From NCBI GenBank assembly GCA_015143295.1, contig CM026565.1:12026041-12090040 (forward strand): a stretch of 64,000 nt of DNA, read 5' to 3'. The notes under the pieces were generated by a model, which saw nothing but the letters and a program-made list of their open reading frames with translations, was not told the DNA's origin and did not search any database. The stretch comes from Tetracentron sinense (taxonomy: Eukaryota > Streptophyta > Magnoliopsida > Trochodendrales > Trochodendraceae). The first letter of the stretch is position 1. Every line of letters starts with the position of its first letter. Positions 1 through 64,000 of this stretch are shown here, one piece after another. Position numbers and translations under genes: made by a program.

Positions 1-2531
1 CAAAGATAGATCTTCGATCGGGTTATCACCAGTTGAAGATTAAGGCGGAAGATGTTCCCAAAACTGCTTTCAGGACTCGATATGGAGACTACGAGTTCTT
101 GGTGATGCCTTTTGGACTCACGAACGCGTCGGCAGCCTTTATGGATTTGATGAACCGGGTGTTCCGGCCATATCTTGATAGGTGTGTGATTGTATTTGTT
201 GATGACATTTTGGTCTATTCCCAGACAAGGGAAGATCACACACGCGACCTACGCCTTGCTTTGGAAATGCTAAGAGAGCACAAGCTATACGCCAAACTTA
301 GCAAGTGTGAGTTTTGGTTGGAAGAGGTGGCATTCCTAGGCCACGTTGTTTCTGCAGAAGGTATCTCGGTAGATCCGAAGAAGATCGAAGCAGTTATGAG
401 TTGGGCGAAGCCTAAGAGTGTTACGGAGATACGCAGCTTCCTTGGGTTGGCAGGCTACTACAGGAGATTCGTAGAGGGTTTCTCTAGCCTTGCAGCACCG
501 CTTACTTACCTGACAAGGAAGAATGCGAAGTTTGTATGGAGCGACAAGTGTGAGATCAGTTTCACGGAACTGAAGAAGAGGTTGACTACAGCTCCTGTCC
601 TTACAGTGCCATCCGGACCTCTTGGGTATGAGGTGTACAGTGATGCCTCACACGTTGGACTTGGATGTGTGCTTATGCAACACAAGAAAGTCATTGCCTA
701 TGCATCGAGGCAATTGAAGGAGCATGAGAAGAATTACCCCATGCACGACTTAGAGCTTGCCGCAGTCGTGTTTGCACTCAAGATCTGGTGACATTACTTA
801 TACGGGGTGGAATTCTATGTGTATACGGACCACAAGAGCCTCAAGTACCTCTTTTTCCAAAAGGAATTGAATCTAAGGCAACGGCGTTGGATGGAATTTT
901 TGAAAGACTATGATTGTACCATTCAATACCACCCGGGTAAAGCAAATGTAGTGGCTGATGCTTTGAGTAGAAGACCTCCGGGGTTATTAGCATGCATGTT
1001 AGTGCAGGAATGGAAGCTACTTGAAGACTTGGCAAATCTGGACATTAGTGTGAATGGCTCTGTTCGTAGTCCTATCTTGGTAAATGTCACGGTTCGGCCA
1101 TACATTATAGATTTGATCCAAGAATACCAAGCCACGGATGCTGAATTGTTGGCTTATCGGGACAAGGAAGTTGCTAAGGGTAGTGAGGACTTCTCTCTCA
1201 CTAGTCGGGGTGCTATCACATTCAAGGGAAGGCTGTGCGTCCCAGCCAATGCAGATCTTCGAAGAGAGATTTTGGATGAAGCACACCGTTCGAAGTACAC
1301 AGTGCATCCAGGGGGTACAAAGATGTACCGAAACCTCAAGAGTCACTTTTGGTGGCGGAATATGAAGAGGGAGGTTGCGGAATATGTAGCACGGTGCTTG
1401 GTGTGTCAACAGGTAAAAGCAGAACACATGCGGCCCGCAGGTCTATTACAGTCCCTTCAGATTCCCGAGTGGAAATGGGAGAACATATCCATGGATTTCA
1501 TAGTTGGCTTGCCAAAGACGGCAAGGGGCTCAGATGCGATATGGGTAGTAGTGGATCGTTTGACGAAGTCCGCTCACTTCTTACCTTACCGAACTACTTT
1601 CAACTCTAGTCAGTTAGCCGCTTTGTACATCAAGGAAGTGGTGAGGTTGCTCGGAGTGCCCGTTAGTATTGTGTCAGATCGGGATCCAAGATTCACATCA
1701 CGATTCTGGAAAAGCTTCCAGGAGGCTATGGGTTCCCGACTTGATTTCAGCACCGCTTTTCATCCACAAACGGATGGACAAACCGAGAGAGTGAACCAAG
1801 TCATTGAAGACATGCTTCGGGCTTGTATGTTGGATTTCAGAGGCAGTTGGGAAGAGCACTTGCCTTTGGTTGAATTCGCCTATAATAACAGCTATCAGGC
1901 GAGTATCCAAATAGCACCATTTGAGGCCTTGTATGGGCGAAGTTGTAGGTCTCCTCTCTATTGGGATGAGGTAGGAGAAAGGAAAGTACTTGGTCCGGAG
2001 TTGATTGAGCAAACTGCAGGCACAGTTAAGATCATTCGGGATCGATTGAAAGCCGCTCACGATCGCCAGAAAAGTTATGCGGACACGCGCCGTAGGGACT
2101 TGGAATTTCAAGTAGGGGATCAAGTTTTTGTGAAAGTATCTCCTAGCAAAGGGATCATGAGATTTGGAAAGCGAGGCAAGCTCAGTCCTCGGTATGTTGG
2201 GCCTTTTGAGATTATCACACGAGTTGGTGAGGTTGCTTACAGGGTAGCTCTCCCACCTCACATGGCCGCAGTTCACAACGTCTTCTATGTGTCTATGCTT
2301 CGGAAGTACATTGTGGATCCTTCGCATGTCATAGACTTGGAACCGTTGGAGATTCGAGAGGACCTCACCTTGATTGAAAAGCCGGTTCAGATTTTGGATC
2401 GAAGAGATCAGGTGCTTCGCAACAAGACAATCTCTTTGGTTCTTGTGCAATGGCAACACCATGCTCGGGAAGAAGCTACATGGGAGCGTGAAGCCGAAGT
2501 CAAAGCAAAGTACCCAGAATTAATTGAATGA
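1..2531 (+). pseudogene. pol: pol region of the Tekay-like element (RT, RNase H, integrase, chromodomain)
   Basis: In order: the reverse-transcriptase fingers and palm with the gypsy signature FVDDILVYS near 200-230; the connection motif [13 protein letters not shown] near 435-475; RNase H with [13 protein letters not shown] near 630-680 and [11 protein letters not shown] near 820-855; the integrase HHCC zinc finger (HPGG ... CLVCQQVK) near 1300-1420; the integrase core (MDFIVGLPK, then D and E residues) from about 1490 to 1800; and a C-terminal chromodomain-like stretch (ETTW-like EEATWERE near 2465-2495). Together these would reverse-transcribe element RNA and integrate the cDNA, the chromodomain steering insertion to marked chromatin. 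Treated as a fossil. ORFs on the opposite strand here are shadows. Confidence 0.93.
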
Positions 2532-2631
2532 GTTTTTGTATAAGTTTGTATATGACTTGTAATTTTCTTTTTGGTTTGTAATGCAAGTAGCGTCTAAATT
2601 TCGAGGACGAAATTTTTGTAAGGGGGGGGGA

Positions 2632-5160
2632 TGTAGAGCCCCGGACCTTTTCACATTTAATGCATGACACTTTCGTTGCCATTTTTGCCTTTAAAGAGGT
2701 ATAATTAATAAATAAGGAAGAAATTGGAAATTCCTAAACGTAAGAAATGTTCCTTTTCGAAGTACGAACCCAACGCAAGTTGAATCGTCAAAATCGGACG
2801 AACGAGTCAAAAGATATGGCCAAAACAGTTTGGACCTGCAGGCAATCGTAGCTCGTAAGGCACTAAGGACATAGCTCGGAAGGCACTAAGGACGTAGCTC
2901 TAGCTCTGATAACGTATACGTTGTGCATCCGTTGTGCAACAGACAACGTGTACGTTGTACAGCTCACGACGGGCACGTTGTACATAAGACAACGGACAAC
3001 GAGATCAGCATTATGCACAACACAACGTGACAACGTGTTCGGCACTATTTACAGCACAACGTGTTTGGCACTATTCACAGCACAACGAGTTCAGCACTAT
3101 TCACAGCACAACGTGTTCGGCACTATTCACAGCACAACGTGTTCGACACTATTCACAGCACAACGTGTTTGGCACTATTCATAGCACAACGTGTTTGGCA
3201 CTATTCACAGCTCAACGTGTTCGGCACTCTTGTTTTTGCAGAAATTTCAGTAAGGGTATTATGGTCTTTTGGTCGGTTCACTCTTACCTTAAGAGTTTAA
3301 CCCGAGCCTTTAGGGCTCATTCTCAACACTTAGAGGATTTGGGGGCTTAGAAGAGAGGAGAAAGGGTTTCCTAAGCTAGGGTTTTGCTTTTGGAGAAGAA
3401 TCAAAGGGGTTTTGAGACCCTAGATCACTTCAAGTCTGGTTTTTCTCCAAGATCACGGCTCAAGCACTCGTGGAGAGCGTTCCCCAAGCTAGGGCAGCAC
3501 CTCACGGTCATTTTTGGAAGGGGTTTCTTCCTCATTTCTTCAAGGTCAGTACTTCTTACTACCCTCCTAGTTATAGCTTCCCTTTTTCCTTTGTTTCTCC
3601 TTGTTTTCCTTCATTTATATGTGTTATGAGATTGGTGGTATGAATGGTGAATGGAGATGGATGTTGGCGAATGGATGCCGTGTGGATGATGTGATAAACG
3701 AATGGGAAAGGGCATTGTACCAATAATGAACATACAAGTGTGATGTGAGCATAACCCACCTAGAAAAGCATGATCTAAGTTTAAGTGAATAATGAACACA
3801 CCCCATGTTTGATGAAATGCCAAGGTGAACAAAATAAATGATAAATTAAGGGAACCCATGCTTAATTGCTCTTGAAATTTGTTAGGGTTCATGATAGTGT
3901 GTTTCTTACATTTCTTAAAATGCGTAGATTATTACTCACTTAAATTGTTATATGCTATACTTTGTGAATTACCCCAAATTGCCATATTTAATTCCAAATG
4001 CAAGTATGCACACGATCTCACGAGCACGCATGAAATGACGTGATTTACCGATGTTTTAAGTATGGGACGTAGAGGTGGGGCATATCCTAAGATATGTTTC
4101 ACTTTGCTTTTGACAAGGGCAAGACAATCATGCATTTCATAGGGAAAGGTCTCCCATCCCCTCGCATGACATGCATAGCATCGCATGACACGCATGAGCA
4201 TAGCATGGCATGACACGCATAGCATAGCATCACATGACACGCATAACTCTGCATGGCATTATACGCATGGATGCTAGTTGCAACAGGCTATGAACGGCAA
4301 CTAGGCATTCACATTCCGCATGGATGCTAGTTGCGACGGGCTATGAACAGCAACTAGGCATACCCATCTGCATATAGGGTACTAGTTGCGACGGACTATG
4401 AACGGCAACTAGGCATGTGAACATGTTTAAATTATGAACAAGCAAGCATGATACTCGCATGACACGCATGATGCAAGCATGACAAGCATGACACGGTTAA
4501 CAAGTTCCCAATCACGCAAAGGGTATTTCAAGTCAAGTCAAGTGTACGATGGTTTCCAGGGTTTTATCAGTTTTTCTGAATGCAAGCATGAATATAAATT
4601 GCTTTACTTCCTTGCATGATATAAATCGTTCCTGTTCTATATATGAAATTTGTTTCCTACTTTATTTATGCTATCTGTATACTATGACTGTTGGTTAGTA
4701 TTTAGTACCCGCTGAGTATTCCATGCTCAGCCGTACTTCTTATGTCGGCAGGTTCTGAGGGAGCTGCTGCTCCATTTGATGTTTGTGCTCCTGGTCCATG
4801 GGTGGAGGAGGAGTACGTCGAGGAGACTTTGGAGGAACCTCCCGTAGAGGGTTATCAGTAGGTGGTGTTAGATTCTGAGTGGATTAGCTGTGGGTGAGCA
4901 TGAGTGATTATATCCATGTATTTTGGCGGGCATGTCCGCACTTTCTTTGTTTTGATTTCTTTGTATTAAACTTGGACCGTGTGTATATACTTAGAGGTTG
5001 TTAGACTTTCGCTGTGTTTTATAGTTATGTTTCCGCTGTCATCCTCTATTGTATATGCTCTGTGGATGTTTGCAGGTTGGTTTGTCAAGCAAGTCATGTA
5101 AGCCATGATTAGTCGTCCAAAGTTCACTCTAACTCTTAGGGTGGGTTTTGGGTCGCGACA
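2632..5160 (+). repeat. LTR A: 3' LTR of the Tekay-like element
   Basis: It starts TGTAGAGCCCC directly after the polypurine tract and ends GGTCGCGACA. It contains, in order: the shared upstream box around GAGTCAAAAG (2800-2830); a palindrome and tandem-repeat cluster based on CAACGTGTTCG (2915-3235); a leader; an array of about 60-bp units with the stem CTAGTTGC/GCAACTAG (4255-4420); and the two-hairpin motif (4712-4753). No clear TATA box is visible. Its right flank after the cluster closely matches LTR F, although the clusters themselves differ. Confidence 0.93.
3030..3230 (+). repeat. 26-bp tandem repeat in LTR A
   Basis: About eight head-to-tail units of roughly 26 bp, each with CAACGTGTTYGGCACTATTC and a short tail, vary at a few positions. 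They follow palindromes of the form AACGTATACGTT at 2910-3005. The ORFs predicted across it on both strands are repeat translations, not genes. Confidence 0.9.
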
Positions 5161-6324
5161 TGACGGCCATAGGCTCGATAGGGGTGCCCCGTTCCCCAGA
5201 ACCTGTTGCGACCGAGGCCGAGGTCGCGGCAGCAACTTCCCGTTCTCGAGCCCTCTGGTCAAGCTCCCTTCTCGTCGCGCCTTCTTGATCTTTAATTTTT
5301 TGAGGGCTTCATCCCTCTCCCTCTTCTCCGTTCTCTTGTCCGTCTCGAAAGGACGTGAAGGACGGGTAACCTTTGGAACACAGGGGGCTCGGTGCAACGT
5401 GGGTAGTTGGTCTGCCGTGTCTTCTTCTTCGTCGTCGGCAAGGGAGACTGCTGACTCACGTGGTCTTTGAGCCGGATTGATGTTCGAGGGTCCTGCCTCT
5501 GCAGTGGACTCTAGCCCTGGTACAGGGATCTGCTTCCAAGTAGCGTACTCGTCCCCTTTTTCAGCACGTATTCTCTGTAGCGCTAACTCTTCTTCCGCTG
5601 AGAGATCGGAGAAGCGGGGTTTGGAGATATCTGCGAATAAAATGAAGTTTTGTCATCAGAACAACAGGAACACATGGTCTGGAAGGACAACGGAATTATG
5701 TAGTGAATAAGAAACATTATTACAACAAACCTGAAACAAACTCATGTGGTACAGGACGGGCGATCTCAGTCCTCCAGGCACCCGAGACTATGAAAGGTAA
5801 TTCCTTCCAACCCCGTTTTACATCAGGGAGGTGTGTAATGATGTCAGAAACCCCGGGTTTCTGACTCCAGGTAAAGTACGTGTTTTCTCCGTCCTCAGGA
5901 GACCCCCGACATTTCACAACATGGCAGAAGTGAAAGACATGTCTTGCCTCTACATTGTATCCGTCTCTGTTGAACTTGGTCATCAGAGACATGTATTTGT
6001 AAAATTTGGGGGCATTTGACCCGGGGCAACCTCGAGGATGGCGAGGACAGAATCCGCGACGGGGGAGAGTGGAAACCGTAGTCCAGCTTCAAACTGGGCG
6101 ACGTAGACCAGGGTGCAGGAAGATCGGTGGTCAGGGTGCACGTCTTCTTCCTCAAAATGAAGATGAACATGAGGGATTTGATACCGGGTTCGGTAATGGT
6201 CAAGGGCATACCTAATGACTCTTTTAGATTTGGGTTTGGAGGCAGTGGTAGCGACACCGTGAGGGGCGCTGCTGGAACAACTAACCTCATCAGCACTATC
6301 GACCCTAACAATCGAGGTAGACAT
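5161..6324 (-). pseudogene. Antisense accessory ORF of a Tat-like gypsy element (putative gypsy-type transposon domain)
   Basis: Reading on the minus strand from 6324, the translation has YRTRYQIPHVHLHF, then AGLRFPLSPVAD and APGQMPPN, then GWKELPFIVSG. This layout matches my memory of the Pfam 'putative gypsy type transposon' family (PF04195). A GT-AG interval of about 100 bp near 5631-5730 looks like a small intron, and a basic, charged tail follows toward 5161, where the Tekay-like element cuts it off. Tat/Ogre-lineage elements are known to carry extra ORFs, some antisense, between pol and the 3' LTR, which fits the plus-oriented LTR downstream. It looks broken, with about one or two breaks. 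A host gene carrying this domain is the alternative. Confidence 0.6.
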
Positions 6325-6719
6325 GATGACAAGAGGGAAGTCGGTAAAGGGGAGGAAAACACGAAGAACAGAGGGAAAACCCAGAAAAGAAGATAAAAGC
6401 TAAGAAAGTGAAGCCGTAAAAATGCGTAGACAAATCCGAAAGAACCCAAATAGAAAAGAGCTGAATGCAAAATAAGAAAGAAGAGTCTTACCAAATGCAA
6501 TGCTGAACTAAGAAGGCAAGGAAGGTAAGGGGGCGACAAACTGTAAATCGTCGGTGAGAGGAAATTTTAGCAGAATAACAGTGCAGATAATTAGGTGAAG
6601 AAGACGATGGTCTGTGCCTCTTGATTTTATAGATGGTCTCTGAGTTTGCAAGACGAAGTTGGCCCAGTCGCCACCGTACGCGTGACCAAATGCGGGGGGA
6701 AAGATAGTCCATTTCTCGA

Positions 6720-7930
6720 TTTCAAAAATGTGTGTCAGAATAATCTTTCCGCAGGACGAAGTTGACCTTCATTGTCACCCTACATGAAAGCTTTGACAGG
6801 GGCACAATTTTCTTTCCATCACAGTATAGCCGCCTAAGGAAATGAAGCGTTCCAAATTTCGAAGAAGTGATGATGATAGTGTCTAGTATTAATGAGGAGA
6901 CGTGACGTTTCTGTACACATGATGTAGATGACGCGACTCTGAACATTCGTGTGCCGCATGCGCAACGTTACCTTATACGCAAGTGACAGGTCTCACATTC
7001 CTTGGCCGCCGGGGTATTTATAACGCTTTGAACGTTGTTCAAAACTTCATAAAGGGGCAATTTGTAAGGGATAATTTTCGTAAAACAACAAACTCAGTGA
7101 CAACGAGCATGCTTCTAGTGTCACGACATTGAATGAGGGACTCGTAATCCTTTGGAGTTTATTTGTGTTGTTCTCTCAATAACGTGTTCGTTGTCGAAAA
7201 GACAACGGGACCGTTGTCGAAAAGACAACGAGAACGTTGTCTGAAGGACAACGGGGCGTTGTTCTCTCAACGTGTTCGTTGTCTAAAAGACAACGGGACC
7301 GTTGTTGAAAGAACAACGAGCCCGTTACCTATTAGATAACGAACCCTAGTGACGGAAACAACGGTCTCGTCAAGTTATGATAACGGACCCGTATTTCTGT
7401 CAATAACGAAACTAATCAGCAGGATCCTGTAATCGAGAAGTAATCATTCCTTTCTGAGGGTAGATGAAAAGCACTGAGTTAGCATTTAATGCCAGTCATT
7501 TCAACCGAGTTCCTACCCCTTACCTGCTCTGCACTGCGTGCTGATACGCATGCAGTACGTACAGCTCAAAATCTATCCAACATGTTTCGTGATGAGTAGG
7601 AGGCAGAGAACACAGGCATGTATGGCCATGAGTGATCGCCTATGGCCAGGAGGAAGGGACCTATAAATACTCTTAGAAACAGTGTGTGAAAGGAAGAGGA
7701 AAAAAAGGGAAAAAAGGAAAAACGAACTAAAACTGATCAACTCCTAATACTCATCTTCTTTACTGTTCTTCATCTCCTTCACATACTGACTTTGGCATCG
7801 GAGTACAGGTTGGGGTGCACACCCTCCTCGTCATCTTCATCAACAGTTGGGGTCTTACTATCTTCCTTCGATCGATGATCCATATTGCAAAGCATCTACT
7901 GATACGTGTACTCTCCAGAAAATTCCCACA
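6720..7930 (+). repeat. Probable Tat-like LTR (boundaries approximate)
   Basis: It has a TATA box (CTATAAATAC at 7661), a following R-like region with GACTTTGGCATCGGAG near 7785-7805 and GGGGTGCACACC after it, which I recall as typical of Tat-type gypsy LTRs. Upstream of the TATA, 7165-7400 holds a palindrome cluster (AACGTGTTCGTT, CAACGGGACCGTTG and variants). The start is uncertain and the end is near CCCACACA. No target duplication was found. It probably pairs with the antisense ORF to its left. Confidence 0.5.
7165..7400 (+). repeat. Palindrome cluster of AACG...CGTT type
   Basis: About eight imperfect palindromes built as GACAACGnnnnCGTTGTC are separated by short AAAAG-like spacers. The core matches the cluster of LTR A (CAACGTGTTCG), although the host LTRs are otherwise unlike. 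Confidence 0.85.
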
Positions 7931-7932
7931 CA

Positions 7933-8692
7933 GTTTCCTTATGAGATAAGGATAAGATTAGTTAGTTACTAATTAAAGATTCTCTATTTAATAGGGATTG
8001 CATTAGTTTGTTACTAAAGATTCCCTATTAAGATAAGGATAAGATTAGTTTGTTACTAATGAATAAAGTTAGTTTATTTCTATGATAAATCATAATTAAT
8101 TTGGAATTATCATTAAGGAATCTTTTAAGAGAATTCTACTTTGATTAGGATAAAGGAGAAGAGTCTTGGATTGCAAGTAAGCAATCCAAGAAATCTATAT
8201 ATATGGGTTGGACGTCTTCCCCTTGGACATATTCTATCTCCAACGTTTTCTCCCTCCTTCTCATATAGCTCACACCCCCTTCACCCTCTTGTGTGATAGT
8301 TGCTAGGTCATCTTTCTCATTCTTTACTGTTGGTTCTAGTTTTGATCTTGGCAAAAGTAGAACCAATCTTGTTAATCAAGAAAGGATCTTGAGTTTAAGA
8401 AAAGAACAAAAGATCATAAAGCTTGAATTGGAAGAGCCATTAACTTCCATTAGAGGAATGCTTTAAAGGAAAATGAAGGCTCATGTGAATCGCGAAGGAG
8501 ACTTTACACTTCCGAACTTTTGCAGGTAACGTTTTATAACGTGGATTTGACTTATCAATATCAAAGTCGCAAAGGTGATTGTTATTTTATCATTCATTGA
8601 ATAAAATCAATTAGAATCTTAATCAGATCTTGAGATTCAATGTATGCCTCCTAAGAACTGTTTTTCTAAAATTAAAAATAGGCATACTTTTA
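7933..8692 (+). repeat. Copia LTR fragment, plus orientation (K family)
   Basis: It is the reverse complement, with many mismatches, of the LTR segments at 26497-27193 and 60385-60983: AATTAGTTACTAAT-rich start, pyrimidine-rich leader, a gene-like AATGGAAGCTAATGG tract and an end in AGGCATACTTTTA. Only the 3' part of an LTR of about 1.85 kb is present and the left part is missing. No coding part follows, so it is a fragment or part of a degraded solo LTR. Confidence 0.7.
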
Positions 8693-9257
8693 GATGTTTC
8701 TATATTTCACGAAACTTCATTAGGAGGTAATGTAATTTTAGAAACAAGCGGGGAAGTCACAGGTTAGTGTAATTTACCTGCCAAAAAAAAATACAATGAA
8801 TTCAAAGATTGGATGGTGACTTTTTGACATAGAACTCTCTGAGGCGGGAGAGACTCATCAAATCAGAGAGTGCTAGCCCAGGATTAACTAAGTCCAATTT
8901 TTTTCAAAGATACTTAGTGGGTGAAACATGTGATATTGCTACCCTACAACTTGAGATGGTTTGACACTTGTTGTCACTTCCTTACGCCTTTGGAAGACTC
9001 CAACTGGATAGCATTTCTACATTAAATAATGGACCCACCATCCCTTTCCATATTGGATTCAAGCATTGCCATATCAGTAAAAAGGACAGTACTTAATTAC
9101 ACAGCTCCTTTATTATAAGAAACATTATTCCCATGCCTAAAGCACGAAAGCCTATACATGCAGAACATTTCCAATTAAGACTTGTTTTTTTTTTAAGACA
9201 TACGGACAGGCTCAGCCTCTTGAGAGAAATAATTTTTAAAAAAAGCTGATGGGAAAA
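8693..9257. other. Intergenic stretch downstream of the PIRL gene
   Basis: This is AT-rich sequence between the copia LTR fragment and the PIRL stop codon. On the minus strand it should hold the 3' UTR and poly(A) signal. AATAATTTTT-type sequences near 9228-9240 are the only weak candidates. I see no other gene. Confidence 0.5.
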
Positions 9258-9948
9258 TTACCTAGAAAAGAAATTCCGGGGAGAGAAAAGGCGACGAGGG
9301 GAAAACATGCCCATATACCTGGGTGAAGCAAGACCGTCGATGGAGCGGTAATCAGACATGATAAACCCTTCCCTCTCCTCAATATTGGGCCCAGTAGTGA
9401 TGATCACCGGGCCATTGAACGTCCCGCATCTCACCAGCTTCCCGAACCACGACTTCTTCACGGTGGGTGATCCGCCATGACCGATACTCATCTTCTCGCT
9501 TAGATATTCCTTCACAGCATCCAAGCTTTGCTCCACAATATCCATGGGAGGTGAAACCAGTGGGTTTCCTTCGACGCTGAGCTTCTGGAGGTTCTTGAGA
9601 CATGCAATGGAGTCGGGCAAGACCGTAATCATGTTGTAGCTCACGTCCAGTTGCACCAGGGACATGAGGAGGCCTATGGAGTATGGCAGGGTTTCAAGGT
9701 ATTGGAAGTTTTGGCTAATGTTGAGGGCCTCCAGGTTTATGAGGTTCTCTAGGCCTTCAGGGAGGGACCTGAGACAGTTAAGGCGTGCGTCTAATATTCG
9801 GAGGGAGCTCATGTGCGAGGTTGAGTATGGGAGAAAAGCAAGTTTGTTGCAGTTCACTGACAGCTTTTTTAGGTTCACCCACTCGAAACCAATGGTGTCT
9901 GGTAGCTTGGTCAACTTGTTAAAGTTAGCATTCAGTTCTTCTAGGGAC
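9258..9948 (-). CDS. PIRL: PIRL exon 3 (residues 123-352)
   Basis: It begins after an ATTGACAG acceptor, completes the split Arg codon and continues [12 protein letters not shown]. It carries about six LRRs and the C-terminal tail. The reading frame is open to TAA at 9258. The overlapping plus-strand ORF at 9664-10026 is a shadow. Confidence 0.93.
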
Positions 9949-12900
9949 CTGTCAATTTATATTCAAATGACAAAATTACCATGCAAGTTAGGGTTTAGGC
10001 GTTCCTTAGAATCAACCAAATTATAAAGGATTAAACCCTGTGGATTATTAAATAGGATAAAGCTTAGAGACCCTCTTAGGGCCGAGACCACTGAGACCGT
10101 GCTCTAAGGGCACGGGATTTCAGGTGAAGCCCACTATGTGAAATGAGCTCGCCTAAAATCATGTACTCTTAGAGCATGGTCTCGGTCCTAAGAGGGCCTC
10201 AGTAGGAAAGTCCTATTGAATAAATAAGGTAGAAAACTGAGAAAGAAAATAGATATAGAACTTATGTTTTTTTTTTTTTTTTTTCCGAATGAGAATGTAC
10301 TTGGCACCCCATTTTTTAACACTCAGCCAACTGTGGAGGTTCACTCACCCCTAGGGTTAAGCAATTCAACCTTGGCTTTTAGAAAGTAAAAAATAAAAAT
10401 CTTAACTTTACTTTACTTAAGCTTTATGAGGGATAAATGGGGGTTAAAAGGGTCAAGAGGACCTACGGGTCCTCTAATCAGTGCTCTAAATAATTTTGTT
10501 AATTTTTATAAGAGGCTAATTTAAAGGCTGGGCTATGTATGACAGTGGTACTCTTGTAATTATGTAGAAAAACATGAAAAGTTTTGTAAAACACTTTTTT
10601 TTCTCTCTAATACAAGATTGTCACCATCATATAATAAAAAGATAAATCGAATAGATCAGCTTTGTATTTAAAATGTTTTTTTAACTCATGAAATACATAT
10701 GCAATTAGGGTGAAGAGAGAGAAAGGGGGTTGTCAGTAAGAGAGAGGAGTTCTCTTGCTTTATTTTGGTTTTCATAAACTAATGAAATATAGAAACAAGT
10801 GAGTGACTGTTGGGTCCACAGCCACAGCCACAGCCACAGCCACTGTGGAATTGTAGTTCGCTAATGTAGTGTGATTGATTGACTGTGTCTCAACAGCCGG
10901 ATGTTGCAAGGTTGAGACAGTGGATGTTAGTTTGCTGAGAGATCGAATCACAGCCAAACGCGATTGAACTCAGTGAGAGTTCAATCGCACCCAGAGGTTA
11001 GCCCGTTTCCTTTTTAACCTATGGAGGTTAAAATTTCTTAACCTAGGTTAAATTTTTTAAAATATTCTTTTCTAAAAACCATAGTTAGACTTTTGAACCC
11101 TATGGATTAGGGAACCTTAACCATGATTAATAGGAATTAAAAAGGACACGTGTTCTGTGGGTGAGATTGACCTCTCCTTGAGTTCAATTGTGATTGGCTG
11201 TGATTCGATCTCGTTTGTTGATGTGGTGCTGTACTGGATTTTTCGTAAAAGTGTAGCAGCCAGCTCTCCTAATCTTTATTTTTATCTCGGTAATGCTAGC
11301 TTCATTTTTTTTCAAACTAGATCACTTTTTTGGAAAAAAAATATATGTTATTGTCTTCCATTAAAGATAATATTTTGCACTATGTCCAATTAAAAAGAGA
11401 TCTGATAGTGGCGTTTGGTAACTCTAAATAATAAGAGCTTATTTGGGTTTTAAAGCTTATTTGGGTTTTTAAATGTTTGATAAAAGACTTATTAGACCTC
11501 TAGGAACTTTAAAATTAGAGGGAAAACCTCTAAACAAATAAGTAGCACGGGGGTAATTTATTTTTTGGGTCTAAAACTTTAGAGCTTATTCTTTAGAGTT
11601 TATCTTTAAGAGCTTATTATATGTGAGTAGAGTTTTCAAACACACTAAAGTCTAAAAAAAGTGGTGCTCTAGCATTGTTGAGTTACAAATATGAGTTGTA
11701 AGGGATTATTTAATTATTATAAAAAGGAGTAAAACTTAGCAAAGGAACCAAATCATCTACGGTTATTACTGCTCTCGAGGGAGTCGCCACATGTCCCTTT
11801 TGACACCTCTTAACTATGGTTAAGATACACTCACCCTAGGGTTTACCCACAAATCCTTGATTTTTAGAAAAAAAAATTAAAATATTTTTTCAAACGATAT
11901 TTACTTTTTTAATATTTTTTTTTCTAAAATCAATGATAGATGGGTGAACCCTAACAACAGTTAAGGGGTGTCAAAAAGGACATGTGGCGCAGCAGCATAA
12001 CCGGTTGAAACAAGAGAGGATTTGGTTCCTAATTATAATAGGATTCTAAACTTTTTATATAATTTTTTTTGGAAACCAACTTTTTATTTAATTTCTAGCA
12101 CTAACTCTGATATATGCCAAAAGCATTTCCCTTTATGTTTTGTAGCTTGACCTACAACTACTAGTGGGTAGCACGTGGGATGCAAGTGAGAGCGAGGGGA
12201 AGGAGTTAATCACAGTTAATAAGAGTTAAAAGGGACACGTGTTAACCTGCGGGTGCGATTGAACTCGCTAGTAGCACGTTCGATGCACGTGAGAGGGGAA
12301 GGAGTTAACCACAGTTAATAGGAGTTAAAAGGAATACATGTTAACCCGCGGGTGTGATTGAACTCTCCCGAGTTCAATCACGATTGGCTGTGATTCTATA
12401 GATAGATGAGCAAGGGTTAGTTTTGGAATTAAAGTGAAACATTAAATCAAAGGTCAGGGGTAGTTTGGGAATTAATGTAAAACATTAATTTAACATTTTG
12501 TTTTTATATAAGGGTAGTTTGGAAATTTTGGAAAAATCATCTACGCATGCTTCTGGCATTATCTTTACTATTATAATGGGAGAGGTAGGCGTAGCCTGAT
12601 TTTTCCAAAATTCTCAAACAACCGTCATATAAAACAAAGCTTTGATTTCATGATTTACTTTAATTCTCAAACTACCCCTTGCTTAACTATCTATTTAAAG
12701 AATAGAATCATAGCCAATCACGATTGAACTCGGGGAGAGTTCAATTGCACCTGCAGGTTAACACGTGTCTTTTTTAACTCCTATTAACTGTGGTTAACTC
12801 CTTTCCCTCACGTGCATCGCACGTGCCACCCACTAGTACTAGTAAAGATAATGGCATGGCCATTATTGCTAAGTTTCACTTTAAACGTGGTAATTGGGAT

Positions 12901-15900
12901 ACATGCAAGAGCAATATCCCCTTCTCTTTAAGAGCAACACCACCACGCTAATGTAACTGCATGAGCCAACAAGAATTTGATGCAAAAGGGCCCAAACCTT
13001 AACTCTAACTTATGAAGGGTTAAATTATGATCCGGTGCGGCACCCTTTAGCATTCTAAATTGATGTTAATTTTATAATTATAGGAGAAATCATACTAAAA
13101 ATTTTCATTTCTAAATTGATGGCAATTTTAAAATTATAGGAGAAATCATACTAAATAAAATTGTCACTCTGTTTTCCATATTTACATACTGCCACAAACC
13201 TTTGATTTAAAATGAGAACTCCCAAACGAATCTAAGCGATGCTCATATTTAAGAGATTAACTATAAACAGGAGCTTCAATTGAAGAGAAAATGGAAGCAA
13301 CCCAAAAATTTGCCTTGACAATGGTAATTTGAAAATTACAAGAAAAAAAATTTAATTGGTAGAAATACCCCGTATTGTAATTTTCAAAGAGATTAACTGT
13401 CAACAGGAGTTCTGGTTTAAAAGATAACTGGAGCAACCAAAATTTTGCCTTATGATAGGGTCATTTGGTAAGTATAAAAATAAAAAGAAGAACATTTTTG
13501 TCATCTAAATTTATTTATTTGGAATTCTTAAAAGAGTCCTTACAAGAAGATGACATAAAAAGAAGAATATTTTTGTCAGATAAATTTATTTCTGTGTAAT
13601 TCTTAAAAGAGTCCTGAGAAGATGATGGCAGAATCTTAACCTTAAGGGTTAATGAATCTTTAATTGTGATTAAGATTCAAGTTTAGATGCTTTAAAAGGA
13701 TTAATGAATCTTAACCATACTTAAAGGGAGTTCGAAGGGGGACACGTTAATTTTTTTTTTATATAAAAAAAAACCAAGATTAGATGCTTTAACTCTATGG
13801 GTTAGTGTATCTTAACTTTGAACACGTTAATTTTTTTCTTTTAAAACCAAGGTTAGATGTTTTAACTCTAAGGGTTAGTGTATCTTAACCTAAGTTAAAG
13901 AGAGTTAAAAGAGGACACGTCAAATTTAAAAAAAAAACCAAAGTTAGATGCTTTTCTCGAATCTTAATTACAAGAGTTAAGACTTATTAACCATAGTTCA
14001 AAGATAGTTAAAGCTTTGTGAGGTTATGAAATCTCATAAGGACATAATAGTCATTTTCCTAACAATAATAGACGAAATGCTAACAAAATTAAGGATTGAG
14101 GTTGTTTGTCTAACAGTTGCAAACCATGAGTTATTTTGCAAAACTGTTAATCATAACAGTGTATTTGCAAAGGTGGTAGAACACAGAAGCTGATATGCAA
14201 AACACCTTCTTTCTAATCTCCTCAACATCAGGTTTTTCTAACCTAACGAGGAGTGCTAGCCCTACTCTCAGCACCTCCCTACTCTCAACTTGAGGCAACC
14301 ACTTGGCCATTTTCAATGTTAAAGTCTTACAATCATTGAAAAAGTGCATACTTTAACCGTGAAAATGGACAAATGTTTGGCTCAAACTGAAAGTAGGAAA
14401 GCCTTGAGAGTAGGGCTAGCACTCCTCCTAACATGAACGTATAAATAGCTTCATATGGGTGTCAGTAAATAGTTTTATGGCCTAATTAATGGTGTAAAAG
14501 ATTTTATGATAAAAGATGAATTTTTTGCTTTATTTTTATTGTTTGGTTGCATTCTTAAAAATAAGGAGAAAATTTATTTACGTTACTAATTTGTATTTAG
14601 AGTAAAGGAATCACTACAAAACTAATGACTTTTAGCGGTGGTTACAACAAAGTGTCGCTACTGGACTCCAAACTGTACTAATACCTTAAGCGGCGGTCAC
14701 ATTTAAGAGTGGTGCTTTTGTCATTCGAATAAAAATATGTTAAAATAATACATTTATAAGTTTTCTAGTTTGTAATTTCTGTTATTTAAACACATGCAAA
14801 AATGAGTATTTTTATTATTTTAAAAAATACATGGAAATACATTTTTATCATTTGAAAAAAAATACACATGGTGGACTTTTGTTATTTTAGAAAACAAATA
14901 TAGAAAGATATTTTTTATTTTGAGAAATATATTTGGAGAAGATTATTTTGTCATTTTAAAAAATAATTGTGCAGAGTTAATTTTGTTATTTCAAAAATAT
15001 ACATAAAGAATGATATTTTTATCATTTTAGAAAAGAAATATATCGAATTAAGAGTCAAAGAATATTTATGTCATCTTAAATGTAACTAAAATTTTTCATT
15101 TTAATAATAAATATACATGAAGAGGGACACACTTGTTAACATGCGCTTTTAGGTCTTTTACATTATATTTAAAGAAATGGAAATTTTAGGCCGCACTTTT
15201 ATTTACTAGTTCTATTGTTTTAAACAATAAAAAATATGATTTTTTTTTTGCATAAAACATATTTTGTAAACGTGGTTCCTTTTTTTTTTTTTTTTTTTTA
15301 AACCAATCATATTTTTTTTTTGAAAATCAAGAAAATAGAAATTTCTGTTACTTCTGTTTTTAGAAATATAAAACAAAAGCAGAAAACATGGATAGAGTGC
15401 TATGCACCGCCACCACCACCACCAGGGGTGAAGCCAGGTGGTGTCCTATAGGGGTATGTGCCCCTGATAAACTTTTAATTAAAAAAAATTTAGCCATGGG
15501 AATGAGGACATGCAAGCATCCGTAAACTTAAAAAAGGTATCTTTTATATTAAAATTTTTAATTATTTAATTGGGCATAATTGTTAACAAATTACAATTGT
15601 CTCGAATAAAATTATACTATATTATTTAATATGGCATAACCATGAGAGAAGGGGCAACATTCCCTAAAGTTTTGAAAACAAAATATATCTTTTATGATAT
15701 GTTATTTAATTATTTAACAGGGCATAACCATGGGCAAGGGGACAACTCTCCTATAAACAAGGAGAAATAATACGTGTAAGATATGTTTGAAATAACCAAA
15801 TAAGTTAATCATAATTGTTTTCTGGGGGATATGCATCCGAGCCCCCATCCCTTTAGACCCAAAATATTTCGTACCCGCCTAATAATTCTTTACAAATCCT

Positions 15901-18020
15901 TCAAGAACACTATAATTTTCCATCAACCACTACATTGCATGCCCCCTTCCAGAAAATCCTAGCTCTACTACCCCTATAGATTGAAATAATCTACTCAAAT
16001 TATTATGTTCATCATATTTATCCAGTTCATTTTTCTGATTTTTCTTTTCTAAAATAAGTAATGATATTTAATAATGTCAAGCGTGTTTCCCAGAATTTTT
16101 TATTTTAATTTTAGAAATCAAAAAATATAAGCAGAAAATTCACAGGGTTTCCAAACGGGCCTTTAGTTATTTTATTTCATGGAAAATATACTTAAAAGCA
16201 AAAAGAATCCGATGTCATGGAAAATAGAGATTGAATCACAACCACTCAAGATTGAACTCGGGGAGAGTTCAATTGCATCCACAAGTCAACGTATGTCCCC
16301 TTTAATTCCTATTAATTGTGGTTAAGATTCACTAACCCTGAGGATTCGATTGAAAAACCCCTTGGTTTTTAGAAATTTCTTTTAAAAAAATTTAATCCTA
16401 AGATTAAAATTTCTTAACCATAGGGTTAAATTTCTTTTAATATATTTTTCTCAAAATGGGGTTAGATTGTTGAACTTTAAGAGTTAGTGAATCTTAACCA
16501 CAATTGATAAGGGTTAAAAGGGACACGTGTTGACTTGTGGACTCATGATTGGCTATGATTCGATCTCCAAAACAAAATAGATAATAACTATTAGCAGAAG
16601 CTTCAATTGATCAGTCAACCGAAACAATCCAAAATTTGCCTTGAGAAGGGGATATTTATGAAAAAATGTTCGGTTAAGAAATACCCTTATTTTGTGTTCA
16701 TAAAAACAAATTTTGGGTCGTTCCGGTTGACTCTTCAAGCAGAAGTCTTGTTCACAGAATGTCCGGAAAAGGACTATAAATTCTCTCTAGTTGTAACTGG
16801 ACTCCTTGCCCTTGAGGTCGCCACATGTCCCTATTGACATTCTTTAATTGTGGTTAAGATTCACTCACCCCTAGGGTTCACCCACCTATCCTTGGTTTTT
16901 AGAAAAAAATTAAAATTTATTTTTAACCCTAGTTAAAATTAACTAACTCCTATGGTTAAAAAAATTCAATAATTTTTCTTAAAAACCAAAGATAGGTAGG
17001 TGAACCCTAGAAGTTGATGAATCTTAACCACAGTTAAGGGGTATCAATACACGCGGTGACCTTAGGGGCATATTTGGAGTCCTTGAGAGAATTTAGAGTC
17101 CCGGAAAATATAGGCGCAAGTCAGATACGTATAGAAGAAAAGAAAAATATATTTTTTTAACCAAAAGTATTAGAAGCCAAATCCTAGAGGTTGCTAAACT
17201 GCGCAGAGGGCGACACGCCAAGGAAATTCTTTCCCGACGATTCGCGACTCGAGAGGTGGCTCGCTCTCGCTCCATCTCTAAAATATTCGTTTCATTATTT
17301 TATTTTCTAACGAACTAGACGACATTTATTTTTACATTAACCCTATGTTTGGTTACCGAGAAAATAAGTGAAAACATGGAAAAGAAAAGAAAATTGGGCA
17401 AAACACAACTCAAATTTGTATTAGAAATCCAAAATTTTCTTTTCTTTTCCATGTTTTCACCTATTTTCTTAACAACCAAACATAGCATTAAAGAGTCAAT
17501 GAAGAAGAAAGAAGCTGATGTACCTGCAATTCTCTATAGTTTTAGGCAGAGATAGAAGCAAGTTGCCGGAGATATTCAAGACTTTCAGCTTTGATAGACA
17601 CCCAATCGAGTTTGGGAGGGATTTAAGCTGGTTTGAGTGGACGTCCAACACCACCACGTTTAGCAATCTAGCCGTTAGAGATTCTGGTATACTCTGTGAA
17701 ATTTCAAACAAAACAAATTGAGATTACAAAGTTCTCAGTCATCCATAACTTTTCACATTACCATCGGAAATTAAGAACCCACCGCATAATCTTATGAGAA
17801 TATACAGAGAGAGATAAGATACCTCTAGATTGTTATTGGAAAGATCCAACTTGCAGATCATAACTAAATTAAGAGAAGGATTTGGGAGAGAATCGAAAGA
17901 CATCCCACTAAGATCAACAACGTTCTCCAGCTTCTCTTCTTCAATCGATCTTCTCCTATCCGTCTTCTTCCTCACATCCATCCTTATTTGATCGTCATAC
18001 ATCATCTTTACCTCCACCAC
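9258..18020 (-). CDS. PIRL: Plant intracellular Ras-group LRR protein (PIRL6/7/8-like), three exons
   Basis: Exons are 18020-17823, 17693-17524 and 9948-9258 on the minus strand, with GT-AG borders at both introns. The total of 1,059 bp gives 352 residues plus a stop. Residues 1-35 are charged. Plant-type PIRL leucine-rich repeats follow from about 36 to 275 ([95 protein letters not shown]). A tail follows with [12 protein letters not shown] and three SPR motifs (SPRY, SPRR, SPRN). The order and wording match my memory of Arabidopsis PIRL6-8, which are about 370-383 residues. PIRLs are cytosolic LRR proteins related to Ras-binding LRR proteins, some acting in pollen development. No signal peptide or membrane segment is seen. 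In-frame Met codons at residues 6 and 7 are alternative starts. Confidence 0.93.
10067..10200. mobile_element. Foldback MITE, 134 bp
   Basis: Left arm starts GAGACCCTCTTAGGGCCGAG and the right arm ends as its near reverse complement (CTCGGTCCTAAGAGGGCCTC). The arms are about 60 bp with few mismatches and almost no loop, so the whole unit folds into one hairpin. No clear target duplication. Confidence 0.7.
10939..11212. mobile_element. MITE with GAGATCGAATCACAGCC ends
   Basis: The terminal inverted repeats GAGATCGAATCACAGCC / GGCTGTGATTCGATCTC continue inward as ATTGAACTC-rich arms. The centre is TTAACC-rich with an ACACGTGT-type site. The same family recurs at 16227-16567, and a half copy sits inside the Helitron at 12562-12836. 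Confidence 0.75.
11407..11655. mobile_element. Candidate MITE with GTTTGGTAACTCTAAA-like ends
   Basis: Left GTGGCGTTTGGTAACTCT and right GAGTTTTCAAACACACTA are imperfect inverted repeats, with further inverted AAGAGCTTATT motifs inside. GTTTGG-type ends are common in plant MITEs. No target duplication was settled. Confidence 0.45.
11744..12029. mobile_element. MITE with GGAACCAAATC ends
   Basis: Terminal inverted repeats GGAACCAAATC / GATTTGGTTCC are followed by inner arms GCCACATGTCC / GGACATGTGGC and TGACACC / GGTGTCA. The inner part (TTAAC...CACCC, ACCCTAG) resembles the unit at 16799-17082, so the two are relatives with different outer ends. Confidence 0.7.
12161..12561 (-). mobile_element. 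Degraded Helitron-like unit, minus orientation
   Basis: Its left edge is the reverse complement of a Helitron 3' end (CTAG after a CACGTG-type hairpin), and a second such end lies at about 12267-12300. Its body is an inverted, diverged copy of the Helitron that follows, giving a head-to-head palindrome of about 675 bp. The 5' end is unclear. Confidence 0.5.
12562..12836 (+). mobile_element. Non-autonomous Helitron, 275 bp
   Basis: It starts TCTTTACTATTATAATGGG and ends with a 7-bp perfect hairpin CACGTGC-ATC-GCACGTG (12809-12825), then CCACCCA and CTAG. It sits between A (12561) and T (12837), as Helitrons require, and has no coding capacity. It contains half of a GAGATCGAATC-family MITE, a possible captured fragment. 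Oddly, the start TGGCATTATCTTTACTA just outside and across its left edge is repeated inverted just beyond its right edge (12836-12856). Confidence 0.7.
14248..14428. mobile_element. Foldback element with GAGGAGTGCTAGCC ends
   Basis: Left arm GAGGAGTGCTAGCCCTACTC (14248-14314) and a diverged inverted right arm (about 14359-14428, ending GAGTAGGGCTAGCACTCCTC) enclose a short loop. MITE-like. Confidence 0.65.
14611..14720. mobile_element. CACTA-type transposon end fragment
   Basis: CACTACAAAACTAATGAC followed by TTTTAGCGGTGGTT and GCGGCGGTCAC repeats looks like the terminal and subterminal part of a plant CACTA element. The other end and transposase are not seen. Confidence 0.45.
15423..15977. 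mobile_element. Candidate non-autonomous DNA transposon (AGGGGTGAAGCCAGG end)
   Basis: The left end AGGGGTGAAGCCAGG and right end CCTAGCTCTACTACCCCT are imperfect inverses, with GCCCC motifs just inside. This resembles the GGGGCGGAGCCAGG-ended elements common in plants. The internal repeats GGCATAACCATG...AAGGGG occur twice. No open frame. Confidence 0.4.
16227..16567. mobile_element. MITE with GAGATTGAATCACAACC ends
   Basis: Same family as 10939-11212: left GAGATTGAATCACAACCA, right TGGCTATGATTCGATCTC, inner ACACGTGT and TTAACC motifs, about 341 bp. The pairing of its two arms is still clear. Confidence 0.75.
16605..16740. repeat. Foldback repeat giving similar ORFs on both strands
   Basis: GTCAACCGAAACAATCCAAA and its diverged inverse near 16710-16735 form a hairpin of about 135 bp. 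Both strands therefore translate to look-alike short peptides. These are repeat artefacts, not genes. Confidence 0.65.
16799..17082. mobile_element. MITE with GGACTCC ends
   Basis: GGACTCC / GGAGTCC ends enclose inner inverted arms (GAGGTCGCCACATGT against ACACGCGGTGACCTTA) and the TTAACC...CCCTAGGGTT core shared with 11744-12029. Length 284 bp. Confidence 0.65.
17341..17485. mobile_element. MITE, 145 bp, next to PIRL exon 2
   Basis: Terminal inverted repeats of about 50 bp (starting CTATGTTTGGTT) form a full hairpin, flanked on both sides by CATTAA (17335-17340 and 17486-17491), a likely target duplication. It lies about 40 bp inside intron 2 from the exon 2 donor. Confidence 0.75.
17524..17693 (-). 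CDS. PIRL: PIRL exon 2 (residues 67-123)
   Basis: It follows a TTCACAG acceptor and reads [12 protein letters not shown], then two LRRs, ending within the Arg codon of ENCR at a GGTACA donor (phase 2). A stop follows within the intron if it is read through, which supports splicing. Confidence 0.92.
17823..18020 (-). CDS. PIRL: PIRL exon 1 (residues 1-66)
   Basis: It starts ATG at 18020 and ends exactly on a codon (phase 0) at a GTATCT donor. It holds the charged N-terminus and the first LRR ([19 protein letters not shown], then [11 protein letters not shown]). The following 129-bp intron (17694-17822) is typical in size. Confidence 0.92.
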
Positions 18021-18048
18021 GATTCGCGATAGGATATGATGTGCAGAA

Positions 18049-18125
18049 AGATTATTATATAAATCGATGGTGAAACATTCAAGTACGGATTACATGATTG
18101 TTGACACGTGTGCATGACGTCTTGT
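18049..18125 (-). promoter_or_regulatory. PIRL promoter: TATA-like box, G-box and TGACGTC site
   Basis: On the minus strand a TTTATATAATAATC TATA-like box lies about 35-45 bp upstream of the ATG, predicting a very short 5' UTR of roughly ten bases unless a downstream Met is used. Upstream are a G-box CACGTG (18105-18110, within ACACGTG) and TGACGTC (18115-18121), both classical bZIP-type sites. Their close pairing suggests bZIP control, which is inference only. Confidence 0.5.
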
Positions 18126-18210
18126 ACGTACGAGCCGTAGCCTATGGCAGCATGGCCACGTCTCTATTATTAAAAAGTCAACACTTTTTTCTGGGCAGCA
18201 ATAGGCGGTT

Positions 18211-18227
18211 GCCCGTCAATAACGGGC
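18211..18227. repeat. Short perfect inverted repeat in the PIRL upstream region
   Basis: GCCCGT-CAATA-ACGGGC forms a 6-bp stem with a 5-base loop about 200 bp upstream of the PIRL start. Function is unknown. Confidence 0.5.
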
Positions 18228-18336
18228 ATCTTAATTTAATCGTTAGACTAAATCCTTGTTTTTATATATTTAATTATAGGTTTTTTTTACGTATCAGTTG
18301 TTGCATTCTTCTAAAAAAGTTTTGCAAAATAACTTA

Positions 18337-19035
18337 GGATGCGTTTGGATTTGTGGAATTAGTGGACGGAATTGGTAATTCCATTCCTGAATTCAAATTC
18401 TGTTGTTTGACTTGTACTATACAAAAGACTGGAATTAAAATCGTCAATTTCGTACAGAATTGAAACAGTGGTTTCATAAATTAAATGAACATAATTCAAA
18501 TCCTTACTGAGAGGTCTTGTTTGATAATTCCACACTATTGTGGGATTGAGGGAAAAACACGAACCTTATGAAAATCTCTCTCCAACTACTTATCATGTGA
18601 GTTAAATGAATAATAATTTAATACATTAAATAATTTTAATTATAATTTAGAATAATATTAAAATCTGATATATAATAATTACTATATTAAATAATAATAA
18701 TTATAAATTAATAAATAAAATTATAAGTAATAGTCTAAATAATAATAATTATTATTATTATAATTATAATTTATAATAATATTTAAATTTAATATATTAA
18801 ATAATAATAATAGCAATATTTAAATTTAATAAATATATTACTTGCATAATTATTTATTCCTATTATTGTATTCAAATTATTTTTTGCATAATTTTTTTTA
18901 GTCTAAATTCCATGTAATCAATAGTGCATCCAAATGGCAGAATTATAAATTATGTAGAATTCAATTCAATGGATTTCAATTCCATAGAACTCAATTCTTT
19001 AGGTCAATTCCAATTCCACAAATCCAAACGCAACC
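18337..19035. mobile_element. Tourist-like (PIF/Harbinger) MITE, 699 bp
   Basis: Ends GGATGCGTTTGGATTTGTGG and its inverse CCACAAATCCAAACGCAACC are flanked by TTA on both sides (18334-18336, 19036-19038), the target preference of this superfamily. The centre is very AT-rich (18600-18900, TAATAATAAT). It lies just upstream of the PIRL promoter. No transposase frame. Confidence 0.8.
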
Positions 19036-19163
19036 TTAATGTTTTCCAACAGTTGGACAACGAACCTCAATCCATGGTTCCATTAGACTTTCGAATGTAT
19101 TTGTTAATCAAATGATTATAATGCCTTTAAGAGACTTCATAACCTTACAAAGTCCCTTTAACT

Positions 19164-22100
19164 TGTAGAACCTCGGAACATTTCGTACCTAATGAATACC
19201 ACTCTAATTAGCCTTTCATGTAGTCCAATTTAATAAATAAAAAAGAATTGAAAGATTATAAAATGCTAGAAATGTTCCTTTTCGAATGACGAGTCTAATG
19301 TAAGTTGAGTTGTCAAAATCCGACAAACGAGTCAAAAGTTATGGCCAAAATAACGAAGTAGGAAAAATGAGAGAAATCAGCAAAATGGGCAAAAACACAG
19401 ACCAGCCGATTGACCGCTCCCAGGACCGATCAATCGGTAGCCTACCGCTCGACCGCTATCAGGACCGATCGACCGCTCGCCTACCTTTCGACCGCTCTAT
19501 CCACCGATCGACTGTTATCGCACTAATTTTGTATAGGGGATTTTTTCAGAGAGGGTCCTTTGGACCAATCAACCGCTCCTCATGACCGATCAACCGCTCC
19601 TCATGACCGATCGACCGCTCATTCACGAAATTGACCAGTTTGGTCTTTGACCACCCCTTTCTTCTATATAAACCCAATTTCGGGGTTGAGGGTTTACAAA
19701 ACCCTCAAACTTGCATTTTGGAAGATTGGAGAAGGAAGAGAAAGGAAAATTTGGGTTTTGCTCAAGGGAGCTTGGGGATTGAAGGGTGAAGCTCAACTAA
19801 AGCTTGGATTTTCATTTTCAAGCAAGGATCTTCCCTATTTCAAGCTTGGAAGCATTTCCTTCAAGAGGGATCACCTCTATTGATTTAGGAAGCTTCAATC
19901 AAGGGTTTTCTTCTTTTTCAAGGTCGGTACCCTATGCTACCCTCCTAGTCATGTCTTTCCCTTTCCCCTTTCATTTTTCTTGTTTTCCCTAACTTATGAA
20001 CACAATATGAGATGCATTGTATGCATGGAGATGGATGTTGGGCGATGAATGTCATGTGGATGTTGTGATGAATGAAATGGGAAGAGTATTTCACCAAATA
20101 ATGAACACACGATGGATGATGGATGGAATAGATGAATCATCAATCAAGAAAAGCATATGGAAATTTCTAGGGTTTATGATAGTGTGATTACTTGCTTTCT
20201 ATAACGGCATGAATATTTACGTGTTGAAATGAATATTATTCCATGTATTATTGAATTTCAAATGTCACGTTTAATTCCAAGCTAAAGCATGTACATGACT
20301 TCACGAGCACGGTATGCATGACATAGTTTATCGATGTTTTTCAAAACAAGAGTTTTATTCTCGATTCACGAACACCATGACAAGGCCAAATGTAAGGGTT
20401 GGTAATTTGAGGTAGGACATATCTTACAATATATTTTGCCTCGCTTTTGACAAGAACAAGTGCATCTCATTGAAAAGAGGGCTTCTATACCACCCTCCCT
20501 CGTAAGTACATCTCATTGAAAAGAGGGGGTTCTATACCACCCTCCCTTGCAAGTGCATCTCATTAAAAGCGGGGGTTCTATACCACCCTCCCTCACAAGT
20601 GCATGAGCATGTTTAAATTCCAAGCAAGCAAGCAGGCATGAACATTTTAAATTCATGGCATGACATGCATGACACAACATGACAAGCAAGGAAGAACATG
20701 ACAAGACATGTAGAGCCCCGAAAATTTGATTCACTGTTCATGTGAATAGAGCCCTTGTATGGTATGTGTAAAGGCCTAATGCCTTACATGGTATTCTTGG
20801 TATTATGATGAGTCAAGTGAGGGTCTTAGGTATGTATTTGGAGTCTCAAAATGAGAGTATAAAGATACTCTAAGTGGTTAAAAACAAGGGTATAAATACC
20901 CAAGGTGTTTAATGGGTTGTGAATGAATAGTGTAATGAATAGTGCTAGTGCGCGAGGCATAAGGAGGCCGGGCCCTCTCATGCATATTGGTGTATGTTAA
21001 ATGATCACTTAGAAGGATTTAAAAATATATGTGGAATGATTAATGAGGTGTGAGTATGGTTTTGGACCCGAGGGAAAGGAGTGTGAAAACACTCGAAGTG
21101 TTCTAGATGTTGAAGAGGTATGTTTCGGCATTTCCCTCAACTTTACGAAGCCTTAGTTTAGGCTCCATTGCTCAGAATCAAGTGATTCTTGAGTTTTTGG
21201 AGAGGCATGTGAACCCTCTTTGGGGTTCATGTTCATCACTTTCCCTGATTTTGAGCTGGGGTTGAGTCAAAAGTCCGATTTCCAAAGTCGGGACTGTTGG
21301 AAATCTGGACAGTTAAAACCCAGTTTCAGACCAGTAAACTTTAGGGGTAAAATGGTCCAATAATAAATACGAATTAGAAGTTTTACAAAACATAAAATTT
21401 GTTCTCCTTCGAAAGAAGAATCCAACGCAAGCTGAATCGTCAAAATCGGACGAGCGAGTCAAAAGTTATGGCCGAAATACCAAAGCGGGAAAAATCTGGA
21501 AAATCATCCTGTCAGAGCTATGATCGATCGTAGAAGACCTACGAACGATCGTAGTTACGAACGATCGTAAAGTTACAGAAATGCTGAAAACTCACTGGAG
21601 AAGCTACGATCGATCGTAGGAAGCCTACGAACGATCGTAGAACTCCAGAAACTGAGCAAACTTATTGTAAGACCTACGATCGATCGTAGGAAGCCTACGA
21701 ACGATCGTAGGTGCGCGAATCAAACTCTTTAGTGCGTGATTTTAGGGTTTTCACCCCTTGGCCTATAAATAGGGGATCATTTTTGGGGGTTTTGGGTTAC
21801 CCTAAACCTAGAGAGAGATCTTAGAAGAGAAGGGAAGAGAGTGGAGGATTGCAAGAGGGGTTTTTGGATTTGGAGAAGAAGAGCACAAATCGAGCCTTGA
21901 TCTCGCTCCTATGCGCCATTGGAGCTTGGATCTCCAACATCAAGCTTGGGTTTCGCTTCTACAAGCTTCTTCAAGCCTTTTCAAGCATTGGATCAAAGGG
22001 ATTTCATCCCATAAGGTAGATACACTCTACTAGGTTCTAATTTCATAAATCCTTAATGAAAAGCATGATTTTCTTGACAAGTATAGTTATATATAGCCTC

Positions 22101-24311
22101 TTATATGTAAAAATACACTCTTCTAGCAATTGATTTCATGAAACCCTTTCTACATCAAGATAAAATCCCATGAATGATGGTGTGAATTAAATGTGATGAT
22201 GTTATGCTTTCAACCAACAAATAAAAGATGGTAATTTTTGAGTTGTTCTATATGTTAGTATCCAAGATGAAAAGCATGTTAAAAGCAACAAGTTTTGGGA
22301 AGAACAAGTAGAAAAACCTTATTTTAAATGTGATTGGAATGGTGTGATGTTATTGTATATGGATTATGGTGATGGATGAATTATGTTGAGTATGAGACAT
22401 ATGACCATATGTAAAAGGATTTCCCTAATGTCTACCATGTTATATCACAACTGCTATACGAACACATATGCATATGCATGATCGAGTTTTTCTAAATTAT
22501 GGGTATCCCAAAAGAAGAAATACATGTATATAAGATGCAATACAAGAATAAGAAAAAGAAGAGTATAAGATGTAAATGAACTACACGAAAAATATAAGAT
22601 GTAAATGAACCAAATGAATAGTACAAGAAGCATAAGAAGTATAAGGAAAGTACAAGAAGTAAAAAGAGGTCTACGCAAAAGTATAAGAAGCACAAGATAC
22701 ATATGGAAAATACAAGAAGCACAAGATGTTACAAGAAATACAAGAAGATGGAAGGTATACGGAAAAAGCCGACAGGGATGCGACGATAGCAGGCCGCCTG
22801 AAAGGGAAAGGGATACTGGCATCGGACTCCGATGATAACAGGCCACCCGGAAGGGAGATGGATACTGGTCGTCTACCCTTAAGGTAGCCGAAGGTGAGGA
22901 GAACATTAGGCCACCCAGCTTACGTGGGTACGGGTACTAGTTGTCCTACTCCGGAGGTAGCAAATGATGAATACCAAGGTATTTTAAATACCTGTATATG
23001 CAAAGGTACAAGATGATAAGAAGATGTTTTCGACAAAAGATGATAAGAAGATGTAAAAGATAAAAGATGATAAAAAGATGTTTTCCGATAGTATTTTCCG
23101 AGATATATGCACATGATATGATTTTTTTTTCCGCGCTCTGATTTTAGGAATGCATATAAGATGATTAAATTGTGATATGTATACGTTGTATTCTTGTTTA
23201 CGATATTACTATCTAGTGGTTTGTATACGCTGAGTATTCCATGCTCAGCCGTACATATTATGTCGGCAGGTCCTTTCGACATTTGTGGCGAGCGTCCTCA
23301 AGAACCATGGGTCGAGGAAGAGTATGTTGAGGAGGAGGAGACTTGGGGTAGTCTTTAGCAGCAGAGGGCTTAGGAGGAGCAGAGGGCTTTTGTTAGGTGG
23401 CCCCATCATGAGTGACAAGAGGGAGAGACATGTACATATATTTTGTTGAGCGAGTATGTTCGCTCTTTATTTTGGGTCATGTATAAACTGAGACATATAG
23501 TATTGATAGAAATTTTGTAGTCCGCTTCCACTACCATATATAGATTAGTATTACGCTTCCGCTATCACAGGTTTTATATGTTGTACAGGATTCATATGTT
23601 ATATAAGATGGTTTGGTTATGAGTTCACGTCGCCAAAGTATCCTAACTACTAGGGGGTATTTTGGGTCATGACAAGACAAGTTTCAAGCATGAAAAAGTA
23701 TTTTAAGTCAAGTCAAGCACACGATGATTTCAAGAGTTTTTCCGACCTTGATGCAATGCAAGTATGAAATATAAACTGTTTACTTTTCTGTCAATTATAT
23801 GAACTGCTTCTTGCTTATTTTCATTGTTATATTACTATGACTGTTGGTTAGTATTTGGTACCCGTTATGTATTCCATGTTCAGCCGTACTTTTGATGTCG
23901 GCAGGTGTTAGTGGAGCGCCCGCTCCTTTTGACATATGCGCTGGTCCATGAGAGGAAGAGGAGTACGCCGAGGAGGTCCCTGCTGAGGAGCCTCATGTGG
24001 AGGGCTACTACTAGGTGGTAGATTCTAAGTGAGTGTGAGTGAGCATGAGAGATTTATACCCATGTATTTTGGCGGCCATGTCCGTACCTTCTTTTGTTGA
24101 TTTCACTTTGTACAAAACTTGGATCATATATATACATAGGGGTTTTGGTTAGACTTCCTTTGTGCCATGTTAGTTTATGCTTCTGCTATTTTGTCCTCTA
24201 TTGTATATGCTCCAAGTGTTTTGCAGGATGGGTTGTCAAGCATGTCATGTAGGTCATGATAAGTCGTCCAAGATTTACTCTAACTCCTAGGGTGGGTTTT
24301 GGGTCACGAAA
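19164..24311 (+). repeat. LTR B: gypsy solo LTR, interrupted by LTR C
   Basis: It starts TGTAGAACCTCGG and ends GGTCACGAAA, flanked by TAACT on both sides (19159-19163, 24312-24316). Without LTR C it is 2,177 bp. It contains: the box GAGTCAAAAGTTATGGCC near 19330; a palindrome cluster (GACCGATCGACCGCTC type, 19400-19625); a TATA box (CTATATAAAC at 19664); a tandem hairpin array with the stem GAGGG/CCCTC (20460-20612); and the two-hairpin motif (23866-23906). No coding part remains, as expected after recombination between two LTRs. Confidence 0.93.
20709..23674 (+). repeat. LTR C: gypsy solo LTR nested in LTR B
   Basis: It runs TGTAGAGCCCC...TCATGACA, 2,966 bp, flanked by AGACA on both sides (20704-20708, 23675-23679). 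It has the box GAGTCAAAAGTTATGGCC near 21450, palindromes CTACGATCGATCGTAG (21510-21712), a TATA box (CTATAAATAG at 21763), a hairpin region including CATCGGACTCCGATG (22755-22950) and the two-hairpin motif (23230-23271). Confidence 0.95.
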
Positions 24312-24480
24312 TAACTCCTCTTGAACTATGGTTAATAAATTTTAATCCCTATGATTGATGTTTTCAATATTTTCTTAAAATAGGGGAGGACGAGCGATGG
24401 AATTACCCTATTTTATTGAAGACATACTTAAGATATATGAACAAGATTACACTAAAGTAGTTAACTTTATTAGTGAACCT
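24312..24480. other. Old target sequence and retroelement leader remnant
   Basis: The first about 70 bp continue the sequence interrupted by LTR B. The rest (TTAGTGAACCTGC) resembles the leader of element J at 47635-47680. No gene. Confidence 0.5.
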
Positions 24481-25526
24481 GCTTTGATACCAATTGAAAT
24501 TACTCATTTATGTATCGACAAGACCGAAAGGGGGGGTGAATAGGTTGTCTAAGTTCTGTTAGCAATTTTAATTTTATCAATTAAATATGCGGAAATGGTA
24601 AACAACCAATCAAGCACACAAACCACAACACCAAGATTTTTACGTTGAAAACCCTCTCAAAAAAAACCACGGGACCTCGTCTAGATGAAAAAGATTTAAC
24701 TAAGAGTAAAAGAAACAAATACTTACAAACTTAGACTGTACCCAACCAGACTCGACACAACGATCATCAGTAACATGTCCTCAACGCCTCAATAAGTAAT
24801 CACATGCTTGCAAGCCAACGTGATCAGCCAGCCGCTGATTGTGCTCCTCTCAGAACTCTGCAACCATGATCTCTCGATCGATCTCCACGAAGGCGGTTCT
24901 GAATTTCTTTGACCACAACAACCACGATCCGCTACAGGAACCGATCTCCTTCAATGAAGGCTTTGGCAAGTGTCAACCAATTTATACTCATAAGAAGTTT
25001 GAGAGGTTTAATTCAATTTAAACAATGATATAGAGTGATCTCATGAAGAGTGAGTATCAACAAAGCAAGTCGAAAGGAATTTCGATGAAGAACTTGTACT
25101 CTAGTGTAGAAGATAAGATTGATCTCGAAGGGATAAATCATTTACAATTAGGGGATACTAGAACAACTTTGGGAGCCTCTCTACTCAATCTTAAAAACAT
25201 TAAATCGTGTTAAGAAATAATGGTATAAAAGGATAAACCAACCATTAGATGGTTCGAACCACAAATATGAAAACGTCCAGAAACTGATTTTTAACTATCT
25301 TGACTTGTTTCTAATCACCTAAGTATATCAGACGTTGTCTAGGTCAATTCCTCCTATGGTTGATGTCATCTAAGTCACTTATCATTCCTAGGCATGTATG
25401 TGGCACATGATGAGCAACTTGTCTTCATCTTCCCATGGCTTTTAGCGCTTGAAGCTTCTTGGACTGAGACACCCTTTAACCATGGTTTGTCTGACGAAAT
25501 TAGCCAATCCAAATATGGACTTTACA
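24481..25526 (-). repeat. Copia LTR with adjacent primer-binding site, minus orientation (J-related fragment)
   Basis: GCTTTGATACCA (24481-24492) is the reverse complement of a Met-initiator tRNA primer site, and the LTR then runs from TGAAATTAC to GGACTTTACA. The layout and both edges match the LTRs of element J, but the sequence is shorter and diverged. It holds one GGTTCGAACC palindrome near 25252. No coding part adjoins it. Confidence 0.6.
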
Positions 25527-26496
25527 ATTATAAAATCATATTTTTTATTGAATGAATTCCAATGTCAAAATGGTATCAATGTAAGTCTAGTGTCATTGTT
25601 CCTCTAGTTGTTCAAGACCGGTGAAGATAAAGCTCCAAAGACTCAAGTGAAGTACATTTCGGATAAAGCTTCGCTCACACTATTAGATGATAAGGTACCT
25701 GGATATGGTTACCTTAAGTGGAATTGACCTAAATAACTTTATCATATTCCTTAGGTGATTAGAAATTGACTCAAGTATATTTAATAGCCTTTTGGATGGT
25801 TGATTGGTGTTTGGAATAAGTATTGTGCATCAAAGAAGCAAAATTCAGTACAGGCCATTTGAATAGGCTGCTAGCCATTCGAAAGCCACAAAATGGCCAG
25901 TAAGCCGTTCGAACTGCTCAATTGGAATTCAATTCCAGTAGCCTCCTGGTGGACCATTTTGTGACCAATTCCTATCCAATCTCTAGGTTGTTCGAACGCC
26001 CTATTGGCCAGTCGAACGGACCTCGTATATTTGGTTTCTAAGCCTGTCTGAACTTCATTTTTATCAATGGAATGGCTTTGGTTATTTAAAGAATGATCCC
26101 TTAGCTTGCTCTAAAGTTGAAGTGAGAGAATTTAGAGGCTTCTCTAAATATTCTAGGGTTCTCTAATCCCCTCTGAAAGATATGAATATAAAAATTTTGG
26201 AAAAACCTTTTTAATTCAAACTTGATTTTGATCTAATCAAAATCATCCCAAGGGTCATATTATGATCATATTAAATCATGGTGTGAGAAACCATACTTAC
26301 AAAGCTCCTCAAGTGTAAAGCCTCCTATTGATTCACACGAATCTTCTTTGAATCTCAAAAGCTTTTCTCCAATGGAAGCTAATGGCCCTTCTGATCAATG
26401 CTCTTTCATTTTTCTTCTTTTCTTTGATTCAAGAACCTTTTTTCATCAATAAAGATTCAATCTTGATATAGAAAGAATCAACCTTTATTATCAAAG
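25527..26496 (+). repeat. Degraded LTR fragment, plus orientation
   Basis: A segment near 25700-25760 is inverted relative to 25300-25370, so this LTR lies head-to-head with its neighbour. Palindromes around TTCGAA and GCCATTCGAA-like units cluster at 25855-26015, upstream of a weak TATA-like TTATTTAAAG (26076). The last about 180 bp repeat K-family LTR sequence. Boundaries are uncertain. Confidence 0.45.
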
Positions 26497-28698
26497 TGAA
26501 AGTATGCCTCTTTTTAATTTTAGAAAAATAGTACTTAGGGGGCATAGATCGAATCCCAAGATCTGACTATAGTTCTAATTGATTTTATTCAATGAATGAT
26601 AAAAAAAAAATTACCTTTGTGACTTTGATATAGAAAAGTCGTTTCCATGATTTGAAGGATAGAACGATACCCGTAAAACTTCGCAAGTGAAAAGTCTTCT
26701 TCGCGATTCACACGAACCTTCTTTTTTATTTAAATCTTTTCTCCAATGGAAGCTAATGGTCCTTCCAATCCAAGCTCGATGATATTTTATTTTTCTCTTG
26801 AATTCAAGATCCTTTCTTTTACAAGATTGGTTCTGATACTATCCAAGATCAAACAAAAACCACAAGAGAAGAGAGAGGGCGACGTGAGCTACAAGGGAGG
26901 GAGAGAAAACCGTGGGAGTGTGTAACTCCAAGGGTGGGCATCCCACCCTTTATATAGGCAATTGGCCTTCTATTCTCTCTTATTCTAATTAGAATCCCCT
27001 TACTTGATTCCTTAATGATACTTTCCTAATCCAATTAAGCTTTATCAAATATTGAAACCAAATAATTAGTTACTAATCTTATTCCTATTTATTAGGAAAT
27101 CATTAATTAGCAAGTAAACATTTTATCAACTAACCAATTTAGTAACTAATCAATTTAGTAACTAACCAATTAGTATCTAACCAAATTAGTAACTGAAAAA
27201 ACAATTAATTCAGTGAATCCCAAATCTATGGATTGAGTTGAGATTCTCACAAAGTCAAGGGGATGGTTAGGGCTCCCTATAGATCTATCTACCCTTTTTG
27301 ATGTTTTAAAAATTAAGTTACAAATTAAGGGATGATGTACTTTATGTGCGGAAAATAGAAAGCCAAGCAAACCACAACACAATGAATTTTACGTGGAAAC
27401 CCTTCTGGGAAAAACCACGGGACCTAGTCCAGCCATAAAAATCCACTAAGACAAAGTAAACAAGAACTTATAAGAACTTGACTCATTCGAACTCGACACT
27501 TCGATCTTTCAGTTCTTAGTCCTCCACACCTTGAAAGTTCATCACGTACTCACAAGTCCCGTGATCAACCGCAGCCACTTGTACTTCTCTTTGTATCTCG
27601 AAAACACTTCATGATCTTCCGATCGATCTCCATCGATGACGGCTTCGGAATCCACCGACCAAATCACACTACCACGATCCGTCTCGGATCGATCTCCTTC
27701 GCAAAGGCTCCGGAATACTCTGGCCAAATTGTTTTATCCAGAACGGGTTGATGGTTTGATATAAATCAATATCTAGATGGATTCCTTCAAAGGACAAGTC
27801 CAAACAAGCAAAATTGTAGCTTTAGGCTTACAAACTCTAGGTTGAAGGAAGCTAACCAAGGGGAGGAGAACAAAAATATTCCAGAGCTTTTATGAACTCT
27901 AGAAGGAGTTAATAACCCTCTCTATACTCTCCCAAAGTTGTCTACCACAAACTAGAAGGGTTCAATATAAATAGATTATCAAAAACCATGTTTAAAGGTT
28001 GCTAAAAACCAAGAAGGAAGTTGCCAAAATAGTAAAATAGCAAAAAATCGATTTGGCAAAAAATCCCATATCAGGGTCGACCTTGGGGGATGGTTTGGTC
28101 GACCAAAGTGTACCTTGCAGTCGACCGAATAATCCTCCAGGGTAGACCCCCATTTTTTCATCTCTCTGCCTATTTTCCTCACATAAAAAATTCTATACCC
28201 AGGGTCGATCCTAAATGGTCAGGGTCGACCCTGAGGTGCAAATCCGAAATTAAAAATTCATTTTTGGATCTTATACCCTTCATAAAAGTTGTAGCTCTTT
28301 TCGATGTGGTCGTTTTGACATATTATGGAGCAAAATCTAAGCTATGATTTGGGAGATATGCCCAAAACAAGGAACCTTGGTTTTTTAAAAATTTTCAGAA
28401 TTTTTAAGTTGTTTTGCACTACTTATCTCACCACGTAGAGTCTGTATGATTAGTCTAGGAAACTTACCACCTAAGGCAACATGTTAGGATTATCCTAAGT
28501 CAATTCCCACCTATGGTAGCATGGTATCTAGGTCACTTACCATCCTATGAAGGATATGATCAAACCGAGTCTTCAACGGTCTTCAACTTCACTTGTTTGC
28601 GAATGCTTGACGGCAACGACACAAGATACACACCTAGACACCTATATTCATTTGTTTTGACACCGGAATATGCCAACACATAAAACATGGACTTTACA

Positions 28699-29579
28699 AT
28701 CTCCTCCTTTGGCAATTCTGTGGCAAAACCAAACTGAAGTACATGACTTGACACAAACTCACCCAAACACATCAAAACGGTGAATTAGGACATTATATGA
28801 CTCCAACACTCTTGCATGACATCAATTGACAAATCATCTTAAATTAAGACACTTAAGCTCTTGTCAAGTAAAATCAGTCTGCTGCAACCCTGCACCTGCA
28901 CATATTCATAAACAAAACACCCAGTGAAACATGTGTGGAATATGAAAATAAATAAGCATAGGTAATGCAAGGAATGTATTGAACTTGAGAAATACTACCC
29001 AACATTCTCCTCCTTTTTGGAACAATTGCCAAAGGTATTCATGAAGCCAATATCACAAAAAAATATACCAATTTAGCAAATGTGAAATGTTAAGGCAACC
29101 ACAGTACAACCAATCCAATGCAGACAATGAGGGGACTAAAAAGTGGGGAACAAGATAGAAATATAAAGCACAAACTCCCCCTCAACTACTCAAGCACAAA
29201 CTCCCCCTCAACAACTCACCCTGATCTTCTTCCCCTAAGATCAAGGATACGACCAAAAATATGGCACCTATGCTAGAAAGGCCCATGCCAAAAGAAAGAA
29301 ACACACACAAAAAATATCATGTGCCACACAAACATGCATCAAAAGCATTCAAGCAGTAGTAATTTAAGATTACAAATCCAATGAAGAACATGATTAGTTA
29401 GTCCGACTGAAGATACACATCTAACTAAAGCTCACGGAGTGCTAAATTATAGCCAATTCACTTAGACACATTTAGTGAATAGTTCAAAAGTGAAGCATTG
29501 TGTGTTGTGGTGGTCTGACAAGATACTAGATCAAGGTTTCTTTCTATTTCCAAGGATATGAAATTAACTACTAAGGGGA
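28699..29579 (-). other. Non-coding 3' internal part of element J
   Basis: Between the J 3' LTR and the Ogre-like solo LTR. CTCCCCCTCAAC repeats (29170-29215) read as purine-rich tracts on the minus strand. It continues at 31498-31949 and 42911-43370. No gene recognised in any of the three pieces. Confidence 0.6.
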
Positions 29580-31497
29580 TGTAAACACCCCAATTTTGCA
29601 CCCCTCTTCTATCTTTTCTCACTTTTAAAAACCCTTTCAAAAACCTACTTTTGAAAACCCTCTTTCTGCAGGCTTCGATTTCCAAAAAACACCCTCAGGT
29701 AGAAAACGACCAAAATGCCCCTAGGGTGAAAAATGACCAAAATACCCCTAAAAAGTGCTAAAAGGTTTTCATTTTGTCCAAAATTATTTTACAAATTTTT
29801 TGATGAATTTTGGCTATTTTTGGAATTAAATTGGGCTTAAAACGGTAGAAAATGACCGAAATGCCCCTAGAGTGTAAAATGACCAAAACACCCCTGAAAA
29901 GTGGTCAAAAGTTATGATTTCATCCGAAATAATTTTACAAATTTTTCGGTTCAATTTCGGCTATTTTCGGGCTCAAAATGGGCTTAAAACGACAAAAACA
30001 GTTTTTCAGCAAATAAGAGCATAAACCAAAAAACCCCAAAAAATAGTTTTTTGAAGGGCCAAACAGGCCCCAAGGGGCAACCTCGCTCTTTTAAAAGGCG
30101 CAGAACCATATGGGCTCAACTTGCACTGCAAACTTCATTTTTTATTATTTTATTTGTCCATAATAAAATATAATAAATCTCGCCTTTTAAAACGGCGCGG
30201 ATTTAGTGTTATCCGCGTTGCCGCCTCACTGTTCACACCGCTTTACTATTCATTAAAATATATTAAATTGCGCCCTTTAAAACGACGCGGGCACTATTCC
30301 GAAATACTATAAATACCCCCCTCTCTTCCTTCATTACTCATCCATTCTACTTCATCTCTTCTCTCTCTTCTTTCAAAATCTCTTTTTAGCGTTTGGCGAT
30401 CCCGGGAATCTGATTTCGAAGAACCATTCTCGGGAGTACTTATTTCAGAGACCCTTTTGGGTTTCCCGGAAGGTAAAATATCGCCAAACTCTGACGTTTA
30501 CTTTGTCTTTTAGTAGTTTAATTAGCTTTTTAATTATTTTTTAAATTGCCTTAATTGCTTAGACTGCTTGCCCTGTCAAACCCCTACCCGGTTTTACTTA
30601 AACTTAGCTTACCCTGTCGAACCCCTGCCCGGTTTTACTTAAACTTAGCTTACCTTGTCGAACTCCTACCCGGTTTTACTTAAACCTAGCCTACCCTGTC
30701 GAACATCTGCCCGAACGTCGGTTCAAATCCTACTTACCTGTCGAACCTCTGTCCAAACCTCGGTTCAAACCCTAGTTCAAACCTTACTTACCTAGTCAAA
30801 CCTCTGTCCGAACCTCAATTCAAACCCTGGTTCAAACCCTACTTGCTTTAGCCAAACATCTGTTCGAACCTTGCTTCAAACCCTTGTTCAAATCCTATCA
30901 AACCCTTACCCATTCCAAATGCTCCCCGACAAGAGCATAAAAGGCCCAAACACTCCTGAACAGGAGCCCAAACTATTGAAAAACACCCTAACATCCAAAG
31001 ACAAGTCTCAACCTATCAAACACCCACAATCCAAACAAAACAAATCAAACCATCAACTACCCATCTGGAACTACGTGTGGCTTGATTCCACTAACAATGG
31101 ATACGTAGGCAACCCTGATTAGGTTCAGCTTACCTAGGATAGAACTCCTATCATGTCCTTACTTATTTCAGCATATACATTACTGTTCATATAATACATA
31201 TCAAACATATAGAGAAAATGAAAGCTTCTCTTATGGTTTCCCCCATTTTAATTCATACTTAGGGAGTAAGTAACCATCTCTGGATGGGAGTTTAGGGGTG
31301 CCTAACACCTTCCCCTGACTTAAATGAATTTTTCCTTGAACTCTATTTCAAGACCAAAGCCTTATCCAACCTTTTAAGGGACCCTATTTTCCCTAACAAT
31401 CTAAATAGGTGGTGACTCTCTCTTTTCAACATTTTTAGCACTATTCCTCATCTGGTTCAATCCTGATTGGGAGTGGGGTTAAAATCCCGGGTCTACA
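29580..31497 (+). repeat. Ogre/Tat-like gypsy solo LTR
   Basis: TGTAAACACCCC...GGGTCTACA, 1,918 bp, flanked by GGGGA and AGGGA (one mismatch). Three repeats of the form CGCCTTTTAAAACGGCGCGG (30085-30290) lie upstream of a TATA box (CTATAAATACC at 30307). Downstream is an array of about 41-bp units (CCCTGTCGAACCCCTGCCCGG, then TTCAAACC variants; 30565-30900). No coding part. Confidence 0.8.
30565..30900 (+). repeat. 41-bp tandem repeat array in the Ogre-like LTR
   Basis: Three good copies of a 41-bp unit (CTGTCGAACCCCTGCCCGG core) degrade rightward into CCGAACCTCGGTTCAAACCC-type units of about 40 bp. It lies in the transcribed part of the LTR. Confidence 0.75.
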
Positions 31498-31954
31498 AGG
31501 GACTCCCGGAGATATACATCATAGAAGTCAAACCTAGTTAGATCCAGCTATGCTGATTTTTTACATTTTAGTGCTCTTTTTTTCATTTTATTTGACTCAA
31601 TATTTTTCTTTAATTTTTGGTCAAATACCTCCAAAGTTTGTAAGATTTCTTTTGATGATCTTTATCTGATCATATCTTTTCATGCAATGATGGCTTTCAC
31701 ATTATCTAGGTAGGTAGTCCTAGCTATTAGCAGAAGGGGCTTTCACTCTAATGACCCAGATAGATACCTACTGTCCGCTTAGGTAGCCATTTCATATTGT
31801 TTGCATCCAATAGTGACTTTCACACTATCCCAGTAGGTAGCTCTTTTCAATGCAACAATTTAAACTCATAGAGGATAAGTAAAATGAGGATGACTAACAA
31901 ATATGGTCATTCTAGATTGGTCATCCAATGTCACACTTTTGGGATAAGTCAACC

Positions 31955-33464
31955 TGTTAGCCTCAGGGTTACAACCATAAGTACCCCTAATAATTTTGAT
32001 AATAACATAATAATATAATGAAATATTTGGTACTAATAAAACCATTTAAGTGCGTGAACATTTCAGATTTCATAAGTAGATAGCACTCCAATCATGAAAA
32101 AGGATGGAAATTACCCAAGAGGAAGTCCAACTCACTGAATACAAGATGAAGATCCAAGATAAGACCTTAGTCCAAGTCAGGACCATTGAAGACAAAAGGC
32201 ACATTTGCAAGACCCAAGTCAAGCCAAGATCATCTCTAATCAATTTTAATGTATTCTCTTTTCAGTTTGAGAGTTTATAGGTTTCATGTAAAAAGTCCTC
32301 AAAATTATGGTAGGATTGAAAAGCTCAAAGAATCATAGATAGACCATAGAAGCCTAGGATACTTGTTGGAAAAACAGTTTAAGGCCCTAAGGGACCATAA
32401 AATCATGTTTAAAAGGTAGCCGTTTGACCTAGGAAATAAATCTCATTCCTTTGGTCTGATCCAAGACTGAATTCAGAATTCTTACTATGAATTCATCGAC
32501 GAATTCTCTAGGAAGATTGAATTCGGCGACGAAGTCATGACATAATTTTTTCTAATTCAGTTCTGTTTCCTGAATTCGTCGATGAAATCTTTGGTTGAGA
32601 TGAATTCGGCGATGAAGTCACTACAGGATTTTTTAGGATCCAAATCTGTTTTATGTATTCGGCGACGAACTCAAATGGGAACTTCACTTCGTCGACTAAA
32701 TCATGTCTGAATCTGAAAAATCGTTGTAATGGCTAGTTTGCAATGGACTAAAAAGCATTTAATGCTTCCCCAACAGCATTATTGGATCAAATGCTATAAA
32801 AGGAGTTCATTTATGAACATACAATAACTCTTGATCACAGTAATAACTCTTATTCTTCACTGATTCACTGATATTGATTTTCACTCACCCTCACACTTAG
32901 AAAATCCCCAAAAAGTTTCTCTTGAGTTCATTCAAGTCTACCTTCTTTAAGAGACTTTATTAGAGTTTGTATTTCACTCTTATCCAGCTCATTTAAGGAG
33001 CCTTCTGTTCGGATTTTCAATCCAAAACCTATTTATTAAGAGTAGTCAAGAATCCAGGATTCTTGCACTGAAGTTGTTGCTTCAGCAATATTAAGAGAGG
33101 GTTGTACTCTTGAAAGGTTTCAGCTCGGCCTAAAGGAGAGCTTGAAAGGTGATATCTCGACCTGTAAAGAGAGATTGTAAGGGTTTGGACTCCACCTGTG
33201 AAGGAGCCTGTACGATTAAGGAATCGTGGTGAATCCTCTAGCTGGAAGCTAAGTTGGGGAGTAGGCTGGTTTACTGAATCTCGAGAACAAATCTTGAGTT
33301 TGCACTCTTCTTATCTCTTCTCTTTCTTTTAATATTCCATTGTTTTATCTTGTTGTATATTATACTCTATTCCGCTCTTTGAACTTATAGTTCATATTTT
33401 TAATTTTTAAAAATCTGCCTTTGACCCTATTCACCCCCCCTTTAGGGTCATTACCTGGCCAACA
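31955..33464 (+). repeat. SIRE-like 5' LTR
   Basis: TGTTAGCCTCAGG...GGCCAACA. A cluster of GAATTCGGCGACGAATTC-like palindromes (32465-32700, six or seven units) lies about 90 bp upstream of a TATA box (CTATAAAAGG at 32794). Confidence 0.95.
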
Positions 33465-33524
33465 ATTGGTATCAGAGCCTAATATTCTAATTAGATCTAA
33501 ACAATCTGAGTAATCGATTTTATT

Positions 33525-35228
33525 ATGGCAAACAATGTATTTGCAACAAGCCTAGGAGAAGGACAGTCCACCACTAGACCACCATTGTTTAATGGAGAAA
33601 ATTATAACTATTGGAAAACTAGGATGATGTATTGCATTCAAGCTCTAGATTATGAGTGTTGGAGAGTAATAGTCAATGGCCCTCATCTTCCCACAAAAAC
33701 TGTAGATGATGTCAGAATTCCTAAGGTAGAGGAAGAATGGAATGAAGTTGATATTAAGCTCATTCAAATTAATGCTAAAGCTATTAGCAACCTCTACTGT
33801 GCTTTGAGTCCCCAAGAATTTAACAGAGTGTCTGGATGTGACTCTGCTAAAGAAATATGGGATAAACTGAAAGTCACCTATGAAGGGACTAATCAGGTTA
33901 AAGAAGAAAAGATTAGCATGCTTGTTCACAAGTATGAATTATTTAAAATGAGAAAAGAAGAATCTATCGGTGATATGTTCACAAGATTTACTAACATTTT
34001 AAATGGTTTTAAATCTTTGGGTAAAGTGTATTCTAATGCAAAAAACGTGAGAAAGATTTCAAGATCATTGCCCAAGGATTGGACTCCAAAAGTAACAGCA
34101 ATCCAAGAAGCTAAGGACCTCACCAAACTGCCTATGGATGAGCTGCTGGGATCTCTTATGACTCATGAAGTCATAATGAAGGATCAAATGCCTGATGAAC
34201 CTAGAACCAAGAAAGAGCTGGCTCTCAAGTCTACTCAAGTTGAAATCAGTGATGAGGAAACCAGCAGTGATGATGAAGATATAGCCTTGATGGCAAGAAG
34301 GTTCAAAAGGTTCCTCAAGTATAAGAAGAACTTCAAAAAGAGACCATACAAGAAGGAGTTCTCAAAAGAAGTGAACAAAGCTGAATCTAGCAAGAAGGAA
34401 TCTCTCACCTGTTATGAATGTAAGAAGCCAGGTCACATAAGGACTGACTGCCCTCAACTCAAGAAAAGCCAAAAGTATAAGAAGAAGGCTATGATGGCAA
34501 CTTGGGATGACTCAGAGGGAAGCAAATCGGAAGATTCAAGTGATGAAGAAGTAACAAATCTATGCCTCATGGAAAATGAGGATGAGGTAACTTCTTCCCC
34601 AAATGATTCTCTCTCATATGATGAAATAAGAGAAGCATTTGTTGAACTTTATACTGAATTTGGTAGAATAGCTAAATTAAATAAATCCTTTAAAAAGGAA
34701 ATCCACACTCTCTCACAATCATGTGAAACTCTACAAAAAGAGAAGAGTATGTTAGCCATTGAGAATGAGGAATTGAGTAAGAAATTAAATGATATTGAAA
34801 ATGTTCCTCATAACTCACCATGTGAATGTGATAAGCTAAAAGATAAAGTCAAGGACTTGACTAATACTGTCCTCACATTCACAAATGGTCAAAAGAACCT
34901 AGAAAGACTTTTAGGACAGCAAAGATGTGTTTTTAACAAGGCTGGACTTGGTTATAATACTTTTTCAAAACAAAAAGATTATCAAAATTTCTTTACAAAA
35001 CTAAGTAGTCACCAAACTCCACCATCTACCTCATTTTATAATGGTAAAATAATTAGAAAAGTTTGGGTTCCAAAAGAAACATCTTCTATTTCAAAAACTA
35101 ACTATAAAGGACCAAGAATGATATGGGTTCCCAAGGGAACTAATCCTCCCAAACTACAACCCAGATCACTTTGGGTACCATCCAAAACTGTTTGGGTATC
35201 AGGGGGAAAGTATCTTGGAGTTACTTGA
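33525..35228 (+). CDS. gag: Gag of the SIRE-like element, 567 residues
   Basis: It opens 60 bp after the LTR. Residues about 20-230 are the helical capsid-like copia gag domain (LFNGENYNYWKTRM near the start, YEGTNQVKEEKISML near 122). A zinc knuckle CYECKKPGHIRTDC is at residues 296-309, between basic and acidic serine-rich stretches. A long coiled coil spans about 360-470, and repeated VWVPKE/IWVPKG motifs lie near the C-terminus. It would assemble the virus-like particle and bind element RNA. The frame is open throughout. The minus-strand ORFs inside are shadows. Confidence 0.9.
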   Translation: MANNVFATSLGEGQSTTRPPLFNGENYNYWKTRMMYCIQALDYECWRVIVNGPHLPTKTVDDVRIPKVEEEWNEVDIKLIQINAKAISNLYCALSPQEFNRVSGCDSAKEIWDKLKVTYEGTNQVKEEKISMLVHKYELFKMRKEESIGDMFTRFTNILNGFKSLGKVYSNAKNVRKISRSLPKDWTPKVTAIQEAKDLTKLPMDELLGSLMTHEVIMKDQMPDEPRTKKELALKSTQVEISDEETSSDDEDIALMARRFKRFLKYKKNFKKRPYKKEFSKEVNKAESSKKESLTCYECKKPGHIRTDCPQLKKSQKYKKKAMMATWDDSEGSKSEDSSDEEVTNLCLMENEDEVTSSPNDSLSYDEIREAFVELYTEFGRIAKLNKSFKKEIHTLSQSCETLQKEKSMLAIENEELSKKLNDIENVPHNSPCECDKLKDKVKDLTNTVLTFTNGQKNLERLLGQQRCVFNKAGLGYNTFSKQKDYQNFFTKLSSHQTPPSTSFYNGKIIRKVWVPKETSSISKTNYKGPRMIWVPKGTNPPKLQPRSLWVPSKTVWVSGGKYLGVT

Positions 35229-35279
35229 ATTGGATGTGTAGATATGCTTCAAATCAAGAACTTTCAAGACAACATGGTT

Positions 35280-38200
35280 TTGGACAGTGGATGCTCAAGG
35301 CATATGACCGGGAACAAGGAACTATTTGCATCAATCACTCCAAAGGATGGCGGTCATGTGACATTTGGAGAAAGGGAAGATCATCGGCATAGTTAACATT
35401 GGTAAGAATAAATCTGTCTTTATAGAGAATGTACTACTCGTTGATGGTCTTAAGAATAATCTTATAAGTATTAGTCAGCTTTGTGATAAGGGATTAAATG
35501 TTTCATTTAAGTCAAATATCTGCATGATTAAGGATAAAGATAATCTAAATATTTAGTTTGTAGCACATAGGAATGAAAATGTTTATACCTTAGATTTTGA
35601 TGAACTTAAATCTCAAAACATGATATGTTTTTCTGCTATAGATGAAGTAAGTTGGCTATGGCATAGGAGACTAGGACATGCTAGTATGAATCTTTTGTCT
35701 AAACTCTCTAAAAATGAATTAGTTAAAGGATTACCTAAAACTAAATTTATCAAGGATAAAATCTGTGATGCTTGTCAACTTGGAAAACAAATAAAATCTT
35801 CATTTCAAACCAAGAAAATGATTTCTACCACTAGGCCCTTAGAACTTTTTCATATGGATCTTTTTGGTCCAAATAAAGTAGCTAGCCTAGCTGGAAAAAC
35901 TTATGCTTTTGTTATAGTGGATGATTTTTCAAGATACTCATGAGTACTATTTCTTTCTCATAAAAATGAAGCACCTTCTCTATTTAAAAAGTTTTGTAAA
36001 AGACTTCAAAATGAAAAAGGTTATTCTATTAACAACATAAGAAGTGATAGAGGAGGGGAATTTAAAAATAAGGAACTTGAATCTTTTTGTGATGAAAATG
36101 ATTTTAACCATAATTTTTCAGCACCTAGAAGTCCTCAACAAAATGGTATAGTAAAAAGAGAGAATATATCTCTTCAAGAAATGGCTAGAACAATGCTGAA
36201 TGAAAATAAGTTACCAAATTATTTTTGGGCTGAATCCATTAACACTTCATGCTATGTAATTAATAGAGTTGTTATAAGAAACAAATTAAATAAAACTCCC
36301 TATGAGCTATGGAATGGAAGAATCCCTAATATAAGTTATTTTAAGGTGTTTGGATGTAAATGCTTCATACTTAATGATAAACAACATCTTAAGAAATTTG
36401 ATGCTAAATCTGTGAAAGGAATCTTCTTAGGATACTCTACTAATAGCAAAGCTTATAGAATATTTAATAAGAAATCATTAATTGTTGAAGAATCAATTCA
36501 CGTAGTTTTTGATGAATCAAATCCTTTTAACAAAATCAATACTGATATGGATGATGAAATTGATAATCTTCCAAAAGCAATATCTAATTTAGAAATCAAC
36601 AAAGAAAATAAAAATGATCAGGAAAAAGAAAAATCAAGTAACAACTCCATTGAAATAGATAATGAAGAAGAAATTGAAAATGAAGAATCCTATCAACTTC
36701 CTAAAGCTTGAAAATTAATAAAAGATCACCCTAAGGATATAATACTTGGTAATATGAAACAAGGGGTTAGAACAAGAAGAAATCTAATGAACCTTGCTTT
36801 CCTAAGTCAAATTGAATCTAAAAATGCCTTGGAAGCTATTGAAGATGAATCGTGGAGCATTGCGATGCAAGAAGAGCTAAATCAATTTGATAGAAATCAA
36901 GTTTGGGATCTAGTACCTAAACCAAATGATAAATCTATTATTGAAACAAAATGGGTATTCAGAAATAAAAAGGATGAAAATGAGAATGTAGTTAAAAACA
37001 AAGCAAGATTAGTAGCTCAAGATTACAACCAAGAAGAGGGGATAGATTATGATGAAACATTTGCCCCGGTTGCTAGACTAGAAGAATGTTACTTGCATTT
37101 GCTAGTCATAAAGAGTTCAAATTGTATCAAATGGATGTAAAAAGTGTATTTCTAAATGGGTACATTAATGAAGAAGTGTATGTAAATCAACAACCTTGCT
37201 TTGAAAATCATAAATTCTCTAATCATGTATTTAAGCTGACTAAAGCCTTATATGGATTAAAGTAAGCTCCAAAAGCTTGGTATGATAGGCTAAGTAGTTT
37301 CTTAATTGAAAACGGATTCACAAGAGGTAAAATTGACACAACTTTATTCATAATAACAAAAAATGATGATATGCTAATAATTCAAATCTATGTAGATGAC
37401 ATCATATTTGGATCAACAAATGAATCTCTTTGTAGAATGTTTGCTAAAACAATGCAAAAAGAATTTGAAATGAGCATGATGGGTGAATTAACATTCTTCT
37501 TAGGACTTCAAATCAAACAAACCAAACAAGAAACTTTCATTAATCAAGCTAAATATACTAAAGAACTACTTAAAAAGTTTGGAATGGAAAACACTAAAAT
37601 AATGAATACTCCTATGAGTCCATCAACCAAACTTGATAAGGATGAAAAACTCTATAGAGGCATGATTGGAAGTCTTTTGTATCTCACTGCAAGTAGACCT
37701 GACATTATGTTCAGTGTCTGCATTTGTGCAAGATTCCAATCCTGTCCAAAAGAATCTCACTTAACTGCTGTAAAAAGAATCTTTAGATACCTACTTGAAA
37801 CAATTGATTTAGGCTTATGGTATCCAAATGACACAAACTTAGATTTAATAAGCTATTCAGATGCAGACTTTGCTGGATGCAAAATAGATAGAAAAAGCAC
37901 TAGTGAAACTTGTCACTTTTTAGGACACTCTCTTGTTTCATGGTTTAGCAAAAAATAAAATTCAGTAGCCTTATCCACAGCTGAAGCTGAGTATATGGTA
38001 GCTGGACTTTGTTGTGCTCAAACTCTCTACATGAAACAACAGCTAGAAGATTTTAAATTCATTTATACTAAAATTCCTATTAGGTGTGATAATACAAGTG
38101 TAATTTGCATGACTAAGAATCCCATTCAACACTCAAGAACTAAACATATAGAAATAAGATATCACTTTATAAGAGATCATGTGCAAAATGGAAATGTTAT

Positions 38201-38321
38201 CTTGGAATTTGTTGATACTATCAATCAGCTTGTTGATATCTTTACTAAACCTCTACAATCTGATAGGTTCAGTGCTTTGAGAAGAGAATTGAGAATGACT
38301 AGTCTAATTGATCTAACTTAA
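35280..38321 (+). pseudogene. pol: Pol region of the SIRE-like element
   Basis: In order: an aspartic protease-like start (DSGCSRHMTG), the pre-integrase zinc finger (WHRRLGHAS ... CDACQLGKQ near 35650-35800), integrase core (FHMDLFGP near 35850 onward), the copia GKKC-like C-terminal region, reverse transcriptase (YVDDIIFGSTN near 37390; FFLGLQIKQ), and RNase H (YSDADFAGCKIDRKSTSETC near 37860). This order is diagnostic of Ty1/copia. Fossil with several breaks. Confidence 0.9.
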
Positions 38322-38497
38322 TCAAGATCAAAAGTAATCAAAAATTGAAATCTTTGATTTGATCTGCCTATAACTTGCTTGATTGTTTCAAAGATTGATT
38401 TGAATACGTTTTGAGAAATTTAGTTGTATTGATGTATCTTTGACTTAAAGGAAAACAGGTAGAAAACTAAAGAGAAATCAATTCTTCATATTCAGGA

Positions 38498-38730
38498 CTG
38501 AATTCGGCGACGAATTCAATCCAGGACGTGATTTCGGCGACGAATCTTTGGGAAATATAGAAAACAGAATGTTTTCTATACTCATTTCGGCGATGAACCT
38601 GGATGAGTCATCCATTTCGTCGACGAAGTCAATTCGAAATCAAACACATTAGGGCTCCCAACTCAATTTCGGCGACGAATTAAGGGACGCAACCCATTTT
38701 GGCGACGAATTGAGTCGTGTGTATAAATAG
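38498..38730 (+). promoter_or_regulatory. Internal promoter-like region ahead of the env-like region
   Basis: Six GAATTCGGCGACGAATTC-type units (first at 38500-38517, others near 38532, 38583, 38614, 38665 and 38697) are followed by a TATA box (GTATAAATAG, 38721-38730), with the env-like start 130 bp beyond. Units, spacing (about 32-51 bp) and TATA placement copy the LTR promoter layout. Function is inferred. Confidence 0.65.
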
Positions 38731-38861
38731 TAACCCCCAAAAATCCACATTTTTTCAAACCTAATCTTTCCCTCCAAAGTCCCTATTCCATTGCTCGTGC
38801 ACCCTTCTTCATTCCAAGATCTAGCAAATCTTTCTAAATCTCTCAGAAAATACCTCTTAGA

Positions 38862-40964
38862 ATGAAGAATGCATCGGTGGAGCCACCAAAGAAGAAATCC
38901 CAAACTGACAAAGGAAAAGAACCGGCCTCAAGTTCAACTTCAGTCCCAGCAAAGTTCAAGGAAGCAAAGTACGAGAAATTATTCAAAGAAAAATTCCTCT
39001 CTCGTTCTCCTCTGTACGGTAAAGTTGTCAATTTCATTAGTCTTGATGCCTATGGGCTCGAACCCATAAAAACCCTCTTTTCTGCCCTAAAATGGGATAA
39101 ATTTCTTGAATCTAACGAACCCATGTTTCCTGAGTTGGTCAAACTCTTTTACACTCACTTCCATTTCAAACAATCCGAATCTCTTATTACCTCATTTGTC
39201 TTAAGTAAAAACATTTCCTTTCATTTAAATAAATTACCCTCAATTTTGAAAATCCCTCAGTGTACCCTTCAAACTTTTGTGAATGGTCAGTGGACCAGTC
39301 ATGAAGGATTTGATGTGGTTGAACCACTGAAAATGATGTGCATAAACCAAGATTTCACCTCTCCTTTTCAACCTAAGGTTAAAGATCTTACTCTCTCTGT
39401 TAGATTGATTCATCACATAATCACCTATAACCTAGTTCCCAGGGCTGGTGGTAGGGAGTATCTCACCTACTTCGATGTATTCCTTATGTGGTGCATCCTA
39501 ACCACCACACCCATTGATCTCTCCTACATCATTGTCCATTGTATGGATGATGCATTCAAGAGAAAATTAGGGTGTCTCCCTTTTGGTCAGGCTCTGACTA
39601 AAATCTTTAAATACTTCAGTGTTCCTTTAGCCTCTCAGATAGATATTGTCATCCCTGATGATTGCTCCATTTATAGCAAAGCAACCATTCAAAGAATGGG
39701 CTATATCTGGAATAACTCCCAGAAGGTTTGGACTCCCAAACCCTCTACTTCTCAGTCCTCCTCCCTTCCTTCCAGTACTCCAATTCCTATTCATACTCCA
39801 TCTCTACCTTTTTCTACTCCCTCTTCATTTATTCATTCCTCTTCATCTGCACCCACAGCAAAACTTCAGGCTGAGCAGCAGTAAGCATCAGTGCCAGAAG
39901 AGGAACCCCAGGCTGAGCAGTAGCCAGTACCAGAAGAGGATCCTGCAGATGTGCTTCAGGGTGAGCAGCACCCCAGAGATGAGTTGCCTGACTGGTCTGA
40001 TTTTGTGGATGCTGGAGAAATTCCAGAGAGTTCTCACAGACAGGAGTCTCCTCACTTTGAGGACCCTGGTCATTTTTTTGAGGTGCCCAGCAGAGTAGAA
40101 GCTTCAGAAGATCTTTTAGGTCTTATGGTAGGGCAGATAGCCTCTATGTCCTCCAGCATGGAGAGTTTTCAGTTAGAGATGAGGTCTAGCCAGCAAGCCT
40201 TTCAAGAGGAGATGAGAGCTTCCTTGCTATCCTTCATGGCTGAGACTAGGGCAAGCCTTTCTGTCATTCAATCCGAATCAAGGACAAACCTTCAAAACCT
40301 CCAGTCCTCAACTCTCTCCAGACTTGCAGCACTTGAATCTGAGATGTGCAACATTCCCAAGACAGTCCAGTCCTCTCTAGCCTCGGTTCATCATGACCTT
40401 AGAGAGAGTGCAGATGCCACCTACTCTGTCTTAGGAACAGTCAACGTGGATGCTTCAATAACCAAAGATAGAGTTGACTCTATATCTTCTTTTCTTCATA
40501 GATTGGGGGCAAAACAGTCAGAAGAGAGTATCAGAATGGAGAAGGTCACTAAGAGAATCCAAGGACTAGTAGAGTCCTCAGCTCTTCAAGTGAAAACTCA
40601 AGGGAAATTTCTTTTGGATATGGCAGAGCATGATTCCATGTATGCCTCCATTATTTTGCGAGCCACTGATCAGTTGAAGAAGATGAACAATTTTTTGGTG
40701 AGCTTGGCTAGTTGAGCTCCTCTTTCTCAACCTCCCTCTCATGCTCCCTCTTCTTATTCCAAAGGCAAGAGACCAATGAAGGTAACCCCTTCCAAAAGGG
40801 GTCAGTCTGCCAGCTCTCCTATCATCTCCCTTCCTTCCTCAGACTTGGATACAACCTCTTCTTCCTCAGACTCTCCTGATCTTGGAAAATGTACTGAGCC
40901 TACAGAAGATGTCCTCACCAAGGTTGCAGATCTCCTTAAAAAGCAGAAAGCAGAAGGGTTGTAA
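38862..40964 (+). pseudogene. Env-like region of the SIRE-like element
   Basis: SIRE-type elements carry an extra ORF between pol and the 3' LTR, called env-like although its role is unproven. Here the first part (340 residues) has a globular helical domain with NKLPSILKIPQ, VPRAGGREYLTYFDVFLMW and a moderately hydrophobic stretch near residues 205-225. It resembles, from memory, the Pfam 'putative plant transposon protein' domain (PF20167), followed by a Ser/Pro/Thr-rich linker. The second part is a long coiled coil and the end is acidic and serine-rich. Broken, with a few breaks. Confidence 0.65.
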
Positions 40965-41395
40965 TAGTTAAATTTTTTTTTGATGTTGCCATAGGGGGAG
41001 AAATATGAAATGTAATGAAAATTTAAATTAAATGAAAATTTGATGATTGATAAATGAAATGACATTTGAACTATTTGAAATATGATTTTTTTTTGCATCT
41101 TTGGCAGTACACAACATAATATGTCTTCTACAATTCTCGTCTTGTCTTGACTCAATATGTTGTGAGTAGAAATTAAAATTGAAACGTATCCTTGTGGAAT
41201 GTTTTTTACTTAACTAGGGTGATATATCCTTTACCTCATCATAAATATGCATCTAAACAACAACTATGGTTATTTTTTTTAAATGCATATGCGTAGGGGG
41301 AGCTTACCTCAAAATATGTATGAAAAACATGTCGTGAGGGGGAGCTTAACCCAAATTTCATTACATTATTATGTCATCATCAAAATGGGGGAGAT

Positions 41396-42905
41396 TGTTA
41401 GCCTCAGGATTACAACCATAAGTACCCCTAATAATTTTGATAATAACATAATAATATAATGAAATATTTGGTACTAATAAAACCATTTAACTGCGTGAAC
41501 ATTTCAGATTTCATAAGTTGATAGCACTCCAATCATGAAAAAGGATGGAAATTACCCAAGAGGAAGTCCAACTCACTGAATACAAGATGAAGATCCAAGA
41601 TAAGACCTTAGTCCAAGTCAGGACCATTGAAGACAAAAGGCACATTTGCAAGACCCAAGTCAATCCAAGATCGTCTCTAATCAATTTTAATGTATTCTCT
41701 TTTCAGTTTGAGAGTTTATAGATTTCATGTAAAAAGTCCTCAAAAGTATGGTAGGATTGAAAAGCTCAAAGAATCATAGATAGACCATAGAAGCCTAGGA
41801 TACTTGTTGGAAAAACAGTTTAAGGCCCTAAGGTACCATAAAATAATGTTTAAAAGGTAGCCGTTTGACCTAGGAAATAAATCTCATTCCTTTGGTCTGA
41901 TCCAAGACTGAATTCAGAATTCTTACTCTGTATTCGTCTACGAATTCTCTAGGAAGATTGAATTCAGCGACGAAGTCATGACAGAAGTTTTTCTAATTCA
42001 GTTCTATTTCCTGAATTCGTCGATGAAATCTTTGGTTGAGATGAATTCGGCGACGAAGTCACTACAGGAATTTTTAGGATTCAAATCTGTTTTATGTATT
42101 CGGCGACGAACTCAAATGGGAACTTCACTTCGTTGATGAAATCATGTCTGAACCTGAAAAGTCGTTGTAACGGCTAGTTTGCAATGGACTAAAAAGCATT
42201 TAATGCTTCCCCAACGACATTATTGGATCAAATGCTATAAAAGTAGTTCATTTATGAACATACAATAACTCTTGATCACAGTAATAACTCTTATTCTTCA
42301 CTGATTCACTGATATTGATTTTCACTCACTCTCACACTTAGAAAATCCCCAAAAAGTTTCTCTTGAGCTCATTCAAGTCTACCTTCTTTAAGAGACTTTA
42401 TTAGAGTTTGTATTTCACTCTTATCCAGCTCACTTAAGGAGCCTTCTGTTCGGATTTTCAATCCAAAACCTATTTATTGAGAGTAGTCAAGAATCCAGGA
42501 TTCTTGCACTGAAGTTGTTGCTTCAGCAATATCAAGAGAGGGTTGTACTCTTGAAAGGTTTCAGCTCGGCCTAAAGGAGAGCTTGAAAGGTGATATCTCG
42601 ACCTGTAAAGAGAGATTGTAAGGGTTTGGACTCCACCTGTGAAGGAGCCTGTACGATTAAGGAATCGTGGTGAATCCTCTAGCTGGAAGCTGAGTCGGGG
42701 AGTAGGCTGGTTTGCTGAATCTCGAGAACAAATCTTGAGTTTGCACTCTTCTTATCTCTTCTCTCTCTTTTAATATTCCATTGTTTTATCTTATTGCATA
42801 TTATACTCTATTCCGCTCTTTGAACTTGTAGTTCATACTTTTAATTTTTAAATATCTGCCTTTGACCCTATTCACCCCCCCTTTAGGGTCATTACTTGGC
42901 CAACA
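41396..42905 (+). repeat. SIRE-like 3' LTR
   Basis: Same length as the 5' LTR and alignable without gaps. Mismatches crowd in the palindrome cluster (41905-42170). Confidence 0.95.
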
Positions 42906-43472
42906 CAACCATCTACAGATTAGAAAATATACCTCTCAACAGAATCTGTCAGAGTGCATGTGAAAATTTTAAAGCATACACACATGAATAAGTCTCTAAC
43001 TATTCAAGATAAAATCGATTTAATTTTCAGCCTAGCCAAGAGACTATGCAGGTGATATATCCTCAATCAGCAACAAACTCATGTTCAACCCTGGATAAGT
43101 ATAGAAATAAAGATTACACAAGGAATGCAGATCATGCAAGTCAAACAGGGGCAACATGAAAAAAATCTTTTTTGATTTTATGGTTTTTCAATGTTTTTGG
43201 ATGTTTCAAAATAAGGAAAACAGAAAAACATACCAAAGCAAATAAACACTAGTAAAAACCAAGACTACTAGTATACACAAATAGCATAGCACTAGGACAA
43301 AATAAAACACTAACAGTGCACCCTAGGCTATTACAGGCACTGGCTAACTGAAGCCCTTCAGGTCTTCCTTTCTCATCCAAACGGTTTTAGAAGTTTGATT
43401 GACCCTTTGGTCTCTAACCGTTTCAGTTGAGGTAGGTATGACCTTTTGCCTCTTCCTCCTATTCCTCTTTTT

Positions 43473-45240
43473 CTAAGATTGAGACCTAGAATTATGGTGG
43501 GCATTATGGTTCTCCCTGTTACCTCCTCTATATCTAGCATGAGGAGTGTCATAACCATGCCACTGTCTAGAGTTGTGAGCAATTTTCATCACATCTTCAC
43601 ACAAACTCCTATACTTCTCCACTAGGACCTCAACTCTCCTTTGAAGATTCCCATGAAAATTATTGTGGTCCTCGAAATTATGATTGGGTATTCTTCGAAT
43701 TTTAGGACATCGAGGCTTAATATGACCCTTCACTCCACATTTATGACATGTAAAATTAATTTCTGAGTTGAAGGGTCATTCCATTTAGTAGGAGGGTGCC
43801 TTTTAGCACCAGGCTCAGTGTTCGAGGTGGATGGAATTATCTTCACATTTTCACAACTCTGATTTTTCTTAAGATCAGCCAACTTGATTTTAAGACTTGT
43901 CTTTTCATCAAGACACACATGTAAATCAGATTCAAGTAGCTGAGTCTTGGCAAGGAGGGAAGCCTTCTCTTCCTCAAGCTGTGACACAAGAGCTCTCAAC
44001 CCTGAAGCCCCTTGGTCTAAGGCATCTTTTTCTATTTCAATTGATTTGATCTTTTTGGATATGGAAAATTGAACCTTTTTCAGCTTTAGGCATTCCTGAA
44101 ATAGTTCATCATAAGCTGCCTCAAGGTCTCCCTCAGTATCAGAGTCATTCTGACTCTCATCATCCTCCTCACCATCACTACAGTGTTGGTTACTCACAAC
44201 ATTTGAAGAAGATTCCTCAATCCTAGATAAGGATGCAGTGAAGGCCACATAACCCCTAGTCTCCTTACAAGAAGAACTATCTGATTCTTCAGATTCAGAT
44301 TCACTATCATCCGTTGCCTTGCCCTTAAATCTTTTCTTATTAGAGCATTCAGCGGTAATATAGCTGTAGCCTTGGCATTCATAGCATAGAACACCTTGGG
44401 ATTTCTTGTCCACACTTTTAAAATGTTTCTTGTTTTCAAAGGGCTTGGACTTAGGCTTTTCATGAGATTTTTGTCCTTTCAGATTAAATCTCTTATTAAG
44501 TTTCAAAATTTTTTAAAATTTCTTTGCAAATAAAGCCAACTCTTCTTCTTCATCCTTAGAGTCACTATCTGAACCATCTATGGATTCCTTGACGGATTTC
44601 AAGGTAATAGATTTTGATTTCTTAGATGGGTTCAAATTTAACTCATAGGTTTGGAGAGAACCAACCAACTCTTCAAGTTTGAGAGCATCCACATATTTGC
44701 TCTCCTTGATGGTGGTAACCTTCGATCAAAATCTCTCAGGTAGAGATCTCAAAATTTTTCTAACAATTTTGGACTCAAGAACTCTTTCTCCTAGATTGAA
44801 GCTAGAATTGACAATGTCACTCAGATTGGCATAAAAACTATCAAAAGTTTCATTATCATCCATCATCAACTTTTTAAACTTAGAGGTTAGTAATTGAAGT
44901 TTGGAGATCTTGACAGTTGTAGTCCCTTCATGGGTAATTTGAAGAATGTCCCATGCCTCCTTCGAAGTGTCACATTTAGAAATACGTCGAAATTCTTCGA
45001 GTGTGACAGTGGCGAAGATTGCTTTTAGACCCTTACTATTCCATCTACAACTTTCAAGTACATTGGTCCATTCAGAAGAAGGTTAGGATGGTCTGGTCAT
45101 TTATGGTCTTTGTTGGATGGGTCCAATCTTGTTCAATGGAGAACCATACTCTCTCATCTAATGATTTTAGAAATACTATCATTCGAGCTTTCCAATAGGC
45201 ATAATTATTCCCATCAAATAATGGGGGACAAGTGATGGAT
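43473..45240 (-). pseudogene. Gag remains of element J
   Basis: A zinc-knuckle-like CYECQGYSYITAEC stretch (near 44360-44400), an acidic serine-rich linker, a coiled-coil stretch (EEEKASLLAKTQLLESDL) and a further CPKIRR-type segment are visible on the minus strand. The upstream part to 45240 has the helical gag style of SIRE-like elements. LTR D is inserted just upstream. Several breaks; fossil. Confidence 0.7.
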
Positions 45241-45248
45241 CCTCCCTC

Positions 45249-47611
45249 TGTAGCACCCCAAAACTTTATTTGACTAATGAATAGTGTAATCGGGGCAGAT
45301 TGGCAATCCTCGGGGTTAAAATTGGCGTTCGAGATGGCTTAGAGGGTTAATCACCCAAGGGCAGCATGAGGGAAGGGGTTTAGGACCCTATAGGTTGTGA
45401 AAATGAGGTTGGAAACACCCCTATGGATCTGCAGGGGCAAAAACAACAAAATCTGGGATGTGCGATCGATCGCAGGTTTGGTGCGATCGATCGCATGCAG
45501 ACAAAATGGGTCCCAAGGTCTCTAGACCATATGCGATGGATGAGGTCTCAGGTGTGATAGATCGCAGTGATCTGTGATCGATCGCAAATATGTGCGATCG
45601 ATCGCATACAGGGGGAAAACAGACAATAGTGCTCGGGTTCATGTGAGATAGATCGCATCCATATGCGATCGATCGCAAGGACCTGCGATCGATCGCAGAC
45701 AAGTGTACAATCGATCGCACGTAGTAACTGGTGCTGGATTTGGGGGTTTTTAACTCTTGTCTTGGTTAGGGATCTCACTATTGAGGATTTCTAACCTAGA
45801 GGAGAGAAAGGAGAGGAGAAGGGAGATTTGAAGGAGGATCCAAGAGGGGATCTTGGGATTAGGATTAAGGGATCAAGCTTGAAGATTCAAGCAACAACCA
45901 CCCTCAATCAAGGGTTTCCTCAAAGATCAAACTTGACCTTCAAGGTTAGTACATACTAACTTCTCTAACAATAATCTAGGTTTTTACTTTTGAAAATCAT
46001 GATTTAATCTTGTATTCCCTTCCCTTGAAACATACCATATATCTTAAACCTAAAACAAGATAAATGTAGATGAATGGTGGGATGTGTGAATGGATGAAAT
46101 GGTGTTGAGGCGATTGGATGCCGTGTTGGTTGATGAATGTGTGCAGGAAAAATGGTGGATGGGTATCTCAAGCATAAAGAATACACCCCTTGTGTTTGAT
46201 GGAAAACATGCACTAAGAAACATAAATAAAAAGACTATAAATGTGATGCTTGCTAAGTGTTTGATAAAATGCTTAAATGACGATGTGAATGAATGAACTT
46301 GAATTATGAAAGCATGGATTGTGTTATTATTGTTAAATACCTACCTTGATCAAATGCCCTACATGTTATCTACATTCCCTTATGCTTGAAATGGAAATGC
46401 TATACTTATGTGATCCTCTCATCCAAGCATGTCATCATGATTGTCACTATTGGCACACACACGAGCATGCCTGTTTGCATGAACCGAGTTTTCAAGAGTA
46501 TATGCATATAATAAATCAACAAGAAAACATTGCATGTCAAGGATGTTGGTAGCCTAGGGATGTTCGGGTACTAGCCTCTGGCTCACAAGAAAAATAAAAA
46601 TACTGCATGTCAAGGAGGTTGGTAGCCCAGGGATGTACAGGCACTAGCCTTTGGCTCACAAGAAAACTAAACAAGTAACTAAAACCAATATATGTCAAGG
46701 AGGTTGGTAGCCCAGAGATGTGCAGGTACTAGCCTCTGGCTCACAAGAAAACAACATATCAAGGAGGTTGGCAGCCCAGGGAGGTTCGGGTGCTAGCCTC
46801 TGGCTCACAAGTAAATGAAATATGTCAAGGAGGTTGATAGCCCAAGTGAAGGGTACTAGCCTCTGACTCACAAGAACAGGCTCACAAGAAAAGGCTCACA
46901 AGTATACAAGATGAGACAAGACATGCATGCATAATTTTCACAAGCAATACCGAGACATGAAACGAGTTTTCCAAGCATGAGTTTTATCGGAGTTTTCGCA
47001 TTCATGCACACATGTCAAGATAATGATATTGTTTCATGTTCAATACCGTTTATCTCATGATGCTACTATTGCTTTGAATTGATACCTTGTATTGTGTTCA
47101 CCCTTATTGTGCTTTTATTATTGCTATGGTTAGCTAGTAGTTTGCACTCACTGAGTATTCCATGCTCAGCCGTACCTTTATATCGGCAGGTACTGAGGAA
47201 GCCCTCGACTCAGAGCCTTGAGTCGAGGAAGAATACGTAGAGGAGAGAGAGCCGTCTATCCCGTTACAGTCTCAAGCGGATAGAGACCTCGACGTGTGGC
47301 CATACCTCGACTACTGTTGAGGGGAGAGTACGAGAGGTTTCTTTTGTGTATTTTGATATTTTGATAGGTGGGCCTGTCCACCTTAGACTGGGATATGTTT
47401 TGCGTATATGTTCACTTGGAATACTATTTTGGAATTTTAGAAGAAAAGAAAAAGTTGGTTTACACTTCCGCATGCATGTTTAGCTTCCGCGCTTTGATTA
47501 TTGTTAGTATCATATTATGTTAGCCTTATTTACTTCAGGATGGTTTGGCAGGTACAATTAGTCACTCCTAAAGTATCCCTTAACCTCTAGGGGGTATTTT
47601 GGGGCGCGACA
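45249..47611 (+). repeat. LTR D: gypsy solo LTR inside element J
   Basis: TGTAGCACCCC...GGCGCGACA, 2,363 bp, flanked by CCCTC (45244-45248, 47612-47616). It contains palindromes TGCGATCGATCGCA (45455-45725), five units of about 60 bp with GGTTGGTAGCC...GGTACTAGCC stems (46535-46915) and the two-hairpin motif (47153-47191). No obvious TATA box. Its 3' end closely matches LTR G. The small ORFs translating to CDRSHI-like text are repeat translations. Confidence 0.95.
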
Positions 47612-47616
47612 CCCTC

Positions 47617-47693
47617 TCTTTGGAGATTCATATTCACCGAAAATATGAGACAAGATCACACTAACAAGTTAGTGAACCTGCTCTGATACCAAT
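47617..47693 (-). other. Element J leader with Met-initiator tRNA primer site
   Basis: CTCTGATACCA (47681-47691) is the reverse complement of TGGTATCAGAG, the usual copia primer site, just inside the J 5' LTR. Confidence 0.8.
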
Positions 47694-49798
47694 TGAAGAA
47701 AACAATTAATTCGGTGAATCCCAAATCTATGGTTTGAGTTGAGATTCTCACAAAGTCAAGGGGATGGTTAGGGCTCCCTATAGGTCTATCTACCCTTTTT
47801 GATGTTTTAACAATTAAGTTATAAATTAAGGGATGATGTACTTTAAGTGCGGAAAATAGAAAGCCAAGCAAACCACAACATAAAGATTTTTACGTGGAAA
47901 CCCTTCCGGGAAAAACCACGGGACCTAGTCTAGCCATGAGAATCCACTAAGACAAAGTAAACAAGAACTTACAAGACTCGAACTTGACTCCTTCGAACTT
48001 GACACTTCGATCCTTCAGTTCTTAGTCCTCATGCCTTGAAAATTCATCACGTACTCACAAATCTTGTGATCAACCGCAGCCACTTATACTTCTCTTTTGT
48101 GTCTCAAAAACAGTCCACGATCTTCCAATCAATCTCTGTCAATGACGGCTTCGGAATCCACCGACCAAATCACACTACCACGATCCGTCTCGGATCAATC
48201 TCCTTCGTAAAGGCTCCGGAACACTCTGGCCAAGTTGTTCTATCCAGAACGGGTTGATGGTTTGATAGAAATCAATACCTAGATGGACTCCTTCAAAGGA
48301 AAAGTCCAAACAAGCAAAATTGTAGCTTTAGGGTTGCAAACTCTAGGTTGAAGGAAGCTAACCAAGGGGAGGAGAAAAATAATATTTCAGAGCTTTTATG
48401 AACTCCAGAAGGAGTTAAAAACCCTCTTTATACTCTCCCAAAGTTGTCTACCATGAACTAGAAGGGTTCAATATAAATAGATGATCAAAAGCCATGTTTA
48501 AAGGTTGCTAAAAACCAAGAAGGAAGTTGCCAAAATAATAAAATAGCAAAAAAATTGATTTGGCAAAAAATCCCATATCAGGGTCAACCCTGGGGGATGG
48601 TTTGGTCGAACAAAGTGTACCTTTTGGTCAACCGAATCATCCTCCAGGGCAGACCCCCATTTTTTCATCTCTCTACCTATTTTCCTCATACAAAAAATTC
48701 CATACCAGGGTCGAACCTAAATGGTCAGGGTTGACCCTAAGGTGCAAACCTGAAATTAAAACTTCGTTTTTGGGTCTCACACCACTCACAAAAGTTGTAG
48801 CTCTTTTCGATGTGGTCATTTTGACATATTATGGAGCAAAATCTGAGCTCCGGTTTGGGAGATATGCCCAAAACAAGCAACCTTGGTTTTTTGAAAATTT
48901 TTAGAATTTTTAAGTTGTTTTGCATTACTTATCTCACCACCTAGGTTCCGTCTGGTTAGTCTAGGACACTTACCACCTAAGGCAACATGTTAGGATTATC
49001 CTAAGTCAATTCCCACCTATGGTAGCATGGTATCTAGGTCACTTATCATCCTATGAATGATATGATCAAACCAAGTCTTCAACGGTCTTCAACTTCACTT
49101 GTTTGCGAATGCTTGACGGCAACGACACAAGATACACACCTAGACACCTAGATTCATTTGTTTTGACACCGGAATATGCCAATACATAAAACATGGACTT
49201 TACAGTAACTAACCAATTTAGCAACTAAGCAATTAGCAACTAATAAAGTAATAACTAATAAAGTGGGTGTCCCACCCTCAGTGGCCCCACTATCTCATGC
49301 CCCTCAATGAGTTCCAAACTCATGTTGGTCAATGTTTTGATCTTTATCAAATTTCTTATATGGGTGCTACCCATTTAATTAATCACATCTCATGTGATTT
49401 GATCTATTAGAGCTTCACTATACCATATAGTGAATTACATTGAGGATTTAATTAAATTCAATTAAAGCTTCAAGAAGGTCCTAGTGTGTGAGATCTCTCA
49501 TTTCCGATAGTGGGACCAAGTGCTTAACCTTTTGGTTGAGTCCTGTTGCTAGGAAACACTTTCCTATGATTCCATTAGGATCTTAGAATCTTATCTAGGT
49601 CCCTGGACTTTCTCTAATCACAATAATGTCCATTAACACAATGTGATTAACCTTCAGAAAAAGGAGAATTACTTGCAGGTATTATCTATTACAAGGTTCG
49701 TTTACATATACGTACTTCCACCTCCAATATAAATTACTCTAAGAGAGGAGTGTTGGATTCCTTGTTGAGCATACACACACTTCTTCTAATATAGCGTA

Positions 49799-52241
49799 TG
49801 TAGAGACCCAAATCTTTTTCTTGTGTATATTACAAGTATTAGGGGTATTATAGTCCTTGTGATGTTTTAATGTTTATGTATTAATATCTAATTAGTACAG
49901 TGTGATTAAGGCTTAATTAAACTTGTAATCAGAGGCATGTCATATCACACCCTGACTTTTAGGAAGCTCCATTTTTGGCACTGTTTATTGGAATTGAGTG
50001 ATTCTTGAACCATTAGAAAGGTAATGGAACCCTCTTCGAGGTTCATGTTTAATGTTTTTCCATATTTTTAGTCTAAGCTAAGTTAAAAGTGGGTTTTCCG
50101 ATGTTTTGTCTGATGGAATTACAGATCAGTCAACTTTGGGGATATTTTGGTCTATAAATAAAGTAGAATTTGGAAATTTTAACATGTCAAAAATGTTCCT
50201 TTTCAAAAGACGAATCCAACGTAAGTTGAATCATCGAAATCCGACAACTGAGTCAAAAGTTATGGCCAAAACAGTATGATGGGTCAAATTCTGCAGAGCA
50301 CCGATCGCTAAGGATCGATCGGTACCCAATCGATCGCTCGGTCAGAAGTAGCGATCGATCGGTCCACAACCGATCGATCGGTAGCTATCGACTGGTTAAC
50401 TTCTCTGTATGGGGAATTTTTCAAGAGAGGGTGTTTTTGACCTAGAGCTCGGTCATAACCACCGATCGCTCGGTCTTTCGTGTTTTTACAAAATTTCAGT
50501 AAGGGCTTTTAAGTCTTTTGGCTCTCAAACCTTGGGGCTATAAATAGGAGTCCTATTTCGAGGTATTAGAATACTCTACTTATTTCTAACCTAATTTGGT
50601 AAAAAGGGAGAGAAAACCTAGGGTTTTGGGAGGAAGATTGCTTGGAGAAGAAGGAGATAGCTTGGATATCGCTAGGAAAGCTTGGAGATCATCCTCAAAG
50701 CTTCCCCAAATCATCTTGGAAGCGATTTGGATCCAAGGGAAGGATCCCTAAGGTCGATATACTATCCTAATCAACTCTATTTCAATGTTTCGTGAATGTT
50801 AATATGATAGAAATGATAGAATGGAGATTAGATGCATTTCTCTCCTAATTTTCTATGAAGTAAGCTAATTATGGATGGGAAATGTGGATTAGAATGTGGA
50901 TAGAATGTATGGAGGATGAGATTAATATGTGGATGTGAATGGTGAATGGATTGTATGGATGGATTATGGTTTGATGAATGTTTGAAAATGTAGAAGGGTA
51001 ATGGATTCATATTATGCGTACTCAAGGTGTTTGTGAAAATGCTTGAGAGGATAAATGCTATTATACTCTTATGAACTGGTGGTAAATTCATTATGAGTTG
51101 TGCTATGAATTATGATAAGATATGTATATGTGATTGTTTGATAAGTATGTTTAATTACTTGCATGAAAATTGATAGTTGGGAAGGCAAGAACTTAGAGGA
51201 AAATCTCTCAAATCGGGAATTCTCTAACTATTTGGTATGGGATAGTATAGTGGAGTTTCTATGATGGGAGATCGGAATCTAAGCAATTACCAACTCGAAT
51301 GTTAATTTCGACACTTAAGGACATATGCATGTGTATGTTAAGATAAGAGTCTCACAAGTCACACATGTGGACCACAAGCATGAGCATGACATACGTATGA
51401 CATTCTGAATAAGCATAAGCATGACATGGTCCGTATCCGCCAAGAACGGCATGTCAATCATTTGATTCTTAAGCATGGTCCGTATCCGCCAAGAATGACA
51501 TGCCAACCATATGATTTCTTAGACATAGTCCGTATCCACCAAGAACGGCATGTTACATCATTGTATGATCTGAATAAGTGCATAAGCATAAGCATCACAC
51601 AAGCACGTGGTCTCATAAGCATAAGCAGCTCATAAGTGTATTGTCTTCTAAGTCTAAGATTCTCACAAGTACATGAGTCAAGGTGATGATATGATGTATA
51701 TGCGCACACGTTCTTCCGTACTCTGATTATGTTATTATGCTATTGGATATGTTTCTAACTAAGTGCAGGTATATTATTATTATTGGTTGGATTTTATATA
51801 CACTGAGTACCTTTGTACTTAGCCAGACTTTGTCTTGGCAGGTTTAGAGCAGCAGTACACGGCGGAGCCGTGGATTGAGGAAGCTTACATCGAAGAAGGT
51901 GGTGAAGGTGAGCCTTCCGAAGAATGAGCCGGTGGCTTGGGTGGCTTCCCCTATTAGTTTATATTTTGTTTGGTGTGAGATTTTTGTAACAGACTGTCAG
52001 ATGATGTTGCTCATTAGACTTCTTTTTAGTTGTATTTTCAGACCTTTTGGTTTATAGTGAGTTGTATATGTTTACCGGTAGACTTGTGCTATTTGATTAT
52101 AGTTGATATATCAGAATTTTGTTATCCTCATTTTTGGAGACTCATGTAGTAGCCTTGTATACATGGATTTTAAGCAGGTTTAAGTAAGGTGATGTTTTCC
52201 AAAGTCCTATTTTAGTCTTGTGGGATTTTGGGGTCATTACA
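49799..52241 (+). repeat. LTR E: gypsy solo LTR inside the 3' LTR of K
   Basis: TGTAGAGACCC...GGTCATTACA, 2,443 bp, flanked by GCGTA (49794-49798, 52242-52246). It has the box GAGTCAAAAGTTATGGCC near 50250, palindromes ACCGATCGATCGGT (50300-50475), a TATA box (CTATAAATAG at 50538), three units of about 60 bp with TGGTCCGTATCCGCCAAGAA (51425-51560) and a diverged two-hairpin motif (51804-51843). Confidence 0.95.
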
Positions 52242-52863
52242 GCGTACATAACCCAACGAGCCCGTACTTAGCCTGGTGTATTGGACATTGACGATTGGCT
52301 ACATCAAAGCTATATAGGCAAATACTATAGAAGATGTCGACCTCTCAGGTTAAGGACATTTTGCCAAATGGACTACCCTAAATATACAGACAACATATTT
52401 CTAAGGTTATCCACTAAGTGATCCTGTTTCAATATAAGTACTTCTTACTTATATCCACATCTTAGTGAAGAGACCCTTCTCTCAGTGATTGAGATTCATC
52501 ACTCCATCATATGGAACTAATCATATGTAAGTTAGTAGGAATACATTGTCCAGATGTATCTTAAATAACTTAGAATAATTTTAGGTCTACAATGAACCAG
52601 AAAACCATATCTCCTTAGCAATTGATTCAAAACCAACTGGATGGTTTTCTTACGATGTTACCTAAAGGACAAAGTAGTCTCATCATATGAGACACTTTAT
52701 AATACATATTACCTAATGTAGAAGACAATGTGTAAATGTAAATATGCTTTTATTAATAAAGTAGATTAGAACAATCCCAGAATGACTTTTGTGGGCATAT
52801 ATGTCTAACAATCTCCCACTTGCACTCAAAGTCATTCTCCTATGTATTTAACACCCATCTTCT

Positions 52864-55800
52864 CTAGATGTTTCTGAAACACCTTTTGAGGAAGAGCTTT
52901 AGTAAACGGGTATGCCACGTTGTCCACTGATGCAATCTCGGATAACTCATGTTTCCTCTCTTGACAATCTTAATATCTCGAATCAGATGAAATCTCCTTT
53001 CATTGTGCTTAGTCCTTTGATGTGTTGTAAGCTTGAGCAACAACACTACTATTATCACCATAAAGTATGATAGGAGATTCTATAGAGGAAACAACACCAA
53101 GTGCTTGGATAAACTCTTTATCCATACTATAAGCTAGACAATTTAATCCACCTCAAGTTCAAGAAAAAATGTGCTTAACTGTTATTCAATGCTCAGGACT
53201 AGGGTTAGATTGATATCTACTCACAATACTCATTGCGTGACATATATCAAGTCTTGTGCACAATATAGCATACATGAGACCTCCCACTGCTGATGCATAT
53301 CGACAATGACTTATCTGCTCTCTTCATCAACAGTCTTTGGAAACTTTGATTTGGAGAGACTAATTCCATGCCTAAAGGGTAACATCCCTTTCTTGGAATT
53401 TTTCATGCTATATTTGTGGAAGATCTTGTCAATATAATTGACTTGGGACAATCCCAGAATCTTCTTCTTTTGATCTCTAAACAATTTAAGAGCAAGAATA
53501 TAGGAAGCTTCACCAAGGTCTTTCATAGCAATGTTACAAGACAACTAGATTTTAATAGTTGACAACATTCCTACATCATTCCCAATGAGTAGAATATCAT
53601 CTACATAAAGAACTAGGAAATTTATTGCACTCCCACTGACCTTTTTGTACACACATACCTCATCTATGTTTTAGTGAAAACCAAACGATTTGATTGTTTC
53701 ATCAAAATGGATTGTCCAACTCCGAGAAGCTTGCTTAAGGCCGTATATATCGATTTCATCAATTTGCACACTTTATTATTTTGGCAATGGAGTTCAAACC
53801 TTCAGGCTAGTCCATATAAATATCCTCTTGAATGTTTCTATTCAGAAAAGCGGTTTTGACATCCATTTGCTAAATCTCATAATCATAGTGAGAAGCAATT
53901 GATAACAGAACTCTGATAGATTTAAGGATTGCTATTGGTGAAAAGGTTTCCTCATAGTCGATACCAGATCTTTAACTATAACCTAGGTCCAGATACCATT
54001 CGAGTACATAGAGTTAATCTCAGATTGCATAGTCTTATGCCAATTCTAAACATCAATATCACGTATTGCCTCTTGATAAGTATAAGGATCATCTTCCAAG
54101 GAATATGATTCCATTGTATATACCTCATGCTGATAAGACAATCTATCTGGAGGTCGATTAATCCTTGTACTTCTCCTAGGCTGTTGTGTTTTTAAAGGTA
54201 CAGTTAAGACATGTTTAACCATGATCATTTTATTCTGATATTGCTCCTCAAGATCTATTCTACATCCTCTTTCTCTGTTGAGGATAAAACTGTCTTCTAG
54301 AAAAATGGCATTCGTCTTACAAACACCTTTTGTTTGCTAGGATTATAGAAATAGTATCCATGAGTTTCTTTTGGGTATCATATAAATAGACACTTTTCAG
54401 TTTTACTTTCCAACTTGTCAAAGTTCTGCTTTTGCACATGAACTGGACAACCCCATATCCTAACATGCTTTAGACTGGACTTTCGCCCCATCCATAGTTC
54501 AATAGGAATCTTGGAAACAGATTTAGAAGGTACCCTATTTAATAGATAAATAACAGTCTCTAATGAATATCCCCAAAAAGAAATGGGCAAATCAGTTTCA
54601 TTCATCATAGAATGAACCATATCTAATAAGGTTCGATTTCTTCTTTCTGAAACACCATTAAGCTGAGGTGTTCCTAGGAGAGTCCAATGGGATAAAATTC
54701 CATTATTTCTAAGATAATCCATGAACTCATTTGAGAGGTACTATACTCCTCGGTTGCATCTGAGAGTTTTAATATTTTACCAGATTGCTTTTCTACTTCA
54801 TTCTGGAATTCCTTGAACTTTTCAAACGATTTCGATTTATGTTTCATTAGATATATATAACCATATCTAGAATAATCATCTGTGAATGTTATGAAGTAGA
54901 TAAAGTCACCTCTTGTTGAATGATTCATGGGTCCACATACATCAGTGTAATTAATTCCAATATACTAATGGCTCTCTTCGGTTTACTTGAAAATGGCCTT
55001 TTGGTCATTTTACCTTTCAAATAGGGTTCACAGGTTTGATAAGGTTCAACATGTAAATGGTTTAAAGGACCATCCTTTACCAATCTGTTGATCCTATCCA
55101 AATTAATATAGCCTAACCAAAGATGCTATAAGTATGTTGGACTCACAGAATCTCTACCTCTTTTATGAGGCTTCACACTTGTAGACTTATTACCCTTAAT
55201 GTTATTAATAGAATTGCTTATAGGATCAATACAATAAAGACCATTAGACAATGTACCAGAAACAATAAATTGATTATTGTGCTTCATAACTACATTAGTA
55301 TCAAAATAAACCGAATAACTATAGGAGATTAAACTAGAAACATAAATCAAATTTTTGCGCATGTCTGGCACATATAAGCAATATTTCAAAATTAAGATCC
55401 CATCTAAAGCAAATTCTAAAATATAAGTCTCGATGGCTATCGCAGCAACACTTGCTTCCGTTCCCATCCTTATATTTATTTCTTTATCACTGAGCTTTCT
55501 ACTCTCCTAAAACCCCTGCAACATTTTACAAATGTGTGAGGTAGATCCAGTATCTACACACCAAGAGTTAGAGGAACCAACAATTAAGTTGGACTGAATG
55601 ATAAATGAATCGAACATACCTTCCAAAGGTTTATCCTTGAGAGATGCTAAGTAAACTTGGCAATTCCTCTTCCAGTGACCTGGTTTCTTGCAATAGAAGG
55701 AAACATTCTGATTCCTTTTCTTGTCATTCTTCTCGGAAGATGCTTTCTTGTTATTTTCTTTCTTGCCTTTGAGGAACTTGGAGAAATTGGACATTTTCTT

Positions 55801-56408
55801 CTTCTTGCCTTTGCCCTTGGGCATAGGCCTCGAAGGTCCAACTCCCTCTGCCATATACGCAAACAGCTTATTACGCTTTATAAGGTCTTTAGTGGTCTGT
55901 AACATGTTTAGGAGCTCTGGCAGAGTAGTGTCCAACTTGTTCATACTGTAATTTAACACAAACGCAGAAAGGATTCCGGGTGAGAGTTAAGGATCGCATC
56001 CATTTGACTTTGATGATCAAGATCTACACCAAGAGTCAAGAGTTCATTAATGAACCCCATCATCTTGATGATATGCTCCTGGATTGGACTTCCATCAGAC
56101 ATTCTGGTTCCCATAAGTCCTTTCATAGTCAACTACCTAGCAATCTTATTCTGTTCCTCAAATATCTCATTGTGATTTGTCATAATGTCCTTAGCAATAC
56201 CAAAACCCTCGTGCTGCTGCTATAGGACATTAGACAAAGATGCAAGAATATAGCATTTAGTCAAACTATGACTCATGCCATTTAGAGGCTTTCTCAACAT
56301 TTTCTGGGGTCTGAGTTGCCTCAGTAAATTATGGATAATCGGAAGTAAGAACATAAGTAATTTTCTGAGAGGTAAGCACAATATCGAGGTTTCTCTTCCA
56401 GTCAACAT
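52864..56408 (-). pseudogene. Gag-pol remains of element K
   Basis: On the minus strand, from high to low coordinates: gag with a zinc knuckle (FYCKKPGHWKRNC near 55680), protease (WCVDTGSTSHIC near 55530-55560), integrase region with the copia phrase GTPQLNGVSERRNRTLLDM (near 54600-54660) and LWMGRKPS-like text after it, then RT (LALKLFRDQKKKILGLSQ near 53450) and RNase H near 52864-53060. The order protease-integrase-RT-RNase H is diagnostic of Ty1/copia. A Tork/Angela-like lineage is a guess. Many breaks, clearly a fossil. Confidence 0.85.
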
Positions 56409-56460
56409 AATTAAGACTAGTCAGTCGATTCTCATCTAGATTCTTGGAAAGAGGATTAAT

Positions 56461-57320
56461 GGTTATCTACAAAAATAAAACATAAAGAATTACATTATTA
56501 TTATTCACACATATATTCATCAGATTTTGGGATTTTAAATTTGCGATGATTCTCTCATTATTATTCAAATTTCATAAATCTCTTAATTATATGAAATTAT
56601 GAAATAAACCATTTTTTTCCGATGAGTATTGGGATCCTCATAATACATATGTAGTCTTCCATTTTAGGATAGTACTACACATGCATCACAAGGTGGATAG
56701 TAATTATCCATCATTCTGAACATCTCATGCATAACTCCTTATGTAAATCAGTGATTCCTAATTTTCTTAAGATCTCCAAGGACAACATGACTGTCACTGT
56801 TTCAGCAGCCATGTTTCCTTGTTTAAGTGAAACCCATTATTTTGGTTTGTTATATGATCAAGTAAGGCTGTGCCCCCGTTTTAGTTGACACTCATTATCA
56901 GGCCATACACAAACCTATCTACTATAGAAATAAGGCTCTAAGAGTTTAATTCAAACTGAATTTATGTCAATACCTTTTGGCAAGACAATACTCAGGCTAA
57001 TTAATTCATAGTATTATTGATAAGGGAAGGTCATAGGATTAATAATCCTATTTAACATCACTTAATATTTTTATTTAAAGGGATTAATGCAATCATGGAC
57101 AATTATCATCTATATTCAATATATAAAATATGAAAATTTTTGATAATAGGATTTAACAAGGAGTGATGAACTCCCACTAGCCCTCGCAGGGGGTTTTGGC
57201 CATTAGGTTTTCACCCTATGGTTGAAACCTACTCATCCCTATAACCTTTAGGGTTAATAGAAGTTAGTTTAATGATCCATCTTACTTTTCAACCTTTTAT
57301 AGTGCTTAATGTCTTTTCAG
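56461..57320 (-). other. Element K leader and upstream gag region, AT-rich
   Basis: AT-rich sequence with repeated AGGTTTTCACCC-type tracts near 57180-57260. No recognisable gene. The matching part right of LTR F (59556-60384) is also non-coding, with TAATAATATA runs and a purine run near 59903-59930. Confidence 0.5.
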
Positions 57321-59555
57321 ACACGATTACCAAAATAACCTAGGAGTTAGAGTGAATCTTGGACGACCAATCATGACTTACATGACTTGCTTGACCAAAA
57401 TAACCTGCAAAAGACCCACAAAGCATACACAATAGAGGATAATAATAGCGGAAATATAAACTATAAAGCACAGCGGAAGACTTAACCAAAAACCTCTATA
57501 TGTATATACATATACATGATCAAAGTTTATACAAAAAAGAAAATACACAAAAAAGTGCGGACAGGCCCGCCAAAAGACATGAATATATCTCTCTCAACTC
57601 ACCCACAGCTCACTCACTCAGAATCTACCACCTCTAATAATAATCCTCGACTGGAGGATCCTCCACAGGCTCCTCAACGTACTCCTCCTCCACCCATGGG
57701 CCAGGAGCACAGACATCAAATGGAGCAGTAGCTCCCTCAGAACTTGCCGACATAAACGTACGATTGAGCATGGAATACTCAGCGTGTACCAAATGCTAAC
57801 CAACAGTCATAGCATAACCATAGCAACGTATATAACAGAGGACAATTCATATTATAATGCTGGAAACAATTTATATCATAACAAGGAAGTAAGGCAATTT
57901 ATATTCATGCTTGTATCACAGAAAAGCTGATAAAACCTCTTGAAATAGTCGTGCACTTGACTTGACTTAAAATACTTGTTGCGTGTCATGCCATGTCATG
58001 CTCGCTTGGAAAGTGAACTACTTGTGAGGGAAGGGAGACCCTTCTTCCTAAATGTTCATGCTTGTCATGCCATGTCTCTTGCTTGCTTGGAAAATAAACG
58101 TGTTCATGCTCACTTGGAAAGTAAACTACTTGTGAGGGAAGGGAGACCCTTCTTCCTAAATGCACTTGCGAGGGAAGGGAAACCCTTCTTTATGATAGTG
58201 TATGATTGTCTTGTCCTTGTCAAAAGCGAGGTAAAACATATCGTAGGATATGTCCCACTTCTAAATCTCATTCTTGAAAATCCTCGGTAAACCATATCAT
58301 GCATGCCGTGCTCGGGAGATCGTGTACATACTTGCATTTGGAAATTAAACATGACATTTGAGAAATTCACAATACATATAACATTGATAATTTGAGCAAG
58401 TTAATATTCATGCAATTTAGGTAAAACAAGGAAACACACTATCATAGGCCCTAGGAATTTCCATAATTTATTAAGCATGCATCTCTTAATTTCCAACTCT
58501 TTATAGTCACCTTGGCATTAAATCAAACATAGGGTGTGTTCATTATGTATTTAACCTACATCATGCTTTTCTAGGTGGATTGATGTTCACATCATACATG
58601 TATGTTTATTATGGATACAATGCCCTCCCCTTTTCATCCATCACATCATTCCACATGGCATCCAATCGCCAACATCCACCTCCATTCACACCATTCACAC
58701 ATCCCAACTCATAGCACATTTATGGATGAGGGAAAACAAAGAATAGGGAAAGAAAAAAGAAAACTATAACTAAAAGGGTAGCACAAGGTACCGACCTTGT
58801 ATAGAGGAAGAAACCCCTTACAAAACGTGCGTGAGTTGCTGCCCTAGCTTGGAGAGCGTAGTCCTCACGGGCTTGAACCTTGAACTTGAAGGAAAACGAG
58901 CTTGAGGTGGTTGTGGGTTCACAACTCCTTTGATTTCTCCCCAAAAGAAATCCTAGGTTTAGAAACCCTTTCTCCTCTCTTTCTATCTCTCAAAACACTC
59001 TAAGTGTGTGAATGAAGCCCTAAAGGCTCGAGCAAGCCTTAATAGGCAAGAGTGAAACGCCCAAAAGACGAAAACACCCTTATTGAAATTTCTGCAAAAC
59101 GCGGGGAACCGAGCGATCAGTGGTTATGACCGATCGATCGGTTGCCTACCGAGCGATCGGTGTTCTTGACCGAGTGACTGGTCAAAAACATGATCTCTGG
59201 AAAATTTCCCCATACAAAAAGTGCACCAGTCGATAGCCTCCGATCGATCGGTTGTGGACCGATCGATCGCTACAATGGATCGAGCGATCGGTGGTCTGCA
59301 GGTTTTGCCACTGAGTCCATTTTTCACCCATTTCTACTATTTGGACTTGTCCTACTTCTATTCTAACCTCTTCTAAACTCGCCTAGGACACTTGTAAGGC
59401 TATAGTTTATTATTAGATAATTTATTTAATTAATTATAGCATCCTTGAGACAATTCTCTAAGTTTTCAAATTATCATTTCATGAAATTGGACATTACAAG
59501 GTATCATGCCTTGGCACTCATTCCAAAACATGGGCAAACGTTCCGGGGTTCTACA
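57321..59555 (-). repeat. LTR F: gypsy LTR, minus orientation
   Basis: Read on the minus strand it starts TGTAGAACCCCGG at 59555. Its inner end near 57321 is degenerate and no target duplication was found. It contains palindromes ACCGATCGATCGGT (59105-59300), three hairpin units with GAAGGG/CCCTTC stems (58010-58190) and the two-hairpin motif (57743-57780). The sequence after the cluster matches LTR A closely. Confidence 0.85.
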
Positions 59556-60384
59556 TAAACAATTTACAATTAAACAAAACTTATTTAACAGAGTATAATC
59601 CAATTATCCTAAATTCTCATAAAAACGATAATCATAATTATCTAAGCTTGCGGGCTTAAAAGAAATATTATTAATCATCTCATAAACAATAATATATTAT
59701 TATAATAATATAATAATCTCACAATGAGTTCACAAAAATCATATAACCTTTTTCAATTAGAACCAGGGAATTAAATAAAGCCCTATAACTATTGAAAATC
59801 TTCCATCTCGCAATCGTTCACCAGGAAAACTCCTTCGGTTAATATTCTCCACCAAAATTCAGCAATCCTAATTCTAAAATTACAACTTTTGCAAAATAAG
59901 AAAAAAGGGGGGAAGGGAGGGAAAGAGAAGGAGGTATGATTTGTGGAACTCATCCATCATTTACAATTATAATTATTTATCATGGTAAATATAACATATC
60001 ATTATTATTATATGCTAGCCCAGGGCTATCGAGAATAAATTAAACAATTTAATTTAATATGCAAGAAGGATTTCTCAAATCCTAAAGGATCTTAAAACAA
60101 ATTTATATTTCAATATATCTATCCCTATCAAATTTTGGAAAAATTGGATTCATCTAATAATTAAATTAGTATCGCATTAATTTATAAGGGCTTGATTACT
60201 CCCTCAATAACTAGAGAGGTATCCCTTTAAAACCATAGGACAATGATTATCCAATAATCATCTAGAATAAAAAAAAAATTCAATTCCTAGGTTGGCCCAA
60301 ATTCATAGGGATTTATATTATGATATAAAATATAATAAAGTCATATAAAATCAAAGAGAAGCATAGCTGGGGCTCTGATATAAC

Positions 60385-60983
60385 TGAAAGTATGCCTCTT
60401 TTTAATTTTAGAGAAACAGTTCTTGGGGGGCATTCATCGAATCTCAAGATCTGACGATAGTTCTAATTGATTTTATTAAATGAATGATAAAAAACAAATT
60501 ACCTTCGTGACTTTGATATAGAAAAGTCGTTTCCACAATTTGAAGGATAGAATGATACCCGCAAAACTTCGCAAGTGAAAAGTCTCATTCACGATTCACA
60601 TGAACCTTCTTTTTATTTAAAGCTTTTCTCCAATGGAAGCTAATGGCCCGTCCAATCCAAGCTCTATGATCTTTTATTTGTCTCTTGAATTCAAGATCCT
60701 TTCTTTTACAAGATTGGTTTTGATATTATCCAAGATCAAACAAAAACCACAGGAGAAGAGAGAGGGGGGCGTGAGCTACAAGGGAGGGAGAGAAAACCGT
60801 ATGGGAGTGTGTAACTCCAAGGGGTGGGTATCCCACCCTTTATATAGGCAATTGGCCTTCTATTCTCTCTTATTCTAATCTAATTAGAATCCCCTTACTT
60901 GATTCCTTAATGATACTTTCCTAATCCAATTAGGCTTTATCAAAAATAAAAACCAAATAATTAGTAACTAATTGTATTCCTAT
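60385..60983 (-). repeat. Part of the 5' LTR of element K
   Basis: It aligns with 26497-27193 from TGAAAGTATGCCTC onward until ATTCCTAT, where the next insertion begins. Confidence 0.8.
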
Positions 60984-61870
60984 TGTGAGCACGGGATTTC
61001 ACTCCCTGAAAAAGATCTCACGGGATTTGTTAAGTGTTTAGAGTCACAACCTATTCATTTAGAAGGGATAAGTCCCTCTAGATGTTGGATAAGGTCATGG
61101 TCTCCGATCAGGGATCAGGGTAAGAGGTTTGGTTAAGTTCGGGAAAGGGGTTAGGCACCCTGACACTTCCGCTTATAGTGGTTCCCTACTTGCTAGGTTT
61201 AAGCCAAATTAAAGTTCAAAGTTAATCAAATGCCAAACTGTTTAAGTTAATACTAAGGTAAGAAAGAAAAGCTAACGAGGGTCGAACCTGGGTTGGGTTG
61301 CCTACATACTCACATTGCGGTGAGATCAGACCGAGCGTAGTTCTAGCACATGAGCCTGTGTAAAGGCTAGGGGGTGTATGTGTGTGCACCAAGGGTGGCT
61401 AATAGGCCTAATCCAGTGATTAGGGTTTTTTCTTGATCGGGGTTGGTCAATGTGCAAAGTATGGGCCTGATAGGTCGAAGGGTAGTCCGGTAGACTAGGG
61501 TTTAGGCTCGGTAGGCCAAGGATGAAGCCCGGAGGCTAAGGGGTGTGTTAACTCGGGGTTAAAAAGATGATTAACCATGGTTAAGGGTATTAACCATGGT
61601 TAAAAAGATCTAAAAGTTAATTTTTTGGTCTTTTGTATTTTTCTAAATTTTTAAGAATTTTTCCAAATTTTTATGGGGTTAAGGGGTACTTAACCATGGT
61701 TAAAAGTTAATCAGAGGACATTTTAACCATGGTTAAGGGTTAAGGTCAGTCAAGAATGGGCCCAGAAGGTGTGGCAGGGCTTAGAATGGCCTCCTACTAG
61801 GTCTGGGCCCTGTATAAAGCCCGAAAAATTAAAAATCCAAAAATGAAGGTAATCAGATTACCTCAATTTC
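60984..61870 (-). repeat. Ogre-like LTR portion, minus orientation
   Basis: It begins TGTGAGCACGGG (the LTR end when reversed) and shows the AGGCACCC and GGTAAG motifs seen reversed near the end of the LTR at 29580-31497. Four TTAACCATGGTTAA palindromes lie at 61565-61745, and a reversed TATA-like TGTATAAAGC lies at 61812. LTR G interrupts it at 61871, so its other end is not in view. Confidence 0.55.
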
Positions 61871-64000
61871 TGTCGTGCCCCAAAATACCCCCTAGGAGTT
61901 AAGGGATACTTTAGAGGTGACTATTCATACTTGCCAAACCATCCTGTAATAAACAAGGCTAACACGATACAACAACAACTATAATTAGAGTACGAAAGCT
62001 AAACATAAGTGCGAAAACATGAACTAATTTTTTTTCTTTTCTTCTATAATTCAAAACAGTATTCTAAGTGAACATATACATAATACATCAAGTCAAAGGT
62101 GGACATGCCCACCAATCAAAATACAAAATGAGAAACCTCACAACTCTCTCTCTCTCGCTCAATAATCACCCCCGTGGGGCCAATGGTCTAAGTCCCTTGC
62201 CTCGGCCTGAGGCTCAACTACCGACTCTTCATATTTTTCTTCCTCGCCGTAGTCCTCAACCTAAGGACATGGAGCACAAATATCAAAAGGGACCCGTGCA
62301 CCTGCCGACATGAAAGTACGGTTGAGTATGGAATACTCAGTGAGTACAAGCTACTAGCCAATCATAGCAATAACAATCACACAAACCAATGAAATATAAT
62401 TCATCATTTCAATCTAACGCAATAGTAGCAGCACATAACAAATAATAGTAATCAAAGCAATATGATAATCTTGACATGCTTGATTGAATGCAAAAACTCC
62501 GGTAAAACACATATTTCGAAATCATGACTTGTTCTTGAAAATAGCTTTTCTTGTTTTACAAAACTTACTTGTCGTGTTAAAACCTGTTCTTGTCTTGTTT
62601 TGTATCGTGGGAATCACACCTGTCAGGCTTGTTCTTGTTATATTCTTGACATGTTCTTGACTGGACTTCCTTGTATACTTGTGAGCCAAAGGTTAGTGCC
62701 CTTGAGGCGACTTGTGAGCCGGGAATGTAAATTCCCTTCAGCGAAATACACTAACCTCCTTGTCTTGTTTTCTTGTGAGCCAGGTATGACATATCTTGCG
62801 AAATGCCCTACCCTTGACCAGCTTGATGTCCGGCTTTATCATTCATGTTTGTTTTTTTTGTGAGCCAGGTATGACATATCCCAGGGATATGCCCTACCCA
62901 TGACCGGTCCGATGTCCGGGTTTATCAATTGTATCGTGAATCACATTCTTGTCCTTGTCGTTTCTTGTGTACATATACTTTAGAAAACTGATTCATGCAT
63001 CCATGGGTGCGTGTGTGTGACAATTGTAGTAACATGATGACATGTATGAATAGAAGGGTCACATAAGTGTAGCATTTCGATTCTTAACTTAATCATATGA
63101 TAATTTAGGCAACATATAGCGCATTCGATCAATTTATCATTTATAAGAAACATTACATAAATCCTACTTCCATTTTCTTCATTAAATCTATTAAACTCTT
63201 GTTTAGGCATTTTATCAAACACTTGGCATACAATATTTCTTAGTCATTTCATCTTCTCCTTTTAGTGCATATTTTTCATCAAGACATCGAGGTACGTTCA
63301 TTATTGTTAGAATGCCCTTCCACCATTTTCCATTTCACGCAACACACCACATCCATACGGCATCCAATCGCCTCAACCTCCATCCAATCCACACATCCAT
63401 ACCTTTCATTTATCTTGTTTATATTTAGGGAAAATAATACATTTCAAGGAAAGAAGAACACAAGATCAAAATCATGATTTTTAAGAGGGAAAACCTAGAT
63501 TATTGCTAAAGAAGTTAGTAGGGTGTACTAACCTTGAAAAGAAGAAGAGAGAAACCCTTGAGAATGTCGTGAAAGATGCTGTCCTAGCTTGTAAAGAGCT
63601 CCACATGAGCTTGAGGCCTGGGCTTGAAGAAATCCAAGCTTAGTGATGATTATAGGGTTCTCAAACCTTTGGTTCTCTCAAGTTGGAACCCTAGGAGAAA
63701 ACCCCTTTCTCCTCTCTCACTCTCTCTCAAATATGTTGCCTTAGGGTTTATGAACCCTTATGGTTCGAGCAAGGCTTCTAAAGCCAAGGGGTGATGGCCA
63801 AAAGACCTAAAATGCCCTTAATGAAATTCTACAAAAACACGAAAGACTGAGCGATCGGTGCTTATGACCAAGAAATCGGTTAAAAACACCCTCTCTGAAA
63901 TTTTTCCTCATACAAAAAAGTGAACCAGTAGATAGATACCGATTGATCGGTTGTGGACTAATCGATCACTAGTTTGGACTGAGCGATCGGTTGTGGACCG
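61871..64000 (-). repeat. LTR G: gypsy LTR, minus orientation, cut by the window edge
   Basis: TGTCGTGCCCCAAAATACCC at 61871 is the reversed 3' end, closely matching that of LTR D. It contains the two-hairpin motif (62301-62339), hairpin units with GGCATATCCCTGGGATATG (62680-62925) and the start of an ACCGATCGATCGGT-type cluster (63845 to the edge), like LTRs E and F rather than D. Confidence 0.85.

What the first reader, a model, noticed from the sequence alone, without database searches (positions are those of the whole stretch)
2900..64000. Exchangeable palindrome clusters upstream of the transcription start in many unrelated LTR families
Seen directly: twelve or more LTRs, gypsy and copia, each carry at one place, usually 50-300 bp before the TATA box where one exists, a cluster of short palindromes with a CG-containing core. 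Types: AACGnnnnCGTT (LTR A, 7165-7400); CCGATCGATCGG (B, E, F, G); TACGATCGATCGTA (C); TGCGATCGATCGCA (D); AGGGTCGACCCT (J, 28070-28235 and 48580-48745); GAATTCGGCGACGAATTC (SIRE-like); TTCGAA (25855-26015); CCTTTTAAAACGGCGC (Ogre-like). The cluster type does not follow LTR family. This looks like a mobile or fast-converging promoter module. Possible roles, all inference: binding sites for dimeric transcription factors, methylation-sensitive switches, or escape from host small RNAs by changing the repeat.
Basis: partly seen in the sequence, partly recalled or inferred. Interest (0 to 1): 0.88.

Follow-up and report, generated by a model that had tools for sequence, protein, structure and literature searches.

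The report
Swappable palindrome modules in retrotransposon promoters
Many jumping genes of this plant-like genome carry, just before their transcription start, a swappable cluster of short mirror-symmetric DNA words that looks like docking sites for a paired regulatory protein, extending to a second large group of elements a feature so far described in one.

Summary
The clusters are real. CGATCGATCG occurs 74,402 times per strand in the genome against 822 for the reversed control; CAACGN4CGTTG 20,657 against 1,001. The unit is mostly a 14-bp dyad: two 5-bp half-sites around 4 bp, often NCGA, most copies 19-23 bp apart.

"Many unrelated families" is overstated: seven of the window's LTRs are linked by flank similarity (chromovirus-like); LTR A, LTR J and a Sirevirus-like copia element are separate. 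The TTCGAA and Ogre-like types are not supported.

Exchange is supported. Of 40 LTRs picked by an upstream box, 35 carry two or more dyads (shuffled 1.8). Seven types occur; flank trees need 11-13 type changes. A2 and L081 are 94% and 88.5% identical on either side of unalignable modules. Motif columns diverge less than linkers in 5 of 5 clades.

The "SIRE-like LTR" is an internal promoter of a copia element whose LTRs carry the same six-dyad array on the same 30/53-bp grid; other copies show this layout.

Palindromic boxes in Sirevirus LTRs and before ENV are published. The chromovirus extension, module swaps and shared grid appear new. The binding factor is unknown.

The parts
2905..3235 (+). 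Module of LTR A2 (LTR about 2632-5160): CAACG-type array, 23-bp then 26-bp repeats, in place of the ACCGA module that its flank relatives carry
   Evidence: LTR start 2632
7181..7328 (+). Module of LTR A: CAACG-N4-CGTTG dyads, mostly 23 bp apart; TATA at 7662
19400..19630 (+). Module of LTR 19k: ACCGATCGACCGCT-type repeats; box at 19329, TATA at 19665
21519..21711 (+). Module of LTR C: TACGA-NCGA-TCGTA dyads, 6 exact; box at 21456, TATA at 21764
28072..28233 (-). Module of LTR J, first copy (27191-28698): TCGA-centred dyads CAGGG, TTTGG, TGCAG and others, four of them at 22-bp steps
   Evidence: strand from the PBS-like site at 47691
48579..48719 (-). Module of LTR J, second copy (47691-49204), decayed
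32492..32699 (+). Sirevirus-like copia element, 5' LTR (31955-33464): six TTCG-NCGA-CGAA dyads, gaps 30,53,30,53,30; TATA at 32794
33525..35228 (+). gag ORF of that element (PF14223, zinc knuckle)
35620..38321 (+). pol pieces of that element (gag_pre-integrs, SH3_retrovirus, RVT_2; last piece without a Pfam match above cut-off), read as separate ORFs
38503..38709 (+). Internal promoter array of the same element: six TTCG-NCGA-CGAA dyads, gaps 30,53,30,52,30; TATA at 38722
38862..39884 (+). Accessory ORF behind the internal promoter, PF20167 (Transposase_32, putative plant transposon protein)
   Evidence: structure model uninformative
39951..40715 (+). Second ORF, perhaps the C-terminal part of the same accessory gene; no Pfam match above cut-off
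   Evidence: the relative P0001 carries both a PF20167 part and a long C-terminal tail
41933..42140 (+). Same element, 3' LTR (41396-42905): same array, gaps 30,53,30,53,30 (last site with 2 mismatches)
45461..45725 (+). Module of LTR D: TGCGA-TCGA-TCGCA dyads, 5 exact
50302..50474 (+). Module of LTR B: ACCGA-NCGN-TCGGT dyads; box at 50250, TATA at 50539
59108..59292 (-). Module of LTR E, ACCGA type
63846..64000 (-). Module of LTR G, ACCGA type, decayed, cut by the window end

Best explanation
Each cluster is a cis-regulatory module in the upstream (U3) part of an LTR: an array of 14-bp dyads (5-bp half-site, 4 bp, inverted half-site), most of them about two helical turns apart, set a short and nearly fixed distance before the TATA box. 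It most likely works as a row of binding sites for a dimeric sequence-specific DNA-binding regulator that switches transcription on or keeps silencing off. The half-site that an LTR carries can change quickly: recombination or template switching between LTRs replaces the whole module while both flanks stay, and repeat turnover keeps the copies within a module alike. In the Sirevirus-like element the same array on the same spacing grid stands before the LTR promoter and before the internal promoter of an accessory ORF, so one factor probably acts on both. Shown: dyad rule, enrichment, module replacement, lower divergence of motif columns, shared grid. Inferred: protein binding, effect on transcription, identity of the factor, route of exchange.
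For: Enrichment. Dyad bounds: symmetry at flank positions 1 and 2 of CGATCGATCG (0.66 and 0.70 against 0.32 with shuffled partners, 31 groups) and not beyond. Place: 34 of 44 typed LTRs have a TATA-like site a median 63 bp after the last dyad. Exchange: A2/L081, L062/L056 and L042/window B, trees, A/A2 unit with unrelated flanks. Constraint: motif columns diverge less than linkers and than the rest in 5 of 5 clades, motif marked on one row and divergence measured among the others. Spacing 19-22 bp dominates in the ACCGA, TACGA and TGCGA modules, 23 bp in CAACG, 22 in J. LTR and internal arrays of the copia element: dyads agree at 60 of 96 positions, linkers at 37 of 129, null mean 26.5%.
Against: No binding, expression or chromatin data. 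Single-clade shift tests are weak: 0.02, 0.06, 0.28, 0.13 and 0.08 of circular shifts are as low. CpGs in motifs are clearly spared only in the two ACCGA clades (0.067 against 0.185; 0.042 against 0.167), hardly in TACGA and TGCGA (0.124/0.160, 0.336/0.339, 0.272/0.309). Spacings do not share one helical phase. Half-sites have little in common across types beyond CG, which one conserved factor would not predict. Type labels and clades were set by me. With 4-bp half-sites spacer 4 does not stand out.
Confidence: 0.68

Rival explanations
1. RNA or small-RNA reading: the dyads matter as hairpins in the transcript, as packaging or processing signals, or as a source of small RNAs that the host exploits.
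For: 5-bp stems with 4-nt loops are possible for each dyad. In maize Sireviruses palindrome-rich LTR regions are small-RNA hotspots (Bousios 2016 as cited in passages of PMC10760457 and PMC5311732; the paper itself is not held).
Against: In 314 dyads of 44 LTRs, changes that keep G-U pairing are not favoured: C>T 40, G>A 51 (p 0.29); A>G 6, T>C 16 (copies are related, so this is a weak test). A fixed ACCGA-type site with a broken pair (C>G at position 2) recurs 33 times. A base-pair spacing grid is not needed for separate hairpins.
Confidence: 0.12
2. Neutral repeat turnover: tandem duplication and quasi-palindrome correction make symmetric words without function.
For: Modules are partly tandem arrays. 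5 of 37 two-mismatch dyads are symmetric double changes, more than my rough expectation of 1 to 2.
Against: Motif columns diverge less than linkers in 5 of 5 clades. The 30/53 grid agrees in the LTR and internal arrays while linkers agree only at 37 of 129 positions. The symmetric part is sharply bounded and the place before TATA nearly fixed.
Confidence: 0.1
3. CpG switch: the modules are short CpG-dense patches whose methylation state sets promoter activity, and the palindromes follow from symmetric CG sites.
For: CGATCGATCG holds three CpGs in 10 bp; RM clusters form CpG islands in Sireviruses (PMC2829016 abstract).
Against: Symmetry extends to non-CpG outer bases, and non-CpG motif columns diverge little too (0.000-0.076 across clades). 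No methylation data here.
Confidence: 0.1
4. Vertical descent only: each type arose once per LTR lineage and drifted, with no exchange of modules.
For: Types cluster on the flank trees: 11 changes against 19.9 shuffled upstream (five labels), 11 against 21.0 downstream (eight labels).
Against: A2 vs L081, L062 vs L056 and L042 vs window B have flanks 79-94% identical around different module types, with starred branches for these placements.
Confidence: 0.15

Closest known systems
Sirevirus repeated-motif (RM) boxes (PMC2829016: abstract, sections 9 and 19 and passages read)
   Same: Clusters of short palindromes upstream of TATA in LTRs and again just before the ENV gene; type differs between elements; an internal promoter was suggested there. 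Two of its 13 motifs (Vitis CGGTCGACCG, Tnd-1 ACAATCGATTGT) have a TCGA centre.
   Different: Described for copia Sireviruses, as absent from classic elements, and with a CGG-CCG core in 12 of 13. Here most modules are in chromovirus-like gypsy LTRs, lack that core order, follow a 5-4-5 rule and are swapped between near-identical flanks.
Maize Sirevirus LTR palindromes (Bousios 2016; known to me only from citing passages)
   Same: Rapidly evolving palindromes in the LTR cis-region.
   Different: Small-RNA mapping there; no small-RNA data here; other element group.
VANC anti-silencing motifs of VANDAL transposons (PMC5735166: passages read)
   Same: Short motifs in arrays in non-coding parts of a mobile element, changing between related elements and read by a sequence-specific protein.
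   Different: DNA transposons with their own VANC gene; motif YAGTATTAY arrayed in one orientation, not a dyad. No reader protein is known here.
Foamy-virus Tas with response elements in LTR and internal promoter (PMC517496: abstract start in a listing)
   Same: The same kind of site before the LTR promoter and before an internal promoter that drives an extra gene.
   Different: Animal retrovirus; there the extra gene is a proven activator. The PF20167 ORF has no tested function.
Tnt1 U3 subfamilies (PMC1838419: passages read)
   Same: Relatives alike except in the U3; modular evolution of the regulatory region.
   Different: One copia superfamily; no general dyad rule reported in the passages seen.

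Membership tests
Sirevirus (copia element 31955-42905) | Copia-type gag and pol | tested here: met
   PF14223, gag_pre-integrs, SH3_retrovirus and RVT_2 matches above cut-off
Sirevirus (copia element 31955-42905) | Several identical AGGGGGAG polypurine tracts between the last gene and the 3' LTR | tested here: met
   Three copies in the whole window on the + strand, all here at 40993, 41295 and 41337; a variant (TGGGGGAG) just before the 3' LTR
Sirevirus (copia element 31955-42905) | ENV-like gene after pol | tested here: inconclusive
   An ORF is there but matches PF20167, not an envelope
Sirevirus RM boxes | Palindrome clusters upstream of TATA in the LTR and before the gene after pol | tested here: met
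   Arrays at 32492, 38503 and 41933
Sirevirus RM boxes | CGG-CCG core | tested here: not met
   0 CGG..CCG in the three copia arrays; 1 of 13 published motifs lacks it too
Sirevirus RM boxes | Host element is a Sirevirus (box LTRs A2, B, C and others) | tested here: not met
   The A2 element has gypsy-type RT/RNase H, integrase with SH3 and a chromodomain (chromo 24.2 bits, just under the cut-off of 25.1)
VANC-like system | Element-coded protein that binds the motif | not testable with these tools
   PF20167 ORF is a candidate in one family only; model pLDDT 37.6
LTR plus internal-promoter transactivator circuit (foamy-virus-like logic) | Same sites before both promoters, in more than one copy | tested here: met
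   Window element, and two complete copies among the first C1 places listed
LTR plus internal-promoter transactivator circuit (foamy-virus-like logic) | The extra gene activates both promoters | not testable with these tools
   Needs expression assays
Modular U3 evolution as in Tnt1 | Near-identical flanks around non-homologous regulatory segments | tested here: met
   A2/L081; L062/L056, L042/window B

The most novel reading that the evidence does not exclude
The dyads are response elements of a fast-evolving set of dimeric regulators that the retroelements supply or hijack, and LTRs acquire each other's response modules like exchangeable locks, in gypsy and copia alike. In the Sirevirus-like family the PF20167 gene, behind an internal promoter with the same six-dyad array on the same grid, encodes the activator of both promoters: a plant counterpart of the foamy-virus LTR/internal-promoter circuit with VANC-like turnover of specificity.
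Probability: 0.2. Interest if true: 0.9.

Novelty: new variant of a known kind. Interest (0 to 1): 0.62.

Why it matters
Palindromic promoter boxes have been described as a Sirevirus trait. If chromovirus-like gypsy LTRs carry them in large numbers, follow a common 14-bp rule and swap them as blocks, regulatory modules move between retroelement lineages within one genome. That gives a concrete, testable model of how LTRs keep finding regulators or dodging silencing, and the grid shared by LTR and internal promoter gives an experimental handle on how the extra gene of such elements is controlled.

Tried and rejected
Rejected or weak. TTCGAA and Ogre-like clusters as CG-core modules. Strict helical phasing: spacings of 19, 23, 30, 49-53 and 71 bp do not share one phase (judged by eye, no formal test). 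RNA hairpins as the selected feature. A second internal array in CAACG elements: among the first C1 places, exact-match clusters at 440536/451438, 499988/510564, 617539/628328 and 1156774/1167229 are 10.5-10.9 kb apart with none listed between, so the dual layout is so far seen in one family only. Structure of the PF20167 ORF: pLDDT 37.6, not searched further. Word search: CGATCGATCG is in 48 held papers; the 20 listed looked unrelated to LTRs. My earlier paper searches missed the Sirevirus work, which brought up.

Host species, methylation, small-RNA and expression data were not available.
Full report
What the window is. 64 kb of contig C15 of an unnamed 1.16-Gb genome, full of nested LTR retrotransposons; plant origin is inferred from the element types. 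LTRs with the box GAGTCAAAAGTTATGGCC or a near copy (A2, 19k, B, C) and those tied to them by similarity (D, E, G) form one group. The element that ends in LTR A2 has gypsy-type RT/RNase H, integrase with an SH3 domain and a chromodomain match (24.2 bits, cut-off 25.1), so it is chromovirus-like; the lineage name Tekay is recalled, not tested.

The observation. In the window 11 CG-containing perfect palindromes of 14 bp or more stand against 0.7 in shuffles; in a 200-kb sample of C1-C3 it is 12 against 2.1, shuffle maximum 7. Genome-wide counts against the same word read backwards: CGATCGATCG 74,402 and 822 per strand; CAACGN4CGTTG 20,657 and 1,001; TTCGNCGACGAA 3,782 + 3,951 and 265 + 254; the 18-base box 2,897 + 2,849 and 0. 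The controls have other CpG contents, so the ratios are a guide only.

The unit. In an unbiased scan for repeated 5-bp half-sites spacer 4 gave 11 clusters, other spacers at most 6, shuffles 0. Five of the 11 are TTAAC and one CTTTA, outside the CG types. With 4-bp half-sites the preference is not seen. Perfect 14-bp palindromes also count at spacers 0 and 2, so the spacer classes are not independent. Round CGATCGATCG, 31 groups of cores are complementary at flank positions 1 and 2 (0.66 and 0.70, shuffled partners 0.32) and not clearly beyond. Among centres of exact dyads TCGA leads with 18 against 0.6 shuffled; CATG follows with 15 against 1.4. In 52 box LTRs the centres of exact CG-half dyads are TCGA 74, TCGC 62, ACGA 13 and fewer of others. 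CAACG dyads have a free centre.

A sample not chosen by palindromes. From the 100 box places listed on C1 I took 40 (5.2-35 Mb, close pairs skipped) and read 821 bp each. 39 have at least one and 35 at least two exact spacer-4 dyads in the 400 bp after the box; shuffled 11.7 and 1.8. Types, set by me: ACCGA 25, TACGA 7, TGCGA 3, CTCGAGCGAG 2, GGCGA 1, GGTCGACC 1, GACCGNTCGACCG 1. Dyads peak in the 300 bp after the box.

Exchange. Twelve further LTRs with a box were added, 52 in all. Trees of the 200 bp before the module and of up to 300 bp after it need 13 and 11 changes of type with eight labels, the least possible being 7; with five labels the upstream tree needs 11, shuffled mean 19.9; downstream shuffled mean 21.0. 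So type follows the flanks locally, not strictly. Clear cases: A2 (CAACG) and L081 (ACCGA) are 94.2% identical over 223 bp before and 88.5% over 384 bp after the module, and the modules do not align (86.7% over 271 bp). L062 (CTCGAGCGAG) and L056 (TACGA) are 83.6% and 82.4% identical on the two sides; L042 (TGCGA) and window B (ACCGA) 78.9% and 86.1%. LTR A and A2 share a 23-bp unit (CGTTGT...GACAACG) while the rest of their LTR regions gives no BLAST match. Caveats: the downstream tree flags several long branches, and A2 fills only 38% of its columns.

Constraint. With motif columns marked on one row and divergence measured among the other rows, motif is below linker and below the rest in 5 of 5 clades: 0.062/0.143/0.137, 0.055/0.086/0.183, 0.052/0.124/0.107, 0.174/0.251/0.310, 0.141/0.151/0.326. 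Circular-shift tests are weak one by one (0.02, 0.06, 0.28, 0.13, 0.08). CpGs in motifs are clearly spared in the two ACCGA clades only. Changes inside dyads show no bias towards G-U wobble: C>T 40, G>A 51.

The copia element. LTRs 31955-33464 and 41396-42905 are 97% identical; gag and pol pieces are of copia type; three AGGGGGAG tracts lie between the last ORF and the 3' LTR and nowhere else on the + strand of the window, a Sirevirus mark according to PMC2829016 (passages). Six TTCG-NCGA-CGAA dyads lie in each LTR (before the TATA at 32794 in the first), and six more before an internal TATA at 38722 and an ORF with PF20167. Gaps are 30,53,30,53,30 in both LTRs and 30,53,30,52,30 inside. At this offset dyads agree at 60 of 96 positions and linkers at 37 of 129; the null mean is 26.5% (its grid of offsets includes the true one). 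Outside these arrays only two sites in the window match with at most one mismatch (2600, 7187). Among the first C1 places (74 positions, 34 groups, 16 with more than one site) two copies show LTR, internal and LTR arrays, at 6,033/3,558 bp and 6,047/3,388 bp; pairs 5,903 and 3,217 bp apart fit part of the layout; pairs 7,619 and 4,904 bp apart do not; most groups have no partner in the list. Exact matches only were listed. The array before the ORF thus belongs to the family.

Known and new. PMC2829016 (abstract, sections 9 and 19, passages) reports palindromic repeated motifs in 13 Sireviruses, in LTRs upstream of TATA and, where there is an ENV gene, before it, and takes them as support for an internal promoter. 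The dual layout is known in kind. I found no report of such modules in chromovirus LTRs, of block swaps or of a grid shared by both promoters in the searches. These cover open-licence papers only; I saw listings and the passages named, so this is absence from those searches, not proof of novelty.

Mechanism. I favour arrays of sites for a dimeric DNA-binding regulator with rapid replacement of whole modules (0.68). The factor is unknown. An activator encoded behind the internal promoter is the boldest reading (0.2) and rests on layout alone.

Noticed in passing
61571-61736 (also L007, L012, L023): Clusters of TTAAC-CATG-GTTAA and related dyads without CG, 4 copies in the window; AACCATGGTT is the commonest non-AT palindromic 10-mer in the 200-kb sample (16 copies). 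Origin unknown.
   Followed up: partly
2597-2616: AAATTTCGAGGACGAAATTT, an 8-bp inverted repeat with a 4-bp spacer just before the polypurine tract of the A2 element; same TTCG/CGAA half-sites as the copia array. I recall it as common in chromoviruses; not tested.
   Followed up: no
38862-40715: Accessory ORF with PF20167, then a second ORF that may be the C-terminal part of the same gene, behind an internal promoter.
   Followed up: partly
28072-28151: LTR J holds four TCGA/TAGA-centred dyads at exact 22-bp steps whose outer half-sites differ from each other (CAGGG, TTTGG, TGCAG, CAGGG).
   Followed up: partly
9258-9914: A leucine-rich-repeat gene fragment on the minus strand, the one ORF of 200 aa or more that looked like a host gene.
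   Followed up: no
L060, L066, L077: Upstream and downstream flank trees disagree: L060 pairs with L077 upstream (100/98) and with L066 downstream (100/100), which suggests crossovers besides module swaps.
   Followed up: no
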